NCBI GenBank assembly: GCA_039105265.1
Contig: JAPFFF010000029.1
Location: 558,001 to 622,000, forward strand
Origin: Tritrichomonas musculus
Lineage: Eukaryota > Parabasalia > Tritrichomonadida > Tritrichomonadidae
Direction of reading: 5' to 3'
Length of the DNA: 64,000 bases
Translations under genes and position numbers: made by a program
Part shown: positions 1 through 64,000 of the stretch, in pieces
Numbering within the stretch: the stretch's first letter is position 1
Layout of the letters: every line of letters starts with the position of its first letter
The notes under the pieces: model-generated
What the model was told of the DNA's origin: nothing
The model's database searches: none
The model's input: only the letters and a program-made list of their open reading frames with translations

Positions 1-86
1 AAACAAAAAAGAAAGAAATCGAGAAAAGTAAAGAAATGAAATAAAACAAAAACAAACAATTTTCATCATTTTTAAGTATAATCAAA

Positions 87-701
87 ATGAGCAAAAGAGT
101 ATCACAAAGTAAGAGATTGCAAGTTATACAAAAGTGGTTAAATGGGAGAGACGATCCTGAATATGAAGTGTTTCCGACTAAAAAAAAGGATAAGTATATA
201 GTAAGAGCACGTAAACAACCTTTAATAGATGTCTCACGAAAGCTTGACTTGAGTGAAGATAAGAGTGAAGATAATAAAATAGAACCTATTATAGAAGAAA
301 AGCAAATAGAAATAGAACAACCCAAAATAACTGAATCTAAACAAATAATAAAAGAAGAACGACCAAAACCTATTATAGAAAAAGAACAACCAAAAATATA
401 TAAACCTAAATCAGTATATGATCCAACAATAAATATAGAAATATTAAGTCAATTAAAATTATTAGGTGAAGAAATTAAAAGTGAAAGAGAAAAGAAAGAA
501 CAAAAAAGAATGATGAAAGAAGTATTTAATAAACAAATGCAAAAACAACATAATTCTATTTATCAGTATACTCAACCTAAATATATACAAAACCCGAATC
601 AAATAGAAGAATATGATGATGAAGCATCAAGTGAAGAACAAATTACTCCTCAACCTATTATGAGAAGAAGAAATAATATTTTCTCTGACATAATATATTA
701 A
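87..701 (+). CDS. Charged coiled-coil viral protein of unknown function
   Basis: This 204-residue protein is very rich in Lys, Glu, Gln and Ile. The first 65 residues are basic (it starts MSKRVSQSKRLQVIQKW). A Glu/Lys/Pro/Ile repeat-like middle follows (about 70-115), then a probable coiled coil (about 120-160), and the end is acidic then basic with a RRRNN patch. It has no signal peptide or membrane segment. It is the first complete gene in the window and lies 29 bp upstream of the candidate capsid gene on the same strand, so a structural or scaffold role is possible, but that is only inference from position. I do not recognise the family. Its codons are strongly A/T-ending, like the rest of the viral block. 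Confidence 0.6.
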   Translation: MSKRVSQSKRLQVIQKWLNGRDDPEYEVFPTKKKDKYIVRARKQPLIDVSRKLDLSEDKSEDNKIEPIIEEKQIEIEQPKITESKQIIKEERPKPIIEKEQPKIYKPKSVYDPTINIEILSQLKLLGEEIKSEREKKEQKRMMKEVFNKQMQKQHNSIYQYTQPKYIQNPNQIEEYDDEASSEEQITPQPIMRRRNNIFSDIIY

Positions 702-730
702 AAACACTTTTTTATTTTTCATAAAAGAAT

Positions 731-2329
731 ATGTTAAATAATGAGATTGAGCTTAGAACATCAGCAGAAGTATGTACACAAATTGCACAATATTTTCATA
801 TAGTAGATAATTGTATTGCATTATCAGATACAAACAAACAATATACAATCAGTCCTCAAACATCTTACTCACCTTCTCCTCCTATACCACAAGGTTCATA
901 TACAAGTGCAATTATATCACCTAATACAAATAATACAGCTGATTTATACAATGGTTTTATTAAAGCAGATATGGAAGTTAAAATAAGAGCAACAGATGGT
1001 AGTGCTATAACAGCTGTAAAGGATGGTGTACATCAATTAAATAAAGTTTGGTTTGGATTTAAAGATGCTAGAGATGCTGTTGAAAAATATGAAATAGTTG
1101 CTAATGGTATTACGATATATACTCAGAATTTTGGATGTGAAGAATCATTTTTAACAGCATGTTGTGCTAATGAAACAACAAAGAGAGCTGATATATATTC
1201 AAAAGCACGACATAAAGATATATGGAATAATAAATCTGGTAGCAGAACAGGTTTCATCGTAGATTTTGAAAATAAAGATGGAAAGAAATTTGATGAACAA
1301 AAATATAAGATACATTTAAAGATCGATTTAAGAAGATTTTTACCATTATCTAATATTAAATATCTACCTGCATTTGCTGGTAAAATAGAACTTAGATTAT
1401 TCTTTTCATGTGCTGGTATGGTATGTTGTCCGATCGGGCCTGATATGACGTTACAAAATGCTCATAATTTATTATCAAAGTATGTGTTAGGTAAGATTAC
1501 AAATGAATTCACACAAATAGGTGAAGAAATAGCAATGTATAAAGCACCGACTACAGCTGATGGTATAAAAACATTTGCTACAGAAAAGAAAGCTTTTGTT
1601 GTTACTGAATATACGGTTACAGAATGCTCATCTATTATTCCATGTTTCGGTGTAGAAGATAATATATATTCAGGTTTAGTACAAAGATATTCAGACCCAA
1701 CTCATCCGTTAACTTTTCCAACTCAAACGATATCAGTATATACAACAACAAATAAATTAAAGAATTCGAATGATAAATCTACTTGCACTATTACACCTAG
1801 ATTTGTTGATTCTATTTATTTATTATTCCCATTAAAACACACTCATCATACATGTTTTAAGAACCCTTTATTTAAATCATTTCAACTAAACTGTGGTGGG
1901 TATGGTAACATACCTGCTAAAACATTCGGTACTACTATCGAATACCCTGAATTTCTAGAATACTGTCAAAATGCAATGAATATGAATGGTGAACAATCAG
2001 GTTTTAATAAAGAAGTTGTTGCTAGTTTAACAAATTGTAATGTATTTAGTGAAAATATAGGTAATTATTCAAATGATAGAACTAGTTTCTTTATTGGTTT
2101 ACCCACCGAAACAGATAATACATATCAACAAGGTTTAACCTCTTTATCACCTATTAACTTTGAAATAAATGTAACACAAGATACAGGTACAGGTACATTT
2201 GCAGAAGCATGTCAAACCCCACCTCTTATATGTTTATTGTTTGATTCTTCAATTTCAATACTCGTTCAGCCTAATGGGATGCCTCCCTTAGTTAGATTGG
2301 GGAATTTTGATTTAACTTCTAGAGATTAA
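731..2329 (+). CDS. Candidate double-jelly-roll major capsid protein
   Basis: The 532-residue protein would form the icosahedral shell of the virus. The evidence is a pattern rather than a strict motif. A beta-rich first half contains EKYEIVANGITIYTQNFG and IDLRRFLPLSNIKYLPAF, which fit the strand-turn-strand layout of Polinton and adintovirus hexons, where a basic 'LR.LFP' turn precedes a strand. The last 70 residues (about 450-520) follow the family's second jelly-roll ending, with SFFIGLPTETDNTY and a final strand near LLFDSSISILVQPNG. Length and the absence of membrane segments agree. A candidate penton gene in the same block supports the call. Alternative: another virion surface protein. 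The ATG follows a T-rich stretch. Confidence 0.6.
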   Translation: MLNNEIELRTSAEVCTQIAQYFHIVDNCIALSDTNKQYTISPQTSYSPSPPIPQGSYTSAIISPNTNNTADLYNGFIKADMEVKIRATDGSAITAVKDGVHQLNKVWFGFKDARDAVEKYEIVANGITIYTQNFGCEESFLTACCANETTKRADIYSKARHKDIWNNKSGSRTGFIVDFENKDGKKFDEQKYKIHLKIDLRRFLPLSNIKYLPAFAGKIELRLFFSCAGMVCCPIGPDMTLQNAHNLLSKYVLGKITNEFTQIGEEIAMYKAPTTADGIKTFATEKKAFVVTEYTVTECSSIIPCFGVEDNIYSGLVQRYSDPTHPLTFPTQTISVYTTTNKLKNSNDKSTCTITPRFVDSIYLLFPLKHTHHTCFKNPLFKSFQLNCGGYGNIPAKTFGTTIEYPEFLEYCQNAMNMNGEQSGFNKEVVASLTNCNVFSENIGNYSNDRTSFFIGLPTETDNTYQQGLTSLSPINFEINVTQDTGTGTFAEACQTPPLICLLFDSSISILVQPNGMPPLVRLGNFDLTSRD

Positions 2330-2330
2330 T

Positions 2331-2378
2331 GAACAAAAATAAATGATATTAATTATTACGTTATTATTTTTATTTTTT
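2331..2378 (+). repeat. Direct repeat, left copy, at the start of the HNH gene
   Basis: About 48 bp beginning GAACAAAAATAAATGATATT. It recurs with few changes at 3116-3163, so the HNH gene sits between the two copies. The copy overlaps the upstream in-frame ATG at 2343. Confidence 0.75.
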
Positions 2379-2408
2379 TTTTTATTTCGTATTTACACAA
2401 ATATTATT

Positions 2409-3023
2409 ATGACAGAACAAGTTATTGAATTTGTTACTATTAATGAATATCCAGATTATGAAATATTAAATGATTATCCTTATACAATAAGAAGAAAAGA
2501 TAATCATTATGTAGTTAAAGAATGTATAAATAAAAGTAATGGTTATGTAAGTGTAAATATTAACGGTAACAAAATTAATAAACATCAAATTATAGCAAAA
2601 CAATTCTTATATAATGATGACCCAGAACATAAAATTTACGTAGATCATATTTCAAGAGATAGAACAGATTATCATTTATCAAATCTTCGTTGGTGTACAG
2701 CAAGTGAAAATATGAGAAATGCTTCATCAAGAAATGGAGTTGAATATGTATTTGTTGATAATATACCTAATGATGCAATAGTTATAACACATTATGATGT
2801 AAAGAATAAAAGAAGATATTTTGGTGAAAATCAATATTATTATTATTATAATGAAGAAACAGAAGAAGATGTATTTTATCAAAGAATAACTGATAATGTT
2901 TATAGAATAATGCATATTAATATAACAAAATGTGGATATAAATGTATAAAAACAACAGATATTAATAATAAAAAGACTACTTTATATATTCGTTCTTTCA
3001 AATATCAATATAATTTAATTTAA
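2409..3023 (+). CDS. HNH endonuclease with NUMOD4-like N-terminus (homing type)
   Basis: A 204-residue nuclease that would nick or cut DNA using one metal ion. The N-terminus resembles the NUMOD4 substrate-recognition motif (about 8-30, EYPDYEILNDYPYTIRRK). The HNH core follows with VDHISRDRTDYHLSNLRW and CTASENMRN, giving the usual H..N..N/H arrangement of phage and giant-virus homing nucleases. I chose the ATG at 2409 because the upstream ATG at 2343 adds only a hydrophobic LLFLFFFLF stretch encoded by a T-run inside a repeat. The gene is flanked by 48-bp direct repeats, which suggests it arrived as a selfish cassette. The C-terminal 90 residues are Tyr/Asn-rich and not recognised. Confidence 0.85.
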   Translation: MTEQVIEFVTINEYPDYEILNDYPYTIRRKDNHYVVKECINKSNGYVSVNINGNKINKHQIIAKQFLYNDDPEHKIYVDHISRDRTDYHLSNLRWCTASENMRNASSRNGVEYVFVDNIPNDAIVITHYDVKNKRRYFGENQYYYYYNEETEEDVFYQRITDNVYRIMHINITKCGYKCIKTTDINNKKTTLYIRSFKYQYNLI

Positions 3024-3115
3024 AAAAGTCTAACCATATTTTTGTTTTTGTCGATTGTTGATTGTCACTAAATATTTCATCAAAAATTAGAAACAGGAAC
3101 AAATATAAGAACAGG

Positions 3116-3163
3116 AACAAAAAATAAATGATATTAATTATTAAATTATTATTTTTGTTTTTA
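3116..3163 (+). repeat. Direct repeat, right copy, downstream of the HNH gene
   Basis: Matches 2331-2378 at roughly 44 of 48 positions by eye. It lies about 90 bp after the HNH stop codon. Confidence 0.75.
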
Positions 3164-3165
3164 TA

Positions 3166-3442
3166 TGTTCTTTGTTCCTATTTTGTTCCTAAATAAATAA
3201 TTTGATAAAAAAATGAGAGACAACAGACAACGGACAGATATTTTTTTCTACATTTTTTATATGTTCTTTGTTCCTGGAATGTTCCTGGATAAATAAGTTG
3301 ATAAAAAAATGAGAGACAACAAACAACGAACAGATATATTTTTCTATATTTTTTAAAAATGTTCCTGTTCCTGGAATGTTCCTGGATAAATAATTTGGTA
3401 AAAAAATGTGAGACAACAGACAAATGACAGAAAAAAAAAATA
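3166..3442 (+). repeat. Three tandem ~95-bp repeats, left flank of helicase gene
   Basis: Each unit holds TTGTTCCTGGAATGTTCCTG, then GATAAATAA, then GATAAAAAAATGAGAGACAA with a purine-rich tail ending near ACAGA. The first unit is the most diverged. The same unit occurs in inverted orientation at 5828-6112, so the helicase gene is bracketed by inverted repeat blocks. Short open frames here are by-products of the repeat. Confidence 0.85.
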
Positions 3443-3503
3443 ATTTTTTTTTTAATTTTATTTTTTAATTTTATTTTTTAATTTTATTTTTTTTATTATT
3501 TTT

Positions 3504-3515
3504 TATCACGCTATT
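3504..3515 (+). promoter_or_regulatory. TATCACGCTATT motif upstream of the helicase gene
   Basis: The 12-mer lies 12-23 bp upstream of the ATG at 3527, directly after a 60-bp T-rich tandem stretch of AATTTTATTTTTT units. It recurs at 6839-6850 and, one base shorter, at 12409-12419. Placement next to start codons suggests a promoter or operator; this is inference. Confidence 0.5.
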
Positions 3516-3526
3516 ACACAACAATA

Positions 3527-5794
3527 ATGACAGAAATAGAATTATTCGAAAAAGAGTTATTTGATTCAGAATTATTATTAATATGGGAGGTAAATCAATT
3601 AACATTAAATGAAAGAATAAAAGATAAAACAGTTAACTTATACAATTATCTCAAACATGATGGTGGTTATAGTAAAACAGTAACTGGTAAAGCATTACTT
3701 AACAATAAATGTATTAATCTTTCTATTATAGACGTAGATATTAATAAAGAATTAGAACAAGAAGAAAAAGATAAAATACGTATAAATATATTAAGCAAAT
3801 TAAGTGATAAAGATTTTATTGTACAAACTGCAAGTGGTGGTCTTCATATTTATTGTAATACAAATGATTATTATGTTGAATCGAATAGAATGATTAAATG
3901 TTTTACAAGTAATGATTATGATATTGATATATTCTCTTCATTTGATGTTGACAGTAGATCTTTAGTAGTATTACCTAATTCTAAAGTAAGAAAAAATGCA
4001 AAAGCACCAATATGTACATATAAAATATTACAAGGTTCATTAGATTCAAAAATAACACGATCATTAGAAGAAGTACTAGATGATTTAAATGTAAGTATTA
4101 AAATAAAACAAACACCAGAAATAGAGAAGATTATGTTAGATTATGAGAATGAGAATGAAAATGTAGATGATGAATATGCAAATAAGTTGATAGAAGGATT
4201 AACAGATATTGAAATACATAATGATGCAGGTGGAAGAAGAATAGAAGAAGAAGTAACATTATTTACGTTGTTTCAAGCTATTAACTCATTATCTTCAAAT
4301 TTAATCAATAAAGCTTATTCATTTGTTTTAGATAATTGTGTTTTAACTGATAATGCTCTTACTAATTTCGATAAAGCAAGAAAAAGATATAGTAAATTAT
4401 CAACTTCTCCTCATGTTTTAGAAAAGATAATACGATGTCATAATAATGAATATTATAAAACAGTTTTATCTCCTATTATTAGTTCAAATGAAATTGAAAT
4501 AAAAGAGATAGATTTAAATGACTCATTCACAATTAATGATATACGTAAAAAAGCAGAATTACATAAATATACTAGTAACAAAGAATTAATAGAAGATTTA
4601 TCAAGAGTTTTGAGATTAATAGATGACGGAAATGATACATATGTAATTAAAGTATATGATACAATTACTAAAACATTTTGTTTAAAGTTTGTTAATGATT
4701 CATTTATAGCTAAAACATTAAAACGAATTGCAATTAATGAAAAAATAAATGCACATACAATATTACTTAATAATTTATCTAAATTTAGTAGATTAGGAGT
4801 TAAGTTTAATAGTAACGATAAGAATGTAATATCTTTATTTCATGGTTACAAATATAAAATATTAGAAGAAGTAGAATTAGAAAAGATTAAGATGTTTCTC
4901 GATTTAATATTAGAAGTTATATGTGATAATAATGAAGAAGTATACGAATATGTGCTAAATTGGATTAGTTATATAGTTCAAAACCCAGGTATAAAATCAG
5001 AAATAGCATTAGTATTAAAAGGTTTACAAGGTATAGGAAAGAATCGTTTTACAGATATATTAAGCGAAATGTTGTGTAATTATTCAGCAAAGAACATAAC
5101 AGATATTAGTGAATTAACCGGACAATTTAATAGTATAGTAGAGGGTAAGATGTTAATTATACTTAATGAACTCAAAAATTGTGGTGATGATAGATTAGCT
5201 AATTTTAACGCATTAAAATCTATTATAACAGATAACATAATACGTATAAATGAAAAATTAGTACCAAGACGTGATGCTGAAAATGTTGCTAATTTCATAT
5301 TTGTAAGTAATAATAGTTTTCCGATTAAAATAGAAAAGGGTGATAGAAGATATGTTGTATTATCATGTAATGGTAAACATAAAGGTGATTTTAAATATTT
5401 TGAAACATTATGTAATTCATGTGATGAAAGTTTTTATAACAATTTGTTAACATTCTTTATGAAGAGAGATATATCAAGTTTTCAAATAAGAAGTATACCA
5501 ATGACAGAAGCAAAACAAGATTTAATAGAAGCAAGTAAGACACCATTAGATATTTGGATTTGCGAACATTATAATGATTTATGTGAAGGTATTATATGTG
5601 ATGATGCACTCCGATCGAAACCAGAAGATATGAAACAAAGAGCATTTCAATTACAATTAAAAGATAAATGTGAACGTAAAAGAAAGAGAATAGACGGACA
5701 ATTACATTGGATATACATATTAAAAGAAGAATGTAAAAATATATATTCACAAACAGTTGATGATAATATTGTAGAATTTGACGAAATGATGTAA
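3527..5794 (+). CDS. D5-like primase/superfamily 3 helicase
   Basis: The 755-residue replication protein unwinds DNA and probably primes it. N-terminal primase-polymerase signatures are LSIIDVDI (about 67-74), TASGGLHIYC (about 103-112) and DIDIFSSF (about 132-139), the usual acidic and His motifs of archaeo-eukaryotic primases. The C-terminal superfamily 3 helicase has Walker A GLQGIGKNR (about 497-505), Walker B MLIILNELKN (about 542) and motif C FIFVSNNSFP (about 590), followed by a likely arginine finger in GDRRYVVL. Length and domain order match D5-type proteins of Polinton-like viruses and NCLDVs. It stands alone between inverted repeat blocks and carries the TATCACGCTATT motif upstream, so it may be an early gene. 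Confidence 0.93.
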   Translation: MTEIELFEKELFDSELLLIWEVNQLTLNERIKDKTVNLYNYLKHDGGYSKTVTGKALLNNKCINLSIIDVDINKELEQEEKDKIRINILSKLSDKDFIVQTASGGLHIYCNTNDYYVESNRMIKCFTSNDYDIDIFSSFDVDSRSLVVLPNSKVRKNAKAPICTYKILQGSLDSKITRSLEEVLDDLNVSIKIKQTPEIEKIMLDYENENENVDDEYANKLIEGLTDIEIHNDAGGRRIEEEVTLFTLFQAINSLSSNLINKAYSFVLDNCVLTDNALTNFDKARKRYSKLSTSPHVLEKIIRCHNNEYYKTVLSPIISSNEIEIKEIDLNDSFTINDIRKKAELHKYTSNKELIEDLSRVLRLIDDGNDTYVIKVYDTITKTFCLKFVNDSFIAKTLKRIAINEKINAHTILLNNLSKFSRLGVKFNSNDKNVISLFHGYKYKILEEVELEKIKMFLDLILEVICDNNEEVYEYVLNWISYIVQNPGIKSEIALVLKGLQGIGKNRFTDILSEMLCNYSAKNITDISELTGQFNSIVEGKMLIILNELKNCGDDRLANFNALKSIITDNIIRINEKLVPRRDAENVANFIFVSNNSFPIKIEKGDRRYVVLSCNGKHKGDFKYFETLCNSCDESFYNNLLTFFMKRDISSFQIRSIPMTEAKQDLIEASKTPLDIWICEHYNDLCEGIICDDALRSKPEDMKQRAFQLQLKDKCERKRKRIDGQLHWIYILKEECKNIYSQTVDDNIVEFDEMM

Positions 5795-5827
5795 ATTAAA
5801 AAATTAAATTTATATTTTTGTTTTTAT

Positions 5828-6112
5828 ATTTTTCTGTCATTTGTCTGTTGTCTCTCATTTTTTTATCAAATTATTTATCCAGGAACAATCCAGGAACAAG
5901 GAACATATAAAAAAATATAGAAAAACATAAAAGAATAAATAAAAAAGAAATAAAGAAATAAAAACGGTTATAGAATAAATAAAATAAAGAAAGAAATAAA
6001 AACGGTTAAAAAATAAAATTAATAATTATTATTGTTCTTTGTTTGTTGTCTCTCATTTTTTTATCAAATTATTTATCCAGGAACAATCCAGGAACAAGGA
6101 ACATAAAAAATA
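5828..6112 (-). repeat. Two inverted copies of the ~95-bp repeat, right flank of helicase gene
   Basis: Two units carry TTGTCTCTCATTTTTTTATC followed by ATTTATCCAGGAACAATCC and GGAACAAGGAACAT, the reverse complement of the units at 3166-3442. About 100 bp of A-rich sequence with an AAAACGGTTATAGAA element separates them. Confidence 0.85.
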
Positions 6113-6482
6113 TAGAAAAAACATAATAGAATGAAAGTAGAAAAATTGAATTAAAAATAATAGAAAAAAAGAATAAAAGAATAAAAGACGGTTGTAGAAT
6201 AAATAATAGAAAATATAATATAAATGAGGGTTGTAGAATAATCAATTCAAAAATAAAATAAATAATAGAAAAATAGAATGTAAATGATGGTTGTAGAATA
6301 AATTAATAAAAAAGAGAATGAAAGACGGTTATAGAATAATCAATTCAAAAATAAATAACAGACAAATAAAAAGAGAATGAAAGACGGTTATAGAAAAAGA
6401 GAGATAGAGTAAATCACAGACAAATAAAAAGAGAATGAAAGACGGTTATAGAAAAAGAGAGATAGAATAAATAACAGACAAA
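5930..6482. repeat. Imperfect tandem array built on GACGGTTATAGAA
   Basis: A long noncoding, purine-rich stretch with about eight spaced copies of a (G)ACGGTTRTAGAATAA-like core. The last three units are the most regular, about 58 bp each, and carry AAAAAGAGAATGAAAGACGG. It overlaps the end of the inverted repeat block. Iterated short cores in a viral intergenic region are compatible with an origin or regulatory array; there is no direct evidence. Confidence 0.7.
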
Positions 6483-6690
6483 TATTTAATATATATAATT
6501 CGATGAGTATGAATAAGAGTATAAGTTAAGATCTAGTGTTATAATTAAATCGGACTAAAGATTTTGCTAAACTAAATAGGAGATAACTGATATTATAATT
6601 AAGATATTTGATAATTGTCGTAATATGAATAACTGACATCGATACTTGCGTAATAAAATACAAAGAATTGCTATTTTAGTCGCAAAACAT

Positions 6691-6710
6691 GTTTTATAAG
6701 CTTATAAAAC
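6691..6710. repeat. Perfect 20-bp palindrome
   Basis: GTTTTATAAGCTTATAAAAC is fully self-complementary. It lies at the end of the noncoding repeat region, about 165 bp before the next start codon. It could be a protein-binding site, a cruciform or a replication element. The flanking 6490-6690 is unique AT-rich sequence. Confidence 0.8.
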
Positions 6711-6838
6711 GAAATTTGTAAATTATATAGAAATTATGGATAAATGTCACTTTTTTATTTTTTATTTTTTAATTTTAATTTTAAATTTTTTTTTATTTTT
6801 AATTTTAATTTTAATTTTAAATTTTTTTATATATTTTT

Positions 6839-6850
6839 TATCACGCTATT
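6839..6850 (+). promoter_or_regulatory. TATCACGCTATT motif upstream of a small gene
   Basis: Identical to 3504-3515 and again preceded by a long T-rich run. It ends 25 bp before the ATG at 6876. The similarity continues downstream (ATACAAC here, ACACAAC there). Confidence 0.5.
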
Positions 6851-6875
6851 ATACAACACCCAAAAACAACAAAAA

Positions 6876-7310
6876 ATGGAATCAGCCACAATTGCTTTCG
6901 CAAAATTTGCATCTAAAAAATTAAGAACATATGGTACCTATATGTATGATATGTTTGCTGATATTTGTGATAAAGTATTAAATAATGATAAAGAAGCTTT
7001 CAATATAGTATCAAGATTTGTAAATTATAATTTAATGTGGATATTCAAACATCAAGAAAACATATGCATAAGTGATGAAGATAAAAAAGAATATAGAAAA
7101 ATAACTAAACAATTTGAAAAATATATGCGTAAAATAGATAGAGGGTTTAGTATTGTCTATCCTCTCTCTTTATCAAAGAAGTTTGATGATGAAGTAGATA
7201 TGTATTTTAATGATAATGAAGAAGGTAATAAGTATGCAAAAGAGTTTAATTCTAATAAATACAAAATAAATGAAGAATATGAAGAAGAAGAATATGAAGA
7301 AGAAGAATGA
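6876..7310 (+). CDS. Small viral protein with acidic tail
   Basis: A 144-residue protein with a helical, Lys- and aromatic-rich body and a Glu/Tyr tail (EEYEEEEYEEEE). No recognised domain. The frame is open upstream to 6744, but that part only translates a T-rich run into Phe/Asn, so the ATG at 6876, just after the TATCACGCTATT motif, is the better start. The shared motif suggests co-expression with the helicase and polymerase, so a DNA-replication accessory role is possible. The acidic tail could be a DNA mimic or protein-binding tail; this is inference. Confidence 0.6.
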   Translation: MESATIAFAKFASKKLRTYGTYMYDMFADICDKVLNNDKEAFNIVSRFVNYNLMWIFKHQENICISDEDKKEYRKITKQFEKYMRKIDRGFSIVYPLSLSKKFDDEVDMYFNDNEEGNKYAKEFNSNKYKINEEYEEEEYEEEE

Positions 7311-7366
7311 AAATAAAAAAACTCTAATTTTATTTTTGTATTTATATTTTTTATTTCAATCAAAAA

Positions 7367-7819
7367 ATGGAGAATCAATTAAAGGTCTATGATTATATCA
7401 ATTTTGTTATATCTCTTGCTGATAACCCTGAACATTTTAAAGAATGTAATTTTGCAATTCTTTGCGATAGATATCCAATTCAGTTGAACCATAACAATTA
7501 TTTAGCTAAAGTAATGTATATTTCAATTAAAACAGATAAAGAAATATGGAGAATATATCCTGATAAAATCAAAGAATATGAAATAGAACACATCGTATTA
7601 AGTACTAATTCAAGACGCAGATTAAATTATAAAATGAAAGAATTCTTCGTTAATGGTTCAAATATAGAACAGAATTATGAAGAATATATTTATTATAATT
7701 ATTCAATTGAGTTAGTATCTAATAAAACTAAAGAATTAATAAATAAATTAAGAGAAAAATATAACTTAGTTACTCCAACCTTATTTGTAGGTGAATATCA
7801 ACCATTAGTAATAGAATAA
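7367..7819 (+). CDS. Hypothetical viral protein, 150 residues
   Basis: A soluble-looking mixed alpha/beta protein with no signal peptide or membrane segment, starting MENQLKVYDYINFVISLAD and ending FVGEYQPLVIE. The motif content does not identify it. It lies 56 bp after the previous gene on the same strand and follows a T-rich leader. Codon use matches the block. I cannot assign a function. Confidence 0.6.
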   Translation: MENQLKVYDYINFVISLADNPEHFKECNFAILCDRYPIQLNHNNYLAKVMYISIKTDKEIWRIYPDKIKEYEIEHIVLSTNSRRRLNYKMKEFFVNGSNIEQNYEEYIYYNYSIELVSNKTKELINKLREKYNLVTPTLFVGEYQPLVIE

Positions 7820-7853
7820 AACATGGATCGGAATTAATTCATATTTTTTTGAA

Positions 7854-8288
7854 ATGAAAATGAATAAATACAGAAATCCTAATTCAACTACAGTAGGTGT
7901 TGAAGGTGCTATGTTTAATGAAGCTACTAAAACTGAGAAGAATATAGAGTTTAATCATTATGGTATATTTTCAAATGATAATACATATGCTGTTACTTTC
8001 AATTATAAAATAAATAGACCACCCATAAAATATATAGAGAATAAACCAGTAAAGTCACCTAAATCAAATCAAAATATAACAAAACCTTTACATGAACCTC
8101 CTGTTTCTATTACTGATGCTGGTTATTATATTAAAAAAGATAAAGCACCTAAAACACCTATCTTACCACCTTATTTAAAGAAACCTGAAAAATTAGGTGA
8201 AATACAAGGATTAGCAGATGAAAGAAATAAAGGTAGAATACATTATTATAAACCTATTAATATGAATAAGAAATATATACATTATTAA
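7854..8288 (+). CDS. Basic, Pro/Lys-rich viral protein
   Basis: A 144-residue protein rich in Lys, Asn, Pro and Tyr. The middle (about 60-115) is a probably disordered Pro/Lys segment with KPVKSPKSNQN and KDKAPKTPILPPYLKKP. The charge suggests binding to nucleic acid or to another virion protein. A second ATG lies two codons in. The leader has ATTTTTTTGAA next to the ATG, similar to the next gene. Family not recognised. Confidence 0.55.
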   Translation: MKMNKYRNPNSTTVGVEGAMFNEATKTEKNIEFNHYGIFSNDNTYAVTFNYKINRPPIKYIENKPVKSPKSNQNITKPLHEPPVSITDAGYYIKKDKAPKTPILPPYLKKPEKLGEIQGLADERNKGRIHYYKPINMNKKYIHY

Positions 8289-8322
8289 ACATACTTATTG
8301 TTAAACTTTTTTTGAAAATGAA

Positions 8323-8853
8323 ATGATAAAGAAGAGAACTAACAATGCAGGAGTAAACGCTAATGTTTCTTTAGAACCTCAAGCTGCAGCACAATCAACA
8401 TCTAATATAAGTAATAACATCATTATTAATAAGAGAGATGATGGTAAAGAAGAAATAGTAATTACAAGAGATATAGAATTAGAAGAAGATAAAGATTTAG
8501 CAGAATTAAAAGATCCAAAATATATAATACTTGAAACATATGCTAATATATTATTAAATCAAGATAAAGCTTTAATTGCAAATCTAGTATCAAAGAATTG
8601 TATTATAGTTCCATCTTCATCTTTATCTAATATTATTAAAGCAATTGTTAAAGCTGAATCAGTTGAAATAAGTTTAGATGAAGATATTAAATGTTGTAGT
8701 ACAAAAATAAACCCAATTCGAAAAATAGAAGCAATAAAGATTGTAAATGATAATGGAGAAGTATGTACTGATTTCAAACAAGTATATAATAGAGAATATA
8801 ATGAGTTAGTTAATAAATATCATCTTTGTTTGAAATATGGAATAAATATGTAG
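8323..8853 (+). CDS. Hypothetical viral protein, 176 residues
   Basis: The first 45 residues are polar and Asn/Ala/Gln-rich, followed by an acidic stretch (ELEEDKDLAELKDPKY, about 50-66) and a folded-looking alpha/beta C-terminus with three Cys. No membrane segment. It is preceded by a CTTTTTTTGAAAATGAA leader. Another ATG lies upstream at 8318 in a different frame and stops at once. Family not recognised; it is the fourth gene in a run of small + strand genes. Confidence 0.55.
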   Translation: MIKKRTNNAGVNANVSLEPQAAAQSTSNISNNIIINKRDDGKEEIVITRDIELEEDKDLAELKDPKYIILETYANILLNQDKALIANLVSKNCIIVPSSSLSNIIKAIVKAESVEISLDEDIKCCSTKINPIRKIEAIKIVNDNGEVCTDFKQVYNREYNELVNKYHLCLKYGINM

Positions 8854-8902
8854 TATTAATTTTAATCTTTTTATTTTAATTTTATTTTTTATTTTTATAG
8901 AA

Positions 8903-9184
8903 ATGTCAAATAAAATAGATCTAACACAATTCAATCAAACAAATGTAATAAAGAAATTAACTAAATCTAAATCTAATGAAAATCTTAAAAATATAATTGA
9001 AGAAGAAACAAATAAAACTATAATAGAACCAATCGCTACTGTATCAAGAAGAGGAAGAAAGAGTAAATATAATAGTCAAGATGAAAGATTAGAAGCAAGA
9101 AGACAACAACAAAGAGAGTATCGATTAAGAAAGAAACAAGAATTAGAAGAGTTAAAGAAGATAGCTGCATCAATAAAGAAATAA
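8903..9184 (+). CDS. Small basic, putative DNA-binding protein
   Basis: A 93-residue protein. A polar N-terminus leads to an AT-hook-like RRGRKSKY (about 55-62), then a highly basic amphipathic helix (ERLEARRQQQREYRLRKKQE) that resembles a bZIP basic region without a clear leucine zipper. Short proteins with a GRK/GRP patch plus a charged helix are frequent in Polinton-like and large DNA viruses. It probably binds AT-rich DNA, as a transcription or packaging factor; that is inference from composition. It is the last gene before the strand switch to the polymerase, and the two genes converge with 36 bp between them. Confidence 0.6.
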   Translation: MSNKIDLTQFNQTNVIKKLTKSKSNENLKNIIEEETNKTIIEPIATVSRRGRKSKYNSQDERLEARRQQQREYRLRKKQELEELKKIAASIKK

Positions 9185-9220
9185 ATTTAAAAAACAAAAA
9201 TATTATAATTGTTTTTAATA

Positions 9221-12200
9221 TTAGAACTTTATTTTTCGTTCAAAATGAGGAATATTAATTTGTTGATAAGATGATGATTTTCTAAAACAATTACTACCAT
9301 CTAATAAATTAAAAACTATTTCTTCACCTTTATACATTCTTTCATATAATTCTTCAACTGTAATATTCATTCGTTTACATTGGTTTAAGATACATTGCTT
9401 CGGTATACCTTTACATCGAATATGATAACCTTCATTACCGTGTTCATCAACTAATATATCAAGATATGATTTCTTACCTAATGCAATTAATTTTCTTGAA
9501 TAAACAGAACCAACAGATCCATCAAATGAATCAAAATCACAATGAAATTGAGTCATATTAGTACCTATTAATTCTTTACCATATTTTTGTTTAAATATTT
9601 GTGCTATCTTTGATACATCAATTTCTTTTAAATGAAGGCTGTCACAATCAGTGTAGTATATATCGATATTATTCTGTTCTGCTGTACTTATTACTTTATT
9701 CATTATATGTTTACTATACGATAACACAGTTGCACCAAATTGAGGAAGATTAAAATGACTATTAATAGGTTTCAATCTCTTTACATATATATTATTTATT
9801 TCTTTATTCTCTATAACTTCTGTAATATAATTATAATGTTTCCATATATATTTAATTGCATTATTTTTAGGTATACATTTCGTTTCTGTTGTTGTTGCTT
9901 TTAATATTGATTTACCGTAAATTGAATTTAACAGTAGCTTTATTGTTTGTTCTAATGGGTTCTTATCTTCTTTATATCTTTTTCTAAGATTAAACAATTT
10001 TTCAATAAATATATTAATCTTATTATTAAAACCTTCATCAAAGTAGTATCCTCTAATAAATTCATAATCAAATTCATAAAATTCTATTAAATCAAGAAAA
10101 GCTCTCTTATCTATATAATAATTATTAATAGGGTTATTGTTATATTTTTTAGACCCTTGTTTGTCTTTACTAAATATTTGTCCAAATTTATAAGGTTTAT
10201 CAGATTTGCATTTTATTTTTGTAATATTTATTTCAATAAAGAACTGATCATATTTTAATAATTTTTCTGTATTAATCAACGACGGTATTATTTTGGGTAG
10301 ACCTTGTGCTATACCTGGCATAATACTCATTGCACTGGGATATAATGAAACAGCATCAAAATCTTGTATTCTATCTTCTATATATTGTTTTTCATTATTA
10401 GCAGTCATAGTTCTACCTCCATTCACACATCGTTGAATAAAATTCTGTGGTTTACTACTTAATTGGTAACACTTGTCGAAACAACCAAATTTAAAAGCAT
10501 AATAATAACCTATCGAACTAATAGAGATAAAATTATGAACATTCGGTACATCAGTATTTGTTTGTTTAAATACTTCTATTAGATCACGATTAAATTTTTC
10601 TACTCCTTTCATTAATACAATACAATCAAGCTTACAATAATATATAGCGTATTTCATTATATCTATCTTCATATCATCATATGCACCACAAGCTTTAGCA
10701 TTATTTATTAATTGTTTCCAATCTTCTTTTATTTGTTTAAACTTTAATTTATCTTTATTCTCTAAATAATACTGTAATTGAAATTCAAGTGCACTTACAT
10801 ATTGTCTTTTTATATTCTTTTCTGTATATATTCGATAAGTCATTATCTCTTTATGAGTAGAAAGTTGAAACATTTTTGCAAAAGATGATAATGCAGCTGG
10901 TATAAGTGAATAACTATTTCTAAATGTTAATCTCTTCTCTATTACATTTATCGTACTTTTATCTTTTGCTTTAATCTCTTTATACTTAGTCATAACTATT
11001 TGTAATATTGTACCATTTCTTTCTGTTATTTGTACATCCCACCCTATTGTATTAATAAAGAAACAAGCATCATATTTAAGATTATGAAAATATGTTAATG
11101 AATTATTTTCTAATGATTTCAATAATCTGTCTGAAATATTGGGTCCGTCAAATATCATTTTATGAATTAATTCTTTTGTTCTATATATTGTAATATTAAG
11201 ATAAGGTTTATGTGGTGAAACAGTAGTATCAGTTTCAAAATCAGAATAATATATTTTTGACCATTCTCTCTCTTTTTTCGTTTCTGATGAATCTATTAAT
11301 TTTGTACATAAATCAGGATCATAATCTAAATCAACATAATCATTTAAATGACTATTATATTCGTTTGTTGCTAATATATTCATTTCACAATTCTTTATAT
11401 CTCTAAATTTATTTTCTTTAAATAACTTACGTAATATCGTCATAAGATTTACATTATTTAATGGTTTGTTTATCATATAATGATTCTTGTATAATAATAA
11501 ATCTACAGTTCTATTAAAATCTTTAGCCCATTCTTTCTTTCTTGTATCTATCTTTATTTGTTGTTGATGCTTTGTATCATATTTCTCTTCTATACGTCTT
11601 ACAATAAAATGACATTTAAAATGTTTTGCTAACTCATATATCATATTGTTAGGTACTAAACGTGTTTTAATCATAAATCTCATGTGATTAATTTCATTTT
11701 CTGTAAATACTTTTGATTGAATACAAGCATATACTAAACAATTATCTTTATAATTCTTCTTATCTATTGTTTTGAATATTTGATATTGTGTTAAATCTAA
11801 ATCAGATAAATTAATATATGGAAAGAACCCACCTTCATGATTATCTCTATAATCTTCATCTATTTCTATTTCTTCTTCATATAACTGTCCTTTATTATCT
11901 TGTTTATCTACTGCAAATGTTGTTTTTCTACCTTTCTTTCGATTATGTACGAATAATAATTGATATTTAGATGGAATAAATGAATTACCGATAAAAGGGT
12001 TATTATCAGAACAATCATAGTTTAAATCTATTGTACCTGATATGTGTCCTATAGTTGAATCTATCTTTCTTTCTTGTGATAAAGTAAACCATTTATATTG
12101 TTCACCATCTAATGATTCACTTTTAACTACTACACCCTTTTTATTATTTTTATGTAAATGTCTTAATGTTTCTGTAAATGCTAATCTCTTATCTTCATCA

Positions 12201-12376
12201 TCTCCTATATCTATATCAAATGATATTTCTTTATTAGCTTTCGACATAAACTCTCTTAAATATTTCTTGAACTTAGTTTTATTTTTTACTTCTTTTATTC
12301 TCTGTTTATATTCTTTTCTTGCTTCTGTTTTTGCAGTTGAATAAAGATCAACAGATATATCAAATAAATAACTCAT
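9221..12376 (-). CDS. polB: Protein-primed family B DNA polymerase
   Basis: The 1051-residue replicative polymerase has a complete proofreading exonuclease: Exo I YYSDFETDT (about 376), Exo II YFHNLKYDACFF (about 430) and Exo III YYCKLDC (about 583). The palm motifs are A DFDAVSLYPSAM (about 677), B LLLNSIYGKSI (about 818) and C YYTDCDSLHL (about 910), with KKSY following. The SLYP/NSxYG/YTDxDS set and length fit polymerases of Polintons and adintoviruses, which prime from a terminal protein. The first 350 residues are an extension in which DNCLVYACIQS and LLLYKNHYMI recall a Cys/His hydrolase-like fold; this part is uncertain. The gene opposes the + strand genes on either side. Confidence 0.95.
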   Translation of the reverse strand: MSYLFDISVDLYSTAKTEARKEYKQRIKEVKNKTKFKKYLREFMSKANKEISFDIDIGDDEDKRLAFTETLRHLHKNNKKGVVVKSESLDGEQYKWFTLSQERKIDSTIGHISGTIDLNYDCSDNNPFIGNSFIPSKYQLLFVHNRKKGRKTTFAVDKQDNKGQLYEEEIEIDEDYRDNHEGGFFPYINLSDLDLTQYQIFKTIDKKNYKDNCLVYACIQSKVFTENEINHMRFMIKTRLVPNNMIYELAKHFKCHFIVRRIEEKYDTKHQQQIKIDTRKKEWAKDFNRTVDLLLYKNHYMINKPLNNVNLMTILRKLFKENKFRDIKNCEMNILATNEYNSHLNDYVDLDYDPDLCTKLIDSSETKKEREWSKIYYSDFETDTTVSPHKPYLNITIYRTKELIHKMIFDGPNISDRLLKSLENNSLTYFHNLKYDACFFINTIGWDVQITERNGTILQIVMTKYKEIKAKDKSTINVIEKRLTFRNSYSLIPAALSSFAKMFQLSTHKEIMTYRIYTEKNIKRQYVSALEFQLQYYLENKDKLKFKQIKEDWKQLINNAKACGAYDDMKIDIMKYAIYYCKLDCIVLMKGVEKFNRDLIEVFKQTNTDVPNVHNFISISSIGYYYAFKFGCFDKCYQLSSKPQNFIQRCVNGGRTMTANNEKQYIEDRIQDFDAVSLYPSAMSIMPGIAQGLPKIIPSLINTEKLLKYDQFFIEINITKIKCKSDKPYKFGQIFSKDKQGSKKYNNNPINNYYIDKRAFLDLIEFYEFDYEFIRGYYFDEGFNNKINIFIEKLFNLRKRYKEDKNPLEQTIKLLLNSIYGKSILKATTTETKCIPKNNAIKYIWKHYNYITEVIENKEINNIYVKRLKPINSHFNLPQFGATVLSYSKHIMNKVISTAEQNNIDIYYTDCDSLHLKEIDVSKIAQIFKQKYGKELIGTNMTQFHCDFDSFDGSVGSVYSRKLIALGKKSYLDILVDEHGNEGYHIRCKGIPKQCILNQCKRMNITVEELYERMYKGEEIVFNLLDGSNCFRKSSSYQQINIPHFERKIKF

Positions 12377-12408
12377 TTAATGAAAAATAAAAAATAAAAA
12401 TAATAAAA

Positions 12409-12419
12409 TATCACGCTAT
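12409..12419 (+). promoter_or_regulatory. TATCACGCTAT motif upstream of the polymerase gene
   Basis: Third copy of the motif, 33-43 bp upstream of the polymerase ATG but on the strand opposite to that gene. It lies in the 56-bp gap between the polymerase start and the penton stop. A site that works in either orientation would fit an operator better than a directional core promoter. Confidence 0.45.
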
Positions 12420-12432
12420 AATAAATATATCT

Positions 12433-13164
12433 TCATTTTGTTAGAATATCATATATATCTGCATTTGTACTTGGTTTTATTTTTAATGTAATAAATAATG
12501 GAGACTTTAATATAACGGGTTGAAACATAAAATCAACTAATCTCATTTCAAGATATTTTAATGAATCTGTATTCACTTTTATTTTTATAGGTTTTGTTAT
12601 ATCATAATTCACTATCAATGCTTCTTGATCTAATATCATTGTATCTATGTTTGCAATAATACTAGGTGTATATTCTTTGTCGCCTATAGCAGAATGAGTT
12701 GCTACACCTTGTAATGAAACCAAATATAATTTATTAGCAAAATCTAATATAGGTAGATCAGGTACTTTCTTTTCTTCATTTGCATTCACTTCAAAATAAG
12801 AACAATTAAAGAAACCTGTAATCAATTTTGCTCTATGACTTCCTTCTTTAAATATTATGTTTTCAGTAGATGTTAATGATATTGTTCTGTTATTTATATT
12901 TTTAAATTCTATAATCTTCTGACATGTATTTAGAAATTTAACTAAATAATTAAATGAATAATTATATGCTTCTTCAAAATCTATTCTTATTTCTTTATTA
13001 GCTGTTTCAAATATTAGATAATCATCTTCTGTCGTCATTAAAATATTAACTTTTGTATTAATCGATGATACATAATATTTAACAAATTCGCATTTCCATG
13101 GTATATCGATATTAAATCTAACAGTATTATAATTATCTGATTTACTTTGAATTGAATACAACAT
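12433..13164 (-). CDS. Candidate penton (minor capsid, single jelly-roll) protein
   Basis: A 243-residue protein expected at capsid vertices. The layout follows the Polinton/adintovirus minor capsid pattern: an early strand pair, a helical YNYSFNYLVKFLNTCQK segment (about 88-104), an I-F-K / LITGFFN segment where relatives have 'L...LGF' (about 125-140), ANKLYLVSLQGVATHSAIGD (about 160-179) matching the usual 'iYvysDi...vGd' strand, and a closing LEMRLVDFMFQP..(17)..KIKPS resembling 'IEI.L.D..G..V'. No membrane segment. It is coded with the polymerase on the - strand and is divergent from the fibre genes, with only 19 bp between start codons. Assignment is by pattern and could be wrong. Confidence 0.55.
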   Translation of the reverse strand: MLYSIQSKSDNYNTVRFNIDIPWKCEFVKYYVSSINTKVNILMTTEDDYLIFETANKEIRIDFEEAYNYSFNYLVKFLNTCQKIIEFKNINNRTISLTSTENIIFKEGSHRAKLITGFFNCSYFEVNANEEKKVPDLPILDFANKLYLVSLQGVATHSAIGDKEYTPSIIANIDTMILDQEALIVNYDITKPIKIKVNTDSLKYLEMRLVDFMFQPVILKSPLFITLKIKPSTNADIYDILTK

Positions 13165-13183
13165 TATTTAATTTCAAAATAAA

Positions 13184-16100
13184 ATGTCTTTAGCACTGTA
13201 TTCTTGTAAAAGTAAAGAAGCATATAAATTAAGATCAAATGATATAGAAATAAGTATTAATGAAGATGAACAAATTAATTTCGAAAATACAAACGATCCT
13301 GAAAAAATGGTTCAATTCAATTGTATATATAATAAAGATGAGATTACTACTCTTTTAGGTACACAGGGTTTCACACCAGAACAATTTGTTGAACTCCCTA
13401 TTTCTGGCGGATATAAATTATATCATTTTAATGATGAAAACTTTAATACTATTTCTAATGAAGGTTATTGTGCAACATATAAAAAATTATTTGAATTATT
13501 AAATACTAGTACTAAAAATTTAAATTCATTACTTAATAAATTAGGATCTAATATAAAATTTCTTCAAAATGCTTCATTAACAATAATAGGGAGTGATGAA
13601 ACAAAAGACGTATCAATTTATAAAAATCTCATTTCAGCACTAAATATAAATAACGAAAATATATCAGGTGTAATAAATCATATCTATGAAATAATTTCTT
13701 CTATTGATTCATTTTCAGTAGACGAATTTCTAAAAACAATACTACAAAAAGATGAAGAAATGACATCAATTATATTAAATACTGAAACAAATAATTATAT
13801 ATCAACTCAAGTATCAATAACAAAATATAAAGAATTAGTATCTGAATTAGAAAAATTAACAATTGTTCTTACTCAAATATTAATAGTTGAACCAACAAAT
13901 GATTTAACATATATTGAAGAAACGAAAACAAAGAAAGAAGGACCTGACGAATTATCAAATGATTCAAATCAATATATCTATACATATTCAACTAAATCAA
14001 AGCATGTTGATACATTTACAGAATTAATTAATCAATTAAGCATTTCAACTTCTAATATTGAAAAATGGGTGACGAAAATAGAACAAATTAAAACTTCAGG
14101 TATAGATCCAAATTCTAAATGTTCATTAAATGATTTAAAATATATTGATACAACTAATTCAATTAAAACAATTAAACCTAATACATTAAACAATCTAATA
14201 ACTAAATTAAGCGAAAATAATAATAATCTACATACTTGGTTATCATCTAAAGAAAGTAGTGATAGTGATTTCAATGAATATATAAAGAATTTAAATGATA
14301 TGGAGTTATTAGTTTGTATGAAGAAAGGTGATGAATATGTTTTTCAAAAATTAAAAGTTCATAAAAATGATAAATCTACTACTACCCCTACTGATGCTAT
14401 TATCGAATCATCTATAGAGGGACAGTTTGTTGATGAAACTAATAATGTGATATTAGATTTAAACAATTTAGCAGATATTCAAGAATTAGAGAAAAATAAT
14501 GTAGCTGTTAATATGTCTTTAATTGAATCTATTAATGTTGTGTTTGATACTTATAAAACATTAGGAATAGTTATTAAACACACATTTCAGCTTTTAAATA
14601 GTTGTGTATTAAGCCCTAGTACTCATTTCGTAATTAATACATCTAAATTTTTATGGAATAATTATATTTATCCAAGTATTAGATACGGAGTAGATCAATA
14701 TGGGAGATTAAAGAAATATGTTATTAATTTTGGAGATGATAATGAATTTATACCTACAAATGTTGAAGATGATTCTTATATTTTGAAATATTTAAAAAAT
14801 AAAGTGATAGCAACAGAAGAAATAGCTATTAATACATGGAATGATTTATATGATTTCTTCAGAGATGCGACTTCAGAATTTTATGTAGTATTTGGTAGCA
14901 TGTTTCTTACAATAGCTATACTATCACAAGATTGCACTGCACCTAATGCAAGAGCATTAGAAGAAGATGATGAACTTGATAATTTAGAAGAAATATTTGA
15001 ACCTAATAAATATTCTATTGTTGATGTAATATACAAATTAAAAAATAAATTATATAATCATATTAAAAATCATCCTTCATCATCAGGTTCTTCATCATCA
15101 TCTGATTCTAATTTTACTGTTAAAAACGGTTTCTCTGCTTACGACATAAAAGTTAAAGATTTGTATAATACTACAATGATAATAAATGAAAAGAACTATA
15201 ATATACTACAAATTAATATTTCAAATGAATTCTCTGAAATAACTGAGAAAACTAATATTTTTAAAATTATATTGAGAAATAATATTTTATATGACGTAGA
15301 TGGGAATTTAATGAAAGAATTCTTTATTTATATTAAAAATCAACATATTTATAATCCTGTAATTTCAAGAACTGAAACAAACTCATATAATGTTGTAAAT
15401 CAGAGTGAAGAAAATAAATTTTATATTGCATTTGAAACAATTAATCCTTACGATTTGTATATTAGCGGTGAATTAAGTATTCAATATCTGTTATCACAAG
15501 ATTCATTGATATCAAATAAACCTACTATTAAATGTGATATTATTGAAGCAGAAAATGCATTAAAGTTATACAAGAATGATAATTTATATTTATACTTACC
15601 AGATATCATAACTGAAGAAACATTAGAAATAGAAGCACCTAATTCAAATAAAGTAGAAAAAGAGTTTTATAAAATTATCTATAAAATACCGACCGATTAT
15701 GTTATTCCGATTAATATGAAATTTATATTTAAAGAATTTTGTTTTGGTAATGAATGGGACTTAATATGGAATGGATCTAAATGGGTTGAAAATAATTGTA
15801 AAGGTTTAATTAGAGGTAAGGTTTCATCTAAATTAAGAAAAGTAAATACAAAACAAAACTCTGATGGTGCTATAGGTTGCTTTATTTTAATTAAAGATAC
15901 AAAAACACATCATTCAATTATACCTGAAAATGAAAACGGTTTATTATATAGTTTAATTGAAAACAGTAATATAGATACAACAATTTATTATACGCATAAA
16001 GATGAAAGTTATGATGGTGCTTTATATGACGTAGAATGGTATTTTGATAAAAAATTAAACGGTGCAAAATGTGACGGATATGATATGTTAAATATTTACT

Positions 16101-17452
16101 TCACATTCGGTAATCTATCGAGTGGTAAGTTTAATTACTTAAATATTAAAAAAATAGAATTAACTATTACATTAAAAGGTTCATCTATATCTAATACATT
16201 GTCATTTGAAAGTACTGGTGTAAGACGAACAACTAAAAACGACAGAGCATATATTGATCTCGTACCGATTATAGATACTATTGAACAACTTGCTTATAAA
16301 TGGGAGTACTCTAATATTAAATCTAGAGATATTGAACTGTATTTAAGAAAAGATTTAGTAGATCCAATCGAGGAAATAAACTGGGATCCAAACACTAACC
16401 CATTTCAATATATAATTCGAAATCAATTTTATGAAATTACACCTAGACCTGATGCTGCTTCAACATTATATACTGATTTTAATATTACATCATCCAAAAT
16501 AATAACTGCTGATAATATTACAACAATGAGAAGTGATTTAAATGTTGTTTCAAATAATTATGATGTAATGAATTATGATGTATCAAAAATAAGAAAAGAA
16601 GTAAATACATTAAATACACAAATGGCTATACAAATAATGAAAACACAATATTTAGAACAAGCTGTTAATTCTATACAAGTTTCTAATGCAATAAAACTTG
16701 CTTTTTCTACACCTATGGCTGTATTAGGTGCGATAGGTTTAGCTGTATCTGCTGTAGGTGTAGATTTCGGTGTTCATACTATTTATAACGGTAATGATGT
16801 TACTAACTTAAATGAAGAGCAACTACAATTAAATTATCCAGATGCTGATACTTCAAATATACAAAATGTAGATGCTGGAGAAATAAATCAAGTTGTTGGT
16901 AGTATAGGTGCTGAACCTGATTTATTAAATAGTTATTGGAATCAATATAGAGATTTAGTTATGGATTTAGATATGTGGGATGGAAATGAAGAAATGTGCG
17001 ATCAAATATTTAATCAATTAAATGAATTAGTACAAACAATAGATAGAGAATTTCCAGGAGCTGAACTACCACCATGGGTATCAGTAATCGTACATGCACC
17101 TGATGTTCGTCTGTTATCAGTTGAAACAAATACAGTTACAGATCAACAAATACTAAATACTTTAATGAAATGGTGTGAAAAAGAATATAAAAGATTAGAT
17201 GATCCAACAAAGTTTAAAGATAATTTTTATAACCCTGATAAAGCTGTATTATCATTATCAGCTACTATAGATATATGTAATAGAATGAGAGATTCAATGA
17301 AATTACCGATAATGATATTAGCTAAAAATATTGAAGCTCTTAATAAAGTTAACATGAATGAATATTATAAGAAGAGTGAAGTCGATGAATTAATAAAAAC
17401 ATATGAAAATAGAATAAGTGCATTAGAAAAGAAATGTGCAAATATAGAGTAA
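13184..17452 (+). CDS. Giant fibre-like protein 1
   Basis: A 1422-residue, probably extended virion surface or attachment protein. Residues 1-500 are helical and Asn/Ser/Thr-rich. A Ser-rich linker (SSSGSSSSSDSN, about 630) precedes a beta-rich module (about 670-1120) shared with the next gene, marked by FCFGNEWDLIWNGSKW and LYTDFNITSSKIITADNITT. A coiled coil follows, then a hydrophobic Ala/Gly stretch (MAVLGAIGLAVSAVGV, about 1178-1193), and the end is NEYYKKSEVDELIKTYENRI plus a final coil. The 'YxKSEVD' phrase is typical of phage and viral tail-fibre stalks. It lies 29 bp before its paralogue, so the pair is probably co-expressed late. Receptor binding is inference. Confidence 0.65.
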   Translation: MSLALYSCKSKEAYKLRSNDIEISINEDEQINFENTNDPEKMVQFNCIYNKDEITTLLGTQGFTPEQFVELPISGGYKLYHFNDENFNTISNEGYCATYKKLFELLNTSTKNLNSLLNKLGSNIKFLQNASLTIIGSDETKDVSIYKNLISALNINNENISGVINHIYEIISSIDSFSVDEFLKTILQKDEEMTSIILNTETNNYISTQVSITKYKELVSELEKLTIVLTQILIVEPTNDLTYIEETKTKKEGPDELSNDSNQYIYTYSTKSKHVDTFTELINQLSISTSNIEKWVTKIEQIKTSGIDPNSKCSLNDLKYIDTTNSIKTIKPNTLNNLITKLSENNNNLHTWLSSKESSDSDFNEYIKNLNDMELLVCMKKGDEYVFQKLKVHKNDKSTTTPTDAIIESSIEGQFVDETNNVILDLNNLADIQELEKNNVAVNMSLIESINVVFDTYKTLGIVIKHTFQLLNSCVLSPSTHFVINTSKFLWNNYIYPSIRYGVDQYGRLKKYVINFGDDNEFIPTNVEDDSYILKYLKNKVIATEEIAINTWNDLYDFFRDATSEFYVVFGSMFLTIAILSQDCTAPNARALEEDDELDNLEEIFEPNKYSIVDVIYKLKNKLYNHIKNHPSSSGSSSSSDSNFTVKNGFSAYDIKVKDLYNTTMIINEKNYNILQINISNEFSEITEKTNIFKIILRNNILYDVDGNLMKEFFIYIKNQHIYNPVISRTETNSYNVVNQSEENKFYIAFETINPYDLYISGELSIQYLLSQDSLISNKPTIKCDIIEAENALKLYKNDNLYLYLPDIITEETLEIEAPNSNKVEKEFYKIIYKIPTDYVIPINMKFIFKEFCFGNEWDLIWNGSKWVENNCKGLIRGKVSSKLRKVNTKQNSDGAIGCFILIKDTKTHHSIIPENENGLLYSLIENSNIDTTIYYTHKDESYDGALYDVEWYFDKKLNGAKCDGYDMLNIYFTFGNLSSGKFNYLNIKKIELTITLKGSSISNTLSFESTGVRRTTKNDRAYIDLVPIIDTIEQLAYKWEYSNIKSRDIELYLRKDLVDPIEEINWDPNTNPFQYIIRNQFYEITPRPDAASTLYTDFNITSSKIITADNITTMRSDLNVVSNNYDVMNYDVSKIRKEVNTLNTQMAIQIMKTQYLEQAVNSIQVSNAIKLAFSTPMAVLGAIGLAVSAVGVDFGVHTIYNGNDVTNLNEEQLQLNYPDADTSNIQNVDAGEINQVVGSIGAEPDLLNSYWNQYRDLVMDLDMWDGNEEMCDQIFNQLNELVQTIDREFPGAELPPWVSVIVHAPDVRLLSVETNTVTDQQILNTLMKWCEKEYKRLDDPTKFKDNFYNPDKAVLSLSATIDICNRMRDSMKLPIMILAKNIEALNKVNMNEYYKKSEVDELIKTYENRISALEKKCANIE

Positions 17453-17481
17453 ATGATGTAGTTAATTTTTTTTGGATTTAA

Positions 17482-20400
17482 ATGAGTGATACAACAACTA
17501 AATTCATAGGTGATATTCAATTTAAAGTAGGAGATAGTACACGTAAAGCTAGTCAATTATTAACATTAAGTGATTTAGATGGGTATGTTCAAACCGGGCA
17601 CTTATTTAATGAAGTAGAAGGTATACCTGAATTTAATATTAAAAATAATAATATATTATACGAATCATTTGAATCGAGTACAAATAAATATCATATTCTT
17701 AAATTTGTTAATATACCTGATGATTTTATGAATAAAGTGAATGAAATAACGACACAAACTAATATTTTTAAAATTGTATTAAGAAAGAATATAGTATATG
17801 ACACAAATGGTAATTTAGTTAAAGAATTCTATATTTATGTAAAAGATAAACAAATATATTCTCCTATTATAACAAAAGGTGAAAATGGTTGCTCTATTAA
17901 TAATAGTACGATATTTACATATATTAATATCGCATTTGATGTTAATCTAGATTTTAATCCTTATACATTATGGATGAATGGTGAATTAAGTATTATGAAT
18001 GAATATTTAACAGATTCATTACAAACAGAGAAAGCAATAAAATGTTCAATTATTAAAGCTGATAATGCATTAAAACTACATAAGAGTGATGTAATGTATT
18101 TATATAAACCAAATACAATTACTGAAGATAATGAATATTATAAAATGATTTATAAAATACCTTCTAATTATACTATACCTACTAATCTTCAATTTAAATT
18201 TAATGAATACTGTTTTGGTAATAAATGGGATTTAATATGGAATGGTACAAAATGGGATGGAAATAACATTCAAGGTAGATCAAACGGTATGATTATCAAT
18301 AAATGTAATTCAAGAGCTTATAAAAAAAGTAGTGAAGGCGAACAAGGAGCTATGATTATGATAAAGAAAAGTGAATGGAATTTAAAATTTATAACTGATA
18401 CTAGTATTGTTGAACAAGAAGGGTATATGCAACAATTTTATACGATTTGTTCTAAAAATGATTATATCTTATTTAAAGATGGTTCGTTAAAATCAGCTCA
18501 TGATTATGGATTATGGATTAGAAGTACTGGTTTACAATCATTAGATAATAGAGGGTTATCATACACTAAAGATAAGACTTATGATTGGATGTGTTTTTGT
18601 GGTGTGTTAATGAAAGAGAAAGCAGATTTATTAGATTTATCACAAATTAGTTTGTTATATATGGATTTAATTGCACCTAATTGTGATATAGCAAATAGAT
18701 TATCGTTTAAATTAGATAATACAACGAAACATAATAATACTAAAATCGGTCTATATTATTATTTAGATTTAGTAGGTGTTGATGATACAATAGAAAAAAT
18801 ATTTTATAGATATGAAGATTCTAATATTACAACAAGAGATATTGAACTATATTTGAAAAAAGATTTGGTAGATCCAATCGAAGAAGTAAACTGGGATCAA
18901 CAAACAAACCCTTTTAAATATATTATAGATCAACAATTTTATGAAATAACTCCTAATCCAAATGCAGCAACTACTCTTTATACAGATTATAATATAACTA
19001 GTTCTAAGATTATAACTGCTGATAATATTACGACGATGAGAAGTGATTTAAATATAGTTACTAATAATTTAGATGTTGTTTCGTATGATTTAACTGAAAT
19101 GAATCATAAAGTTAATGTACTAAATTCAGAAATGACAGAAGTTAAAGATATTACTCAACATTTAGAAAATGATGTTAAAAATTTAAGAATTGTATCATAT
19201 ACAGCTTTAGCATTTGGTATAGTAGGTACAGTGAGTAGTGCAACATCTATCGGTATGCAATTGTTCCCACATGGTATTAAAATGATATCAAGCTTTTTTA
19301 GAGGTTTATTTGATAAAGTAAGAGTTGCTGGTGCACCAAATTGGACAAGATTGCAAATGATATTGGGTAACCCTGCAATAAGAAGTATATCAACAGATAT
19401 ATCACCTATTATTGAATGGTGTAATTCATCATACAAACAATTAGATGATATTACTTTTGAAAATGAAGATGATAACCCTAATGAGTATAGTGTATCAGTT
19501 GAATCAGCTTATGAAATTGGGAATCAATTTAGAGAAACATTAAAACCAGTATTTAAATTATTAGCAGAAAAAATAAATGAAATAGAAGCAGAATTTAATT
19601 ATTATCCTACTATTGATGAAATTAATGAAGGATTAAAGAATGCAATATTAAAAGATGAATTAGTTAGAGATGATGTAATAGATGTAGTAGGTAGATTTGT
19701 TAATAAAGAAATACATTTAGAAGCTGAAGATACAATAACTGATGGAATAATTAAAGTACGATTTTTAATACAAAAAATAAGTGAATATAATGATGTAGAT
19801 TATATAGAGAATTTTGTAACTATTAACATTAATAACGGTACTATTAATTATGAAGGGACAAATGATTTCCCAACTTGTACAATGAATGATAAAACAATAA
19901 TCATATCTAATCCAAATAATGAAAAAGTTGGTGGAATACAAATTAAAGAAAATACTGCGAAAAGAAGAATGAAATTTACAATTAATGATCTAGCATATAC
20001 TTGTGATATAGAAGCTTTACATAAAAAGATAGATACATTACATGAACAAACTGAAGCTAATATTGTTTCATTAACTTCTACATTAAATGAATTCCCTACT
20101 ATTGGTGAAGTTAATGCTGCATTAGATGAATTAAAAAATAACCTGTATACGAAAGAAGAAGCAGATAATAAATATGCTTTGAAAACAGATATAAAATCAA
20201 CAGAGAAAATAACCCAAGAATTATCAATAGCTACAAAATTCATAAATGGAACAACAAATGATGAAGATAAAAGAACTTATATCACAAATTTGGATGGAGA
20301 TTTATGTAAAATATTAAAGAAATCATCATTGATAGTAAAAGGTTCTTGCAATAATGAAGATATTTCAGGAGAATATTTGTATGATAGTGAAGATGTAGAA

Positions 20401-21072
20401 TATTATCATTACAAGAAAGGTGAAAATACTTTTTCTATTTATTATCGCTATTACAATGGAACATTCAGATATAATAGTAATTATGTTTTGGATTTAGAAT
20501 CAGTAAGTTATTCATACGAACCAGAAGTTTATGACAAATATTGTATTCCAAATATGAATTTAGTAAAAAATAATTATGCGTTGAAGAGTGAAAATGATGA
20601 ACTGAAGACAAGGATAGAAAATTTAGAGAGAGAGAACACAAATTTAAAGGCTACGATAGCCGCTTTTGAAGCTAGAATTTATGCGCTTGAACCACATGAA
20701 CCACCAACACCAACTTTGCCTGATTTCTATCAAGGGTTTACATATCGTGAAGTTGGTGAAGATGATTATTACACTATTAGGGAAAGACAACAAGGAGTAT
20801 TGTATTTTGATTTTAATTTTGCTATTATTAATGATGATACAGAATATGTTGGGGTATTTGAAGATTTCAATGAAGTCGTACACTATGTTAGGTTCAAATG
20901 GGATAAAGAGAATGATAAATGTATATATTATCTTGATGAATTAAATGGAAATACAGCACCATTAACTCAAGATTCAGGTGATTATTGTAAAGTTCCAGAT
21001 GAACTACAGGATTCATTTGATTCAACAATATATCATCGTGTAGCATATCTTGAAGTTTATTCAAAACCATAA
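17482..21072 (+). CDS. Giant fibre-like protein 2, paralogue of fibre 1
   Basis: A 1196-residue protein. It lacks the long helical N-terminus of fibre 1 but repeats the module (about 75-530) with YCFGNKWDLIWNGTKW and ITSSKIITADNITTMRSDLN. A coiled coil and a hydrophobic stretch (SYTALAFGIVGTVSSATS, about 572-590) follow in the same order. The C-terminus is different: helical segments with TKEEADNKYALK, a leucine-type coil (LERENTNLKATIAAFE), a Pro hinge (HEPPTPTLP) and a 120-residue beta-rich tip. That layout, stalk then hinge then tip, suggests a receptor-binding head. A related coil-encoding fragment lies inverted at about 23652-23850. Function is inference. Confidence 0.65.
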   Translation: MSDTTTKFIGDIQFKVGDSTRKASQLLTLSDLDGYVQTGHLFNEVEGIPEFNIKNNNILYESFESSTNKYHILKFVNIPDDFMNKVNEITTQTNIFKIVLRKNIVYDTNGNLVKEFYIYVKDKQIYSPIITKGENGCSINNSTIFTYINIAFDVNLDFNPYTLWMNGELSIMNEYLTDSLQTEKAIKCSIIKADNALKLHKSDVMYLYKPNTITEDNEYYKMIYKIPSNYTIPTNLQFKFNEYCFGNKWDLIWNGTKWDGNNIQGRSNGMIINKCNSRAYKKSSEGEQGAMIMIKKSEWNLKFITDTSIVEQEGYMQQFYTICSKNDYILFKDGSLKSAHDYGLWIRSTGLQSLDNRGLSYTKDKTYDWMCFCGVLMKEKADLLDLSQISLLYMDLIAPNCDIANRLSFKLDNTTKHNNTKIGLYYYLDLVGVDDTIEKIFYRYEDSNITTRDIELYLKKDLVDPIEEVNWDQQTNPFKYIIDQQFYEITPNPNAATTLYTDYNITSSKIITADNITTMRSDLNIVTNNLDVVSYDLTEMNHKVNVLNSEMTEVKDITQHLENDVKNLRIVSYTALAFGIVGTVSSATSIGMQLFPHGIKMISSFFRGLFDKVRVAGAPNWTRLQMILGNPAIRSISTDISPIIEWCNSSYKQLDDITFENEDDNPNEYSVSVESAYEIGNQFRETLKPVFKLLAEKINEIEAEFNYYPTIDEINEGLKNAILKDELVRDDVIDVVGRFVNKEIHLEAEDTITDGIIKVRFLIQKISEYNDVDYIENFVTININNGTINYEGTNDFPTCTMNDKTIIISNPNNEKVGGIQIKENTAKRRMKFTINDLAYTCDIEALHKKIDTLHEQTEANIVSLTSTLNEFPTIGEVNAALDELKNNLYTKEEADNKYALKTDIKSTEKITQELSIATKFINGTTNDEDKRTYITNLDGDLCKILKKSSLIVKGSCNNEDISGEYLYDSEDVEYYHYKKGENTFSIYYRYYNGTFRYNSNYVLDLESVSYSYEPEVYDKYCIPNMNLVKNNYALKSENDELKTRIENLERENTNLKATIAAFEARIYALEPHEPPTPTLPDFYQGFTYREVGEDDYYTIRERQQGVLYFDFNFAIINDDTEYVGVFEDFNEVVHYVRFKWDKENDKCIYYLDELNGNTAPLTQDSGDYCKVPDELQDSFDSTIYHRVAYLEVYSKP

Positions 21073-21093
21073 ATGTTAACTAATTCGGTACAT

Positions 21094-21247
21094 TTCATTT
21101 ATTATTTTTCATTTATTATTTTTCATTTATTATTTTCATTTATTATTTTTCATTTATTATTTTTCATTTATTTTTTTCATTTATTATTTTTCATTTATTA
21201 TTTTTCATTTATTATTTTCATTTATTATTTTTCATTTATTATTTTTC
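21094..21247 (+). repeat. T-rich tandem array of TTTCATTTATTATTT units
   Basis: About twelve imperfect 11-14-bp units (CATTTATTATTTTT and shorter variants) directly follow the fibre 2 stop codon. Open frames across it are artefacts of the repeat. It marks the end of the recognisable viral coding block. Confidence 0.8.
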
Positions 21248-21336
21248 GTAGTTTATTTGTGAGCTGTGTAATTCACTTTTTATGAGCTGACACTTTTTTA
21301 GCAAATTTGCACATTTTATTGTAAAGTGACAAAAAT

Positions 21337-21460
21337 ATAGGGGTACAGGGGTGAGAACCCCTGTAGTAGCGCGAGCGAAAGCGAATCGTAGATGAGCTTG
21401 TAGCGAAGCGTGGTAGGCTGGGCGAAAGTAGAGAGCACAGCCTAACATATACTACTACCT
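21337..21460. other. GC-rich island with a short hairpin
   Basis: This stretch has far more G and C than its surroundings. It contains CAGGGGTGAGAACCCCTG, a 7-bp stem with a 4-base loop, then GCGCGAGCGAAAGCGAATCG and GTAGCGAAGCGTGG. Positions 21414-21458 also match the inverse of 23522-23567 (TAGGCTG..GCACAGCCTAAC..TATACTA), so this sequence probably belongs to a mobile element, an end or repeat different from the viral genes. Confidence 0.55.
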
Positions 21461-21690
21461 TCCTCAAACTCATCAGAAAATATCCTCTTTGCTTTTGAGT
21501 AGTTATGTACATCACCTGGCATCCAATCTGGCTCTAAACCTTCACATTTTTTTTTGCTAACCAACTAATGTTGGTCTCTTTGCATTAAATTCTTCTGTAA
21601 GCATTGTTAAAATATGACAATTGCCAATTAAATGATCTTTTTTTAATTCAAAGTATCTTGCTTAAATTCGTTCACATAAATCTCTTTCTC
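21455..21690 (-). pseudogene. Decayed coding fragment interrupted by the foldback element
   Basis: Reading the - strand, two adjoining frames give protein-like sequence: one with ELKKDHLIGNCHILTMLTEE, the next with EGLEPDWMPGDVHNYSKAKR. The switch falls at an A/T homopolymer near 21548-21560, with a stop codon close by, so this looks like one gene broken by a frameshift. The foldback element is inserted on its N-terminal side. I do not recognise the family; a transposon or element gene is likely given the neighbourhood. Confidence 0.4.
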
Positions 21691-22143
21691 TTCGATAAAG
21701 TAGTAAGGTTAAGGAGTGCTACTCTCGTTTCACTCGCTCCGCCCTCGCTTAACACCTAATTCATTCAGTCTACCAAAAATTACATTTTTGTCATCCTCGA
21801 CTTAATTAGTATATATACCCGCCACAGTCGTGTGACAGCTAATTTAATTGACGAAAACCCCAAAAATCAGCTGTTTTTGTATTTATTTTAGTGCTACTTG
21901 TGGCACAAGACTATAGATATATGTCTATATATGACAATACTAATAGCGATAACCTATAATAATGGCTAAATAAACTAAAATAATAGGCGAAATCGGCTAT
22001 ATTAATATGAAACCGTTTCCAAACATTTCCATAGCAATGCTCATATACGACATTATCGAGATTGTGTCCAATAAAGTAGAACTAATAGTGGCAGATAATG
22101 AATGACTATTGTAGCATATAATGAATGACTATATGTATAAACG

Positions 22144-22356
22144 ATGGGTTTGATATGTGAATTACATGAAAATTTTCTCCGAATGAAACCAATGACACTG
22201 AACACTATGTTATACGATCACGTATATGAAGGTATGAAATCCATATCTATAAATGATTTCCGTGATGACTATGATCCACACACCAAATCGTTTAAGTATA
22301 TAGATAAACCTGTCGAACCATATGCTAGTGCTTCACGAATTCGTGCTAGATACTAA
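22144..22356 (+). CDS. 70-residue ORF in the left arm of the foldback element
   Basis: Starts MGLICELHENFLRMKPMTLN and ends SRIRARY. It is charged and has no hydrophobic segment or known motif. The right arm encodes an identical protein on the other strand (22756-22968). Identity may simply reflect arm homogenisation, yet the frame is intact and protein-like in composition. It may be the remnant of a gene lying inside the terminal repeats of a larger parent element. Function unknown. Confidence 0.4.
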   Translation: MGLICELHENFLRMKPMTLNTMLYDHVYEGMKSISINDFRDDYDPHTKSFKYIDKPVEPYASASRIRARY

Positions 22357-22473
22357 ATCGACACAGAACACAGATCGCGCACACACATATTTTTGGATAA
22401 TAGTCTACAACATCGAAACAGGATTCTCCAGTATTGGATTCGCATACGAAACTCGTTAAAAGTGGTTAAAGAT

Positions 22474-22681
22474 GGTATTGGATAATGTTTTCGTAAATGG
22501 ATTCGTTAATATTAAGATCGTTAATGGTATTGGATAATGTTTTCGTAAATGGATTCGTTAATATTAAGATCGTTAATGGTATTGGATAATGTTTTCGTAA
22601 ATGGATTCGTTAATATTAAGATCGTTAATGGTATTGGATAATGTTTTCGTAAATGGATTCGTTAATATTAAGATCGTTAAT
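22474..22681 (+). repeat. Four exact 52-bp tandem repeats in the foldback loop
   Basis: The unit begins GGTATTGGATAATGTTTTCG and ends AGATCGTTAAT. The copies are identical by eye, which implies recent expansion or conversion. There are no unique spacers between copies, so this is not a CRISPR array. Confidence 0.9.
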
Positions 22682-22755
22682 GATATTTACTAGTTTCGAT
22701 GTTGTAGACTATTATCCAAAAATATGTGTGTGCGCGATCTGTGTTCTGTGTCGAT

Positions 22756-22968
22756 TTAGTATCTAGCACGAATTCGTGAAGCACTAGCATATGGTTCGAC
22801 AGGTTTATCTATATACTTAAACGATTTGGTGTGTGGATCATAGTCATCACGGAAATCATTTATAGATATGGATTTCATACCTTCATATACGTGATCGTAT
22901 AACATAGTGTTCAGTGTCATTGGTTTCATTCGGAGAAAATTTTCATGTAATTCACATATCAAACCCAT
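22756..22968 (-). CDS. 70-residue ORF in the right arm of the foldback element
   Basis: Encodes the same protein as 22144-22356 from the opposite strand. The two ORFs point toward each other across the tandem-repeat loop. Transcripts running through both arms would fold back into long double-stranded RNA. Confidence 0.4.
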   Translation of the reverse strand: MGLICELHENFLRMKPMTLNTMLYDHVYEGMKSISINDFRDDYDPHTKSFKYIDKPVEPYASASRIRARY

Positions 22969-23651
22969 CGTTTATACATATAGTCATTCATTATATGCTA
23001 CAATAGTCATTCATTATCTGCCACTATTAGTTCTACTTTATTGGACACAATCTCGATAATGTCGTATATGAGCATTGCTATGGAAATGTTTGGAAACGGT
23101 TTCATATTAATATAGCCGATTTCGCCTATTATTTTAGTTTATTTAGCCATTATTATAGGTTATCGCTATTAGTATTGTCATATATAGACATATATCTATA
23201 GTCTTGTGCCACAAGTAGCACTAAAATAAATACAAAAACAGCTGATTTTTGGGGTTTTCGTCAATTAAATTAGCTGTCACACGACTGTGGCGGGTATATA
23301 TACTAATTAAGTCGAGGATGACAAAAATGTAATTTTTGGTAGACTGAATGAATTAGGTGTTAAGCGAGGGCGGAGCGAATGTAATGAGAGTAGCACTCCT
23401 TAACCTTACTACTGATAATTTATGTGAGGTAAACCAAATTTTTTTACGCTTCTTACTTATCATTTTTAAAATTTGACAAAATTGAAAAAAGGGGCCACAT
23501 GGCTATATGAATCAATTTAATAAAGTAGTATACGTTAGGCTGTGCGCCCTAAGCGGTCGCCCAGACCTAACTGCACTGATGATATCACTGAGGATCGTAA
23601 ACAATAAATCAATTGTAAAAATTATAAGTTAACAAAATGGTTGAAATCTCT

Positions 23652-23850
23652 TTATTTCGCTTCAAGCACCGCAATTCTAGCTTCTAATTCTGCTATAGTA
23701 GCCTTTAATGTTGTATTCTCTCTCTAAATTTGATATTTGACTATTTATTATTATGATACTAGTAACATGCTCACCTACTAGAAAAGCTAAATCTTGTTGA
23801 GCTTTAATATAAGTATTTAATGAATTAGTCTCATTGATTAATTTTCAAAT
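23652..23850 (-). pseudogene. Inverted remnant of a fibre-like gene (coiled-coil end)
   Basis: The - strand ends in a frame reading LKATIAELEARIAVLEAK before TAA, which matches the coil LKATIAAFEARIYALE of fibre 2. Just upstream (23700-23850) another frame gives coil-like sequence with LNTYIKAQQDLAFLVGEHV. The two frames meet at a GA-repeat where the intact gene has two more bases, so a 2-nt loss explains the break. This shows a second, now degraded, copy of viral sequence in opposite orientation. Confidence 0.65.
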
Positions 23851-24480
23851 CAATATTAGTTAAAATCTAGATTCATTTAAGGACGACTTTTCACCGTTTA
23901 TAATTTTTTTTATAACGATTAATTTTTGTATTCATTTTCATCGTGAATCATTGAAAATTAAAAAATATAATAACTCAAGTTAGAAGGGAAAAAAGAAACT
24001 TGTTTTTGTGTTAATACAAATCAAATAGAATAAATTATTGATATCCGGTTCGAAAAGTAATATTAGTACTTGTTATTTATCAAATTTAATCATTTTTTAT
24101 TTTATCTACTAAAATTTCATCTTTTTCTTTAATATATTATGAGTTTGGAACCGGATTATTTTAAATATTCATGTTATTTAATAAATGGTGCATAGAAAAC
24201 AAAATTGTTTTTCTTTGAAATTGATTTATTACATTTTGAAATTCTTAGAAAAAACATAAACGTATTTTGGTTTAATTTACTTTTATTTTTTGAAATATCT
24301 CTTTTTCAAAGCTGAATAATTATTTAATTATTTTTTATATGCATTATATTCCAATTATTTATTTGTTAATATGAGTTTCACAATAAAATGATGAAAGATT
24401 GAAGAAGAATTAAATGTAACCACAACGATCATTTTTCATAGAAAGGTTGTCCTTAATATTATCTTAAAAATCAAAAAATT

Positions 24481-24592
24481 TTACAAATTCCACGTAGCAC
24501 TTTTTGAGAGCTGAGCTCTCAAAAAATGCTACGTGGAATTTGTAAATCTCTGAATTGCTTTCACTTTTAAAGTGAAAGCAATTCAAGAGATT
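24481..24592. repeat. Two abutting near-perfect hairpins
   Basis: The first (24481-24545) pairs TTACAAATTCCACGTAGCA with its complement around a CTTTTTGAGAGCT palindrome. The second (24545-24592) pairs GAATTGCTTTCACTTT with its complement and has almost no loop. Back-to-back stems of about 30 and 23 bp are unlikely by chance. Confidence 0.85.
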
Positions 24593-25526
24593 TGTTATTT
24601 AATCCATAAATCATAAAAATAAGTGTTTTTATTATGATATTTGAGGTTTTTTCTTAAATAATTTATTATTTACATTATTTATTTGTAACATGAAATATAA
24701 TAATAATTTTTAACAAATTATATTATTGATATACAAGAAATTTTTGTTTTTTATAAATAAAAATTTTGAATTAATAATTGAATAAAATGCTAGTTTTTGA
24801 AAAAATTATTTTTATAATATCAGAATTTTGAAAATATATTATGTTTATTAACAAAAATTTATTTATTGGATAATATATTAGTAATATCATAATATTAATG
24901 ATAATATATTTATTATATATAATATAAATTATATTTACATTATTAAAAAATAATAATTTACATTTTTACTCAGTTTATTTGTATATCACAATTGAAAATA
25001 TATTATAATAACGTATTAATTCAATTTTATTTTTCATAAATAAATTTATCTTACATGATATTAAATTAATTACTTTTTAATTAATTTAAAAGATGTAAAT
25101 AAAATTATAAAAAAAGAATATATGATATGAATGTTACAAAATATTTATATATTTGGATATTAACAAATTCCAAATAAAATATCGTTAAATTTTACCACTT
25201 TTTCAATTATTTTTATACTTTGATATTTTTCTTTCATTTGTCGATAAATCGATTTATTTCTGTGTATTTACACCACTTCTATCAAACATGTAAAAACGTT
25301 TAGAATTAAAATTCGTACTTTAGTTCTGAAAAGTTAAACTTTTTGATAACTTGGATTTTAAAAACATGAATAATGTTTTTCCCCCACGATAGATTTTTTT
25401 TTTTTTGGTCTTTATAAAACTTGCTTAAAAATCAATATAGTATATAATATTTCAATATGAAGTCGAAACGACGATTTTCAATAACCACCAAATTCATACT
25501 CCTTTTTAAAACATAAAAAAAAATAA

Positions 25527-25683
25527 AGTCGGATTCAAAAGGCTTGGGACAAACTTTTTGAAAACGATAAGGTCATATTTAAAAATCTTTTAGGTCAATT
25601 TGTCCTGAGCTGAATGATTTTTTTTCTGAGAAACATTGAAAAAAATTGAATGTTGTCCCAAGTATTTTGAATCCAACTGTATC
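25527..25683. repeat. Short inverted-repeat element (~157 bp)
   Basis: The ends GTCGGATTCAAAAGGCTTGG and (reversed) GTTGGATTCAAAATACTTGG are inverted with about three mismatches in 25 bp and enclose about 105 bp. It looks like a miniature inverted-repeat element or its relic. Confidence 0.65.
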
Positions 25684-25738
25684 ATGAATGCAAACTTTTT
25701 GAGAGAGAAAAACTCAAAAAGTGTATTCAATTCTGATA

Positions 25739-25806
25739 TTTACGAATTTCTCTCCACACTTTTTGAGAGCTACGATCTCAAAAAGTTGTAACGAGAAATT
25801 CGTAAA
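25739..25806. repeat. Hairpin with CTTTTTGAGA core
   Basis: TTTACGAATTTCTC pairs with GAGAAATTCGTAAA at the base, and ACTTTTTGAGA pairs with TCTCAAAAAGT at the top. A smaller hairpin with the same core (CAAACTTTTTGAG / CTCAAAAAGTG) lies just upstream at 25691-25724. Confidence 0.8.
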
Positions 25807-25919
25807 ATAAATAGTTTGGGTATAATTTAACGGCTGATTATTGAAATTTTCAAAGATATTATTTATTTTATTGAAATTTTTCATAACAGACTTTTTACTC
25901 CAAATTAATATTTAAGCCA

Positions 25920-28900
25920 ATGGCTTCAATTGGCGGTTCTAGTACGCAGAAGTCATTATCACATACACAGATGGATCGAGTTATCAAAGTCGAAGTTCCT
26001 TCTTCTCATTTAATTTTTTTTCCATATGCTACATTAATCCAACGAGGAACTTCAATCCCTCATTTCTTATCACATATTGCATTTATTTTTATATGCTTGC
26101 AATCTATTGGCATATCAATTTGGCTTCTATATGTTGATACAAGTTCGAAAATGTCTCAAAACGATCAAGATTTTAACGACAAAATGCAAAAATATTTATC
26201 ATTAATTTTATTATTTACTCCGTCAAAAGATGATTCTACGTATATTCCGGTGATTTCAACAATTGGCGCTGTTGCAATCGTGATTAACTTATTATGGCTA
26301 ATTCCAGCTATTATTTTTTCCAAAACGCAGCGAGTTGTCAATTGGCTTTTACCATTGCAAGATTTTCTTTCCAATGTTATTTCACCCGTTCTTGTTATAC
26401 CTCTTTTTTCTCATTTCAGTGTTGGTATTTCACAAGCTTTTCAAAAAAATCATCTAACAGAAGGAACTTCAAGTCTTTCAACAACAAATTGCGTTATTTT
26501 ACTCATTTTATCAGCTCTCGCTTGTATTCTTAATCTTGTAACAGCAGTATGTTTTATAATTTTTGGTTCTAACACCGTTTATTTTCCAAATTCCGAGTAC
26601 ATAGTCACTAATCAAGCTACTGTTTTATCAATGATCATTGGCCAAGGAGTATTTTCGTTTTTTTCATATTTGTCAGACGTAATGGGTGAATCGATTTCGA
26701 TAGCTGCACTTGTTATTCATATTTTATTTGGAGTTGTTCTTTGTATTCTAGGTTTTGTAAAAATCCCATTTATGTTTAAGTGGGTTAATTATTGTTTTTG
26801 TGGATTATCTGCCGCATCAGTTATCAGTGATATTTGTTCTCGAATAGTTAAGCTTATTTATCTTAGGATTGTTATTATAGTTTGCTGTTGGATTGTTTTT
26901 TGGGTTATTTTCAAATTTGTTTTCGACGCTGTTGCAAAACAAAAATTGAAAAAGTTTTATGAAAATGATAACCCAGACACAAACGAGAATGCTAATGTGA
27001 AAAAGACAGAAAGTCAACTTCTTCTTCTCCGTAACGAATCAAAAAAGTCAAAAGTCAATGTTAGAGTATTGATCCAGTTAACGCTTTTATATGAGGACCA
27101 AAACTTCACTTCTGGAAAACTCTTTGAAAGACTTTTATTATTTGCATCAACATCTGAAGATCGTCTGCAAATTGCTAAATATTGTTGCTTTTTCCCTGAT
27201 TTTCAACCACTTTTCACCAGCCAAATCGCATTGTTACGAAATATTACTGACTTTCGCTTTTCTCAATCTTTTTTATTTCACCAACTTTGTATTACAGAAA
27301 CTTGCCGACAACCACTATCTGCTGTTGAAGAACTGACAACATTACGTCAGGAAGCACCAACAGTTTCTACATCAATGAGGGCTTCATGGTCACAATTAAA
27401 TTCAGATATTTCATATTCGTCATTTGAAAAGCTTTCATCCAACATTTCACTAATTAAAAATCACTGGGAAGAAGCTATTGACAAATATCCAAAAAATGCC
27501 TTAATTGCAGAAAATTATTCTCGATATCTTTTAGAAGCTGAAGGCGATTTTGAAAAGAGTGCCGAATGGCATTATCGAGCTCTTCAACTTCAAAATGGAA
27601 AAGTTTTTGAATATGATAAAGCAACAATTCACTTTTTAAGAGTCTTTCCAAAATTTGCTAAAAAATTATTTGCTGAAATCAGCCTTGCTTCGATTGATGA
27701 CCTTGATTTAAAGCAATCTGAAGAACTTCTTGGCTCAATGATTAGTCAACCGCGACTCCACATGGAATATCAAAAAGTGGTGCAAAATAAAACTAACGGT
27801 TGGTTAACCTCTATGTTAGTCCTTGTTGTTTTTCGATTTTTAATATCGATTAGTTTTTGGCTTGCTTTGCTTATTATGTTTACCGGTATGTTTTCATCAC
27901 GAGTGAAACATTTGCAATTCATATATGATCTTTCATACATCAGTGAATCAATCGAATTGAGCGATATAGCAATCAATTTCCAAGGTGCCAAAGAATATTA
28001 TGAAATGCCCAGCTATGATTTAATTCAATCGATAATTAATCCAAATAATAATAATAAATATGCTGATGATCATGTTTTAATCAATTCTTCCCTTCCTTAC
28101 TTCAGCACATCAGATTTTTATTCTATATCAGGCATTGAACGTTTAAATACATTTATTCAAGATTTAAATCAGCAGAGTGCAGGTGGCAGCGATCTTGGCT
28201 TGATCGTTAATAGTTTGACCGCCCAAAACCTAAGTGCTTATTTTTATGTAAATAAAATTCCTATTCCCGATAATACTCAGAGCTTCAGATCAATGTTAAC
28301 ATTTTACTTCAGTCTTTCACTTATTGTTGGAAGCTCACCCCTACCTGATCCAGGAATGAATGCGTGGGTTTTTCAAAGTCCTATCTTGGAGCTAGGGGAA
28401 GCAACCACTCAAATTTTGAATAATTTACGTGAATTATTACAATCCTTTATTGAAAATGACAAAAAGGACGTTTCTGATGAAAAGAAAGTTCATCTTATAA
28501 TTGCAATTGCTTTTGCAGCAATATGTTTTGTCCTTTTTATTGTTCTTTACATCATCTTCTTTGTATGCATGCAGAGGAAGTTCACTACAATAATCAACAT
28601 TTGTAGAGAACTCAAAGATGAGACGATAAAGAAGGCTTCATCTCAACTAGCCGATAGATCAGATAATGATGCAGGTCTTAGTAACAATGGCAAAAAGTCA
28701 ACAAATGTAACATTGACAACTGTTAATCAAAAGTCTTATTTTTCTGTTGTTGTTTTCGTCTTTGAAATAATTGTGACGATTTTGATCATCGCAAGTGCCC
28801 TTTTGTTTTACTATGAAGTTAATAAGACACATAATAAATTTTCATCAATGAATGAGCTCCTTCTTCAGTCTTGCATCAGATCTTCTCACTCTATATTAAT

Positions 28901-30779
28901 TTTTGCAAACTTTTTGAAAGCTAATTTGATCCAATGTTCAGGACATGAAGATCAAATGGGCGAATTCATGAAACCATTTGAGGAGTCAATCCGTCTCTTC
29001 ACAGCTGCACATGAAGCATGCCTCAAGGGTGACTATGGCAATGGAAAAGTAGGGAAGTTGATTGAGAAGATTAGAACAGAACCTCAATGTTCATCTGAAG
29101 TGTCTCAAAATATAACTAATCATGATAGCTTTGCTTGTCTCCCTCTAGATTCTTCCGTATCAAATTTCATTGAACTCGTCAAAGCAATGAAAGCAAATAT
29201 CTGCACTCGAAAATTTGTATCTTCAGAAGATTTCATACAACAATTCCACTTTTTAAATGGACACTTATATTATATGCTGACTGAGATCAACAATTTAGTA
29301 CTCGAATTGGGTAAAGAACAATCAGACTCATTTAACAACACCATTGTGAATCTTGCCGTCATCTTCTTTATTGTCTCAATATTGATCTTTGTTATCGCCT
29401 TTATCAACATCACACTCATCAATAGGACATACAAGGTGCTCATGATGTTTCTTCTTAGAATTCCGCCTATTGATGCAGTCAACAACACCAAATTGATTGA
29501 CTTTTTGCTTGGTAGAAAAGCATCTCAAAAGAATGCCAAAATGTCACTTCCTAAGAAAATTGTTAATAATTCATCATTTCCTATCATTTTCCTAGATAAT
29601 GAACAAATCATTGAGAATGTCAATCAATCATTCATTACCGATTTTGGATACGACTTAAGCCAAATAGTCGGTCAAAATATATCAATGATGACAGATGAAC
29701 CAGAATTCATTAAAACAAAATTGAACAAATTGTCTCAAAAAGCGAAAATGAAAAACGAAGAAACTGTTTTTGAAATCAACTTTAAGAAAGAGAATAAAAC
29801 CGTTGTAAAAGTGGAAATGACAGTTGTACCAATTTATTCATCATCTAATAACGCGATGTCATTAATTTATAAAGCTAAAAATAATGGAGATAATAAAGAT
29901 GAGAATTCAAATGAGAATTCTCAGCAGAATGACAACAATAATAATGATAATGATGAAGACATGAAATTAAGATACTTTGGTCTAATTTTGAATGATCTTT
30001 CCAACGTTATTTTGAAAGAAAATAAATGCAACGAATTGAAGAGTTTGAATGACGATCTACTCTCAAAATTGTCACCTTCACTTTTCATGGGAAATTCAAA
30101 GATTTATTTAGAACAATCAGTTGTAATGTGTGTCAAACTTGTCTATTATGGAGGATCATTGACTCCTGCTGCTTTTATGAAGCAAAGACAACAAATTTTC
30201 TCCAAATTTAACGATCTGCTTGAAAAAAGATCGCTTTTAACACGTGTAATGATCAATAATGGCGAATACATCGTAGTTGGCGTCACTCTGCAGCAGAGCT
30301 TGGAAATAATAAACTACATAAATAGTAAAAATAAAACCGCTAAAGCATTGAAAAGTGAAGCTCCTAAAGAAGAGGATAAAGATAAAGAAAATAATGAGAA
30401 AAAAGATGGTGAAGAAAATAATGACCAAACTATTTCTAACCCCGCAATGCAATGCATCGAGTTCTCAGCGGACGTTGCGTCATTGTTTGATGAACAAGGT
30501 TTGTTCGGCGATTATGTAATAGGAATTGATTCTGGCGACGTTTCTTTGTTCCAATCTGGAGTGGAGAGAAAGCATATCGTTATTAGTGGAAAGGCAATGA
30601 AGAATGCGCAGGAAATGATGAGAATCTCCAATTCAGGAGATATTGCTGTCTCTGAAACAGTTTACAAATCAATTGCCACATTGAATTATGATTTCACAAA
30701 AATGACAAACCAAGCTTTCGGATCATATTATTTGGTAAGAGTTGTTAATGACAATTATCACGAAGAACCTGTGCAATGA
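25920..30779 (+). CDS. Multi-membrane PAS / pseudo-nucleotidyl-cyclase sensor protein
   Basis: A 1619-residue plasma-membrane protein of the type expanded in trichomonads. About seven or more membrane segments fill residues 45-350. A helical repeat-like cytosolic part follows (about 390-620), then membrane segments near 630, 855, 940 and 1140 with an extracellular-type stretch between. A PAS domain covers about 1212-1305, and a class III cyclase homology domain spans about 1400-1610, split by a Lys/Glu insert. In the cyclase part the first metal Asp position reads Lys (VMCVKLVYY) and the second reads Glu (NNGEYIVVG), so it is probably inactive as an enzyme. GIDSGDV and GKAMKNAQEM mark the later motifs. 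A signalling scaffold role is inference. Confidence 0.88.
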   Translation: MASIGGSSTQKSLSHTQMDRVIKVEVPSSHLIFFPYATLIQRGTSIPHFLSHIAFIFICLQSIGISIWLLYVDTSSKMSQNDQDFNDKMQKYLSLILLFTPSKDDSTYIPVISTIGAVAIVINLLWLIPAIIFSKTQRVVNWLLPLQDFLSNVISPVLVIPLFSHFSVGISQAFQKNHLTEGTSSLSTTNCVILLILSALACILNLVTAVCFIIFGSNTVYFPNSEYIVTNQATVLSMIIGQGVFSFFSYLSDVMGESISIAALVIHILFGVVLCILGFVKIPFMFKWVNYCFCGLSAASVISDICSRIVKLIYLRIVIIVCCWIVFWVIFKFVFDAVAKQKLKKFYENDNPDTNENANVKKTESQLLLLRNESKKSKVNVRVLIQLTLLYEDQNFTSGKLFERLLLFASTSEDRLQIAKYCCFFPDFQPLFTSQIALLRNITDFRFSQSFLFHQLCITETCRQPLSAVEELTTLRQEAPTVSTSMRASWSQLNSDISYSSFEKLSSNISLIKNHWEEAIDKYPKNALIAENYSRYLLEAEGDFEKSAEWHYRALQLQNGKVFEYDKATIHFLRVFPKFAKKLFAEISLASIDDLDLKQSEELLGSMISQPRLHMEYQKVVQNKTNGWLTSMLVLVVFRFLISISFWLALLIMFTGMFSSRVKHLQFIYDLSYISESIELSDIAINFQGAKEYYEMPSYDLIQSIINPNNNNKYADDHVLINSSLPYFSTSDFYSISGIERLNTFIQDLNQQSAGGSDLGLIVNSLTAQNLSAYFYVNKIPIPDNTQSFRSMLTFYFSLSLIVGSSPLPDPGMNAWVFQSPILELGEATTQILNNLRELLQSFIENDKKDVSDEKKVHLIIAIAFAAICFVLFIVLYIIFFVCMQRKFTTIINICRELKDETIKKASSQLADRSDNDAGLSNNGKKSTNVTLTTVNQKSYFSVVVFVFEIIVTILIIASALLFYYEVNKTHNKFSSMNELLLQSCIRSSHSILIFANFLKANLIQCSGHEDQMGEFMKPFEESIRLFTAAHEACLKGDYGNGKVGKLIEKIRTEPQCSSEVSQNITNHDSFACLPLDSSVSNFIELVKAMKANICTRKFVSSEDFIQQFHFLNGHLYYMLTEINNLVLELGKEQSDSFNNTIVNLAVIFFIVSILIFVIAFINITLINRTYKVLMMFLLRIPPIDAVNNTKLIDFLLGRKASQKNAKMSLPKKIVNNSSFPIIFLDNEQIIENVNQSFITDFGYDLSQIVGQNISMMTDEPEFIKTKLNKLSQKAKMKNEETVFEINFKKENKTVVKVEMTVVPIYSSSNNAMSLIYKAKNNGDNKDENSNENSQQNDNNNNDNDEDMKLRYFGLILNDLSNVILKENKCNELKSLNDDLLSKLSPSLFMGNSKIYLEQSVVMCVKLVYYGGSLTPAAFMKQRQQIFSKFNDLLEKRSLLTRVMINNGEYIVVGVTLQQSLEIINYINSKNKTAKALKSEAPKEEDKDKENNEKKDGEENNDQTISNPAMQCIEFSADVASLFDEQGLFGDYVIGIDSGDVSLFQSGVERKHIVISGKAMKNAQEMMRISNSGDIAVSETVYKSIATLNYDFTKMTNQAFGSYYLVRVVNDNYHEEPVQ

Positions 30780-30996
30780 ACTCTTTAATATTAATTGTTA
30801 TTATTAAATTTTTATATAATGAATTTTTTTTTTCCTTTCCTTTTTAATTTATGAAAATCTATAAAATAAGTTTATTTTAAATTTATTCTCAAAATATGAA
30901 ATATGCTATGAAAAAAAAAATCTTGATTATAATATCAAATATAGTATTATAGATAGAGTTTACATACAAAGAAAAAAAAAAAAAAAAAGAAAGAAA

Positions 30997-31809
30997 TTAA
31001 TGCATTAACTTTGAGTAAAATATGTGCTTATGGTTAACTATATTAAATATTGATGATTGATTCAGACCATCAAATTCAATAAAAAGTTCATCACTTAGCT
31101 TTACAATGGTAGTAAAATGACCACCATAATATCCAAGCCAAATGTTCTTTGTTGGGTTAGAAAAGCGCAATCCCACACTTTGATATTCTTCAGATTCAGA
31201 AATGGAAACAAACCCAACTGGCTGTTCTGTTAAAGCACCTTTAAAAACAACACCATTAGTAATGATATCGCCATCATGAAATGAGTCAATAACATCACCT
31301 GTTAATAATAAAAGAACAAAGGTTAAATTAGTTTGTCCTTCTAAAATGAACGGATCTGAAAAGCAGTAAGAATTTAACCACACTGGGCCAAGAAGTATAA
31401 CTATTGAGGTTGTAAATAGGACTGTTGCATTTTGTTCTAAATACCATTTTTTCTTTATAATGAATTCAGAAGCTGTTTTTTTATCTTGCGAACTAAACCA
31501 TTCAATTGTTTTGCTATTTTCGTCAATATTCGTGCATATAACAAAGCACTTGCGAATTTTATACATTATATCAAGAATAGCGTTAACTAATAATGATTCT
31601 GGCTTAGCATTTGGAAAATCATGAACTGAAATACAAATATTTGCTTGAATACTAGATAATAAGCCGCAAGGGCCGTCTCCTCTCTGATATAAAGCATAGC
31701 TATGCGGCTTAAAGGTAAAAGGCTGTGACCAATTTGCTGGAATAGGCCCAGTGCAAACATATTTTAAGATTGATGAATAAAATGGATCAGAAACTCGATA
31801 TGCCTTCAT
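30997..31809 (-). CDS. MINDY-3/4 type deubiquitinase
   Basis: A 270-residue cysteine protease expected to cut Lys48-linked ubiquitin chains. The catalytic Cys48 sits in YQRGDGPCGLLSSIQA, the family's Q..GPCG.L...Q box, and His231 lies in GYYGGHFTTIVK. LLTGDVIDSFHDGD (about 168-181) and GALTEQPVGFVSISESEEYQ match the conserved LLTG and GfLs segments of the MINDY-3/4 catalytic domain. It is shorter than animal members, essentially the catalytic core alone. No signal peptide, so cytosolic or nuclear. It is convergent with the pseudo-cyclase gene 217 bp away. Confidence 0.9.
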   Translation of the reverse strand: MKAYRVSDPFYSSILKYVCTGPIPANWSQPFTFKPHSYALYQRGDGPCGLLSSIQANICISVHDFPNAKPESLLVNAILDIMYKIRKCFVICTNIDENSKTIEWFSSQDKKTASEFIIKKKWYLEQNATVLFTTSIVILLGPVWLNSYCFSDPFILEGQTNLTFVLLLLTGDVIDSFHDGDIITNGVVFKGALTEQPVGFVSISESEEYQSVGLRFSNPTKNIWLGYYGGHFTTIVKLSDELFIEFDGLNQSSIFNIVNHKHIFYSKLMH

Positions 31810-32045
31810 TATTAGATTTTAACATGTTTTTAAAAGAAACCAAAAATGCCAAACAACCTTTTTAAGAATTTTTTTAGAATGACATAAAAATAATAAATAA
31901 ATATAATCTTAGAAAAAATAGTTCAGAGTAATATATTTCAAATTTATTAATAAGACTTATATATAAATACAAAAAATTTAATATTTTGGGAATACGTTGA
32001 TACACAATTATTGCAGGATAGTTTTGATTATGCAAATCATTTAAT

Positions 32046-33113
32046 TTATGCGCCAAACAATTTTTTCTTTAGCTCACAAAGTTCTTTATGCGCTCTTCTA
32101 ATAGTATGATGGGATATTTCTGGAAAAACAATTTTATTCGTAAAAGTCTCAGGTGGTTCAATGATGTCAGGCATATTCAATTTTGCTGCTATTCGTTCAT
32201 AGTTTTCAACTAATTCATCACAGTTCAATTTTGATTCTTCGACCCAACCATACTTATCAATTAAATCATTCCACATAACTAGATATTCAGTTCTATTGCC
32301 AAACCGTCGTTTACCAACAATTTTCAAAACTTCAACTTCGATTTCCCGATTGCATAATCTCTGAGCGGGTTTGTGAATATTTGCAACTTTAAATAGATGA
32401 CAATATTTATCCCATAAATTTCTATAATTTTGCTTTTTTGCTGTTGATTGATCTATACTACAATCATTTTTCTCTCTAGGGCTATTAGTATTACTATTTT
32501 GTATTAAAAGCTCTTGCTTTTTATTGTCTTCTGTACTCGATTCATTACTAATTTCAATTCCACTTTCACTGCTTTCTATTTCGTTCGGCAAGATTCTTAT
32601 TATTTGTTTGGTTTCATTATTGTTTTCAATTGCGCTTTCTTCTTTGTTTTGATAATTTTCCTCTTTTTTTCTCTGATCATTATTGAGGTTATTATGTTCT
32701 GATACGGCATCTGACTCTGAGATATCTATATCACTGTCAGAATTAGATATCTCAGAGTCAGATGCCGTATCTTTTTGAATATCTTGAATTTCGTCAGATT
32801 GTTCAAATGAATTGTTGCTAATATTATTATCATTAATTGTGATGTTATCAAAATTATTATTATCTTCCTCGTTATCTTCAATTGACTCATTGCTAGTAAT
32901 AAACTCAAAAATCTGAGGTGGAATCTTTTTTTTTTTTTTCTGGTAAAATTCACGAACAAGATTCAAGCAATTTTTTAAATTTTCTAACGGCTCCCATGTA
33001 TGATCAAACTCAGTATCAAAACCTTTCCAATGAATTAAATATAGATCTATTCCTTTATATTTTCTATGATCTAAAACTTCTTCAACTTCATAAATATCTT
33101 CTTCAATTTCCAT
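32046..33113 (-). CDS. Two-chromodomain, HP1-like chromatin protein
   Basis: A 355-residue protein that probably reads methylated histone H3. The N-terminal chromodomain (about 6-65) keeps the aromatic cage as Tyr8, Trp29 and Phe32 with the same spacing as HP1, in LYLIHWKGFD, and ends with TWEPLENL. A long Asn/Ser/Asp/Glu-rich linker (about 75-235) is followed by a second chromo-like domain (about 263-325: TEYLVMWNDLIDKYGWVEES), which may be a chromoshadow-type or DNA-binding module. The linker is acidic and contains a 27-bp perfect inverted repeat at the DNA level. The start ATG is 65 codons before the first Lys run. Nuclear location is inferred. Confidence 0.9.
   Translation of the reverse strand: MEIEEDIYEVEEVLDHRKYKGIDLYLIHWKGFDTEFDHTWEPLENLKNCLNLVREFYQKKKKKIPPQIFEFITSNESIEDNEEDNNNFDNITINDNNISNNSFEQSDEIQDIQKDTASDSEISNSDSDIDISESDAVSEHNNLNNDQRKKEENYQNKEESAIENNNETKQIIRILPNEIESSESGIEISNESSTEDNKKQELLIQNSNTNSPREKNDCSIDQSTAKKQNYRNLWDKYCHLFKVANIHKPAQRLCNREIEVEVLKIVGKRRFGNRTEYLVMWNDLIDKYGWVEESKLNCDELVENYERIAAKLNMPDIIEPPETFTNKIVFPEISHHTIRRAHKELCELKKKLFGA
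32701..32771. repeat. 27-bp perfect inverted repeat inside the chromodomain gene
   Basis: 32701-32727 (GATACGGCATCTGACTCTGA, then GATATCT) is the exact complement of 32745-32771, with a 17-bp loop. It codes for part of the acidic Asp/Ser linker, so it is translated as well as palindromic. Confidence 0.9.
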
Positions 33114-33267
33114 ATTGAATTTTTACGATGAAACTTGGCCAATTTTTCACTTTACAATTGATATGTAATATTTATATCAAATCAATTGTATGAAAGGAAA
33201 TAGAGAAACAAATGCTAATAAAAAAAACTTTTTCTTCATGAATAATTTGTTGATTTTACTTATGGAT

Positions 33268-33880
33268 ATTACTGGAAACAAAAAGTCAGTACCACCAAAT
33301 AAGTTATCAAAAAGTTTTATATATGTTTAATAATATTTTTTTTCTTAAAATCGTAGCAAATTAGGCCAATTATCGCATTTAGACTCCCAAGACCGATATC
33401 ACCAAATGCACATCCGATGTATTATACCATGAATTGCAAGATTTTTCCAATTTGTTCATGCTTTTATAAAATCGCATATCTTTGAAATTACATTGTTACT
33501 TGATTTTCTTACCTACCTTATTTAGTAATCCGACATATAAATAGGAAAACTTTTCCTTACAACTAGTTCCAACTAATACTGTTATAGATACAATACTATA
33601 TTTAAGTTATTCTCCTCAAGATCTTTTTTTTTATATATAACTTAAAAGTCAACACACATATACTAAATGGAAACTTAGGAAAGAAAATTAATTACAGTGT
33701 TAATAATTAAGATAATTAAGATATATTTTTTTTATTTTTATAAACTTTTTGAAGCGGCAAATATCTCAGTACCAATTATTTTCACTTTTTGAGGCAATTT
33801 TATTTTATTTTCTCTTCATTTCTTTTGAATTTTCACTTTTTTGAGAACTTTGGTGGTACTGAGTTTTTGGTTCCAGTTCA
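33268..33880. mobile_element. ~610-bp miniature inverted-repeat element
   Basis: The left end CTGGAAACAAAAAGTCAGTA and the inverted right end CTGGAACCAAAAACTCAGTA agree over about 40 bp with a few mismatches, including the shared CAGTACCACCAAA. The interior has no gene but carries CTTTTTGA motifs. TA precedes the left end; TT follows the right end, so a TA target duplication is only partly preserved. Confidence 0.65.
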
Positions 33881-33986
33881 GTTCATATTAATTTAGTTCA
33901 TATTAAACAGTTCCACATTTTAAATATATTAATTTAGTTCATATTTTATCTGATAAAATATCAAATTGTATTTATCTATATCAATA

Positions 33987-34687
33987 AACTGCTTCTCAGC
34001 GGTTGTACAACTAATTGAGAGATATTCAAAAGTTTACATTTATCTACTTTCAAAATTCAATTAGGTTGTACAACCGTTTTTTCATATTTAAATAAAAAAG
34101 AATAAAAAAAAGGAATTTATGATTAGATTTGATTTATATAATAAAAGAAATGGAAATGTATGACAGTTTGTAAGCTAGTATTGCTGAATTGCTATATAGT
34201 TTGGTAATGAGCCTATATTTATTTGAAATTTGATTATCATTAATCATGGGAACGTTCTGAGTTACTCCAAAGTGCCATGTAATTTGCATCTATTTGTTGT
34301 GTTGGAACATTTTTACTAATGATACACGAGATTCTGATTAGCTTTCTCTAAGGAATACTAAATAAAAATGATTTGAATTCAATTATAATTTTTTCTTTTG
34401 AAAATTTGAATGATGTAAAATTTTCTTTCTATGAATTTATATTTATCTACATTCAAAAATTGTATAGAAGTTTATTCATTTCTGAAGAAAATTTAAAAAA
34501 GCAATTAAATGCACAATTTAACAATATTTTAAATAACTTATTTAATCATTATAACTAATCAAACATTATATTGTTAATTATGAAAGTATATAAAATAAAT
34601 ATTCATTATGAATTTAGATATTAACGAAATTTCAAATACGAAATTTGAATTCCTCTCAAATACTTGTACAACCGTTGAGAACCAGTT
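33987..34687. mobile_element. ~700-bp inverted-repeat element with TA flanks
   Basis: The ends AACTGCTTCTCAGCGGTTGT and (inverted) AACTGGTTCTCAACGGTTGT are both bordered by TA, as in Tc1/mariner-type insertions. Inside the left end a second inverted pair (about 34000-34077, GGTTGTACAAC...GTTGTACAACC) forms a short hairpin. A 61-codon ORF at 34373-34558 is not convincing. It is non-autonomous, with no transposase. Confidence 0.7.
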
Positions 34688-34960
34688 TACTATAAAAATA
34701 GAACGAATTAAAATGAAATAAATAGTTATGATGAGATCTCATTAAATATTGTATAATTTCCATCATCTCGCTGAATATTAATATTCATAAATTAATTCAT
34801 CACTCTAAAATGAGAACTGCGGAAAATACCTTGAAGTGAAGATAAATTAACCTTTTAATAGGTTAAATATATTAACCTTGAGATAACAAAATTCTATTTT
34901 ATTCTGAAAAAGTTAGTATAATAAAACAATTCACATCATTATAGATATCTTCATTATTAA

Positions 34961-37597
34961 ATGTCTGAAAAACTTCTATCAGAAATCAATATTAAAACAC
35001 CGCTAAAGCTAATTTGTTTTGATGAAAGTATCAATAAAATCAGTATTCAAAAGCAGTTCAGTGATTATTTTATTGGAAACGCTGACGAGGATCAAAAAAT
35101 TTTAGAAACAGATATCAATTGCGACAAGCTTCCAGATATAAATGATGAGATTGAATTCCCAACACAAGATAACCTTGTCAAAAAATTAAATGATGAATAT
35201 TTGATTCCATCTAGCCAGTTATTTGAAAAAATCGAGAATATCCCCACAAAAACAGATCTAGAAGAATTCAAAAAAAAGAAACGTGAAGATAGCTCTATTG
35301 TTGGATTTAATAAAATTAAATTTGATAAAATTAATGACCAAATCAAAGCTTTAAATCAAAATGCTACATTAGAAGTATTAAAAGATTCATTTAATGAGTA
35401 TATTGAGGTTAACCAACCAGTTCATGTAATAGCAAATCCGACCGCTTCAGTTAATTGCAATACAAAAAATGATACTATCACATGCAATAGTTACGATGTT
35501 ATTTTTGAAAACTTTACATTTAATTATCGAGGGAATGACGGATTTTCAGCTGCACGAATTAGTAAAGGAAATGCAACATTTATTAATTGTAAATTCAGCA
35601 GTTCGTCTTCATGCTCAGTAAAAATTGAAAATACTTCTAGAGCAACTTTTATAAACTGCGAATTTTCAGATTCTTTCCAAAGCCATATCTTGGCTGATAA
35701 TAATGCTCTTATTACTTTAATAAAATGCAAAATATCTAATGCCAAAAAGAATGGAATTGAATTGAAAGGTGACTCTGCGGCTAACGTCGTTGATTGTGAT
35801 ATCGTTTACAGTGGAGAAAATGGCGTATCTATCAGCAGTAATTCATCAGCATTATTTGAAAAATGTAAAATTAACACAAATAAACTTAATGGATTTGAGA
35901 TAAACTCAAAATCTAAAAATATTATTTTACGATCAAACGAAATATCTCAGCATGCGGGAGAAATGAGAGAAGATTCATGTTTAGGAGGTTTTGGTATCTC
36001 TGTTTATAAATCTGACATTAAACTGATATCAAACATAATTAATGATAATGGCCAAGGCGCAATAATTTCAGAAAAATCAACAGTTACTACTAGTGATAAT
36101 AAGTTTTATAATACTGAACCTTCTCCTGACACCTGTTTAGTAAATATTAAAGCAGCTAGCAAATTCGTTTCTAAAAGTGATATATACGAAGGAGGTGTTA
36201 AGTATGCTATTGATATTCGAGGAAATTCAAGTGAATTTAATGGTGATGATATTACAGTTAAAAATAATAATTATTCTTCTGGCAACGGAATTATTGTATG
36301 CGCTCAAAGTAAGCTAAACATTAAGAACAGTCGTTTCGAAGATATTCAATATGTATGCGTTTCAACACCACAATACAGCGATCCAAAAGAATCTAATATA
36401 ACAATACAAAATTGCACATTTTCTGTTAATAATACTGAAATCATAAATGAGGAAAGATCGATACCAATTGCCATTCAATTCAATGATAAAACAAACGCTA
36501 CAATTGAAGATTGCACGTTCTCTAAGTTCCAAAAAGCCATCACACTAATCAACAACTTTGGCGAAGTTTTATTCCAAAACTGTGTAATTCAAAATTCATA
36601 TGCCCATTCTATTACGGCATCAAGCACTTGTAATGCAACCTTTAAGAATTGTTGCACTCAAAATAATGAAATAGTTCCAAAAATCAACCTTTCTATTTCT
36701 GGAAAAATCCCAGCGAGCGAGAAGTGCTTAAACTTCATAAATTGCTCATTTAAAAAATCATCTGCTCAAAATGTTAGTATTTCTCAGAATGCAACAGTTG
36801 AATTTAACGGTTGTAGCTTTGAAGAGTCTACCTTACAATCTGTAGAAGTTGCGAGTTCATCTACGGTGGCACTCAATAATTGCTCAGTAAGATATAATAG
36901 ACATTATGGCTTAGTTGTTACTAAAGAATCAACACTAAACGTTAACGATTCATTTATCCATTCAAATTATGGCAACGGATTTGTATGCGAAGGACAAGGC
37001 TCTACTATTAATTTAGAAAATTCTTATATTTATTCTCATACTAAGGCAAGTGGCGGGGTTATTAAAAACTTTGCAAAAGCATTTATTAGTGGATGTGAAT
37101 TTTATCGAAATATAATGAATAATATTTCTATATTTCAATCTGGAGAAGCTAAAGTAAAAAATTCAAAACTCCACTCATCTGGTGGTTCAGTGGCTAGCGT
37201 TTTTGTTAGCTATAGTGGTATACTAAATATAGAATCTTCCGATATATATAACGAAACAACTTCTATTTATATTCGTCATAATGGTTCTGCATCACTAACT
37301 AAATGCAACATTTATGATTGCCAACAGGGAGGTATTATGTTAGGACAGAAAGGGGATTTGGCATCTAATGAAGATTCTTCTAAATCAAGTTTGGCACTCA
37401 AAGAATGCCATTTGTATCACAATAATCCATATGGTGTTGTTTACATGCTTGGTAAATTGGACATTGAAAACTGCATTTTTGAAAATAATTCAACCGCTGG
37501 AATTGGAAAATACGAGGACATTATGAACTTCACAATAGATCCTTCTAAAGGTAATAAGTTTACTGGCAATGAGCCACTCAAAATAATTAGGAAATAA
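34961..37597 (+). CDS. Right-handed parallel beta-helix repeat protein
   Basis: An 878-residue protein. Residues 1-140 are a charged helical leader, with no signal peptide. From about 150 to the end, coils of about 22-25 residues repeat with alternating polar and aliphatic positions and stacked Asn/Cys, for example NATFINCKFS, RATFINCEFS, ITLIKCKIS and ANVVDCDIV. This is the pectin-lyase/FBXO11-like solenoid fold. Catalytic residues of pectate lyases are not evident, so a binding or scaffold role is more likely than sugar cleavage; substrate unknown. A TTCATTATTAA initiator-like sequence touches the ATG. Confidence 0.88.
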   Translation: MSEKLLSEINIKTPLKLICFDESINKISIQKQFSDYFIGNADEDQKILETDINCDKLPDINDEIEFPTQDNLVKKLNDEYLIPSSQLFEKIENIPTKTDLEEFKKKKREDSSIVGFNKIKFDKINDQIKALNQNATLEVLKDSFNEYIEVNQPVHVIANPTASVNCNTKNDTITCNSYDVIFENFTFNYRGNDGFSAARISKGNATFINCKFSSSSSCSVKIENTSRATFINCEFSDSFQSHILADNNALITLIKCKISNAKKNGIELKGDSAANVVDCDIVYSGENGVSISSNSSALFEKCKINTNKLNGFEINSKSKNIILRSNEISQHAGEMREDSCLGGFGISVYKSDIKLISNIINDNGQGAIISEKSTVTTSDNKFYNTEPSPDTCLVNIKAASKFVSKSDIYEGGVKYAIDIRGNSSEFNGDDITVKNNNYSSGNGIIVCAQSKLNIKNSRFEDIQYVCVSTPQYSDPKESNITIQNCTFSVNNTEIINEERSIPIAIQFNDKTNATIEDCTFSKFQKAITLINNFGEVLFQNCVIQNSYAHSITASSTCNATFKNCCTQNNEIVPKINLSISGKIPASEKCLNFINCSFKKSSAQNVSISQNATVEFNGCSFEESTLQSVEVASSSTVALNNCSVRYNRHYGLVVTKESTLNVNDSFIHSNYGNGFVCEGQGSTINLENSYIYSHTKASGGVIKNFAKAFISGCEFYRNIMNNISIFQSGEAKVKNSKLHSSGGSVASVFVSYSGILNIESSDIYNETTSIYIRHNGSASLTKCNIYDCQQGGIMLGQKGDLASNEDSSKSSLALKECHLYHNNPYGVVYMLGKLDIENCIFENNSTAGIGKYEDIMNFTIDPSKGNKFTGNEPLKIIRK

Positions 37598-37861
37598 ATA
37601 GTTGAATTTTATCATTTTTTAATATTTATTTTTCAGATAACATTTAAAAACAATACTACAATAAATAAATCGCGACAGCGTGCCATTTCGTGTTTGATAA
37701 TTAATAAGCGTATATATGCTCTTAATGTGTATATATTTATAAAAATAAAAATTAATTTGAAAGATTTATTCAAATTAATTTAAGTAAATTACAATAAAAA
37801 CATGAAAAATATATAAGTCGAGGTTGAATACTTAATTAAAGCCATTCTGCCTAGAAATAAA

Positions 37862-38104
37862 TTAAACCAATAAACAACATTGAGAAGTTCCTGGAGCTTT
37901 GAGCGTAACGTTATTTTCTGCACGATTTGCTGTAACCAATAAAGTATCGTCCGATCCTTCAATTACCAATCGCATTTCAGACGTGTCAGATTCCGGAAGT
38001 ATCATGTAAGGAGAACTCGTACTTATGGAATCATTTTTTGTAAGTTGGATTGATGTACCTGTTTTCGAATCGGAATCTGTTTCTTGATCTTCTTCATTTG
38101 ACAT
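37862..38104 (-). CDS. Small acidic protein with CaaX-like C-terminus
   Basis: An 80-residue protein. I chose the ATG at 38104 because the 22 upstream residues are a hydrophobic Phe/Ile run coded by leader sequence. The N-terminal half is acidic and Ser/Thr-rich (SNEEDQETDSDSKTG). The second half alternates as in beta strands (MRLVIEGSDDTLLVTA). It ends QCCLLV, in which the last four residues, CLLV, fit a prenylation box with a second Cys before it, so it may be lipid-anchored to a membrane. No known family recognised. Confidence 0.5.
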   Translation of the reverse strand: MSNEEDQETDSDSKTGTSIQLTKNDSISTSSPYMILPESDTSEMRLVIEGSDDTLLVTANRAENNVTLKAPGTSQCCLLV

Positions 38105-38170
38105 TAGCTTTTCTAATTCAAAAAAAATTAAATAGTTTATAAAAAACGATTTTTTATTGAAAATAATCAA

Positions 38171-38709
38171 ATTTGATTGTTTATTATATAGTATAATAAA
38201 AAGAAATAAAGCTTTTTTCGCTAAAACATAAATTCATAAAAAATGCGAATGATTTAAAATCTATATTTTATTAATACATAATATAATATAGCCGATACCA
38301 ATTCTTTTAATTGTATTTATTGTATCTATAGGACATTGATATTTTGAAAAATAAAAACAATAATCAGATTTTAAAAATGGAAACAAAAAAAGTTAATTGG
38401 AAATAAAATATTTCCTCTCTTAAACTTCAAAATAAACATTTTTGGTTTTCATAATAGTTTTGATATTATAATTTGCTTTTTCTGATTGAAATCTTTTCTG
38501 AGAATATACTCAAAATTTGAATTGAAAGGAAACTTGATTTGATATTTGATAATTGACCTCAGTTGAAAAATGAATATAATATATTATTTGTCATAAAAAA
38601 TTCCTTTTGATATTTGAACGTTTAAAAAAATTTGTTTATTTGCAAGGGAGATAGAAATTGGGAGGTAATCTGATTGTCACATTTGGTTAATAATTGATTT
38701 AGAACAATT
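38171..38709. other. AT-rich intergenic region, nothing recognised
   Basis: No gene, long repeat or RNA is seen. It probably contains the leader of the 80-residue gene and the 3' region of the RRM gene. Confidence 0.5.
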
Positions 38710-39348
38710 TTAATCATATTCTTCCGATCTTTGATGTCTTGGATAGTTGGTTGGTGATCTTCGAGATTGTCTTGAATCATAAACATCATCTCTCCTATAT
38801 CGGGGAGGTCTTCTATCATAATCTTGATAGTCTCTGTATCCGCTGCTGTATCGAGGTTTTCTATCATAGTCTGGATAATAATCATTATAATATGGATCTG
38901 GATTATAATAGCCACGACCACCAGAGTATCTAGGTGCGTATTGTCTATCAAGTCTATCGTCTCTATATCTGACAAATCGAGGAGAGCGATCATAATCGTC
39001 GCGAAATCTTCTCTGTTCATTTGGTCTTTTATAATCTCGCTGGTAAGGTCGTTTAGCTTGTTGAACTACAAGAGTTAATCCTTTGTATTCGGTACCATTT
39101 AATTCTTGAATTGCTTTTTCCCCGTCTTCTTTTCTTGCAAAAGTAACAAATGAATTTCCTGAAAAAGAACCATTTTTGGTATTATGGCGATGCGTGACGT
39201 TAACTACTTTTCCAAATTTCTCAAATAACTTTTGAACTTCTTCTTGAGTGCAATCATTATGAGGAAGATTGTTAACATAAAGCGTAATTTCATCTAGTGA
39301 TTCATCTGGGGAATTTGGTTGCTCTTCGGTTGGTGTGGCAGCGCTCAT
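38710..39348 (-). CDS. RRM RNA-binding protein with Arg/Tyr/Asp-rich tail
   Basis: A 212-residue protein with one RNA-recognition motif at about 21-98: RNP2 is ITLYVNNL (21-28) and RNP1 is FSGNSFVTFA (62-71). The tail (about 100-212) is a dense Arg/Tyr/Asp/Pro region with repeats such as YDRSPRF, YDRKPRY and YDRRPPRY, like SR or Tra2-type splicing regulators and RGG/RY proteins that form condensates. Likely nuclear, acting in pre-mRNA or mRNP handling. The RRM resembles the Tra2/CIRBP class, but true RS dipeptides are few. The ATG is followed by a Pro/Glu-rich leader of 18 residues. Confidence 0.88.
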   Translation of the reverse strand: MSAATPTEEQPNSPDESLDEITLYVNNLPHNDCTQEEVQKLFEKFGKVVNVTHRHNTKNGSFSGNSFVTFARKEDGEKAIQELNGTEYKGLTLVVQQAKRPYQRDYKRPNEQRRFRDDYDRSPRFVRYRDDRLDRQYAPRYSGGRGYYNPDPYYNDYYPDYDRKPRYSSGYRDYQDYDRRPPRYRRDDVYDSRQSRRSPTNYPRHQRSEEYD

Positions 39349-40441
39349 TAAGATTTTAAAGTATTAAAAATTTGTAAAAAAATGAAAATTTCTGGAGAAA
39401 AGTGTCATGTTAATATGGTTCGATAAAACCGTATTTTTTTAGGTTTAAATCAAATTGTAAATGAATTTATCCTTATAATTTTTAGATAGAAACAAATAAT
39501 TATCTAATTTTTTTATTATATTTATGGCATTAATATGTTTTTTCAAAATAATATATTTAATTGATTTAAACTGGCCTATATATTTTAATTTCTAATATAG
39601 TTTAAATTAAGGCAAAACTATTTGGTTTTATGAAAACAAAGCTTGAGTGCTCAAAAGAATTTTTATTATCCAAATTATTGATTTCTCGGAAATCAATTTT
39701 TCCATAAATTTATTAAATTATTTCCTTTTGTCAATAATGGCGCATGACTGCATTGTATTCATAAATCAAATTGATAGTGTTTCAATAGGCTCATTGATTT
39801 TTTTTTTTATAATTTTTTCTTTCTCTGTATATAATTTTTATGATAAATAATTTAAAAGTTTAAATATACGACTATTATAGTATTCAAATATTATTATTAT
39901 TTTGTAAAATATTTGTTTTAAATTTGATTTAATGCAGACTATTATAAAGTATGAAAACCTTTAATTCATCAAACAATTATGATTTAAACTTAATATACTG
40001 AATTTAACCAAATGACTTATCATTGGTTTTTCATTCAAAAAAATGATCATTGTATCAAACAACGATCATCAAAAAATTAAGTTGATTGATGAATTTCTTT
40101 TTAAAAGAAGTTTTTATTTATTTTATATAATCAATATGATTTTTTTCACATTCATATCTCCAGAATTTCATGATAGATATTTGAAATTCTTTATTTCTAT
40201 GAGTTTTATCAAATTTTAGTATATTCAAAATTTTATTCGTATTTTTTTGAAAATTCAATTGATAAATGATGCTTATAATTAAGATATAATATTTTATACA
40301 TTATTTTTTAATAGAAATTATTTTAAAAAATGATAATTCCTTTTAAATTTAAAAGATATATTTATTTAGCAATATTGAAAATTTCTCTCAATAACATTGA
40401 ATAGGGTCTTTCAAATTTTGAAAGAATTCATAGAGTTAATT
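39349..40441. other. AT-rich noncoding region
   Basis: About 1.1 kb with homopolymer runs and stop codons in all frames. A 67-codon ORF at 39647-39850 is hydrophobic by T-richness and not credible. A short inverted pair AAATGATCATTG...CAACGATCATC near 40040-40070 is the only structure noted. Confidence 0.5.
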
Positions 40442-40515
40442 CAAACTTTGTTACCGAGGCTCTAATTGATCTTAAACCGAAAAACAAGGCTGAATTTGTG
40501 CAGATACTTTGAATC
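40442..40515. repeat. 74-bp perfect direct repeat, first copy
   Basis: Starts CAAACTTTGTTACCGAGGCT and recurs exactly at 40552-40625 (period 110 bp). The second copy overlaps the 3' end of the transposase remnant, so a piece of that gene has been tandemly duplicated. Confidence 0.9.
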
Positions 40516-40551
40516 TTTTTAAATTAGCTTTGAAGCTTGATGCAAATGATA

Positions 40552-40625
40552 CAAACTTTGTTACCGAGGCTCTAATTGATCTTAAACCGAAAAACAAGGC
40601 TGAATTTGTGCAGATACTTTGAATC
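40552..40625. repeat. 74-bp perfect direct repeat, second copy
   Basis: Identical by eye to 40442-40515. The 36 bp between the copies, TTTTTAAATTAGCTTTGAAG onward, is unique. Confidence 0.9.
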
Positions 40626-40844
40626 AAATGGTTGTATCAAATGTGTGCAATGAAAAGGAACTCTAACCAAATGAATTCTGTTCATTAGGAGATATTCTTT
40701 TGCGTAAGAGTTTAAACTTGAGCTGAGTTTGTCCAGAATCCGTAAAGTATATTTTTTAGAATCTTCGTTATCTAAATCATTTCGTATTTTATGAATTGCT
40801 TGCGTAAAATATACACAAAAGGCAGACAATAGATGGTTAGTCAT
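40572..40844 (-). pseudogene. DDE-superfamily transposase remnant
   Basis: A 90-residue open fragment. RIHLVRVPFHCTHLIQPFDS resembles the 'lP.n.Th.lQPlD' segment just before the last acidic residue region of pogo/Tigger and other DDE-type transposases. The catalytic Asp residues that should lie upstream are not in an open frame, and the sequence beyond (41280-41460, - strand) gives only broken protein-like pieces. It is therefore a decayed transposon, with its 3' end duplicated as a 74-bp repeat. Confidence 0.5.
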
Positions 40845-41625
40845 TCATCTATTGGTTTGAAAGGCAAAACAGTAGAAATTCTACTTGAATATTTAGAATC
40901 AGGACACATAGTTTTTTTTTATAGTTAGTTATTAAAACTATATATTCCGTTGATGATTAAGAGAATATTTCATCAACGTTACATATTAAAAATGGATACA
41001 TTTTCAATAAAAGATCGTGATGTATTTCAAAATTAAGTAAACTTCCAATGACCGTAGTAATAGCATTATAGATTTTGGTGACTGCTTTGACTCATTAAAC
41101 ATTAGGAATCTTTCTGACATTTTATATAACTGAATTCATGGCAATTATAAGTAATTTGAACCGTCTTTATTTTTTTTTTTTTTATTTTTTTATTTTTTTT
41201 TTCTTTATGCAGTCTGTATCTGCACCTCTATCTTTAATTAATTTCAAAAAAAGCACTTTTCTAAAATGCTTAAATATCCTGATGGTCCCCTGTTAATCGA
41301 TATAGTTGATTCCATGCTCAAATGTTTCTTTTCGATTTTGGATCTAACATTTCTTGGTAGATGGATCTTAACATTATTAAATCACAAATTGAGAGCTTGA
41401 TATCTGTTAATAATTCTCTTTCTAAAGCTTGCTTCTTGTTGTTCTTCCATTTAAGATGAAGTAACCATAGACATTTCACAGGATTTTAATTGTATTTTTG
41501 CCATTTTTTTGAAAAAATGGTATGTGATTTCAATTTTTTGAATGCGTATTTAAAATTTCAATTATAAATATTAATTTATGATTCAATTGAATATTTACAA
41601 ATGAAATTTTATTGAAAAACAATAC
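40845..41625. other. Noncoding region, probably decayed transposon
   Basis: No intact gene. On the - strand around 41280-41460 there are short protein-like stretches (for example ERELLTDIKLSICDLIMLRS) broken by stops, plausibly more of the transposase. A T-rich run occupies 41168-41202. The last 50 bp are the ankyrin gene leader. Confidence 0.45.
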
Positions 41626-43909
41626 ATGGATTTTATTACATACAGAAAAAACTTCAAAGATAAACTTGCAATAGTTTGCAAATTACATGATTTTCTTGAT
41701 GAAATTGTTGAGGAGAATTACCAAAAATTAATTTTTTTTCTTCAAGAATCCAAATTCTTAGAAACAAAAGAATCAATGAGCCAACTTTTGCGTTCAATTA
41801 ATTCATTTTCACTTTGCCGACCAATAAATATCACAATCTATATCCGACTTTTAACAGACTTAATCGAAATTATTAAAAAATTTTTTATTTCATCCGAAAT
41901 ATGTTCATTTTTCGAACATAACCGAATTTTATTATTTTTTTATGAAAAGGAATTAATCACAGTTAAAATGATAATCTCCAAAGTTTATTTTATTCACGAT
42001 ATTCGCTTTATTTACTTTGATCAAGAACTGAGGAAAGATGAAAGTTTGAGATACGAAAAAATTTATAAAGATTATGAAAATGAAAATATTGTATATGATG
42101 ATATATTTATCAAGAACAGAAATTACTGCTTTTGCACTCACGAACTATGTGCTCTTATTCGAAATGACGATGTACACACATTTCAATCAATTTTATCGCA
42201 ATCAGATGAAAAAAATGTTTTGAGATCACCAATACCATTATCATCAAAAATTTTTGAGGTTAACAATTATCTTCTTGCCAAAAGTTCCCTAACATTTCTT
42301 AATTATGCAGCATATTATGGCTCTGTTCAGATTTTCAAATACATTTTTTCGAAGTTAGATACACTCGGATCAATATATGATATCGAGTATGCAATTGCTG
42401 GTGGAAATAGCGAAATAATTCATATTTATGAAGAATATTTTAATGAACAAAAAGAAGAAAATGAAAATGACGAAGACGAAGAAGCAGCAAACAAATTTAG
42501 AATTCGTTATTTAAGAACAATGCTGAAAGCATCATTATATTTTCATCGAAATGAAATTACAGAGTACCTTATCAGCAATTACTCTCATAAGATAAAATTT
42601 GAATTCAATCTAGAAAGAGATTTTGATTTAAGAAAAGACGAAGATGAAAATAGTCTGAATGAAAAAATTGAAAATGAAAAGTGCTTTTTATTTTATTCAT
42701 TTTTAAACTATCATTATTCATTAAAAAATTACAATATTCGTTTTTTAATGGACCATATTGATGATGAATCAATTTTTGACCGTTTTTATAGCAAGTACGT
42801 CAACTTCGAAGACAATCAACATATCGAATTGAAGAAATTATCTGTTTCAGAAGAAGATTTCGATTTATTGAAAACGCAAAAAAATTCTTTTGATCACAAC
42901 AGGACACCTTTCTTCCATGCATGCTACTATGGCCATCCAGATATCGCTGATTTATTGATGAATAAATTGCATGTAAATGGAAATATAAGCGAAATTAGTG
43001 AAGATTATCGATCGCCGTTTCAAATTTCAGTAATTCGTCAAAAAAATGAAATTGTTACGTTTTTGCTAAAAAATGATGATCCAAACTTCGATATGAATCC
43101 GAAAGACAATGATGGAATAACTCCATTTTTAGAATCGTGTAGAATTGGGAATTTTGATATTTTCATTGAATTGTTTAATAACGGACAACAATCAAAAAGT
43201 TCCAATAAAATAAACGTGCTTGATGCATCTAATTCGCTTTCTACACCACTTCATTATGCTGCTGTGAGTCATAATCTTGATATACTTGAATTTTTAATTG
43301 ATACAAATCTGTATAACGTCGATGCACAAGATGACGAAGGATGGACTCCTTTAATGAATGGATGCGATTATGATATTGTCCAACTTGTCAAATTACTGAT
43401 TGAAAAAGGCCATGCAAATCCAAATTTAGTTGAAAATTATGGATCAACAGCATTCATGAAGTATGCTAGCATTGATTGTATAGATTGCGTTAAGTATCTT
43501 ATTGATCTACCAAATATAAAGGAAAGTTTGAATTTTCAGGATAGTGATGGCGATACAGCTATACATAGATTAAGAAATTGCGCAACTGGAAAAGATAATC
43601 AAGCGACTTTGTTTTTAATTCAAGAGAAAAGTAATTTCTTTAATTTGAATATACAAAATCTAAAAGGCATTTCATTTTTTTAAATTTAAATAAAACTCCA
43701 CTTTTTTATGCAGTTAAACGTAATTTAACAAATACAGTTAAGGCTTTATTAATGACCAAAAAGGTTGATGCAACGATTTCAGATAATCGAGGGATTTTTT
43801 TTTTATTTTTAACTTAAGAGCTCCTCTTGATGTTGTTCAAAATAATAATGAAATTACTGATATGATAACTGAATATATTAATTCAAGTAATCAGGCAAAT
43901 AATTCATGA
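41626..43909 (+). pseudogene. Ankyrin-repeat protein gene with two frameshifts near the 3' end
   Basis: The first frame (41626-43683) encodes 685 residues. A helical N-terminal domain typical of trichomonad ankyrin proteins covers about 1-200, and ankyrin repeats run from about 420, with RTPFFHACYYGHPDIADLL, GITPFLESCRIGN, STPLHYAAVSHNLDILEFL, WTPLMNG and TAIHRLRN. It stops after ISFF at a T-run. Ankyrin-like sequence continues in another frame (TPLFYAVKRNLTNTVKALL, about 43696-43780), then breaks again at a second T-run (about 43798), and a third frame carries APLDVV and ends with TGA at 43907-43909. Both breaks are in homopolymers, so either decay or sequencing error is possible. Ankyrin repeats mediate protein binding; the partner is unknown. 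Confidence 0.8.
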
Positions 43910-44252
43910 TAAACTATTTCCAATCTTACAAGACGACGATATGGACTTTTTTTTTATATATAATAAAAGTTATATAAAAAGCATTTATCGTCCTCCTATC
44001 AGATTGATAAGAGATTACTTTTCTATTCTTTTTTAATTTTTTTTTACCAAAAAGGATTTTTTTTATTTATCAAGATTCAATGAAGCGACCATCTTGATAT
44101 GAATTTCCCATGGAAATTTTAGACATAAACATGCCCAGTATTTTGATACAAACAATTGAAAATTTAAAATTTTTAAAAATTTTCCATTGTTTTCTATTAT
44201 AATAGAAAAAGTTCACCACCAGTGAAGGAATAAGTGATTTAATGCATTTTTC
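43910..44252. other. AT-rich intergenic region, nothing recognised
   Basis: Only homopolymer runs and the leader of the small gene that follows are seen. Confidence 0.5.
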
Positions 44253-44507
44253 ATGTCTTCAAAAAAGAAAAATGCTAAAAATGCTAAAAAATCTTCTACA
44301 AGTATAAAAGATGAAACACGTAGATATATTCTGAATGTTTTTGAAAATGCAAGATCTAACGTAAAATTAGATCAAAATGGTAGGTCAACTCCTTTATTCC
44401 CAGATGAGCAATCAGTAACAAATGATTGTAGTAAAATCTTAATGATCCAACAGGCTATCACAGAAAGTGTTAAAAAGGGAGGGACCTTGCTAAACAAAAA
44501 ATCTTAA
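44253..44507 (+). CDS. Small basic protein of unknown function
   Basis: An 84-residue protein. The N-terminus is a Lys/Asn/Ala repeat (MSSKKKNAKNAKKSSTS), followed by two helices (about 18-40 and 58-78) and a Lys tail. No domain recognised. The basic leader could bind nucleic acid or ribosomes. An ATG at 44242 is out of frame. Codon use is host-like with mixed third positions, which supports a real gene despite its size. Confidence 0.5.
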   Translation: MSSKKKNAKNAKKSSTSIKDETRRYILNVFENARSNVKLDQNGRSTPLFPDEQSVTNDCSKILMIQQAITESVKKGGTLLNKKS

Positions 44508-44678
44508 TTAGAAATAATTTTTATTTTGCATATATGATAAATTTATATGAACTAATTATATTATAAATATTGATAAATAAATAAATAGGATTGTTTCATA
44601 TGTTTCTTTTATTATACATTTATATAACAACAATATCATTAACGATAATAATAGTTAATCATAATTAACAACAGTCTT

Positions 44679-45644
44679 TCAGTAATCATCTGCAGGTATG
44701 TATCCATCTGAGTCCATCAAGTAATCATCAAAGGAATTATTTTTTGATGATTGATTTTTGGTACCTTTTTGTGTGAAGTTGTATTTTATATTTTGACATT
44801 TATCATCACTAGTTAAATATTCATCGCATAAAATATCATCAATAGTTGGCCTTTTCTTTGGATTCATAGCTGTGCATTTTACAACGAGTTTTTTAAGTTT
44901 AGAGTCAATGCCATCTCTAAATGAAAATTTTCCATTTAAGATTTGCTCAACAATGAAACTTTGATCACCATCTAAGAAAGGAAACTGCTTTTCTGTAATA
45001 GAATATAAAGTAATTCCAATTGCATAAATATCAGTCTTTAATGTGTCAAATTGGCCTCTGAAAAATAATTCAGGAGCACCATAATATAAGGTTCCATTTT
45101 TTGAATCATCTCCAGCAGTCTTGGACTTCCTACAGAAACCAAAGTCACACAATTTTGGAACCAAGTTTTCATCTAGTAAAATGTTTTCTGATTTAATATC
45201 TCCATGAGAGATTCCATTATCATGAAGATATTTTATTGCTTCCAAAAAGGAATGTATTATCTTCTTTTTTTCTGATTCATCTTTGAATCCAGGAGATGAT
45301 AAATATTTCAACAAATCGCCATTAGGACAGAATTCCATTATAATGATAAAGTACTCTTCTTGATTGTCATTTGTAAAATCAAAGGATTCTCTAATTTTAA
45401 TAATATTCGGATGATCAATTGATTGAAGAACATGAACTTCATTAATTATTGATTTTTGAAGATTTCTTTCTAAAATATCTTTTTTTGCCATAATCTTAGC
45501 TGAAAATTTTTCTTTTGAACATTTATCTTCAACCAACAACACTGCACAGGTACTTCCACAATCAATATACTCAATCACATCATAGTTTTTAAATGATGGT
45601 GGAATATTAATTGGATATCCATCCTCAGTTTGTGTATGTAACAT
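44679..45644 (-). CDS. Serine/threonine protein kinase (CAMK-like)
   Basis: A 321-residue kinase, domain about 20-275, in trichomonad style. The VAIK-type Lys is in FSAKIMAK, the helix C Glu in IINEVHVL, the catalytic loop reads HGDIKSEN (Asp, Lys and Asn intact, but HRD's Arg is Gly), and DFG is in KLCDFGFC. The activation segment ends in YYGAPELF and helix F has TDIYAIG. The Gly-rich loop is weak (DCGSTCAVLLV). It is therefore probably active but not of the RD type controlled by loop phosphorylation. I chose the ATG at 45644; the 35 codons upstream are Phe/Lys-rich leader. The short C-terminal tail is polar and ends YIPADDY. Confidence 0.88.
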   Translation of the reverse strand: MLHTQTEDGYPINIPPSFKNYDVIEYIDCGSTCAVLLVEDKCSKEKFSAKIMAKKDILERNLQKSIINEVHVLQSIDHPNIIKIRESFDFTNDNQEEYFIIIMEFCPNGDLLKYLSSPGFKDESEKKKIIHSFLEAIKYLHDNGISHGDIKSENILLDENLVPKLCDFGFCRKSKTAGDDSKNGTLYYGAPELFFRGQFDTLKTDIYAIGITLYSITEKQFPFLDGDQSFIVEQILNGKFSFRDGIDSKLKKLVVKCTAMNPKKRPTIDDILCDEYLTSDDKCQNIKYNFTQKGTKNQSSKNNSFDDYLMDSDGYIPADDY

Positions 45645-46529
45645 TTCAACAGAAAATGAAATGAAAATTATTTCAAAAAACTTTTTATATTTATCAATTG
45701 AATATTTGTGATTGTTTATTCTATAATTGAATGTAAATAAAAATTTCAATGTTTATTTATTTTATTTTTTATTTTTGAAATAAAAAAATGAATAAATTCA
45801 AAATAAATGATATTAAACAACTATAAAAAAGAAAATGATTCTTTTTTCAAGAAAATAGCTATTCAGATCTATAATGAAAGCATGCATTTTTATATTATTG
45901 AAAAAAAGCATTTAAAAAATGATGAACGTATTTTTTTTAAAACAAAAAGACCATTTATTTTCACAATTATAATTGAATTAATTCAAAATTTTTTCCATAA
46001 TGAAAACTTTTATCTTCAAAAAATCCTAAATAAGAAAACTATTAAGTTATGGTATAAATTACTAAACAAAAAATAAAATAATTTATGTGCAAATAATGAA
46101 AATTTTCACTAATTTGAAAAAGGGATTTTCAAAGAGAGCCAAATATCCTAGATTCAAGAAAATTTAAAACAAGATATTTTCTATTATCATGATAATATCT
46201 ATGTAAAAGCAATCTTGGAATAAATAAATAAATAACATTTTATTCTATACTTTTTTTTTTCGCTAGAAAAAAGGCAACAGCGCTTTTGGCTATTAAAATC
46301 AATTCATTAATAATATATTATTAATATTTAAATTGGAAAATTTTGATTGATATTTTGAAAACACCAATAAACTTGATTAAATTTGGAATTGCGCTGCAAT
46401 GATTACAGTCATATAAAATTATATTTGCAGCTAATTTGCACTACTCAAACATTTTATACTACTGAGAGTAATAGTTTATCATCTCCAATGACTTCTTTTA
46501 GTATCTTATTTTTCAAATATACAATTAAA
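45645..46529. other. AT-rich intergenic region
   Basis: Contains an 89-codon Lys/Phe/Ile-rich ORF (45807-46076, +) that looks like chance and is not called. The rest has no repeat or RNA. It separates the convergent-side ends of the kinase and WD40 genes. Confidence 0.45.
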
Positions 46530-48848
46530 TCAAGCAAATTCAATAAAGGATATTTGAAATGCTTTTGTTTGACTGTAATTGCTTTGTTTGATGCATTCTG
46601 TTATAATCATCAGTTTAGCAAATTCTCCTTCATACTTACTGCTTTTACCAGTCATAAAAACAATTTTAATTGGTATCGAATCAACATCTAAATAGAACTT
46701 AAAAACGGGAATCTTGTTGTTGACGCTCCAACAATAGACTGATCCGTCATATGTACCAATGAATAAGAATAGTTGATCAAAATAAAAACCAGTTTCAACT
46801 GCACTTATTTTTTGTGATGTAATGCTAAATATTGATTTTGCAAATCCTTTATTCAAATCCCATAATATGACATTACGATCAAATGATCCAGTGAAAAGTT
46901 GAAAACCTGAAACGCATAGAGAAGTAACACCTAACGTGTGAGAAATAAGTCTAGAAATATTTTGGTGTTCCTTGTTATAAATATAGATTACAGGATAATA
47001 ATCAGATGATACGACCAAATAACTATTCAATTCCGAATAATGGATAACAGCTAATGAAGTAATGAAAGCGATGTTATCAACTTCAACTTGGTCACTGGGA
47101 ATTTCACCTTGGGCTTCAATTCCATTATTTAAAGCTTCTCTGCAATTATTTGCTGTTTCAATTTTTTGATTGCTCTCTTGCCTTTCTTTGAGATTCCAGA
47201 AAAAAATCGTAGAATCGCAACTAACAACAAGCTCATCTTGCCAAATCATGATAACCGAATTTACATTCATGTCATCGATATTGATATCAAATGTCCGAGA
47301 ATTTTCAATTTTAACCATTTCATTCTTTCTAGCATCATTTTCATCATTTACTATATTCCAGTCAAGAGGATCAATACCATCACTACAGCATTCATTGACA
47401 TACTCATCAATTCCACTGATTAAAAACTCTTCAACGCGCTTATCACCACATACATACAATTTGTTAATACCTGATTGACGGTCAAAGAGCATTGATCTAA
47501 CAGGGAGTTTAAAATTTGTTTCAAATGTTATTCCATAGAAGCTAAGAACATGTGTGTTATCACTTGAAAAGTAAACAAATGCAGGAAGGCAAAAAATAAA
47601 CTCATTATTATCATCCATATTGTTATCGTTATTGCTGTTGTTATTACTATTATTGTTGCTATTATTACTGTTATTGATATCATCATCTTTCTTGTTTCCA
47701 ATCAATTTCATTTTAAAAGATACTAGAGTAAATGATTCCATATTTTCTAGGCTATACTTTAATAAGTTTTCATCAATACATTCACCAATAAAAAACGATA
47801 AAAGTTTTTCATTGAGGTGATATATACGAATTCCTCTTAATTTATTAAAAGGAGTAATCGTAAAATCATTTGATTTAAATAAGCTTGATGATGAGAGAAA
47901 CTGAACAGAGGGTGGCTTATCACCTGAATTTTTTCTTGTAATTACTGCAGATGTATTAGAAGACTTCGAAGGGATGCTATTCTTTATATCAATGACATGA
48001 CGGTCTTGGAATAAAGGATAGAATATTTCTTTACAGTAAGAGTCAATCGCATGAATTACTTTTATACGAAGATCATATGTTAATGTATTTGTTAACCTTA
48101 AAAATACTTTTTCAACTTCTTTTTGAAATTTGAATTTATTTTCATCAAAAACAATTATTCCTTGGTCATCTAAATCTTCAGAATATTCGTAATTCTTTTG
48201 TGAGTTGTGTAAGGCTTTAAAACACTTAAATATGTAAGAGTAAATTTTATTTGAATAATTGTAAAAGGATTCATCATTTTTTTCTTCAATCACAGGTAAA
48301 TCAAAATTTTCGGATGAATGAATACTTTTCGAATTTTGGTTGGGCGAAGGAGTATCTTCTGAATTATCATTAGCTGAAGAGATCTCTGTTGAATCATCAT
48401 CAGATAAAGACCAAAATTGCTCAAAAGAATCGGTTTGATTATCTGGTGGTGACTGCGATATTGAATTTGTTGGTGGTTGAGATGGTGAAATTTGGTTCGA
48501 TGGCGATATTGAATGTATGAGAGGTTGTGATGCTGGATGCGGTGGTGATTGGCTTCGTGATTTATTTCGTGATTGCCCACCAGATGAAGAATTTGAAATT
48601 TGTCTTTTATAACTTTCTGTATAATTGTTGAATTTCTTACAAACCTGTTTAAATTCTAATTTTGAACCTCTTAACTGCAATTCTTGATAAGCAGTTATTG
48701 TAATGAATCTTCTTTCATCAGAATAACGTTTTGCCTTTACGTATTTATCTTTATATTTATCTAGAATTCGTTCATCTTCATCAATGGCTGAATTATAATT
48801 ATGATTGCTAATTATATTAGTCTGAATTTTAATAGGGTGAAGTGTCAA
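46530..48848 (-). CDS. WD40-repeat protein, 5' end without an ATG
   Basis: The open frame spans about 772 codons. The N-terminal 85 residues are charged and helical, followed by a Ser/Pro/Gln-rich disordered region (about 85-190), a helical domain (about 190-290), an Asn/Ser tract (about 395-420) and a WD40 propeller in the last 300 residues, with ISHTLGVTSLCVSGFQLFTG and SFDRNVILWDLNKG as the clearest blades. Such propellers usually scaffold complexes. The frame has no ATG until near residue 365, and an in-frame stop lies just upstream of 48848. The gene may therefore use an upstream exon or have lost its start; the coordinate given is the TTG at the frame's beginning. Confidence 0.75.
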   Translation of the reverse strand: MTLHPIKIQTNIISNHNYNSAIDEDERILDKYKDKYVKAKRYSDERRFITITAYQELQLRGSKLEFKQVCKKFNNYTESYKRQISNSSSGGQSRNKSRSQSPPHPASQPLIHSISPSNQISPSQPPTNSISQSPPDNQTDSFEQFWSLSDDDSTEISSANDNSEDTPSPNQNSKSIHSSENFDLPVIEEKNDESFYNYSNKIYSYIFKCFKALHNSQKNYEYSEDLDDQGIIVFDENKFKFQKEVEKVFLRLTNTLTYDLRIKVIHAIDSYCKEIFYPLFQDRHVIDIKNSIPSKSSNTSAVITRKNSGDKPPSVQFLSSSSLFKSNDFTITPFNKLRGIRIYHLNEKLLSFFIGECIDENLLKYSLENMESFTLVSFKMKLIGNKKDDDINNSNNSNNNSNNNSNNDNNMDDNNEFIFCLPAFVYFSSDNTHVLSFYGITFETNFKLPVRSMLFDRQSGINKLYVCGDKRVEEFLISGIDEYVNECCSDGIDPLDWNIVNDENDARKNEMVKIENSRTFDINIDDMNVNSVIMIWQDELVVSCDSTIFFWNLKERQESNQKIETANNCREALNNGIEAQGEIPSDQVEVDNIAFITSLAVIHYSELNSYLVVSSDYYPVIYIYNKEHQNISRLISHTLGVTSLCVSGFQLFTGSFDRNVILWDLNKGFAKSIFSITSQKISAVETGFYFDQLFLFIGTYDGSVYCWSVNNKIPVFKFYLDVDSIPIKIVFMTGKSSKYEGEFAKLMIITECIKQSNYSQTKAFQISFIEFA

Positions 48849-48942
48849 AATTTTTGATTTTATAGAATTTGGTAAATAAAAGAAACAAAAATATTATAAA
48901 CAAATTAATAATATTAACAAACATTTAAATAACATAATTACT

Positions 48943-51804
48943 TCAATCTACAATAGCTGGTTCTCTAGATACATTAGAAATCTTTTTTATAATACTACTA
49001 ATATCATCACCATCATCTTCTGCTTTTTTCATAGCAATTCCATAAAACATAAGTGCAATTCCAACATTAAGTGGTAATTTCACCAAATTTGAGAATAAAT
49101 CGCCAACCCATTCATACATTTTATATCTTGGCACATTTTTATTATTTTCCTCATCATCATGATTATTTGATGTATTTTGCTGTTGATTAAGATCTTGCCT
49201 TTTAGGATCAAGCAAATGAAATGAAATTGTTGAATTTATCTCTTTAATAGAATGTGGCAATTTAGATGTATCATATTGAAATGATGATGAATAAATACCA
49301 AGTTGTTCTCTAGCTCTTAATTCATATATTTCATCTTTACAAGCCAAACTTAAATGAAGAAGAGCGATTGGATCAGTTGAACATTGACTTAAATAGTAAC
49401 AACCATTTTTTACTTGTCTTGTTACATTTAAACCATGAAACATCAACAAACCAGTCATTAAAGAGCCTGTTTCATCGCCCATCTTTGCAGCCTTCATGAA
49501 CAAATCAAGAGCAAATTTTGAATCATGACATAAAATTGATACAAAACCACATTGAATAAGATGCTTCGATTTGATACTCTTGCATTTATTCCGAAAGAGA
49601 GATGACTCTGCAATTCCTTTCGGATGAAGAAGTGACATCTTTTGAAGGAAGATGGAAGTCATCTGAAGATTTCGTTTAAAAAATGAAGGAGATGCAAATT
49701 TGAAGGCAAGATGAAGATATTGTGTCTTCGAAGCGGATGGAAAGAAAGCTGGACGAACAGATGAGTAAAATTTGACTTTCTTTTTCAATTTTTTCGAATA
49801 AGAAGAAGCTAAAGATGAATGTAATTGTGAGGACGATAATGAATCAATTGGAAAAACGACATTCACCATAGAAAACAATGAATCATCGTCTTGATCTTCA
49901 TCGCTTTCTTTTGGAATTGGATCAAAAAACATTTCTGTGCTAAATGGTGATTCAGAATCATCATTGAAAATTAAACAATTGTCAGAATCAGTAAAATTAA
50001 ATTCAGGTAATCCAATTTGTATTGATGATTCATATTGAGGAATACATTCTTTACGGATTGTGAGTGAATCAATGGCACAGAATTCTAGAAAAGTACCTTT
50101 AAATGATGGAACTTCAAGAGGTTTCAATATGAGAGGCTGCATAAAGCTGTTTGTGCTATTTGTGATAACTTGCGATGAAAATGTTTCATATAATGAATTC
50201 CAACCAGAGAAATCAACAACAGTACCGTTGCAATTCAGGCTTTCAGAGCCAAAATTGCAAGCGCCATCACTGATGCCAACGCTAGATTGGTTAGCATCAT
50301 CAAGAACAGTAACATCTTGCTCGTTTGAGCCAACTTTTAACTTTATAACCCTATAACTATCATTTTCAGTAAAATTGATATCAACATTGAAAATATTATC
50401 ACAGTTATTATCATTACTAGTATAATCAGATTTATTTATAGTATTGAAATTATTGTTATTATCATTTATTTTAATATCGCTGTTATTATTGCTATCAACT
50501 AAATTACACTCTTTTTCTATATTATTATTATTATTATTATTATCATTAAAATCATCATTGGCGTTGCTATTATTGTTATTGTTATTTTTGTTATCGCTAG
50601 TATTGTTATCGTTAATATTACTATCATTAACATTGTTATCATTAATATGGCTATCATTATTAATGTAATCAATTTCTTCTATAATATTATTTCTATTTAA
50701 GTTTGGATCATCTTTGCTTAAATTTTTATTAGTATTGAGTTTATATTTAAGCATTGAAATGATTTTTGCAAGTCTTATATTTTTTTCAGTGGTATTTATA
50801 AATGATCTTTTATTTTCTGAATTATCAATTTTATTATTTAATTTATTGCAAAATGCTGAACAAATATCATCACATAATTTATTTTTAACTTTTTTTTCAT
50901 TTTCACGCAATTTAAGAATTCTTTGAACAGATTTCAGATGTCCATTTTGTTCAGCACATGAAACCAACCATACAAATTCACTATTGGTATAACCAAGCAA
51001 ATCTAAAAGCTTTGAAATTTTATATTTTGAAAATAAAGAACCAGAAAAGTTCAAATTTGATTTGAAATAACCTGTAAAATCAGATATTGATTCAGATTCT
51101 GTAACAAAAGAGGTTCTTGACTCCAAAATTCTTCGTTCCATCGTTATTTTATAATGCTTCCTATAAAAATGCAAAGCCTCTGCCTTTTTATCAATTAACT
51201 CGTATACTCTAGCAATATATTGAAGGCTTTGAATTGATCCCAATTTATAAGCACGATAAAACCACTTCAAAGCTTCTTTTGAAGGGTCTTTTTTATAAAA
51301 AATATTCGTTTTATAACTCGAGAAATTATACCAATTTGGTTCTTTTTCAATTACTTTTTCAGTTTCTTTTTCGTTATCATTCTCAATTGGAAACTCTTGG
51401 TATTTATCAAAATGGCGTATTTTTTGATATATTTTGAGATATATATGTCCAATCGCGTTCATAGCAGTAATGCTTTTCCGCTTGGCAGCAATTTCATACC
51501 AATAAATTGCATTTTCGTAGTCATTGGCTGAGGCTGCTAACGTTCCGTAAAAAAGTGGATTTTTGGGATTATTGAGTTCAATGAAATCTGAAATAATAAC
51601 TGATGAGTAAACTCGTGCTTGATGAATTGCTGGATTTACTCCATTAAAACACATTAGACTAAGATTTATTGTACAATCATCTAATAACGAATTTATATTG
51701 GAATTGAGATTTCGTAATTTATGCTCACGGTGAGATATTTGAGTAACATAATCTTTGTTTTTTGCATGAATTAGTAATTGTGGAGATGGAACAATAATAG
51801 TCAT
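48943..51804 (-). CDS. Sel1-repeat protein with large Asn/Asp-rich insert
   Basis: A 953-residue protein. I start at the ATG at 51804 because the frame upstream only offers GTG. Sel1-like helical hairpins occur early (NPLFYGTLAASANDYENAIY, then AIYWYEIAAKRKSITAMNAI, and SKEALKWFYRAYKLGSIQSL) and late (ALDLFMKAAKMGDETGSLMT). A long Asn/Asp/Ile low-complexity insert lies between, at about 380-490. The ending VGIALMFYGIAMKKAEDDGD is again Sel1-like. Sel1 repeats act as adaptors, for example in ER-associated degradation or kinase signalling; there is no membrane segment here, so a soluble adaptor is likelier. It lies 94 bp from the start of the WD40 frame on the same strand. Confidence 0.85.
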   Translation of the reverse strand: MTIIVPSPQLLIHAKNKDYVTQISHREHKLRNLNSNINSLLDDCTINLSLMCFNGVNPAIHQARVYSSVIISDFIELNNPKNPLFYGTLAASANDYENAIYWYEIAAKRKSITAMNAIGHIYLKIYQKIRHFDKYQEFPIENDNEKETEKVIEKEPNWYNFSSYKTNIFYKKDPSKEALKWFYRAYKLGSIQSLQYIARVYELIDKKAEALHFYRKHYKITMERRILESRTSFVTESESISDFTGYFKSNLNFSGSLFSKYKISKLLDLLGYTNSEFVWLVSCAEQNGHLKSVQRILKLRENEKKVKNKLCDDICSAFCNKLNNKIDNSENKRSFINTTEKNIRLAKIISMLKYKLNTNKNLSKDDPNLNRNNIIEEIDYINNDSHINDNNVNDSNINDNNTSDNKNNNNNNSNANDDFNDNNNNNNNIEKECNLVDSNNNSDIKINDNNNNFNTINKSDYTSNDNNCDNIFNVDINFTENDSYRVIKLKVGSNEQDVTVLDDANQSSVGISDGACNFGSESLNCNGTVVDFSGWNSLYETFSSQVITNSTNSFMQPLILKPLEVPSFKGTFLEFCAIDSLTIRKECIPQYESSIQIGLPEFNFTDSDNCLIFNDDSESPFSTEMFFDPIPKESDEDQDDDSLFSMVNVVFPIDSLSSSQLHSSLASSYSKKLKKKVKFYSSVRPAFFPSASKTQYLHLAFKFASPSFFKRNLQMTSIFLQKMSLLHPKGIAESSLFRNKCKSIKSKHLIQCGFVSILCHDSKFALDLFMKAAKMGDETGSLMTGLLMFHGLNVTRQVKNGCYYLSQCSTDPIALLHLSLACKDEIYELRAREQLGIYSSSFQYDTSKLPHSIKEINSTISFHLLDPKRQDLNQQQNTSNNHDDEENNKNVPRYKMYEWVGDLFSNLVKLPLNVGIALMFYGIAMKKAEDDGDDISSIIKKISNVSREPAIVD

Positions 51805-52022
51805 ATGTTTTGAAAAACTATGATTTTTCTTTTTGAGAAGATTCACTCATTCAAAATCTGCTTTGAATTTGTAAGCACTAAAGCAAAGGTTGCTTGACGG
51901 ATTTTCATATTATTCATTACCTAAATTCATTTTAATATATTAATTTAAAATCCTATAATTCTTATGAGGGAATAAAGTATTATCTTAGAGTTAAAATTGC
52001 TAAAAATTGATTTTTTGATTCA

Positions 52023-53456
52023 ATGAGATAAAAATTCATTTTAATAATTGTTCTTTAATAAATAAGAGTGACGCTTTCAAGCTTTTTAATAATGATGGAT
52101 ACTACTTTACAGATCTTTTCATCAAAAATTGTTCAACAATGGAATTCAATGGAATCAAAATACCAACCAATGGTAAAAAAGTTACAATAACGCCAAATCA
52201 TGGTGATGCCACGGTTAAATTAAAGAAAGAAGACGTAATAATTATTTTTGATGAAAAATACTTTATCTTATGGAAAAACGAATTTGTTCGTGTTGCCATC
52301 AAAATCCTAGAGCAAGTATTTGAAGGTTATTTTGATTTTAAAATCAGTACTAATATGACAGGCGCATTATATGCACGATTTTCTTTAAAAGGTGGTGAGA
52401 ATTACGAAGTTAGCTGTCAACGTTACTACACTTTTATAGATATTGTGAGCCAGATTTCCATGCCACTTCCTATGGATTATTTTGTTACAGCAGAAAAAGC
52501 ACAAAAAACTTTAAGTAATTTAAAACTAGGAGATGAAAAGCAATATGAAAAAATCATCATTTATGATAACAATAAACAACAAATCGATGATAAGAATTTT
52601 CAATTGAAAAACCTTTCTAATCAAAAATTATATTTTTCGTCTGATAATGAAACAAAGCAATCATCTTTTAATAGTAATGAAGAAAATCAATCACCGTTAT
52701 TAAGATACAATACAGGCACTAAATTAGTAATTCATTTCATTTGTGAAGAAAGTGTTGGAAAGAAATTTGAATCATTTGATGAAAGAATTGCAAGCAACAT
52801 GACTATTGGTGAATTATCTAACTTTATTTCGAATAAATATGGAATTCATGGTCAAGTCAAACTTCATTATTTAAAGGACCACACCGAAGGTATTGAAGAA
52901 GAAAAAACGATCAAAGATATAATAAAAAATCTTCAACAAAAAGATGAAAAGAATAAAATTAATAATATCTTATATGTTGGACGAATCAAATCATCCAAAT
53001 CCTCAACAAAATTAGAACCAGTACAACCAACCGATGTTGATGATGATGATGATGTTGATGATGATAATGATAATGATAATGAGAATAATGAAAATAAAAA
53101 AGATCATCCAAATAAATCAACCAAAAAGTCTAAACCATCCATAAAAAAAATGATACCAAAAATCACACCAGTGTCAAATGATGGTGAAAAATTACCAGAA
53201 TCAGACAAAGGTAAAAACAAAAACATTATATTTACATTTGTATTTAACAACCAAGAAGAAGATATGTCAATACCAAGTGAATCACTTTTGAAAAATCAAA
53301 ATAAAAAACTTCATCAAATCTTTGATATTGAATCAGACCAAAAACTTGAATTTACTTCACAAGTTAATGGTGAAGAAGAAAAAAGTATTGAAGACGAAAA
53401 TCAACCTATGAAAACATTTACAGATAAAGTAATTCATATTTATATTCAAGGAGAAC
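52023..53456 (+). repeat. Inverted segmental duplicate of 60614-62207
   Basis: Nearly identical to the - strand gene at 60231-62210 from its second codon to codon ~535, with an internal deletion of about 55 codons between short repeats (TTTTTC..TCTGATAATG). The left boundary falls exactly at the parent's start codon, and the right one at GGAGAAC, where the sequence switches to a kinase gene. Confidence 0.9.
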
Positions 53457-53854
53457 TATCAAGCCCAATTCAGTTAGAACAGCTAAATACTGAACAAGAA
53501 AATAATTTATCTGTTCTGACAAAATACTTGGCAAGATTAATTTCTGGTTATTTGTTCATTGGAGAATACCAAGAAGCATTCCACCAAATACTTGGCAAGA
53601 TTGGTGAAGGAGCAACATCATGCACGTACATAGTCTTTGACAAACGAATAAATAAGATGATATGTAAGAAAGTGATCAAAATTAAAGATGGAAAAGAATT
53701 CAAAACTGCTCAAAATGCAGTTAAAGAGTTTGAAGTTATGCTCTCATTGGATCATCCATGCATTTGCAAAGCAATTGGCTATAACACATCAGAGAAAGTT
53801 GAAGAAGGTGTCACGGCAGTTGCAATTTTCATGGAATATCTAGAACACAATTAA
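52139..53854 (+). CDS. Chimeric ubiquitin-like family / protein kinase fragment
   Basis: A 571-residue frame. Residues 1-437 copy the middle of the family gene at 60231-62210. From about 438 the sequence changes to the start of a trichomonad kinase: GKIGEGATSCTYIVF (Gly loop), KVIK and AVKEFEVMLSLDHPCICKAI (helix C and on), stopping at FMEYLEHN before the catalytic loop. One missing T at the stop would continue the kinase a little (to about 53930), so the kinase part was already decayed. The parental ATG is lost: the upstream 39 codons remain open but begin without ATG. It is probably a non-functional product of recombination, or a new fusion if expressed. Confidence 0.75.
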   Translation: MEFNGIKIPTNGKKVTITPNHGDATVKLKKEDVIIIFDEKYFILWKNEFVRVAIKILEQVFEGYFDFKISTNMTGALYARFSLKGGENYEVSCQRYYTFIDIVSQISMPLPMDYFVTAEKAQKTLSNLKLGDEKQYEKIIIYDNNKQQIDDKNFQLKNLSNQKLYFSSDNETKQSSFNSNEENQSPLLRYNTGTKLVIHFICEESVGKKFESFDERIASNMTIGELSNFISNKYGIHGQVKLHYLKDHTEGIEEEKTIKDIIKNLQQKDEKNKINNILYVGRIKSSKSSTKLEPVQPTDVDDDDDVDDDNDNDNENNENKKDHPNKSTKKSKPSIKKMIPKITPVSNDGEKLPESDKGKNKNIIFTFVFNNQEEDMSIPSESLLKNQNKKLHQIFDIESDQKLEFTSQVNGEEEKSIEDENQPMKTFTDKVIHIYIQGELSSPIQLEQLNTEQENNLSVLTKYLARLISGYLFIGEYQEAFHQILGKIGEGATSCTYIVFDKRINKMICKKVIKIKDGKEFKTAQNAVKEFEVMLSLDHPCICKAIGYNTSEKVEEGVTAVAIFMEYLEHN

Positions 53855-54206
53855 AGAAGAAGATATCAAATAACGTGATTCATAACTCTCTGGAATTCAA
53901 TGATTCCAATATAATAAATTAATAAATGTGTATTTTAAAATTCATTGATAACATATTAAATAATTTTTATTTTTATTTTCTAGATTATTAATTTCAAATT
54001 TTTTTTTGAATTTCTTATATACACAAATAAATTTGATTTTATTGTTGACAAAATAGAAAGATCCGATAGATTTGTTTATATCATAATTAATTGAATACTA
54101 TTTATTGTTATTCATTAAGATATTTTATATTTTAACAATTGACAAATGAAAATTTTAAAAGCATATTTGCCCACATAAAATTTTATTCATTTTAAGACAA
54201 TTTATT
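53855..54206. other. Intergenic region with kinase tail relic
   Basis: Up to about 53930 a shifted frame carries the rest of the kinase fragment. The remainder is AT-rich leader of the next gene, including TTCATTTTAAG, an initiator-like element, 36 bp before its ATG. Confidence 0.5.
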
Positions 54207-56969
54207 ATGAAATCATCAAGTAAAGTCAGTTCAACACATAAATCATTAAACAAAAGTAGTGGCGAATCCAAGAAAAGACAATTTTTTATAATATTTGGAG
54301 ACACAGATAATAAAATAAAAATAGAAATTGACCAAACACAAAATAATGAAGTTATTAAAACATTTATTTCACGCTTTCTTAATATTGATACTAAAAAATT
54401 TTATATCTCCAATCTTGAAGATCAAAAAACGAACTTTTCATGTTACAAAGACAAATTTCAATTTAAAATCGCTTTTAATACAACGACTGCAAAAATATCT
54501 TTTAATATTCAAAAAGAAAAGAAAATAATTATTAAAGATAGTGATAAAATGGAAAACTCTAAACTAATTAAAGAATTTGAAAAATTTGGTTTCTATTATT
54601 CAGATATTTGCGCTAGTAACAATTTAAATTTTTGTATTTTTGGTTTTCCCTTAAGAAAAGAACACTTGCTTTTTAATTTTCTTCCAGAAGAAGTTGAAGT
54701 TTCGGTAACACTTGATGAAAATGCTATTACAATTAAATATGCTCCGTATTATTTTTCATTTGGAGTGAATGAACTTTTATCAGAAGCCAGTAAATTTGTA
54801 GGACAAAAATTAAGTCGCTCAAATAAAAGTTCATTTGATATTAAACCACGAAACGTGAATAACAAGAAAGTTCGATTTATTAAAGGTGAAGAATATTATA
54901 TTATATCTGCGTATTCATTTGAATTTATCAGTTTTCATAACGATAAAATTAAAAAGACGTATCTATTAGATTATTCAGTACGTATTTCAGAAGCGAAAGA
55001 ACAAATAGCGGAATATATTTCAAACAACCAATATCATATTGAACCTTCAGATATCATAATATATAACGATAATAAAGATGAAGTCGCCGGAAATAAATTA
55101 TTAAATACTATTGAACGGAGATTTATTGATATTCGAGCAAAACAAGTTACCAGCGAACTACCAAAGAAGATTAAAAAGAAAATGAAACATAAACTCAAAG
55201 CACCAGATGATTCCAAACCAACTTCAACTCCACCTCCAAAACAAAATAAAACTCCAATAATTATGAATTTTAAAGAAAAAGATCAATCATTCTCTAAACC
55301 AAGCAACAATATGCCAAGTTTAGAAAACAAAAACAAAACGAAACAACCAAATGCAACATCAATTAATAAAAACTCAAACACAAAACCAGTGACAAAAGCC
55401 AATCAGCAACAACCAAGACAAGGCAACCAAAAATTATCGCCAACAAAACAACCAACACTACGATCAAGTTATAAGCCATATCCAACAAAAACTCCATCTA
55501 ATTCTAGTAATAAGCCTAGTTATGTTGACCAAAGCAAAAACAAACCGCCACCAGGCAAAGGGACAAGTAAAACCAAACCAGAAGATAAAAGCCATGATAG
55601 ATTTACAAGGTCGGCTGTCATTAAAAAAGAAAGAACGATAACACAATCAGACAACAAAACAGCTGGCGGCATCAAAGAAGAAGAAATAAATCATAAATCA
55701 GAAAGCAATCGACCAAAACTTTCAGTAAAACATTTCATGCCAAAAATGACAGCAGCAGAAACAGAATTCAAGGCTTCTAAAGAAACGGAAGAAGAACCAA
55801 GAAAAGAAGAAATGAAGAAGAAAGAAGAGGAAGACACTATTGAAGTCGTTTTTATTTTTGAAGATGAAATGTCTAAAGAAAACAAACCATTTCGAGAAAG
55901 AGTCAGAGTTGATAAGACTATTGGAGAACTTATTGAAGAAATTCGTCAACGATTTGGAATTGAAATGAATTTAGAACTCAAATACAAAGAAAACATCGAA
56001 GAAATGAAATATCCGAAAGTGAACATTGATGTTGAAATGAATCTTTCTGAAATTGAAGAAGACTGGTATCTAGAAGAAATCAAAGGTAAGAAAGAGCGCA
56101 CGCTGTACATCAGCTCTGCACCTAAGAAAGAACCAAAAAACAAAGACAAAGATAAAGTAAAAAACGAAAACAAAGACAAAGTAAAAATCGAAGGCAAAGA
56201 CAAAAACGAAAACGAAGGCAAAGATAAAGTAAAAATCGAAGACAAAGATGAAGATGAAGATATGAATAAGAGTAAAAGAAAGCCAAAAGGACTGAAGGCA
56301 TTTATGCCAAAAATAACTAGTTTAGATCAGAAACAAACGACAAGCGACGTTGACAAGCACTACGTTTTTTCATACAACGAAGAAGAGAAAGACTTGATTC
56401 TGCCGAAAGACTCGCTTCTGAAAAGTCATTTGAAGCTCCTTCGAGAAGTCTTCAACATTGAAACCAAAGAAAAAATAATCCTGAAAGACAGCAAAGACGG
56501 GAACGATGAACCAGAAGAAGAAATCAAGAACACGAATGTTAAGATGGAAACATTTGATGGCCACACGATCAATATTTATCTCGAAGGAACGAGCATGTCA
56601 GACTTTGGCAGCACGATGGCGAGGATGTCAAAGCCCGGCGCGATTATCCGAACATACAACTTCCAAACGAACCGAAGCGATGAAACAAAACAAATCAAAT
56701 TAGATTCAGAAGCGACAGTTAAATCATTTAAACGAGCCATTTCACGAGAATATGAAGTTCCGAACTTATCAAACATTAAAATATTGTTTGCAGGCAAAGT
56801 TCTTCTTGATAACATTGTTCTTGAAGACTTGGAAGTTGGCGACTCTCTTCTTTATGTTTACATCCAGTCAACAGAAGATCTTCTCCTTCTCTCATGCTAT
56901 GCAGTGCAAGTTCCAACCGAATACGAATATGAATATCTGTATGAAGAAGAGGAAGAAGATGACCAGTAA
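54207..56969 (+). CDS. Ubiquitin-like domain protein with long charged linkers (family member 2)
   Basis: A 920-residue protein. The C-terminal ubiquitin-like domain (about 815-890) has RTYNFQTNRSDETKQIKLDS, ATVKSFKRAIS and IKILFAGKVLLDNIVLEDLE, matching the beta-grasp pattern with the 'lifaGk.L.d...l.dl.i' core. At least two more beta-grasp-like segments occur (about 545-635 and 715-795). They are joined by disordered Lys/Glu/Pro/Asn-rich linkers with a tandem DKVKNENKDK/KVKIEGKDKN repeat (about 650-690). It ends in an acidic Glu/Tyr tail. No di-glycine follows the ubiquitin-like fold, so it is not a conjugated modifier. Same family as 60231-62210, diverged. Function unknown; an adaptor role is inference. 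Confidence 0.8.
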   Translation: MKSSSKVSSTHKSLNKSSGESKKRQFFIIFGDTDNKIKIEIDQTQNNEVIKTFISRFLNIDTKKFYISNLEDQKTNFSCYKDKFQFKIAFNTTTAKISFNIQKEKKIIIKDSDKMENSKLIKEFEKFGFYYSDICASNNLNFCIFGFPLRKEHLLFNFLPEEVEVSVTLDENAITIKYAPYYFSFGVNELLSEASKFVGQKLSRSNKSSFDIKPRNVNNKKVRFIKGEEYYIISAYSFEFISFHNDKIKKTYLLDYSVRISEAKEQIAEYISNNQYHIEPSDIIIYNDNKDEVAGNKLLNTIERRFIDIRAKQVTSELPKKIKKKMKHKLKAPDDSKPTSTPPPKQNKTPIIMNFKEKDQSFSKPSNNMPSLENKNKTKQPNATSINKNSNTKPVTKANQQQPRQGNQKLSPTKQPTLRSSYKPYPTKTPSNSSNKPSYVDQSKNKPPPGKGTSKTKPEDKSHDRFTRSAVIKKERTITQSDNKTAGGIKEEEINHKSESNRPKLSVKHFMPKMTAAETEFKASKETEEEPRKEEMKKKEEEDTIEVVFIFEDEMSKENKPFRERVRVDKTIGELIEEIRQRFGIEMNLELKYKENIEEMKYPKVNIDVEMNLSEIEEDWYLEEIKGKKERTLYISSAPKKEPKNKDKDKVKNENKDKVKIEGKDKNENEGKDKVKIEDKDEDEDMNKSKRKPKGLKAFMPKITSLDQKQTTSDVDKHYVFSYNEEEKDLILPKDSLLKSHLKLLREVFNIETKEKIILKDSKDGNDEPEEEIKNTNVKMETFDGHTINIYLEGTSMSDFGSTMARMSKPGAIIRTYNFQTNRSDETKQIKLDSEATVKSFKRAISREYEVPNLSNIKILFAGKVLLDNIVLEDLEVGDSLLYVYIQSTEDLLLLSCYAVQVPTEYEYEYLYEEEEEDDQ

Positions 56970-57415
56970 TTAAAAATATTAATTAATATTTAATTTTTTT
57001 GAAGGAATTTATAATTCATTATTTTATTTTCTCCATTCTTCTTTATTTTGTAAAAATTGGTAGGAATCTCCTATTTCTTGCTCTTGGTTTTGCTTACTCA
57101 GATAATTTTGAGATTATATCTTTATTCAAAATTCAACAAAAGATAATGTATACGCATTAATGGAATAAATCTTTTGAGTTCAATATGTATTTTTTATTCT
57201 TATGGGGACTCAAATGCATATCCTTTAATTTAATCTTAGTTTTTATTTATAAAATTAATTATATAATTAATTCATAACTGATTAAAACGATTTTAACACC
57301 TTTTTTATGAATCATAAATGGTTTTATTTTTATTTTTTTGATTGATTGAAATTGAAAATAAATACATGAGAAAAAATTTCTAATTAATGTTTTACATTAA
57401 ATAATTAATGGGAAT
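56970..57415. other. T-rich intergenic region, nothing recognised
   Basis: Lies between convergent genes and contains only T-runs and A/T palindromic bits such as TTATATAATTAA. Confidence 0.5.
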
Positions 57416-58456
57416 TTAATAACATAAACTTTTCCAAACAGCATGATTACTAGCTTTTAATTTATAATCATCGGTTATATAAACAAGGCCTTTTTGCAAA
57501 AGGGGAACTATGTCGTCCAAATCCCCCTTTCCTATTTGAATTGGTTTCTCTTTTGAATCGCAAATTTTTTGAATAATTGGGGCATCAACTCTATATTTTG
57601 ATACTGTCTTGTTAATCCGTTCAACTTCTTGAGAAATTGCTTCATCTATATTGTTTGACTTTCGAACGCCTTCAAAAATAGAGTCAATTGGTCCACCGTG
57701 AAATCCAATTGCAGACTTAATTTTTTTGAGTTCTGATGAAGAGAAGGCATGCAATCCCGATCCAAGTGATGAATAAGGATCTTCAATCTCATCAATTTCT
57801 AAAATTTTGAAGAATGATGGCAAATATTGCGTTCTATATAAAGAGTTCCTTGTTTCAATTATAACAGGGACATTATCTTGATATTGATCTCTCCTTTTCA
57901 GTCGAGAATAAGCTGCTTCAAAGATTTGGGGAGCATACTTTTTGAGTTGATTTATTCCTCTTACAATAACAACAGGAGTTGTAATGTGCAAGTTTTCAAG
58001 AGAATCGAAGAATATGTCCACAGAGTAAGAATTTTGAAAATCAATTGGACTTATTAATCTGTAAATGTGAGAATTATTATAAAACATTAAAGCTTCCAAA
58101 ATTGCGAGTTGGCAAAAACCATTGGCATCATGTTCAGATCTAATTTTTTTGAAATCAAAATGAAAAACTAATTCACCCTTTTGTCTGAGTTCATTAGTGA
58201 GATTAATTAATAATGCTGATTTCCCTGTTTTATAAGGACCTGAAATCAAAAGAACATTTCGTGATGGATATGTTTTTATATATTGATGAATCGTAAAATT
58301 ATGATCCGAGGGCCATATATAAGGAAGAGGATCAGTTCGGCGAATAAATACTTTTGCCAAAAAGAAAATATAAAATAGCAAAATAGAAATGAGAACAATA
58401 GCTAATGTAAGTAGAATGTTTCTTTTCGAGTGCAAGAAATGAGAACTTTCCGCCAT
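57416..58456 (-). CDS. Membrane-anchored P-loop ATPase-like protein
   Basis: A 346-residue protein. One membrane segment near the N-terminus (about 14-38, ILLTLAIVLISILLFYIFFL) precedes an AAA/STAND-type NTPase domain. Walker A is LISGPYKTGKSALL (about 69-82). The strand where Walker B should be reads PVVIVRGINQL (about 160), with Arg-Gly in place of the acidic pair, and a sensor-1-like strand follows (VPVIIETRN). Nucleotide binding is likely, but hydrolysis is doubtful. The C-terminal 120 residues look like a small helical lid plus winged-helix domain. Archaeal-type ATPase/NACHT relatives are possible. Position at an internal membrane is inference. Confidence 0.75.
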   Translation of the reverse strand: MAESSHFLHSKRNILLTLAIVLISILLFYIFFLAKVFIRRTDPLPYIWPSDHNFTIHQYIKTYPSRNVLLISGPYKTGKSALLINLTNELRQKGELVFHFDFKKIRSEHDANGFCQLAILEALMFYNNSHIYRLISPIDFQNSYSVDIFFDSLENLHITTPVVIVRGINQLKKYAPQIFEAAYSRLKRRDQYQDNVPVIIETRNSLYRTQYLPSFFKILEIDEIEDPYSSLGSGLHAFSSSELKKIKSAIGFHGGPIDSIFEGVRKSNNIDEAISQEVERINKTVSKYRVDAPIIQKICDSKEKPIQIGKGDLDDIVPLLQKGLVYITDDYKLKASNHAVWKSLCY

Positions 58457-59180
58457 TTAAAAAAGTTTAAAAAAAATTTTATAAAAGATGAAAAGTGACA
58501 TGAATTGAAAATTTTATTTACTTTATGTAGAATGATTAAATATTGAAGTAAATAAAGTGAAGCTTTATCATAATCGCTAGACCTGCATATGCATTTTAAC
58601 GATGTCATCAAAAATTTTAAAGATTGAACTTTCTTATATTGAATTTTTGAAAAATTGAGGTACACGTTAATAAAGAGCATATACGACACTGAATTTTTTT
58701 AATTAATGTTCATCGCATTACTTTTTTTTATTAATAAAATCATTCTTTCAGTTAAGATCTACTAAAAAATTCATATTAGATTTTTTTGTTTATTAAAGTG
58801 CGACATAAATCCCCTCTTAAAACCAATGAACAGTTAAATCAATTCATTTGATTTTTAATATTTATAGGTCAATCATTCTTGAATTATCATTTGATTCTCT
58901 TCAACTGTAAAACATAAACAAAATAGAGAAAATAAAATGGAATAATTGTTATGAGCCTAACAGTTATTGAACTCTATTCTATAAATGAATGAAGGATATT
59001 ATATATTCAAAAATCTAACTTAATTGTTGACTATTTTATTAATTTTTTTATTAAATATATAAATTAATTTACATATATTGAACAATGCATAATGCATACA
59101 TTTATTTCCAATTGACTTAAGATTAAATAATATAATCACGTGTAATTATTAAATAACAGTTTATTTCATGTTCAGTATTA
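58457..59180. other. AT-rich intergenic region, nothing recognised
   Basis: A 95-codon ORF on the - strand (58402-58689) overlaps the previous gene's start and is not credible. No RNA or repeat seen. Confidence 0.5.
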
Positions 59181-60032
59181 TTAATTATACCCATAAAATG
59201 ATTGATCATTTGTTTGATAATATTCATAAACGCAAAGTAACATGTATATGATTGGAGTCGCTATACTTTGGAATTCACAGCGGTAACAACCATGTTGCCA
59301 CATTAGATTAGGTGAAATATAAAGATAAGATGAAACAGAAAGCAATAACAAAATCCGTGTTCTGGCTCCTTTCAAAGAAATAGGCTGGAAGAATGATTCT
59401 AACCTGGTCGTAGGAAATTCAACCAAAAGCGATATAAATGATAAAATCAAAAATAGAAATCGAACAACTGAAATAAATGTTGATAACTCGTCATCTTTTG
59501 ATACAAATAAAATTGAATATGCAACAACAAAGCATGGATCAGAGATAACTCCATTATCTAGAGCAAGAGTAACTAAAAAAGCTATAATATCAAGCACATA
59601 TACTAGAATAACTATATTAACTTTTTCAATCGTATTATATATAATAAACATCGTAAGACAACTAGATACAAAAGAAATTAGCATCGTAATTGAACGACGG
59701 GCTGTTTCATCTCCGCTTGAATAATTCAAAATTGTTCTTGACAAGGACATGCAGAGTCTAACAAATAAGAAGGAAGCAATAAGCGCAAATGGAATATCAA
59801 AAAAATTCATAATTTGAGTTAAATCGTATTGAAAAAAGCTAAAGAACAATGAAGTTACAAGCGAAAGCAAAAAAATAACGATAGTTGGAATATTTTCAAT
59901 GAATTGAGTTGTAATTAATAAAATTAGCATTGAGATAGAAAACCCGAAAATAAATTGGTTTGGAACAAAATTGTCATCGAGAGTAAACAAAAAATCATCA
60001 TATATTTTGGATATCTCTTTACGTGATGGCAT
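59181..60032 (-). CDS. Multi-pass membrane protein of unknown function
   Basis: A 283-residue protein with about seven hydrophobic segments (about 26-44, 48-66, 78-98, 115-133, 137-158, 162-180 and 186-205, with weaker ones at 225-242 and 258-272). The N-terminal 25 residues are charged and probably cytosolic. No transporter or channel signature is visible. A CysX2Cys pair (GCYRCEF, about 252) lies in a loop. It is read in the same direction as the P-loop gene downstream. I do not recognise the family. Confidence 0.65.
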   Translation of the reverse strand: MPSRKEISKIYDDFLFTLDDNFVPNQFIFGFSISMLILLITTQFIENIPTIVIFLLSLVTSLFFSFFQYDLTQIMNFFDIPFALIASFLFVRLCMSLSRTILNYSSGDETARRSITMLISFVSSCLTMFIIYNTIEKVNIVILVYVLDIIAFLVTLALDNGVISDPCFVVAYSILFVSKDDELSTFISVVRFLFLILSFISLLVEFPTTRLESFFQPISLKGARTRILLLLSVSSYLYISPNLMWQHGCYRCEFQSIATPIIYMLLCVYEYYQTNDQSFYGYN

Positions 60033-60230
60033 TGAAATAGATGAAATTGTATTATATTCAAAAAGTAAAATATTAAATTTTTTTTTATCTTCGCTTCATT
60101 TCCATATAGAAATAATTTTTTTTGAATATCATGAATAAAACAGATTTTTTAAAATGAAGAATAAAAAAATAATCAGATAAAATTTAATGAATAATATTCA
60201 TCAAAAAAAAATGATAAAAATGCATATCAA

Positions 60231-62210
60231 TCATTCATTATCATCTTCATATTGATACTCATACTCGTATTCATCATCATTGTTTTCTTTTTCATTTTGG
60301 TCTTGATAACATGATAGAAGTAAAATGTCTTCATCTGATCGAATGTAAACAAACACGAGGGAGTCTCCTATTTCGAGGATATCAAGGATAATATTATCAA
60401 GAAGTACTTTTCCTGCAAATAATACTTTAATATTTGAAACGTTTGGAACTTTGAATTGACGTGCTACTGCTCGTTTGAATGATTTTACTGTCGCTTCTGA
60501 ATCTAATTTAACTCTATATTCTTCTTCACTTCTATTCGTCATAAATCTATATTCAATGATTATTGCACCTGGCTTATTCATTCTGTACTGTGTGGCAGTT
60601 AATGTGGATTCGGGTTCTCCTTGAATATAAATATGAATTACTTTATCTGTAAATGTTTTCATAGGTTGATTTTCGTCTTCAATACTTTTTTCTTCTTCAC
60701 CATTAACTTGTGAAGTAAATTCAAGTTTTTGGTCTGGTTCAATATCAAAGATTTGATGAAGTTTTTTATTTTGATTTTTCAAAAGTGATTCACTTGGTAT
60801 TGATATATCTTCTTCTTGGTTGTTAAATACAAATGTAAATATAATGTTTTTGTTTTTACCTTTGTCTGATTCTGGTAATTTTTCACCATCATTTGACACT
60901 GGCGTGATTTTTGGTATCATTTTTTTTATGGATGGTTTAGACTTTTTGGTTGATTTATTTGGATGATCTTTTTTATTTTCATTATTCTCATTATCATTAT
61001 CATTATCATCATCAACATCATCATCATCATCAACATCGGTTGGTTGTACTGGTTCTAATTTTGTTGAGGATTTGGATGATTTGATTCGTCCAACATATAA
61101 GATATTATTAATTTTATTCTTTTCATCTTTTTGTTGAAGATTTTTTATTATATCTTTGATCGTTTTTTCTTCTTCAATACCTTCGGTGTGGTCCTTTAAA
61201 TAATGAAGTTTGACTTGACCATGAATTCCATATTTATTCGAAATAAAGTTAGATAATTCACCAATAGTCATGTTGCTTGCAATTCTTTCATCAAATGATT
61301 CAAATTTCTTTCCAACACTTTCTTCACAAATGAAATGAATTACTAATTTAGTGCCTGTATTGTATCTCAATAACGGTGATTGATTTTCTTCATTACTATT
61401 AGAAGATGATTGCTTTGTTCCATTATCAGATGATTTTAATTCATCCAATTTTGGATAGTACACGAACGGTGCTTTAGGTTGAGTTGAGCCAGGTTGTTGA
61501 TATCCCACAGGAGGTGAATCTAGATATTGAGTAGTTAGTTTATTAATATTTTGCGTTGTTGCTACACTCGATTTTTGATTCGGTCCAACAGAAAAATATA
61601 ATTTTGGATTAGAAAGGTTTTTCAATTGAAAATTCTTATCATCGATTTGTTGTTTATTGTTATCATAAATGATGATTTTTTCATATTGTTTTTCATCTCC
61701 TAGTTTTAAATTACTTAAAGTTTTTTGTGCTTTTTCTGCTGTAACAAAATAATCCATAGGAAGTGGCATGGAAATCTGGCTCACAATATCTATAAAAGTG
61801 TAGTAACGTTGACAGCTAACTTCGTAATTCTCACCACCTTTTAAAGAAAATCGTGCATATAATGCGCCTGTCATATTAGTACTGATTTTAAAATCAAAAT
61901 AACCTTCAAATACTTGCTCTAGGATTTTGACGGCAACACGAACAAATTCGTTTTTCCATAAGATGAAGTATTTTTCATCAAAAATAATTATTACGTCTTC
62001 TTTCTTTAATCTAACCGTGGCATCACCATGATTTGGCGTTATTGCAACTTTTTTATCATTGGTTGGTATTTTGATTCCATTGAATTCCATTGTTGAACAA
62101 TTTTTGATGAAAAGATCTGTAAAGTAGTATCCATTATTATTAAAAAGCTTGAAAGCGTCACTCTTATTTATTAAAGAACAATTATTAAAATGAATTTTTA
62201 TCTCATTCAT
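60231..62210 (-). CDS. Ubiquitin-like domain protein (family member 3, intact parent copy)
   Basis: A 659-residue protein. I start at the ATG at 62210; the frame continues two codons upstream only with TTG. Residues 1-150 form an alpha/beta N-terminal domain (FFNCSL.. to PLPMDYFVTAEKAQKTL), followed by a Ser/Asn/Gln linker, a beta-grasp-like segment (about 290-380, TKLVIHFICEESVGKKFES), a Lys/Asp/Asn linker, another such segment (about 450-540) and the C-terminal ubiquitin-like domain (about 555-630, IKVLFAGKVLLDNIILDILE). It has an acidic Tyr/Asp tail and no terminal Gly-Gly. A near-identical truncated copy lies at 52023-53456 on the other strand. Confidence 0.82.
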   Translation of the reverse strand: MNEIKIHFNNCSLINKSDAFKLFNNNGYYFTDLFIKNCSTMEFNGIKIPTNDKKVAITPNHGDATVRLKKEDVIIIFDEKYFILWKNEFVRVAVKILEQVFEGYFDFKISTNMTGALYARFSLKGGENYEVSCQRYYTFIDIVSQISMPLPMDYFVTAEKAQKTLSNLKLGDEKQYEKIIIYDNNKQQIDDKNFQLKNLSNPKLYFSVGPNQKSSVATTQNINKLTTQYLDSPPVGYQQPGSTQPKAPFVYYPKLDELKSSDNGTKQSSSNSNEENQSPLLRYNTGTKLVIHFICEESVGKKFESFDERIASNMTIGELSNFISNKYGIHGQVKLHYLKDHTEGIEEEKTIKDIIKNLQQKDEKNKINNILYVGRIKSSKSSTKLEPVQPTDVDDDDDVDDDNDNDNENNENKKDHPNKSTKKSKPSIKKMIPKITPVSNDGEKLPESDKGKNKNIIFTFVFNNQEEDISIPSESLLKNQNKKLHQIFDIEPDQKLEFTSQVNGEEEKSIEDENQPMKTFTDKVIHIYIQGEPESTLTATQYRMNKPGAIIIEYRFMTNRSEEEYRVKLDSEATVKSFKRAVARQFKVPNVSNIKVLFAGKVLLDNIILDILEIGDSLVFVYIRSDEDILLLSCYQDQNEKENNDDEYEYEYQYEDDNE

Positions 62211-62259
62211 TTTCAAGATTTAAAATTTTTGTACTCATTCAAATACGGTAAAAATTTTA

Positions 62260-62467
62260 AACCTTGTTCAAAAAACATTACCTCCCTCTCAATTTAAAAT
62301 AATCATATCTTTATATTTTAAATATGAATTATTTTTTTAAAATTTAATTAATATTATGATAATTATTTAATATATTATTAATGAATAATGATGCAATTAA
62401 ATTGTTTGATAAAAAAGATAAAATGATTTAAAATATGAAATAGAGGTAAAGTTTTTTGAACTCTGTT
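62260..62467 (+). mobile_element. 208-bp mariner-like MITE, copy 1
   Basis: Terminal inverted repeats AACCTTGTTCAAAAAACATT.. and (inverted) AACAGAGTTCAAAAAACTTT.. are bordered on both sides by TA, as in Tc1/mariner insertions. The interior is AT-rich with no gene. It lies 50 bp upstream of the ubiquitin-like gene's ATG. Confidence 0.8.
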
Positions 62468-63405
62468 TATTTGACAGATATATAGAATCAAACTTTTTCA
62501 CTAAGTATTTTTTAATTTAAAACATTGATATCTTTATTAATTTCTTAAAAATATTAATAATAATAATAATTTAATATTTATGTTTAATTCATATTATAAA
62601 TATTAATTTTTATAAATAAGCAATTTTCTGATATAGCAAAAAGATTTCAATTTAACTCAAAATTAGCCCAAGTGTTTGTTTCCTGCGAAACATATTAGGT
62701 ATATTTTGGCCAAGTGTCGCAAATTACCGCCTGCCCAAAGCGGTTTTTGGCCCGAAATTTATAAATTCATTTATCTCAAAATACTGCATAAATATTTATA
62801 TAAAAAATGTTTTTTACCAAATTTGAAAGCTTTTTAATCTTTTTTAATAACAATTTATACTTCATTAGAATAATGCACCTGATATTTTTCTCAAAAATTG
62901 TTTTTTGAAATCATTTTCTCTCACATTCTATTTATTTGTAATTGTTTAATATCAGAGAATCCTTTTTCTTGAATCGTATTATTTTCTATTTTTCACTGTC
63001 ATTTAATTTATTGTTTAGATGACTTATAAAAAGAGAAATTATACATAAATTTAAATACATGAATCAATAATAAACAGACTTTCACATTGCTTTTTCTCGT
63101 ATGAGAAAATATGCAGCATATTATTTTTTTATCAAATGGATTACCATATATATAACACATTTTAACTTAAATCAGTCTTTTTGGCACTTTTAAATGTCAA
63201 TCTATGTTCAAACCAAACAATAAGCTGTAGTATAATTATTGACTGGAACGCATTTTTGATTCTAATGCAGTATGGTGCAAAAGTTTATATATATATATAT
63301 TAAAACAATTTTTGTATGTTTAGAAGTAGATTTTAATCCAAATATATCTAGATTTCTATATCATGAAATATGACCAGATATACAATTAAAAAAATAACCT
63401 AGATA
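62468..63405. other. Noncoding sequence between the two MITEs
   Basis: AT-rich and without a gene. A slightly GC-richer patch (about 62665-62755) holds ACCGCCTGCCCAAAGCGGT, a 5-bp stem, and a short TATATATA run lies near 63290. Confidence 0.5.
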
Positions 63406-63613
63406 AACTGAGTTCAAAAAACTTTACCTCCATTTCAAATTTTAAATCATTCTATCTTTTTTATTAAACAATTTAAATGCATCATTCTTCATTAATAATA
63501 TATTAGATAATTATCATAATATTAATCAAATTTTAAAAAAATAATTCATATTTAAAATATAAAGATATGATTATTTTAAATTGAGAGGGAGGTAATGTTT
63601 TTTGAACAAGGTT
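63406..63613 (-). mobile_element. 208-bp mariner-like MITE, copy 2 (inverted)
   Basis: Same length as copy 1 and highly similar in inverse orientation, again bordered by TA. Its outer end is 18 bp upstream of the RAD9-like ATG, so the element supplies most of that gene's immediate upstream region. Confidence 0.8.
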
Positions 63614-63631
63614 TATATTTGAAATATTTCT

Positions 63632-64000
63632 ATGGAGGCCGAAATATCAGATCCTATGTCAATTAGAATACTTCAACAAGTATTTTCTGCCCTCCGTAAA
63701 ATTAGTAATGATGTAATAATTGTTGTTGGTCCAAATTTTTTTTCAATTAGAGCATTAAATTCTACAAAATCTGCTCTCCCTGTTATCACATTCAATTCAT
63801 CATTTTTTAAATCATTTCGGTTTGAATCCCTGAAAGGAGATAGAGCTGATGGACAACAAATTGTCGCACAAATTCAAGCCAATGCTGTAACCACTGCTTT
63901 TAAAAACGCTCAAAGCCCAAGCCTTATTATTTTGAATCTCAAAGTTTCTCGTAATAATTTTGATAATAATCTTCATAGAGATAATCAATTAAGTGAAAAT
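63632..64000 (+). CDS. RAD9-like DNA-damage checkpoint clamp subunit (partial)
   Basis: The first 123 codons of a gene that runs off the right edge. VFSALRKISNDVIIVVGPNF, then SIRALNSTKSALPVITFNSS and FFKSFRF, follow the RAD9 N-terminal clamp pattern ('al..is..l.le....gl.lralN.srSa...f.f...FF..y'), including the RALNSTKSA box. RAD9 with RAD1 and HUS1 forms the 9-1-1 clamp that is loaded at damaged DNA and signals to ATR. The remainder, including any phosphorylated tail, is outside the window. HUS1 or PCNA is less likely because of the N-S-x-x-S-A and FF phrases. Confidence 0.7.
   Translation, partial: MEAEISDPMSIRILQQVFSALRKISNDVIIVVGPNFFSIRALNSTKSALPVITFNSSFFKSFRFESLKGDRADGQQIVAQIQANAVTTAFKNAQSPSLIILNLKVSRNNFDNNLHRDNQLSEN

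What the first reader, a model, noticed from the sequence alone, without database searches (positions are those of the whole stretch)
1..21072. Candidate new Polinton-like DNA virus integrated in a trichomonad genome
The block combines a protein-primed PolB, a D5-type primase-helicase and pattern-level matches to double-jelly-roll MCP and penton proteins, with two >1000-residue fibre-like proteins. Gene content and two giant adjacent fibre genes differ from classical Mavericks as I know them. All main frames are intact, so the insertion is recent or maintained.
Basis: partly seen in the sequence, partly recalled or inferred. Interest (0 to 1): 0.9.

Follow-up and report, generated by a model that had tools for sequence, protein, structure and literature searches.

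The report
Intact Polinton virus in mouse-gut protist
The window holds most of a complete, recently inserted DNA virus of a known kind (a Polinton) in the genome of a mouse gut protist; the less expected part is a DNA-copying gene, framed by inverted repeats, that sits in different places in related copies or is missing from them.

Summary
Window 1-21456 is the right 84% of a 25.56-kb Maverick-Polinton in Tritrichomonas musculus. The left 4.1 kb, outside the window, holds an RVE-type integrase and a packaging ATPase. The element has 307-nt terminal inverted repeats with identical arms and a 5-bp target duplication (ACCTT). [quoted passage not shown] The family is large (MCP 81 scored of 2181 candidates, integrase 112 of 1923) and under purifying selection (dN/dS 0.07-0.21, one pair of copies).

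It is a member of a known kind: Mavericks with capsid genes are published for T. vaginalis and T. foetus. The unexpected part is the primase-helicase gene, bracketed by inverted repeats in 11 of 11 copies examined. In the window's subfamily it lies on the integrase strand; in another it lies inverted beside PolB. Four close relatives lack it, a fifth holds a different primase-helicase in the slot, and one copy keeps it but has lost PolB. I read it as a replication cassette exchanged between copies. That it moves by itself is inferred, not shown.

The parts
1..39 (+). 3' end of a 171-aa small basic protein whose first 159 codons lie left of the window; function unassigned
   Evidence: read across the window border from adjoining C29 sequence
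87..701 (+). 204-aa protein, unassigned
   Evidence: ORF; found in C14, C19, C33, C44, C17, C6
731..2329 (+). major capsid protein, double jelly roll, 532 aa
   Evidence: 288 homologues, 120 listed; AF2 model and fold search
2343..3023 (+). HNH endonuclease-like protein, 226 aa; accessory (this gene is absent from the C14 copy, which has a 50% identical one)
   Evidence: PF13392 E=8.9e-7; C14
3134..3506 (.). left inverted-repeat array of the primase-helicase cassette, with TGTTCC motifs
3527..5794 (+). primase-helicase: SF3/D5-type helicase, possible AEP primase N-terminus, 755 aa
5793..6135 (.). right inverted-repeat array of the cassette, with GGAACA motifs
3055..6727 (.). variable accessory slot: primase-helicase cassette here; 0.7-0.8 kb of sequence without more than short AT-rich similarity in C33, C44, C17, C6; a different primase-helicase in C22
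6876..7310 (+). conserved small protein (ORF listing starts it at 6744; the stretch conserved in relatives starts near 6876)
7367..7819 (+). 150-aa protein, unassigned, conserved
7854..8288 (+). 144-aa protein, unassigned, conserved
8323..8853 (+). 176-aa protein, unassigned, conserved
8903..9184 (+). 93-aa protein, unassigned
9221..12376 (-). PolB, protein-primed type: N-terminal vOTU-like region (invariant C213, H299), exonuclease and polymerase
   Evidence: PF03175 E=2.3e-27; alignment of 24
12433..13164 (-). penton protein, 243 aa
13184..17452 (+). large fibre-like protein 1, 1422 aa
17482..21072 (+). large fibre-like protein 2, 1196 aa, paralogue of protein 1
21150..21456 (-). right terminal inverted repeat, 307 nt, identical to the left arm (C29:553898-554204)
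21457..21461 (.). target-site duplication ACCTT (left copy at C29:553893-553897)

Best explanation
The block is a complete, recently inserted Maverick-Polinton (an endogenous double-jelly-roll DNA virus) of Tritrichomonas musculus, one member of a large family. Inferred life cycle: the RVE integrase inserts a linear genome with a 5-bp staggered cut; pPolB copies it from the ends by protein priming; DJR MCP, penton, ATPase and the large fibre-like proteins make and fill a capsid. A primase-helicase gene with its own inverted flanks sits in an accessory slot. It most likely supplies a second, internal initiation or unwinding system, and it is gained, lost, moved and flipped among copies together with its flanks. 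Shown: anatomy, ends, TSD, predicted folds of two capsid proteins, purifying selection in one pair of copies, presence, absence and two positions of the cassette. Inferred: virion formation, replication roles, how the cassette moves.
For: TIRs with identical arms (307 nt) and TSD; five more elements with both ends read each carry a 5-bp TSD, read by eye from the printed flanks (TTTAA, TGGGT, GAGCC, ACTAA; ACAAT), so 6 of 6; for C19 only the left end was found. Integrase PF00665 E=6.8e-6 and A32-type ATPase PF04665 E=1.8e-6 in the left part. MCP and penton folds. dN/dS C29 against C33 0.07-0.21 in 8 genes, no stops in C33. MCP without inner stop in 79 of 81 scored places. Cassette: 5 copies at 96-100%, on the integrase strand in 3 of 3 with a scored integrase, 3433 bp from an opposite-strand PolB in 2 of 2 with a scored PolB; 19 copies at 73-74%, opposite to the integrase in 17 of 17 with one scored nearby, and on the PolB strand in 11 of 11 with one scored nearby, 163-166 bp (8) or 976 bp (3) away. 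Absent in C33, C44, C17, C6. Inverted flanks in 11 of 11 copies examined, out of 64 rows: nine by self-comparison (C29; C52; C12 two and C1; C2, C37, C13, C16) and C14, C19 by matching both window arms. 149 bits in C29 against at most 35.6 in 40 approximate dinucleotide shuffles, 115 against at most 22.0 in C52. DNA similarity of C16 with C2 and C12 begins within 10 bases of the outer edge of the left arm and ends in the right arm.
Against: No particle, transcript or replication product is in evidence here. The integrase score is below Pfam's own cut-off (26.7 against 32.6 bits). No Ulp1-type protease was recognised. The AEP primase reading of the N-terminus is weak (1rni E=1.3, domain E 5.1). 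The cassette has no shown target duplication of its own; among C2 and C12, and among C37, C13 and C16, similarity runs on past the inverted repeats, so those copies move, if at all, as part of something larger. The GGAACA motif that fills the window's arms is rare in the C12 and C1 stretches (2 and 1 sites), so it is no general mark of the cassette. Shared intergenic repeats and homologous recombination could do the shuffling. The PolB-less derivative C14 has its deletion junction in only 1 of 40 scored places, so nothing shows that it multiplies. The 96% copy in C11 has three stops in the primase-helicase.
Confidence: 0.9

Rival explanations
1. The element is a capsid-gene-bearing transposon that copies itself only inside the nucleus and no longer makes particles.
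For: At least 112 integrase and 81 MCP copies in one genome, from 1923 and 2181 candidates; a C519 contig whose two ends are 100% identical to C29 and whose length matches.
Against: MCP and penton evolve under purifying selection (dN/dS 0.14 and 0.21, C29 against C33) although synonymous change is large; MCP frames without inner stop in 79 of 81 scored places.
Confidence: 0.25
2. It is a chance block of unrelated viral-like fragments or an assembly chimera.
For: The region right of the element is repeat-rich, with a degraded second end.
Against: Identical TIRs, TSD, the same gene order outside the accessory slot and fibre region in C33, C44, C17 and C6, and a second contig of the same sequence.
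Confidence: 0.02
3. The primase-helicase differences are ancestral presence plus repeated loss and one ordinary inversion or relocation, with no mobile cassette.
For: Only two positions seen within Polintons; HNH and other genes in the slot also come and go; similarity runs past the inverted repeats in part of the other copies.
Against: Two positions and two orientations with the inverted flanks carried along; a different primase-helicase in the same slot in C22; relatives in stretches where no other gene of this element was detected, with short flanks read.
Confidence: 0.45

Closest known systems
Maverick-Polintons of Trichomonas vaginalis and Tritrichomonas foetus (Metamonada MCP group, Bellas and others 2023, PMC10120064; passages read)
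   Same: Host group, very high copy number, DJR MCP by structure prediction; integrase and pPolB type as recalled for T. vaginalis Mavericks
Mavirus and Sputnik virophages
   Same: Penton and MCP folds; mavirus also has pPolB and RVE integrase (recalled)
   Different: 8-13% identity in the structural alignments; no giant-virus link tested
Polinton-like viruses with SF3 helicases fused to AEP or PolA (PMC4642659, PMC11071308; passages read)
   Same: SF3 primase-helicase as replication protein; patchy distribution of replication genes
   Different: Those mostly lack RVE integrase and pPolB (one element, from M. neglectum, is reported with both); here primase-helicase, pPolB and RVE integrase sit in one element
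Polinton-related contig in an archaeal MAG, Methanovirga (JAISTD010000017.1, L002)
   Same: PolB 50% identical in the best segment, same N-terminal Cys and His pattern
   Different: Other gene order and a 2067-aa protein; probably a protist virus binned with an archaeon (inferred)

Membership tests
Maverick-Polinton | RVE-type (retroviral-like) integrase | tested here: met
   L041:7526-8626, PF00665 E=6.8e-6, but 26.7 bits against a curated cut-off of 32.6; 112 copies scored at 88-100%. Catalytic residues not checked.
Maverick-Polinton | Protein-primed family B polymerase | tested here: met
   PF03175 in 24 of 24 aligned sequences; invariant C213 and H299 fit the vOTU domain described in PMC11071308. 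Terminal-protein domain not tested.
Maverick-Polinton | Terminal inverted repeats and 5-6 bp target duplication | tested here: met
   307 nt, identical arms, ACCTT; 6 of 6 elements with both ends read
Maverick-Polinton | DJR major capsid protein | tested here: met
Maverick-Polinton | Penton / minor capsid protein | tested here: met
Maverick-Polinton | A32/FtsK-type packaging ATPase | tested here: met
   PF04665 28.0 bits against cut-off 22.8
Maverick-Polinton | Ulp1-type maturation protease | tested here: inconclusive
   No credible protease family in Pfam scans of 16 of the element's 17 ORFs; the 171-aa protein was not scanned
Polinton-like virus (as opposed to Polinton) | Lacks the combination of pPolB and RVE integrase | tested here: not met
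   Both present
DUF4106 MCP family of T. vaginalis Mavericks | Match to the DUF4106 model | tested here: inconclusive
   No such row for 34 sequences; presence of the model in this Pfam copy not verified; genome search for PF13388 (accession recalled) did not complete
AEP-SF3 primase-helicase | SF3/D5-type helicase | tested here: met
   DUF5906 E=2.1e-20; 6k9c E=1.2e-20; PHROG primases. That these are SF3 helicases is recalled.
AEP-SF3 primase-helicase | AEP primase domain | tested here: inconclusive
   Only pRN1 ORF904 at E=1.3, domain E 5.1; motif reading is from recall
Autonomous transposable element (cassette) | Defined ends with target duplication outside Polintons | tested here: inconclusive
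   Similarity stops at or in the arms between C16 and C2/C12 but runs past them within C2/C12 and within C37/C13/C16; no target duplication looked for beyond printing the flanks

The most novel reading that the evidence does not exclude
The primase-helicase gene with its inverted flanks is a self-contained replicon that moves among trichomonad Polintons and other repeats of the same genome as a unit, giving a protein-primed virus a second way to start replication and, in copies such as C14 that have lost PolB, possibly its only one. That would be replication-module exchange, so far inferred between distant virus groups, caught among close copies in one genome.
Probability: 0.3. Interest if true: 0.75.

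Novelty: new variant of a known kind. Interest (0 to 1): 0.5.

Why it matters
It gives one fully bounded, recent Polinton of a mouse-gut commensal, with predicted capsid folds and evidence of selection, so the question 'virus or transposon' becomes testable in an organism kept in mice. The variable primase-helicase cassette matters more. Polintons, Polinton-like viruses and virophages differ much in their replication proteins, and how one set replaces another is inferred from distant comparisons. Here related copies in one genome carry pPolB alone, pPolB plus primase-helicase in either of two places, or primase-helicase alone.

Tried and rejected
PCNA reading of the 243-aa protein: UniRef labels its T. 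musculus copy P0121 with a name beginning 'Proliferating cell nuclear a' (label truncated in the output). No Pfam support in 34 sequences, and the predicted fold is a penton's; rejected.

Primase-helicase as an insertion unique to this element: rejected after one search found 19 copies at 73-74% in another position.

PolB-less C14 as a spreading lineage: its deletion junction is found only in C14 (1 of 40 scored of 872 candidates); not supported.

GGAACA repeats as a general mark of the cassette: dense in the window and C52 arms, but 2 and 1 sites in the C12 and C1 stretches; not supported beyond the two Polinton subfamilies.

Viral contigs: MCP and single PolB found nothing in IMG/VR; the PolB alignment found one distant contig. 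Phage records: none. Sequence searches of solved structures with MCP and PolB gave nothing credible. MCP profile against the L032 capsid candidate: probability 3.6. NCBIfam gave no fitting family for seven proteins. PolB tree: 31 rows, being 29 picked by me from 103 of 950 aa or more, plus the window and L032; the window lies among unnamed rows and near T. musculus rows; no T. vaginalis row was available.

The tally of PolB without primase-helicase (31 of 44) used only 26 of the 64 primase-helicase rows (those at 63% or more) and only scored candidates, so it is an upper estimate of absence.
Full report
What was checked. The window lies at bases 558001-622000 of contig C29 of a 193.4-Mb genome in 746 contigs. 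The host is Tritrichomonas musculus: the 243-aa protein is 100% identical over 93% to protein M9Y10_020178, whose longest contig has 1,922,990 bases, the length of C29. Size fits the published assembly, 193.49 Mb with 42.67% masked as repeats (PMC11978803, passages).

Anatomy. The right-hand genes are in the window; the left-hand ones were read from 10 kb fetched to the left. In order: left TIR, 427-aa protein, integrase, ATPase, 171-aa protein, 204-aa protein, MCP, HNH, primase-helicase, five small proteins, then PolB and penton on the minus strand, then two large fibre-like proteins and the right TIR. A 308-nt stretch left of the first gene is identical to window 21150-21457 in inverse orientation. 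Allowing for one base shared with the duplication, the TIR is 307 nt, starts AG, and is flanked by ACCTT on both sides. The element is therefore C29:553898-579456, 25,559 bp. Identical arms and open frames point to a recent insertion.

Polymerase. The family B polymerase aligns with 23 relatives. Besides exonuclease and polymerase motifs there is a conserved N-terminal region in which C213 and H299 are invariant in all 24. This fits the viral OTU-like domain that a preprint describes in pPolBs (PMC11071308, passages). The terminal-protein domain itself was not tested.

Copies. In the same genome the MCP search scored 81 of 2181 candidates; 79 of the 81 places have no stop inside. Integrase: 112 scored of 1923. 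PolB: 44 of 1475. Near-identical MCP copies are C29, C519, C14 and C19, with a partial one in C11. C519 is a 20,821-bp contig whose first 1100 and last 1022 bases are 100% identical to the C29 element and whose length equals the matching span; it may be a redundant contig or another copy. Relatives C33, C44, C17 and C6 are 23.1-23.8 kb, with TIRs, a 5-bp TSD each, and the same gene order except for the accessory slot and the fibre region; C17 shows no match to the 188-aa or 93-aa protein. C44 and C6 have PolB matches in two pieces, which suggests frameshifts there.

Selection and mosaicism. Between C29 and C33 dN/dS is 0.107 integrase, 0.073 ATPase, 0.089 427-aa protein, 0.142 MCP, 0.118 PolB, 0.207 penton, 0.147 and 0.129 in two small proteins. 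Synonymous distance is 0.12-0.30 in the three left genes but 0.93 in MCP and 0.55 in PolB, which suggests that blocks of the element have different histories, through recombination among copies.

The primase-helicase cassette. In the window the gene lies at 3527-5794 between arrays that are inverted repeats of each other (149 bits against a maximum of 35.6 in 40 approximate dinucleotide shuffles). The motif GGAACA/TGTTCC starts at 18 places in window 1-21457, 15 of them in 3096-3377 and 5882-6098, against about 4.4 expected from base composition. C33, C44, C17 and C6 have no primase-helicase match; their 0.7-0.8 kb between HNH and the next conserved stretch has only short AT-rich matches to window 3055-6727. 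C14 keeps the primase-helicase but lacks window 8870-17693, that is the 93-aa protein, PolB, penton, all of fibre protein 1 and the first part of fibre protein 2; its TIRs and TSD are present, and the junction occurs in no other of 40 scored places. C19 has two HNH genes and the primase-helicase, then diverges.

Across the genome the primase-helicase search scored 59 of 473 candidates and printed 64 rows. Of five copies at 96-100%, three have a scored integrase nearby, on the same strand. Nineteen copies at 73-74% lie on the opposite strand to the integrase in 17 of 17 cases with one scored nearby and beside PolB on its strand in 11 of 11. In one of these, C52, the cassette lies inverted between the 93-aa gene and PolB, again framed by inverted repeats (125 bp, 81.6%) that match the window's arms. 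C22, whose integrase is 96% identical to this element's, holds in the same slot an 878-aa protein, 37% identical in the helicase part alone; no inverted repeat brackets it, though a 373-bp imperfect palindrome follows it.

Seven further copies at 55-64%, in stretches where no other gene of this element was detected, also have inverted flanks of 117-220 bp and 81-92%. Between C16 and C2 or C12 the DNA similarity begins within 10 bases of the outer edge of the left arm and ends in the right arm, as a cassette would; but within C2/C12 and within C37/C13/C16 it continues past the arms. Only 0.1-0.7 kb was read outside the left arm and 0.25-1.5 kb outside the right, so neither independence nor exact ends are shown.

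Interpretation. The element works like, and is, a Maverick-Polinton. The cassette is best read as a replication module kept with its flanks and exchanged between copies; HNH genes nearby could help by cutting, but that is conjecture. [quoted passage not shown] so having both in one element is not new in itself. I found no description of an inverted-repeat-framed, relocating primase-helicase in Polintons in the listings; I saw passages of five papers and not the whole literature.

Verdict. After checking, interest was set to 0.50 (0.52 before) because of the passage in PMC4642659.

Noticed in passing
window 21699-22419 and 22693-23413: A 721-nt perfect inverted repeat around a 273-nt centre with 52-bp tandem repeats, a foldback-like element directly right of the Polinton.
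   Followed up: no
window 23524-23569 and 23658-23821: Degraded end of another Polinton copy in opposite orientation: TIR end (83% over 46 nt) and the tail of a fibre-like gene (82% over 163 nt to C14).
   Followed up: partly
window 52139-53854 and 60231-62210: Two host-like ORFs in inverted orientation share nearly identical stretches, as after a recent duplication.
   Followed up: no
L041:3584-4081 and 5143-5820: DDE_1 transposase fragments left of the Polinton (PF03184 E=3.7e-13 and 1e-8).
   Followed up: no
L001 (CAMWTP010000137.1), L002 and L003 (JAISTD010000017.1, JAISTD010000086.1): Bacterial and archaeal MAGs of public collections carry contigs of this virus kind (PolB 60%, 50%, 50%), probably binned by mistake with prokaryotes.
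   Followed up: partly
P0121: UniRef gives the penton of this element a name beginning 'Proliferating cell nuclear a'; the fold search does not support it.
   Followed up: yes
L071:110-4337 and 5007-9235: Two primase-helicase copies lie on C12 in opposite orientation, in 99.9% identical inverted arms of 4.2 kb.
   Followed up: partly
L067 (C19:2225501-2235400): Beside the C19 copy lie ORFs of 552, 826 and 462 aa and faint PolB (26%) and ATPase (22%) matches, perhaps a second, distant virus lineage.
   Followed up: no
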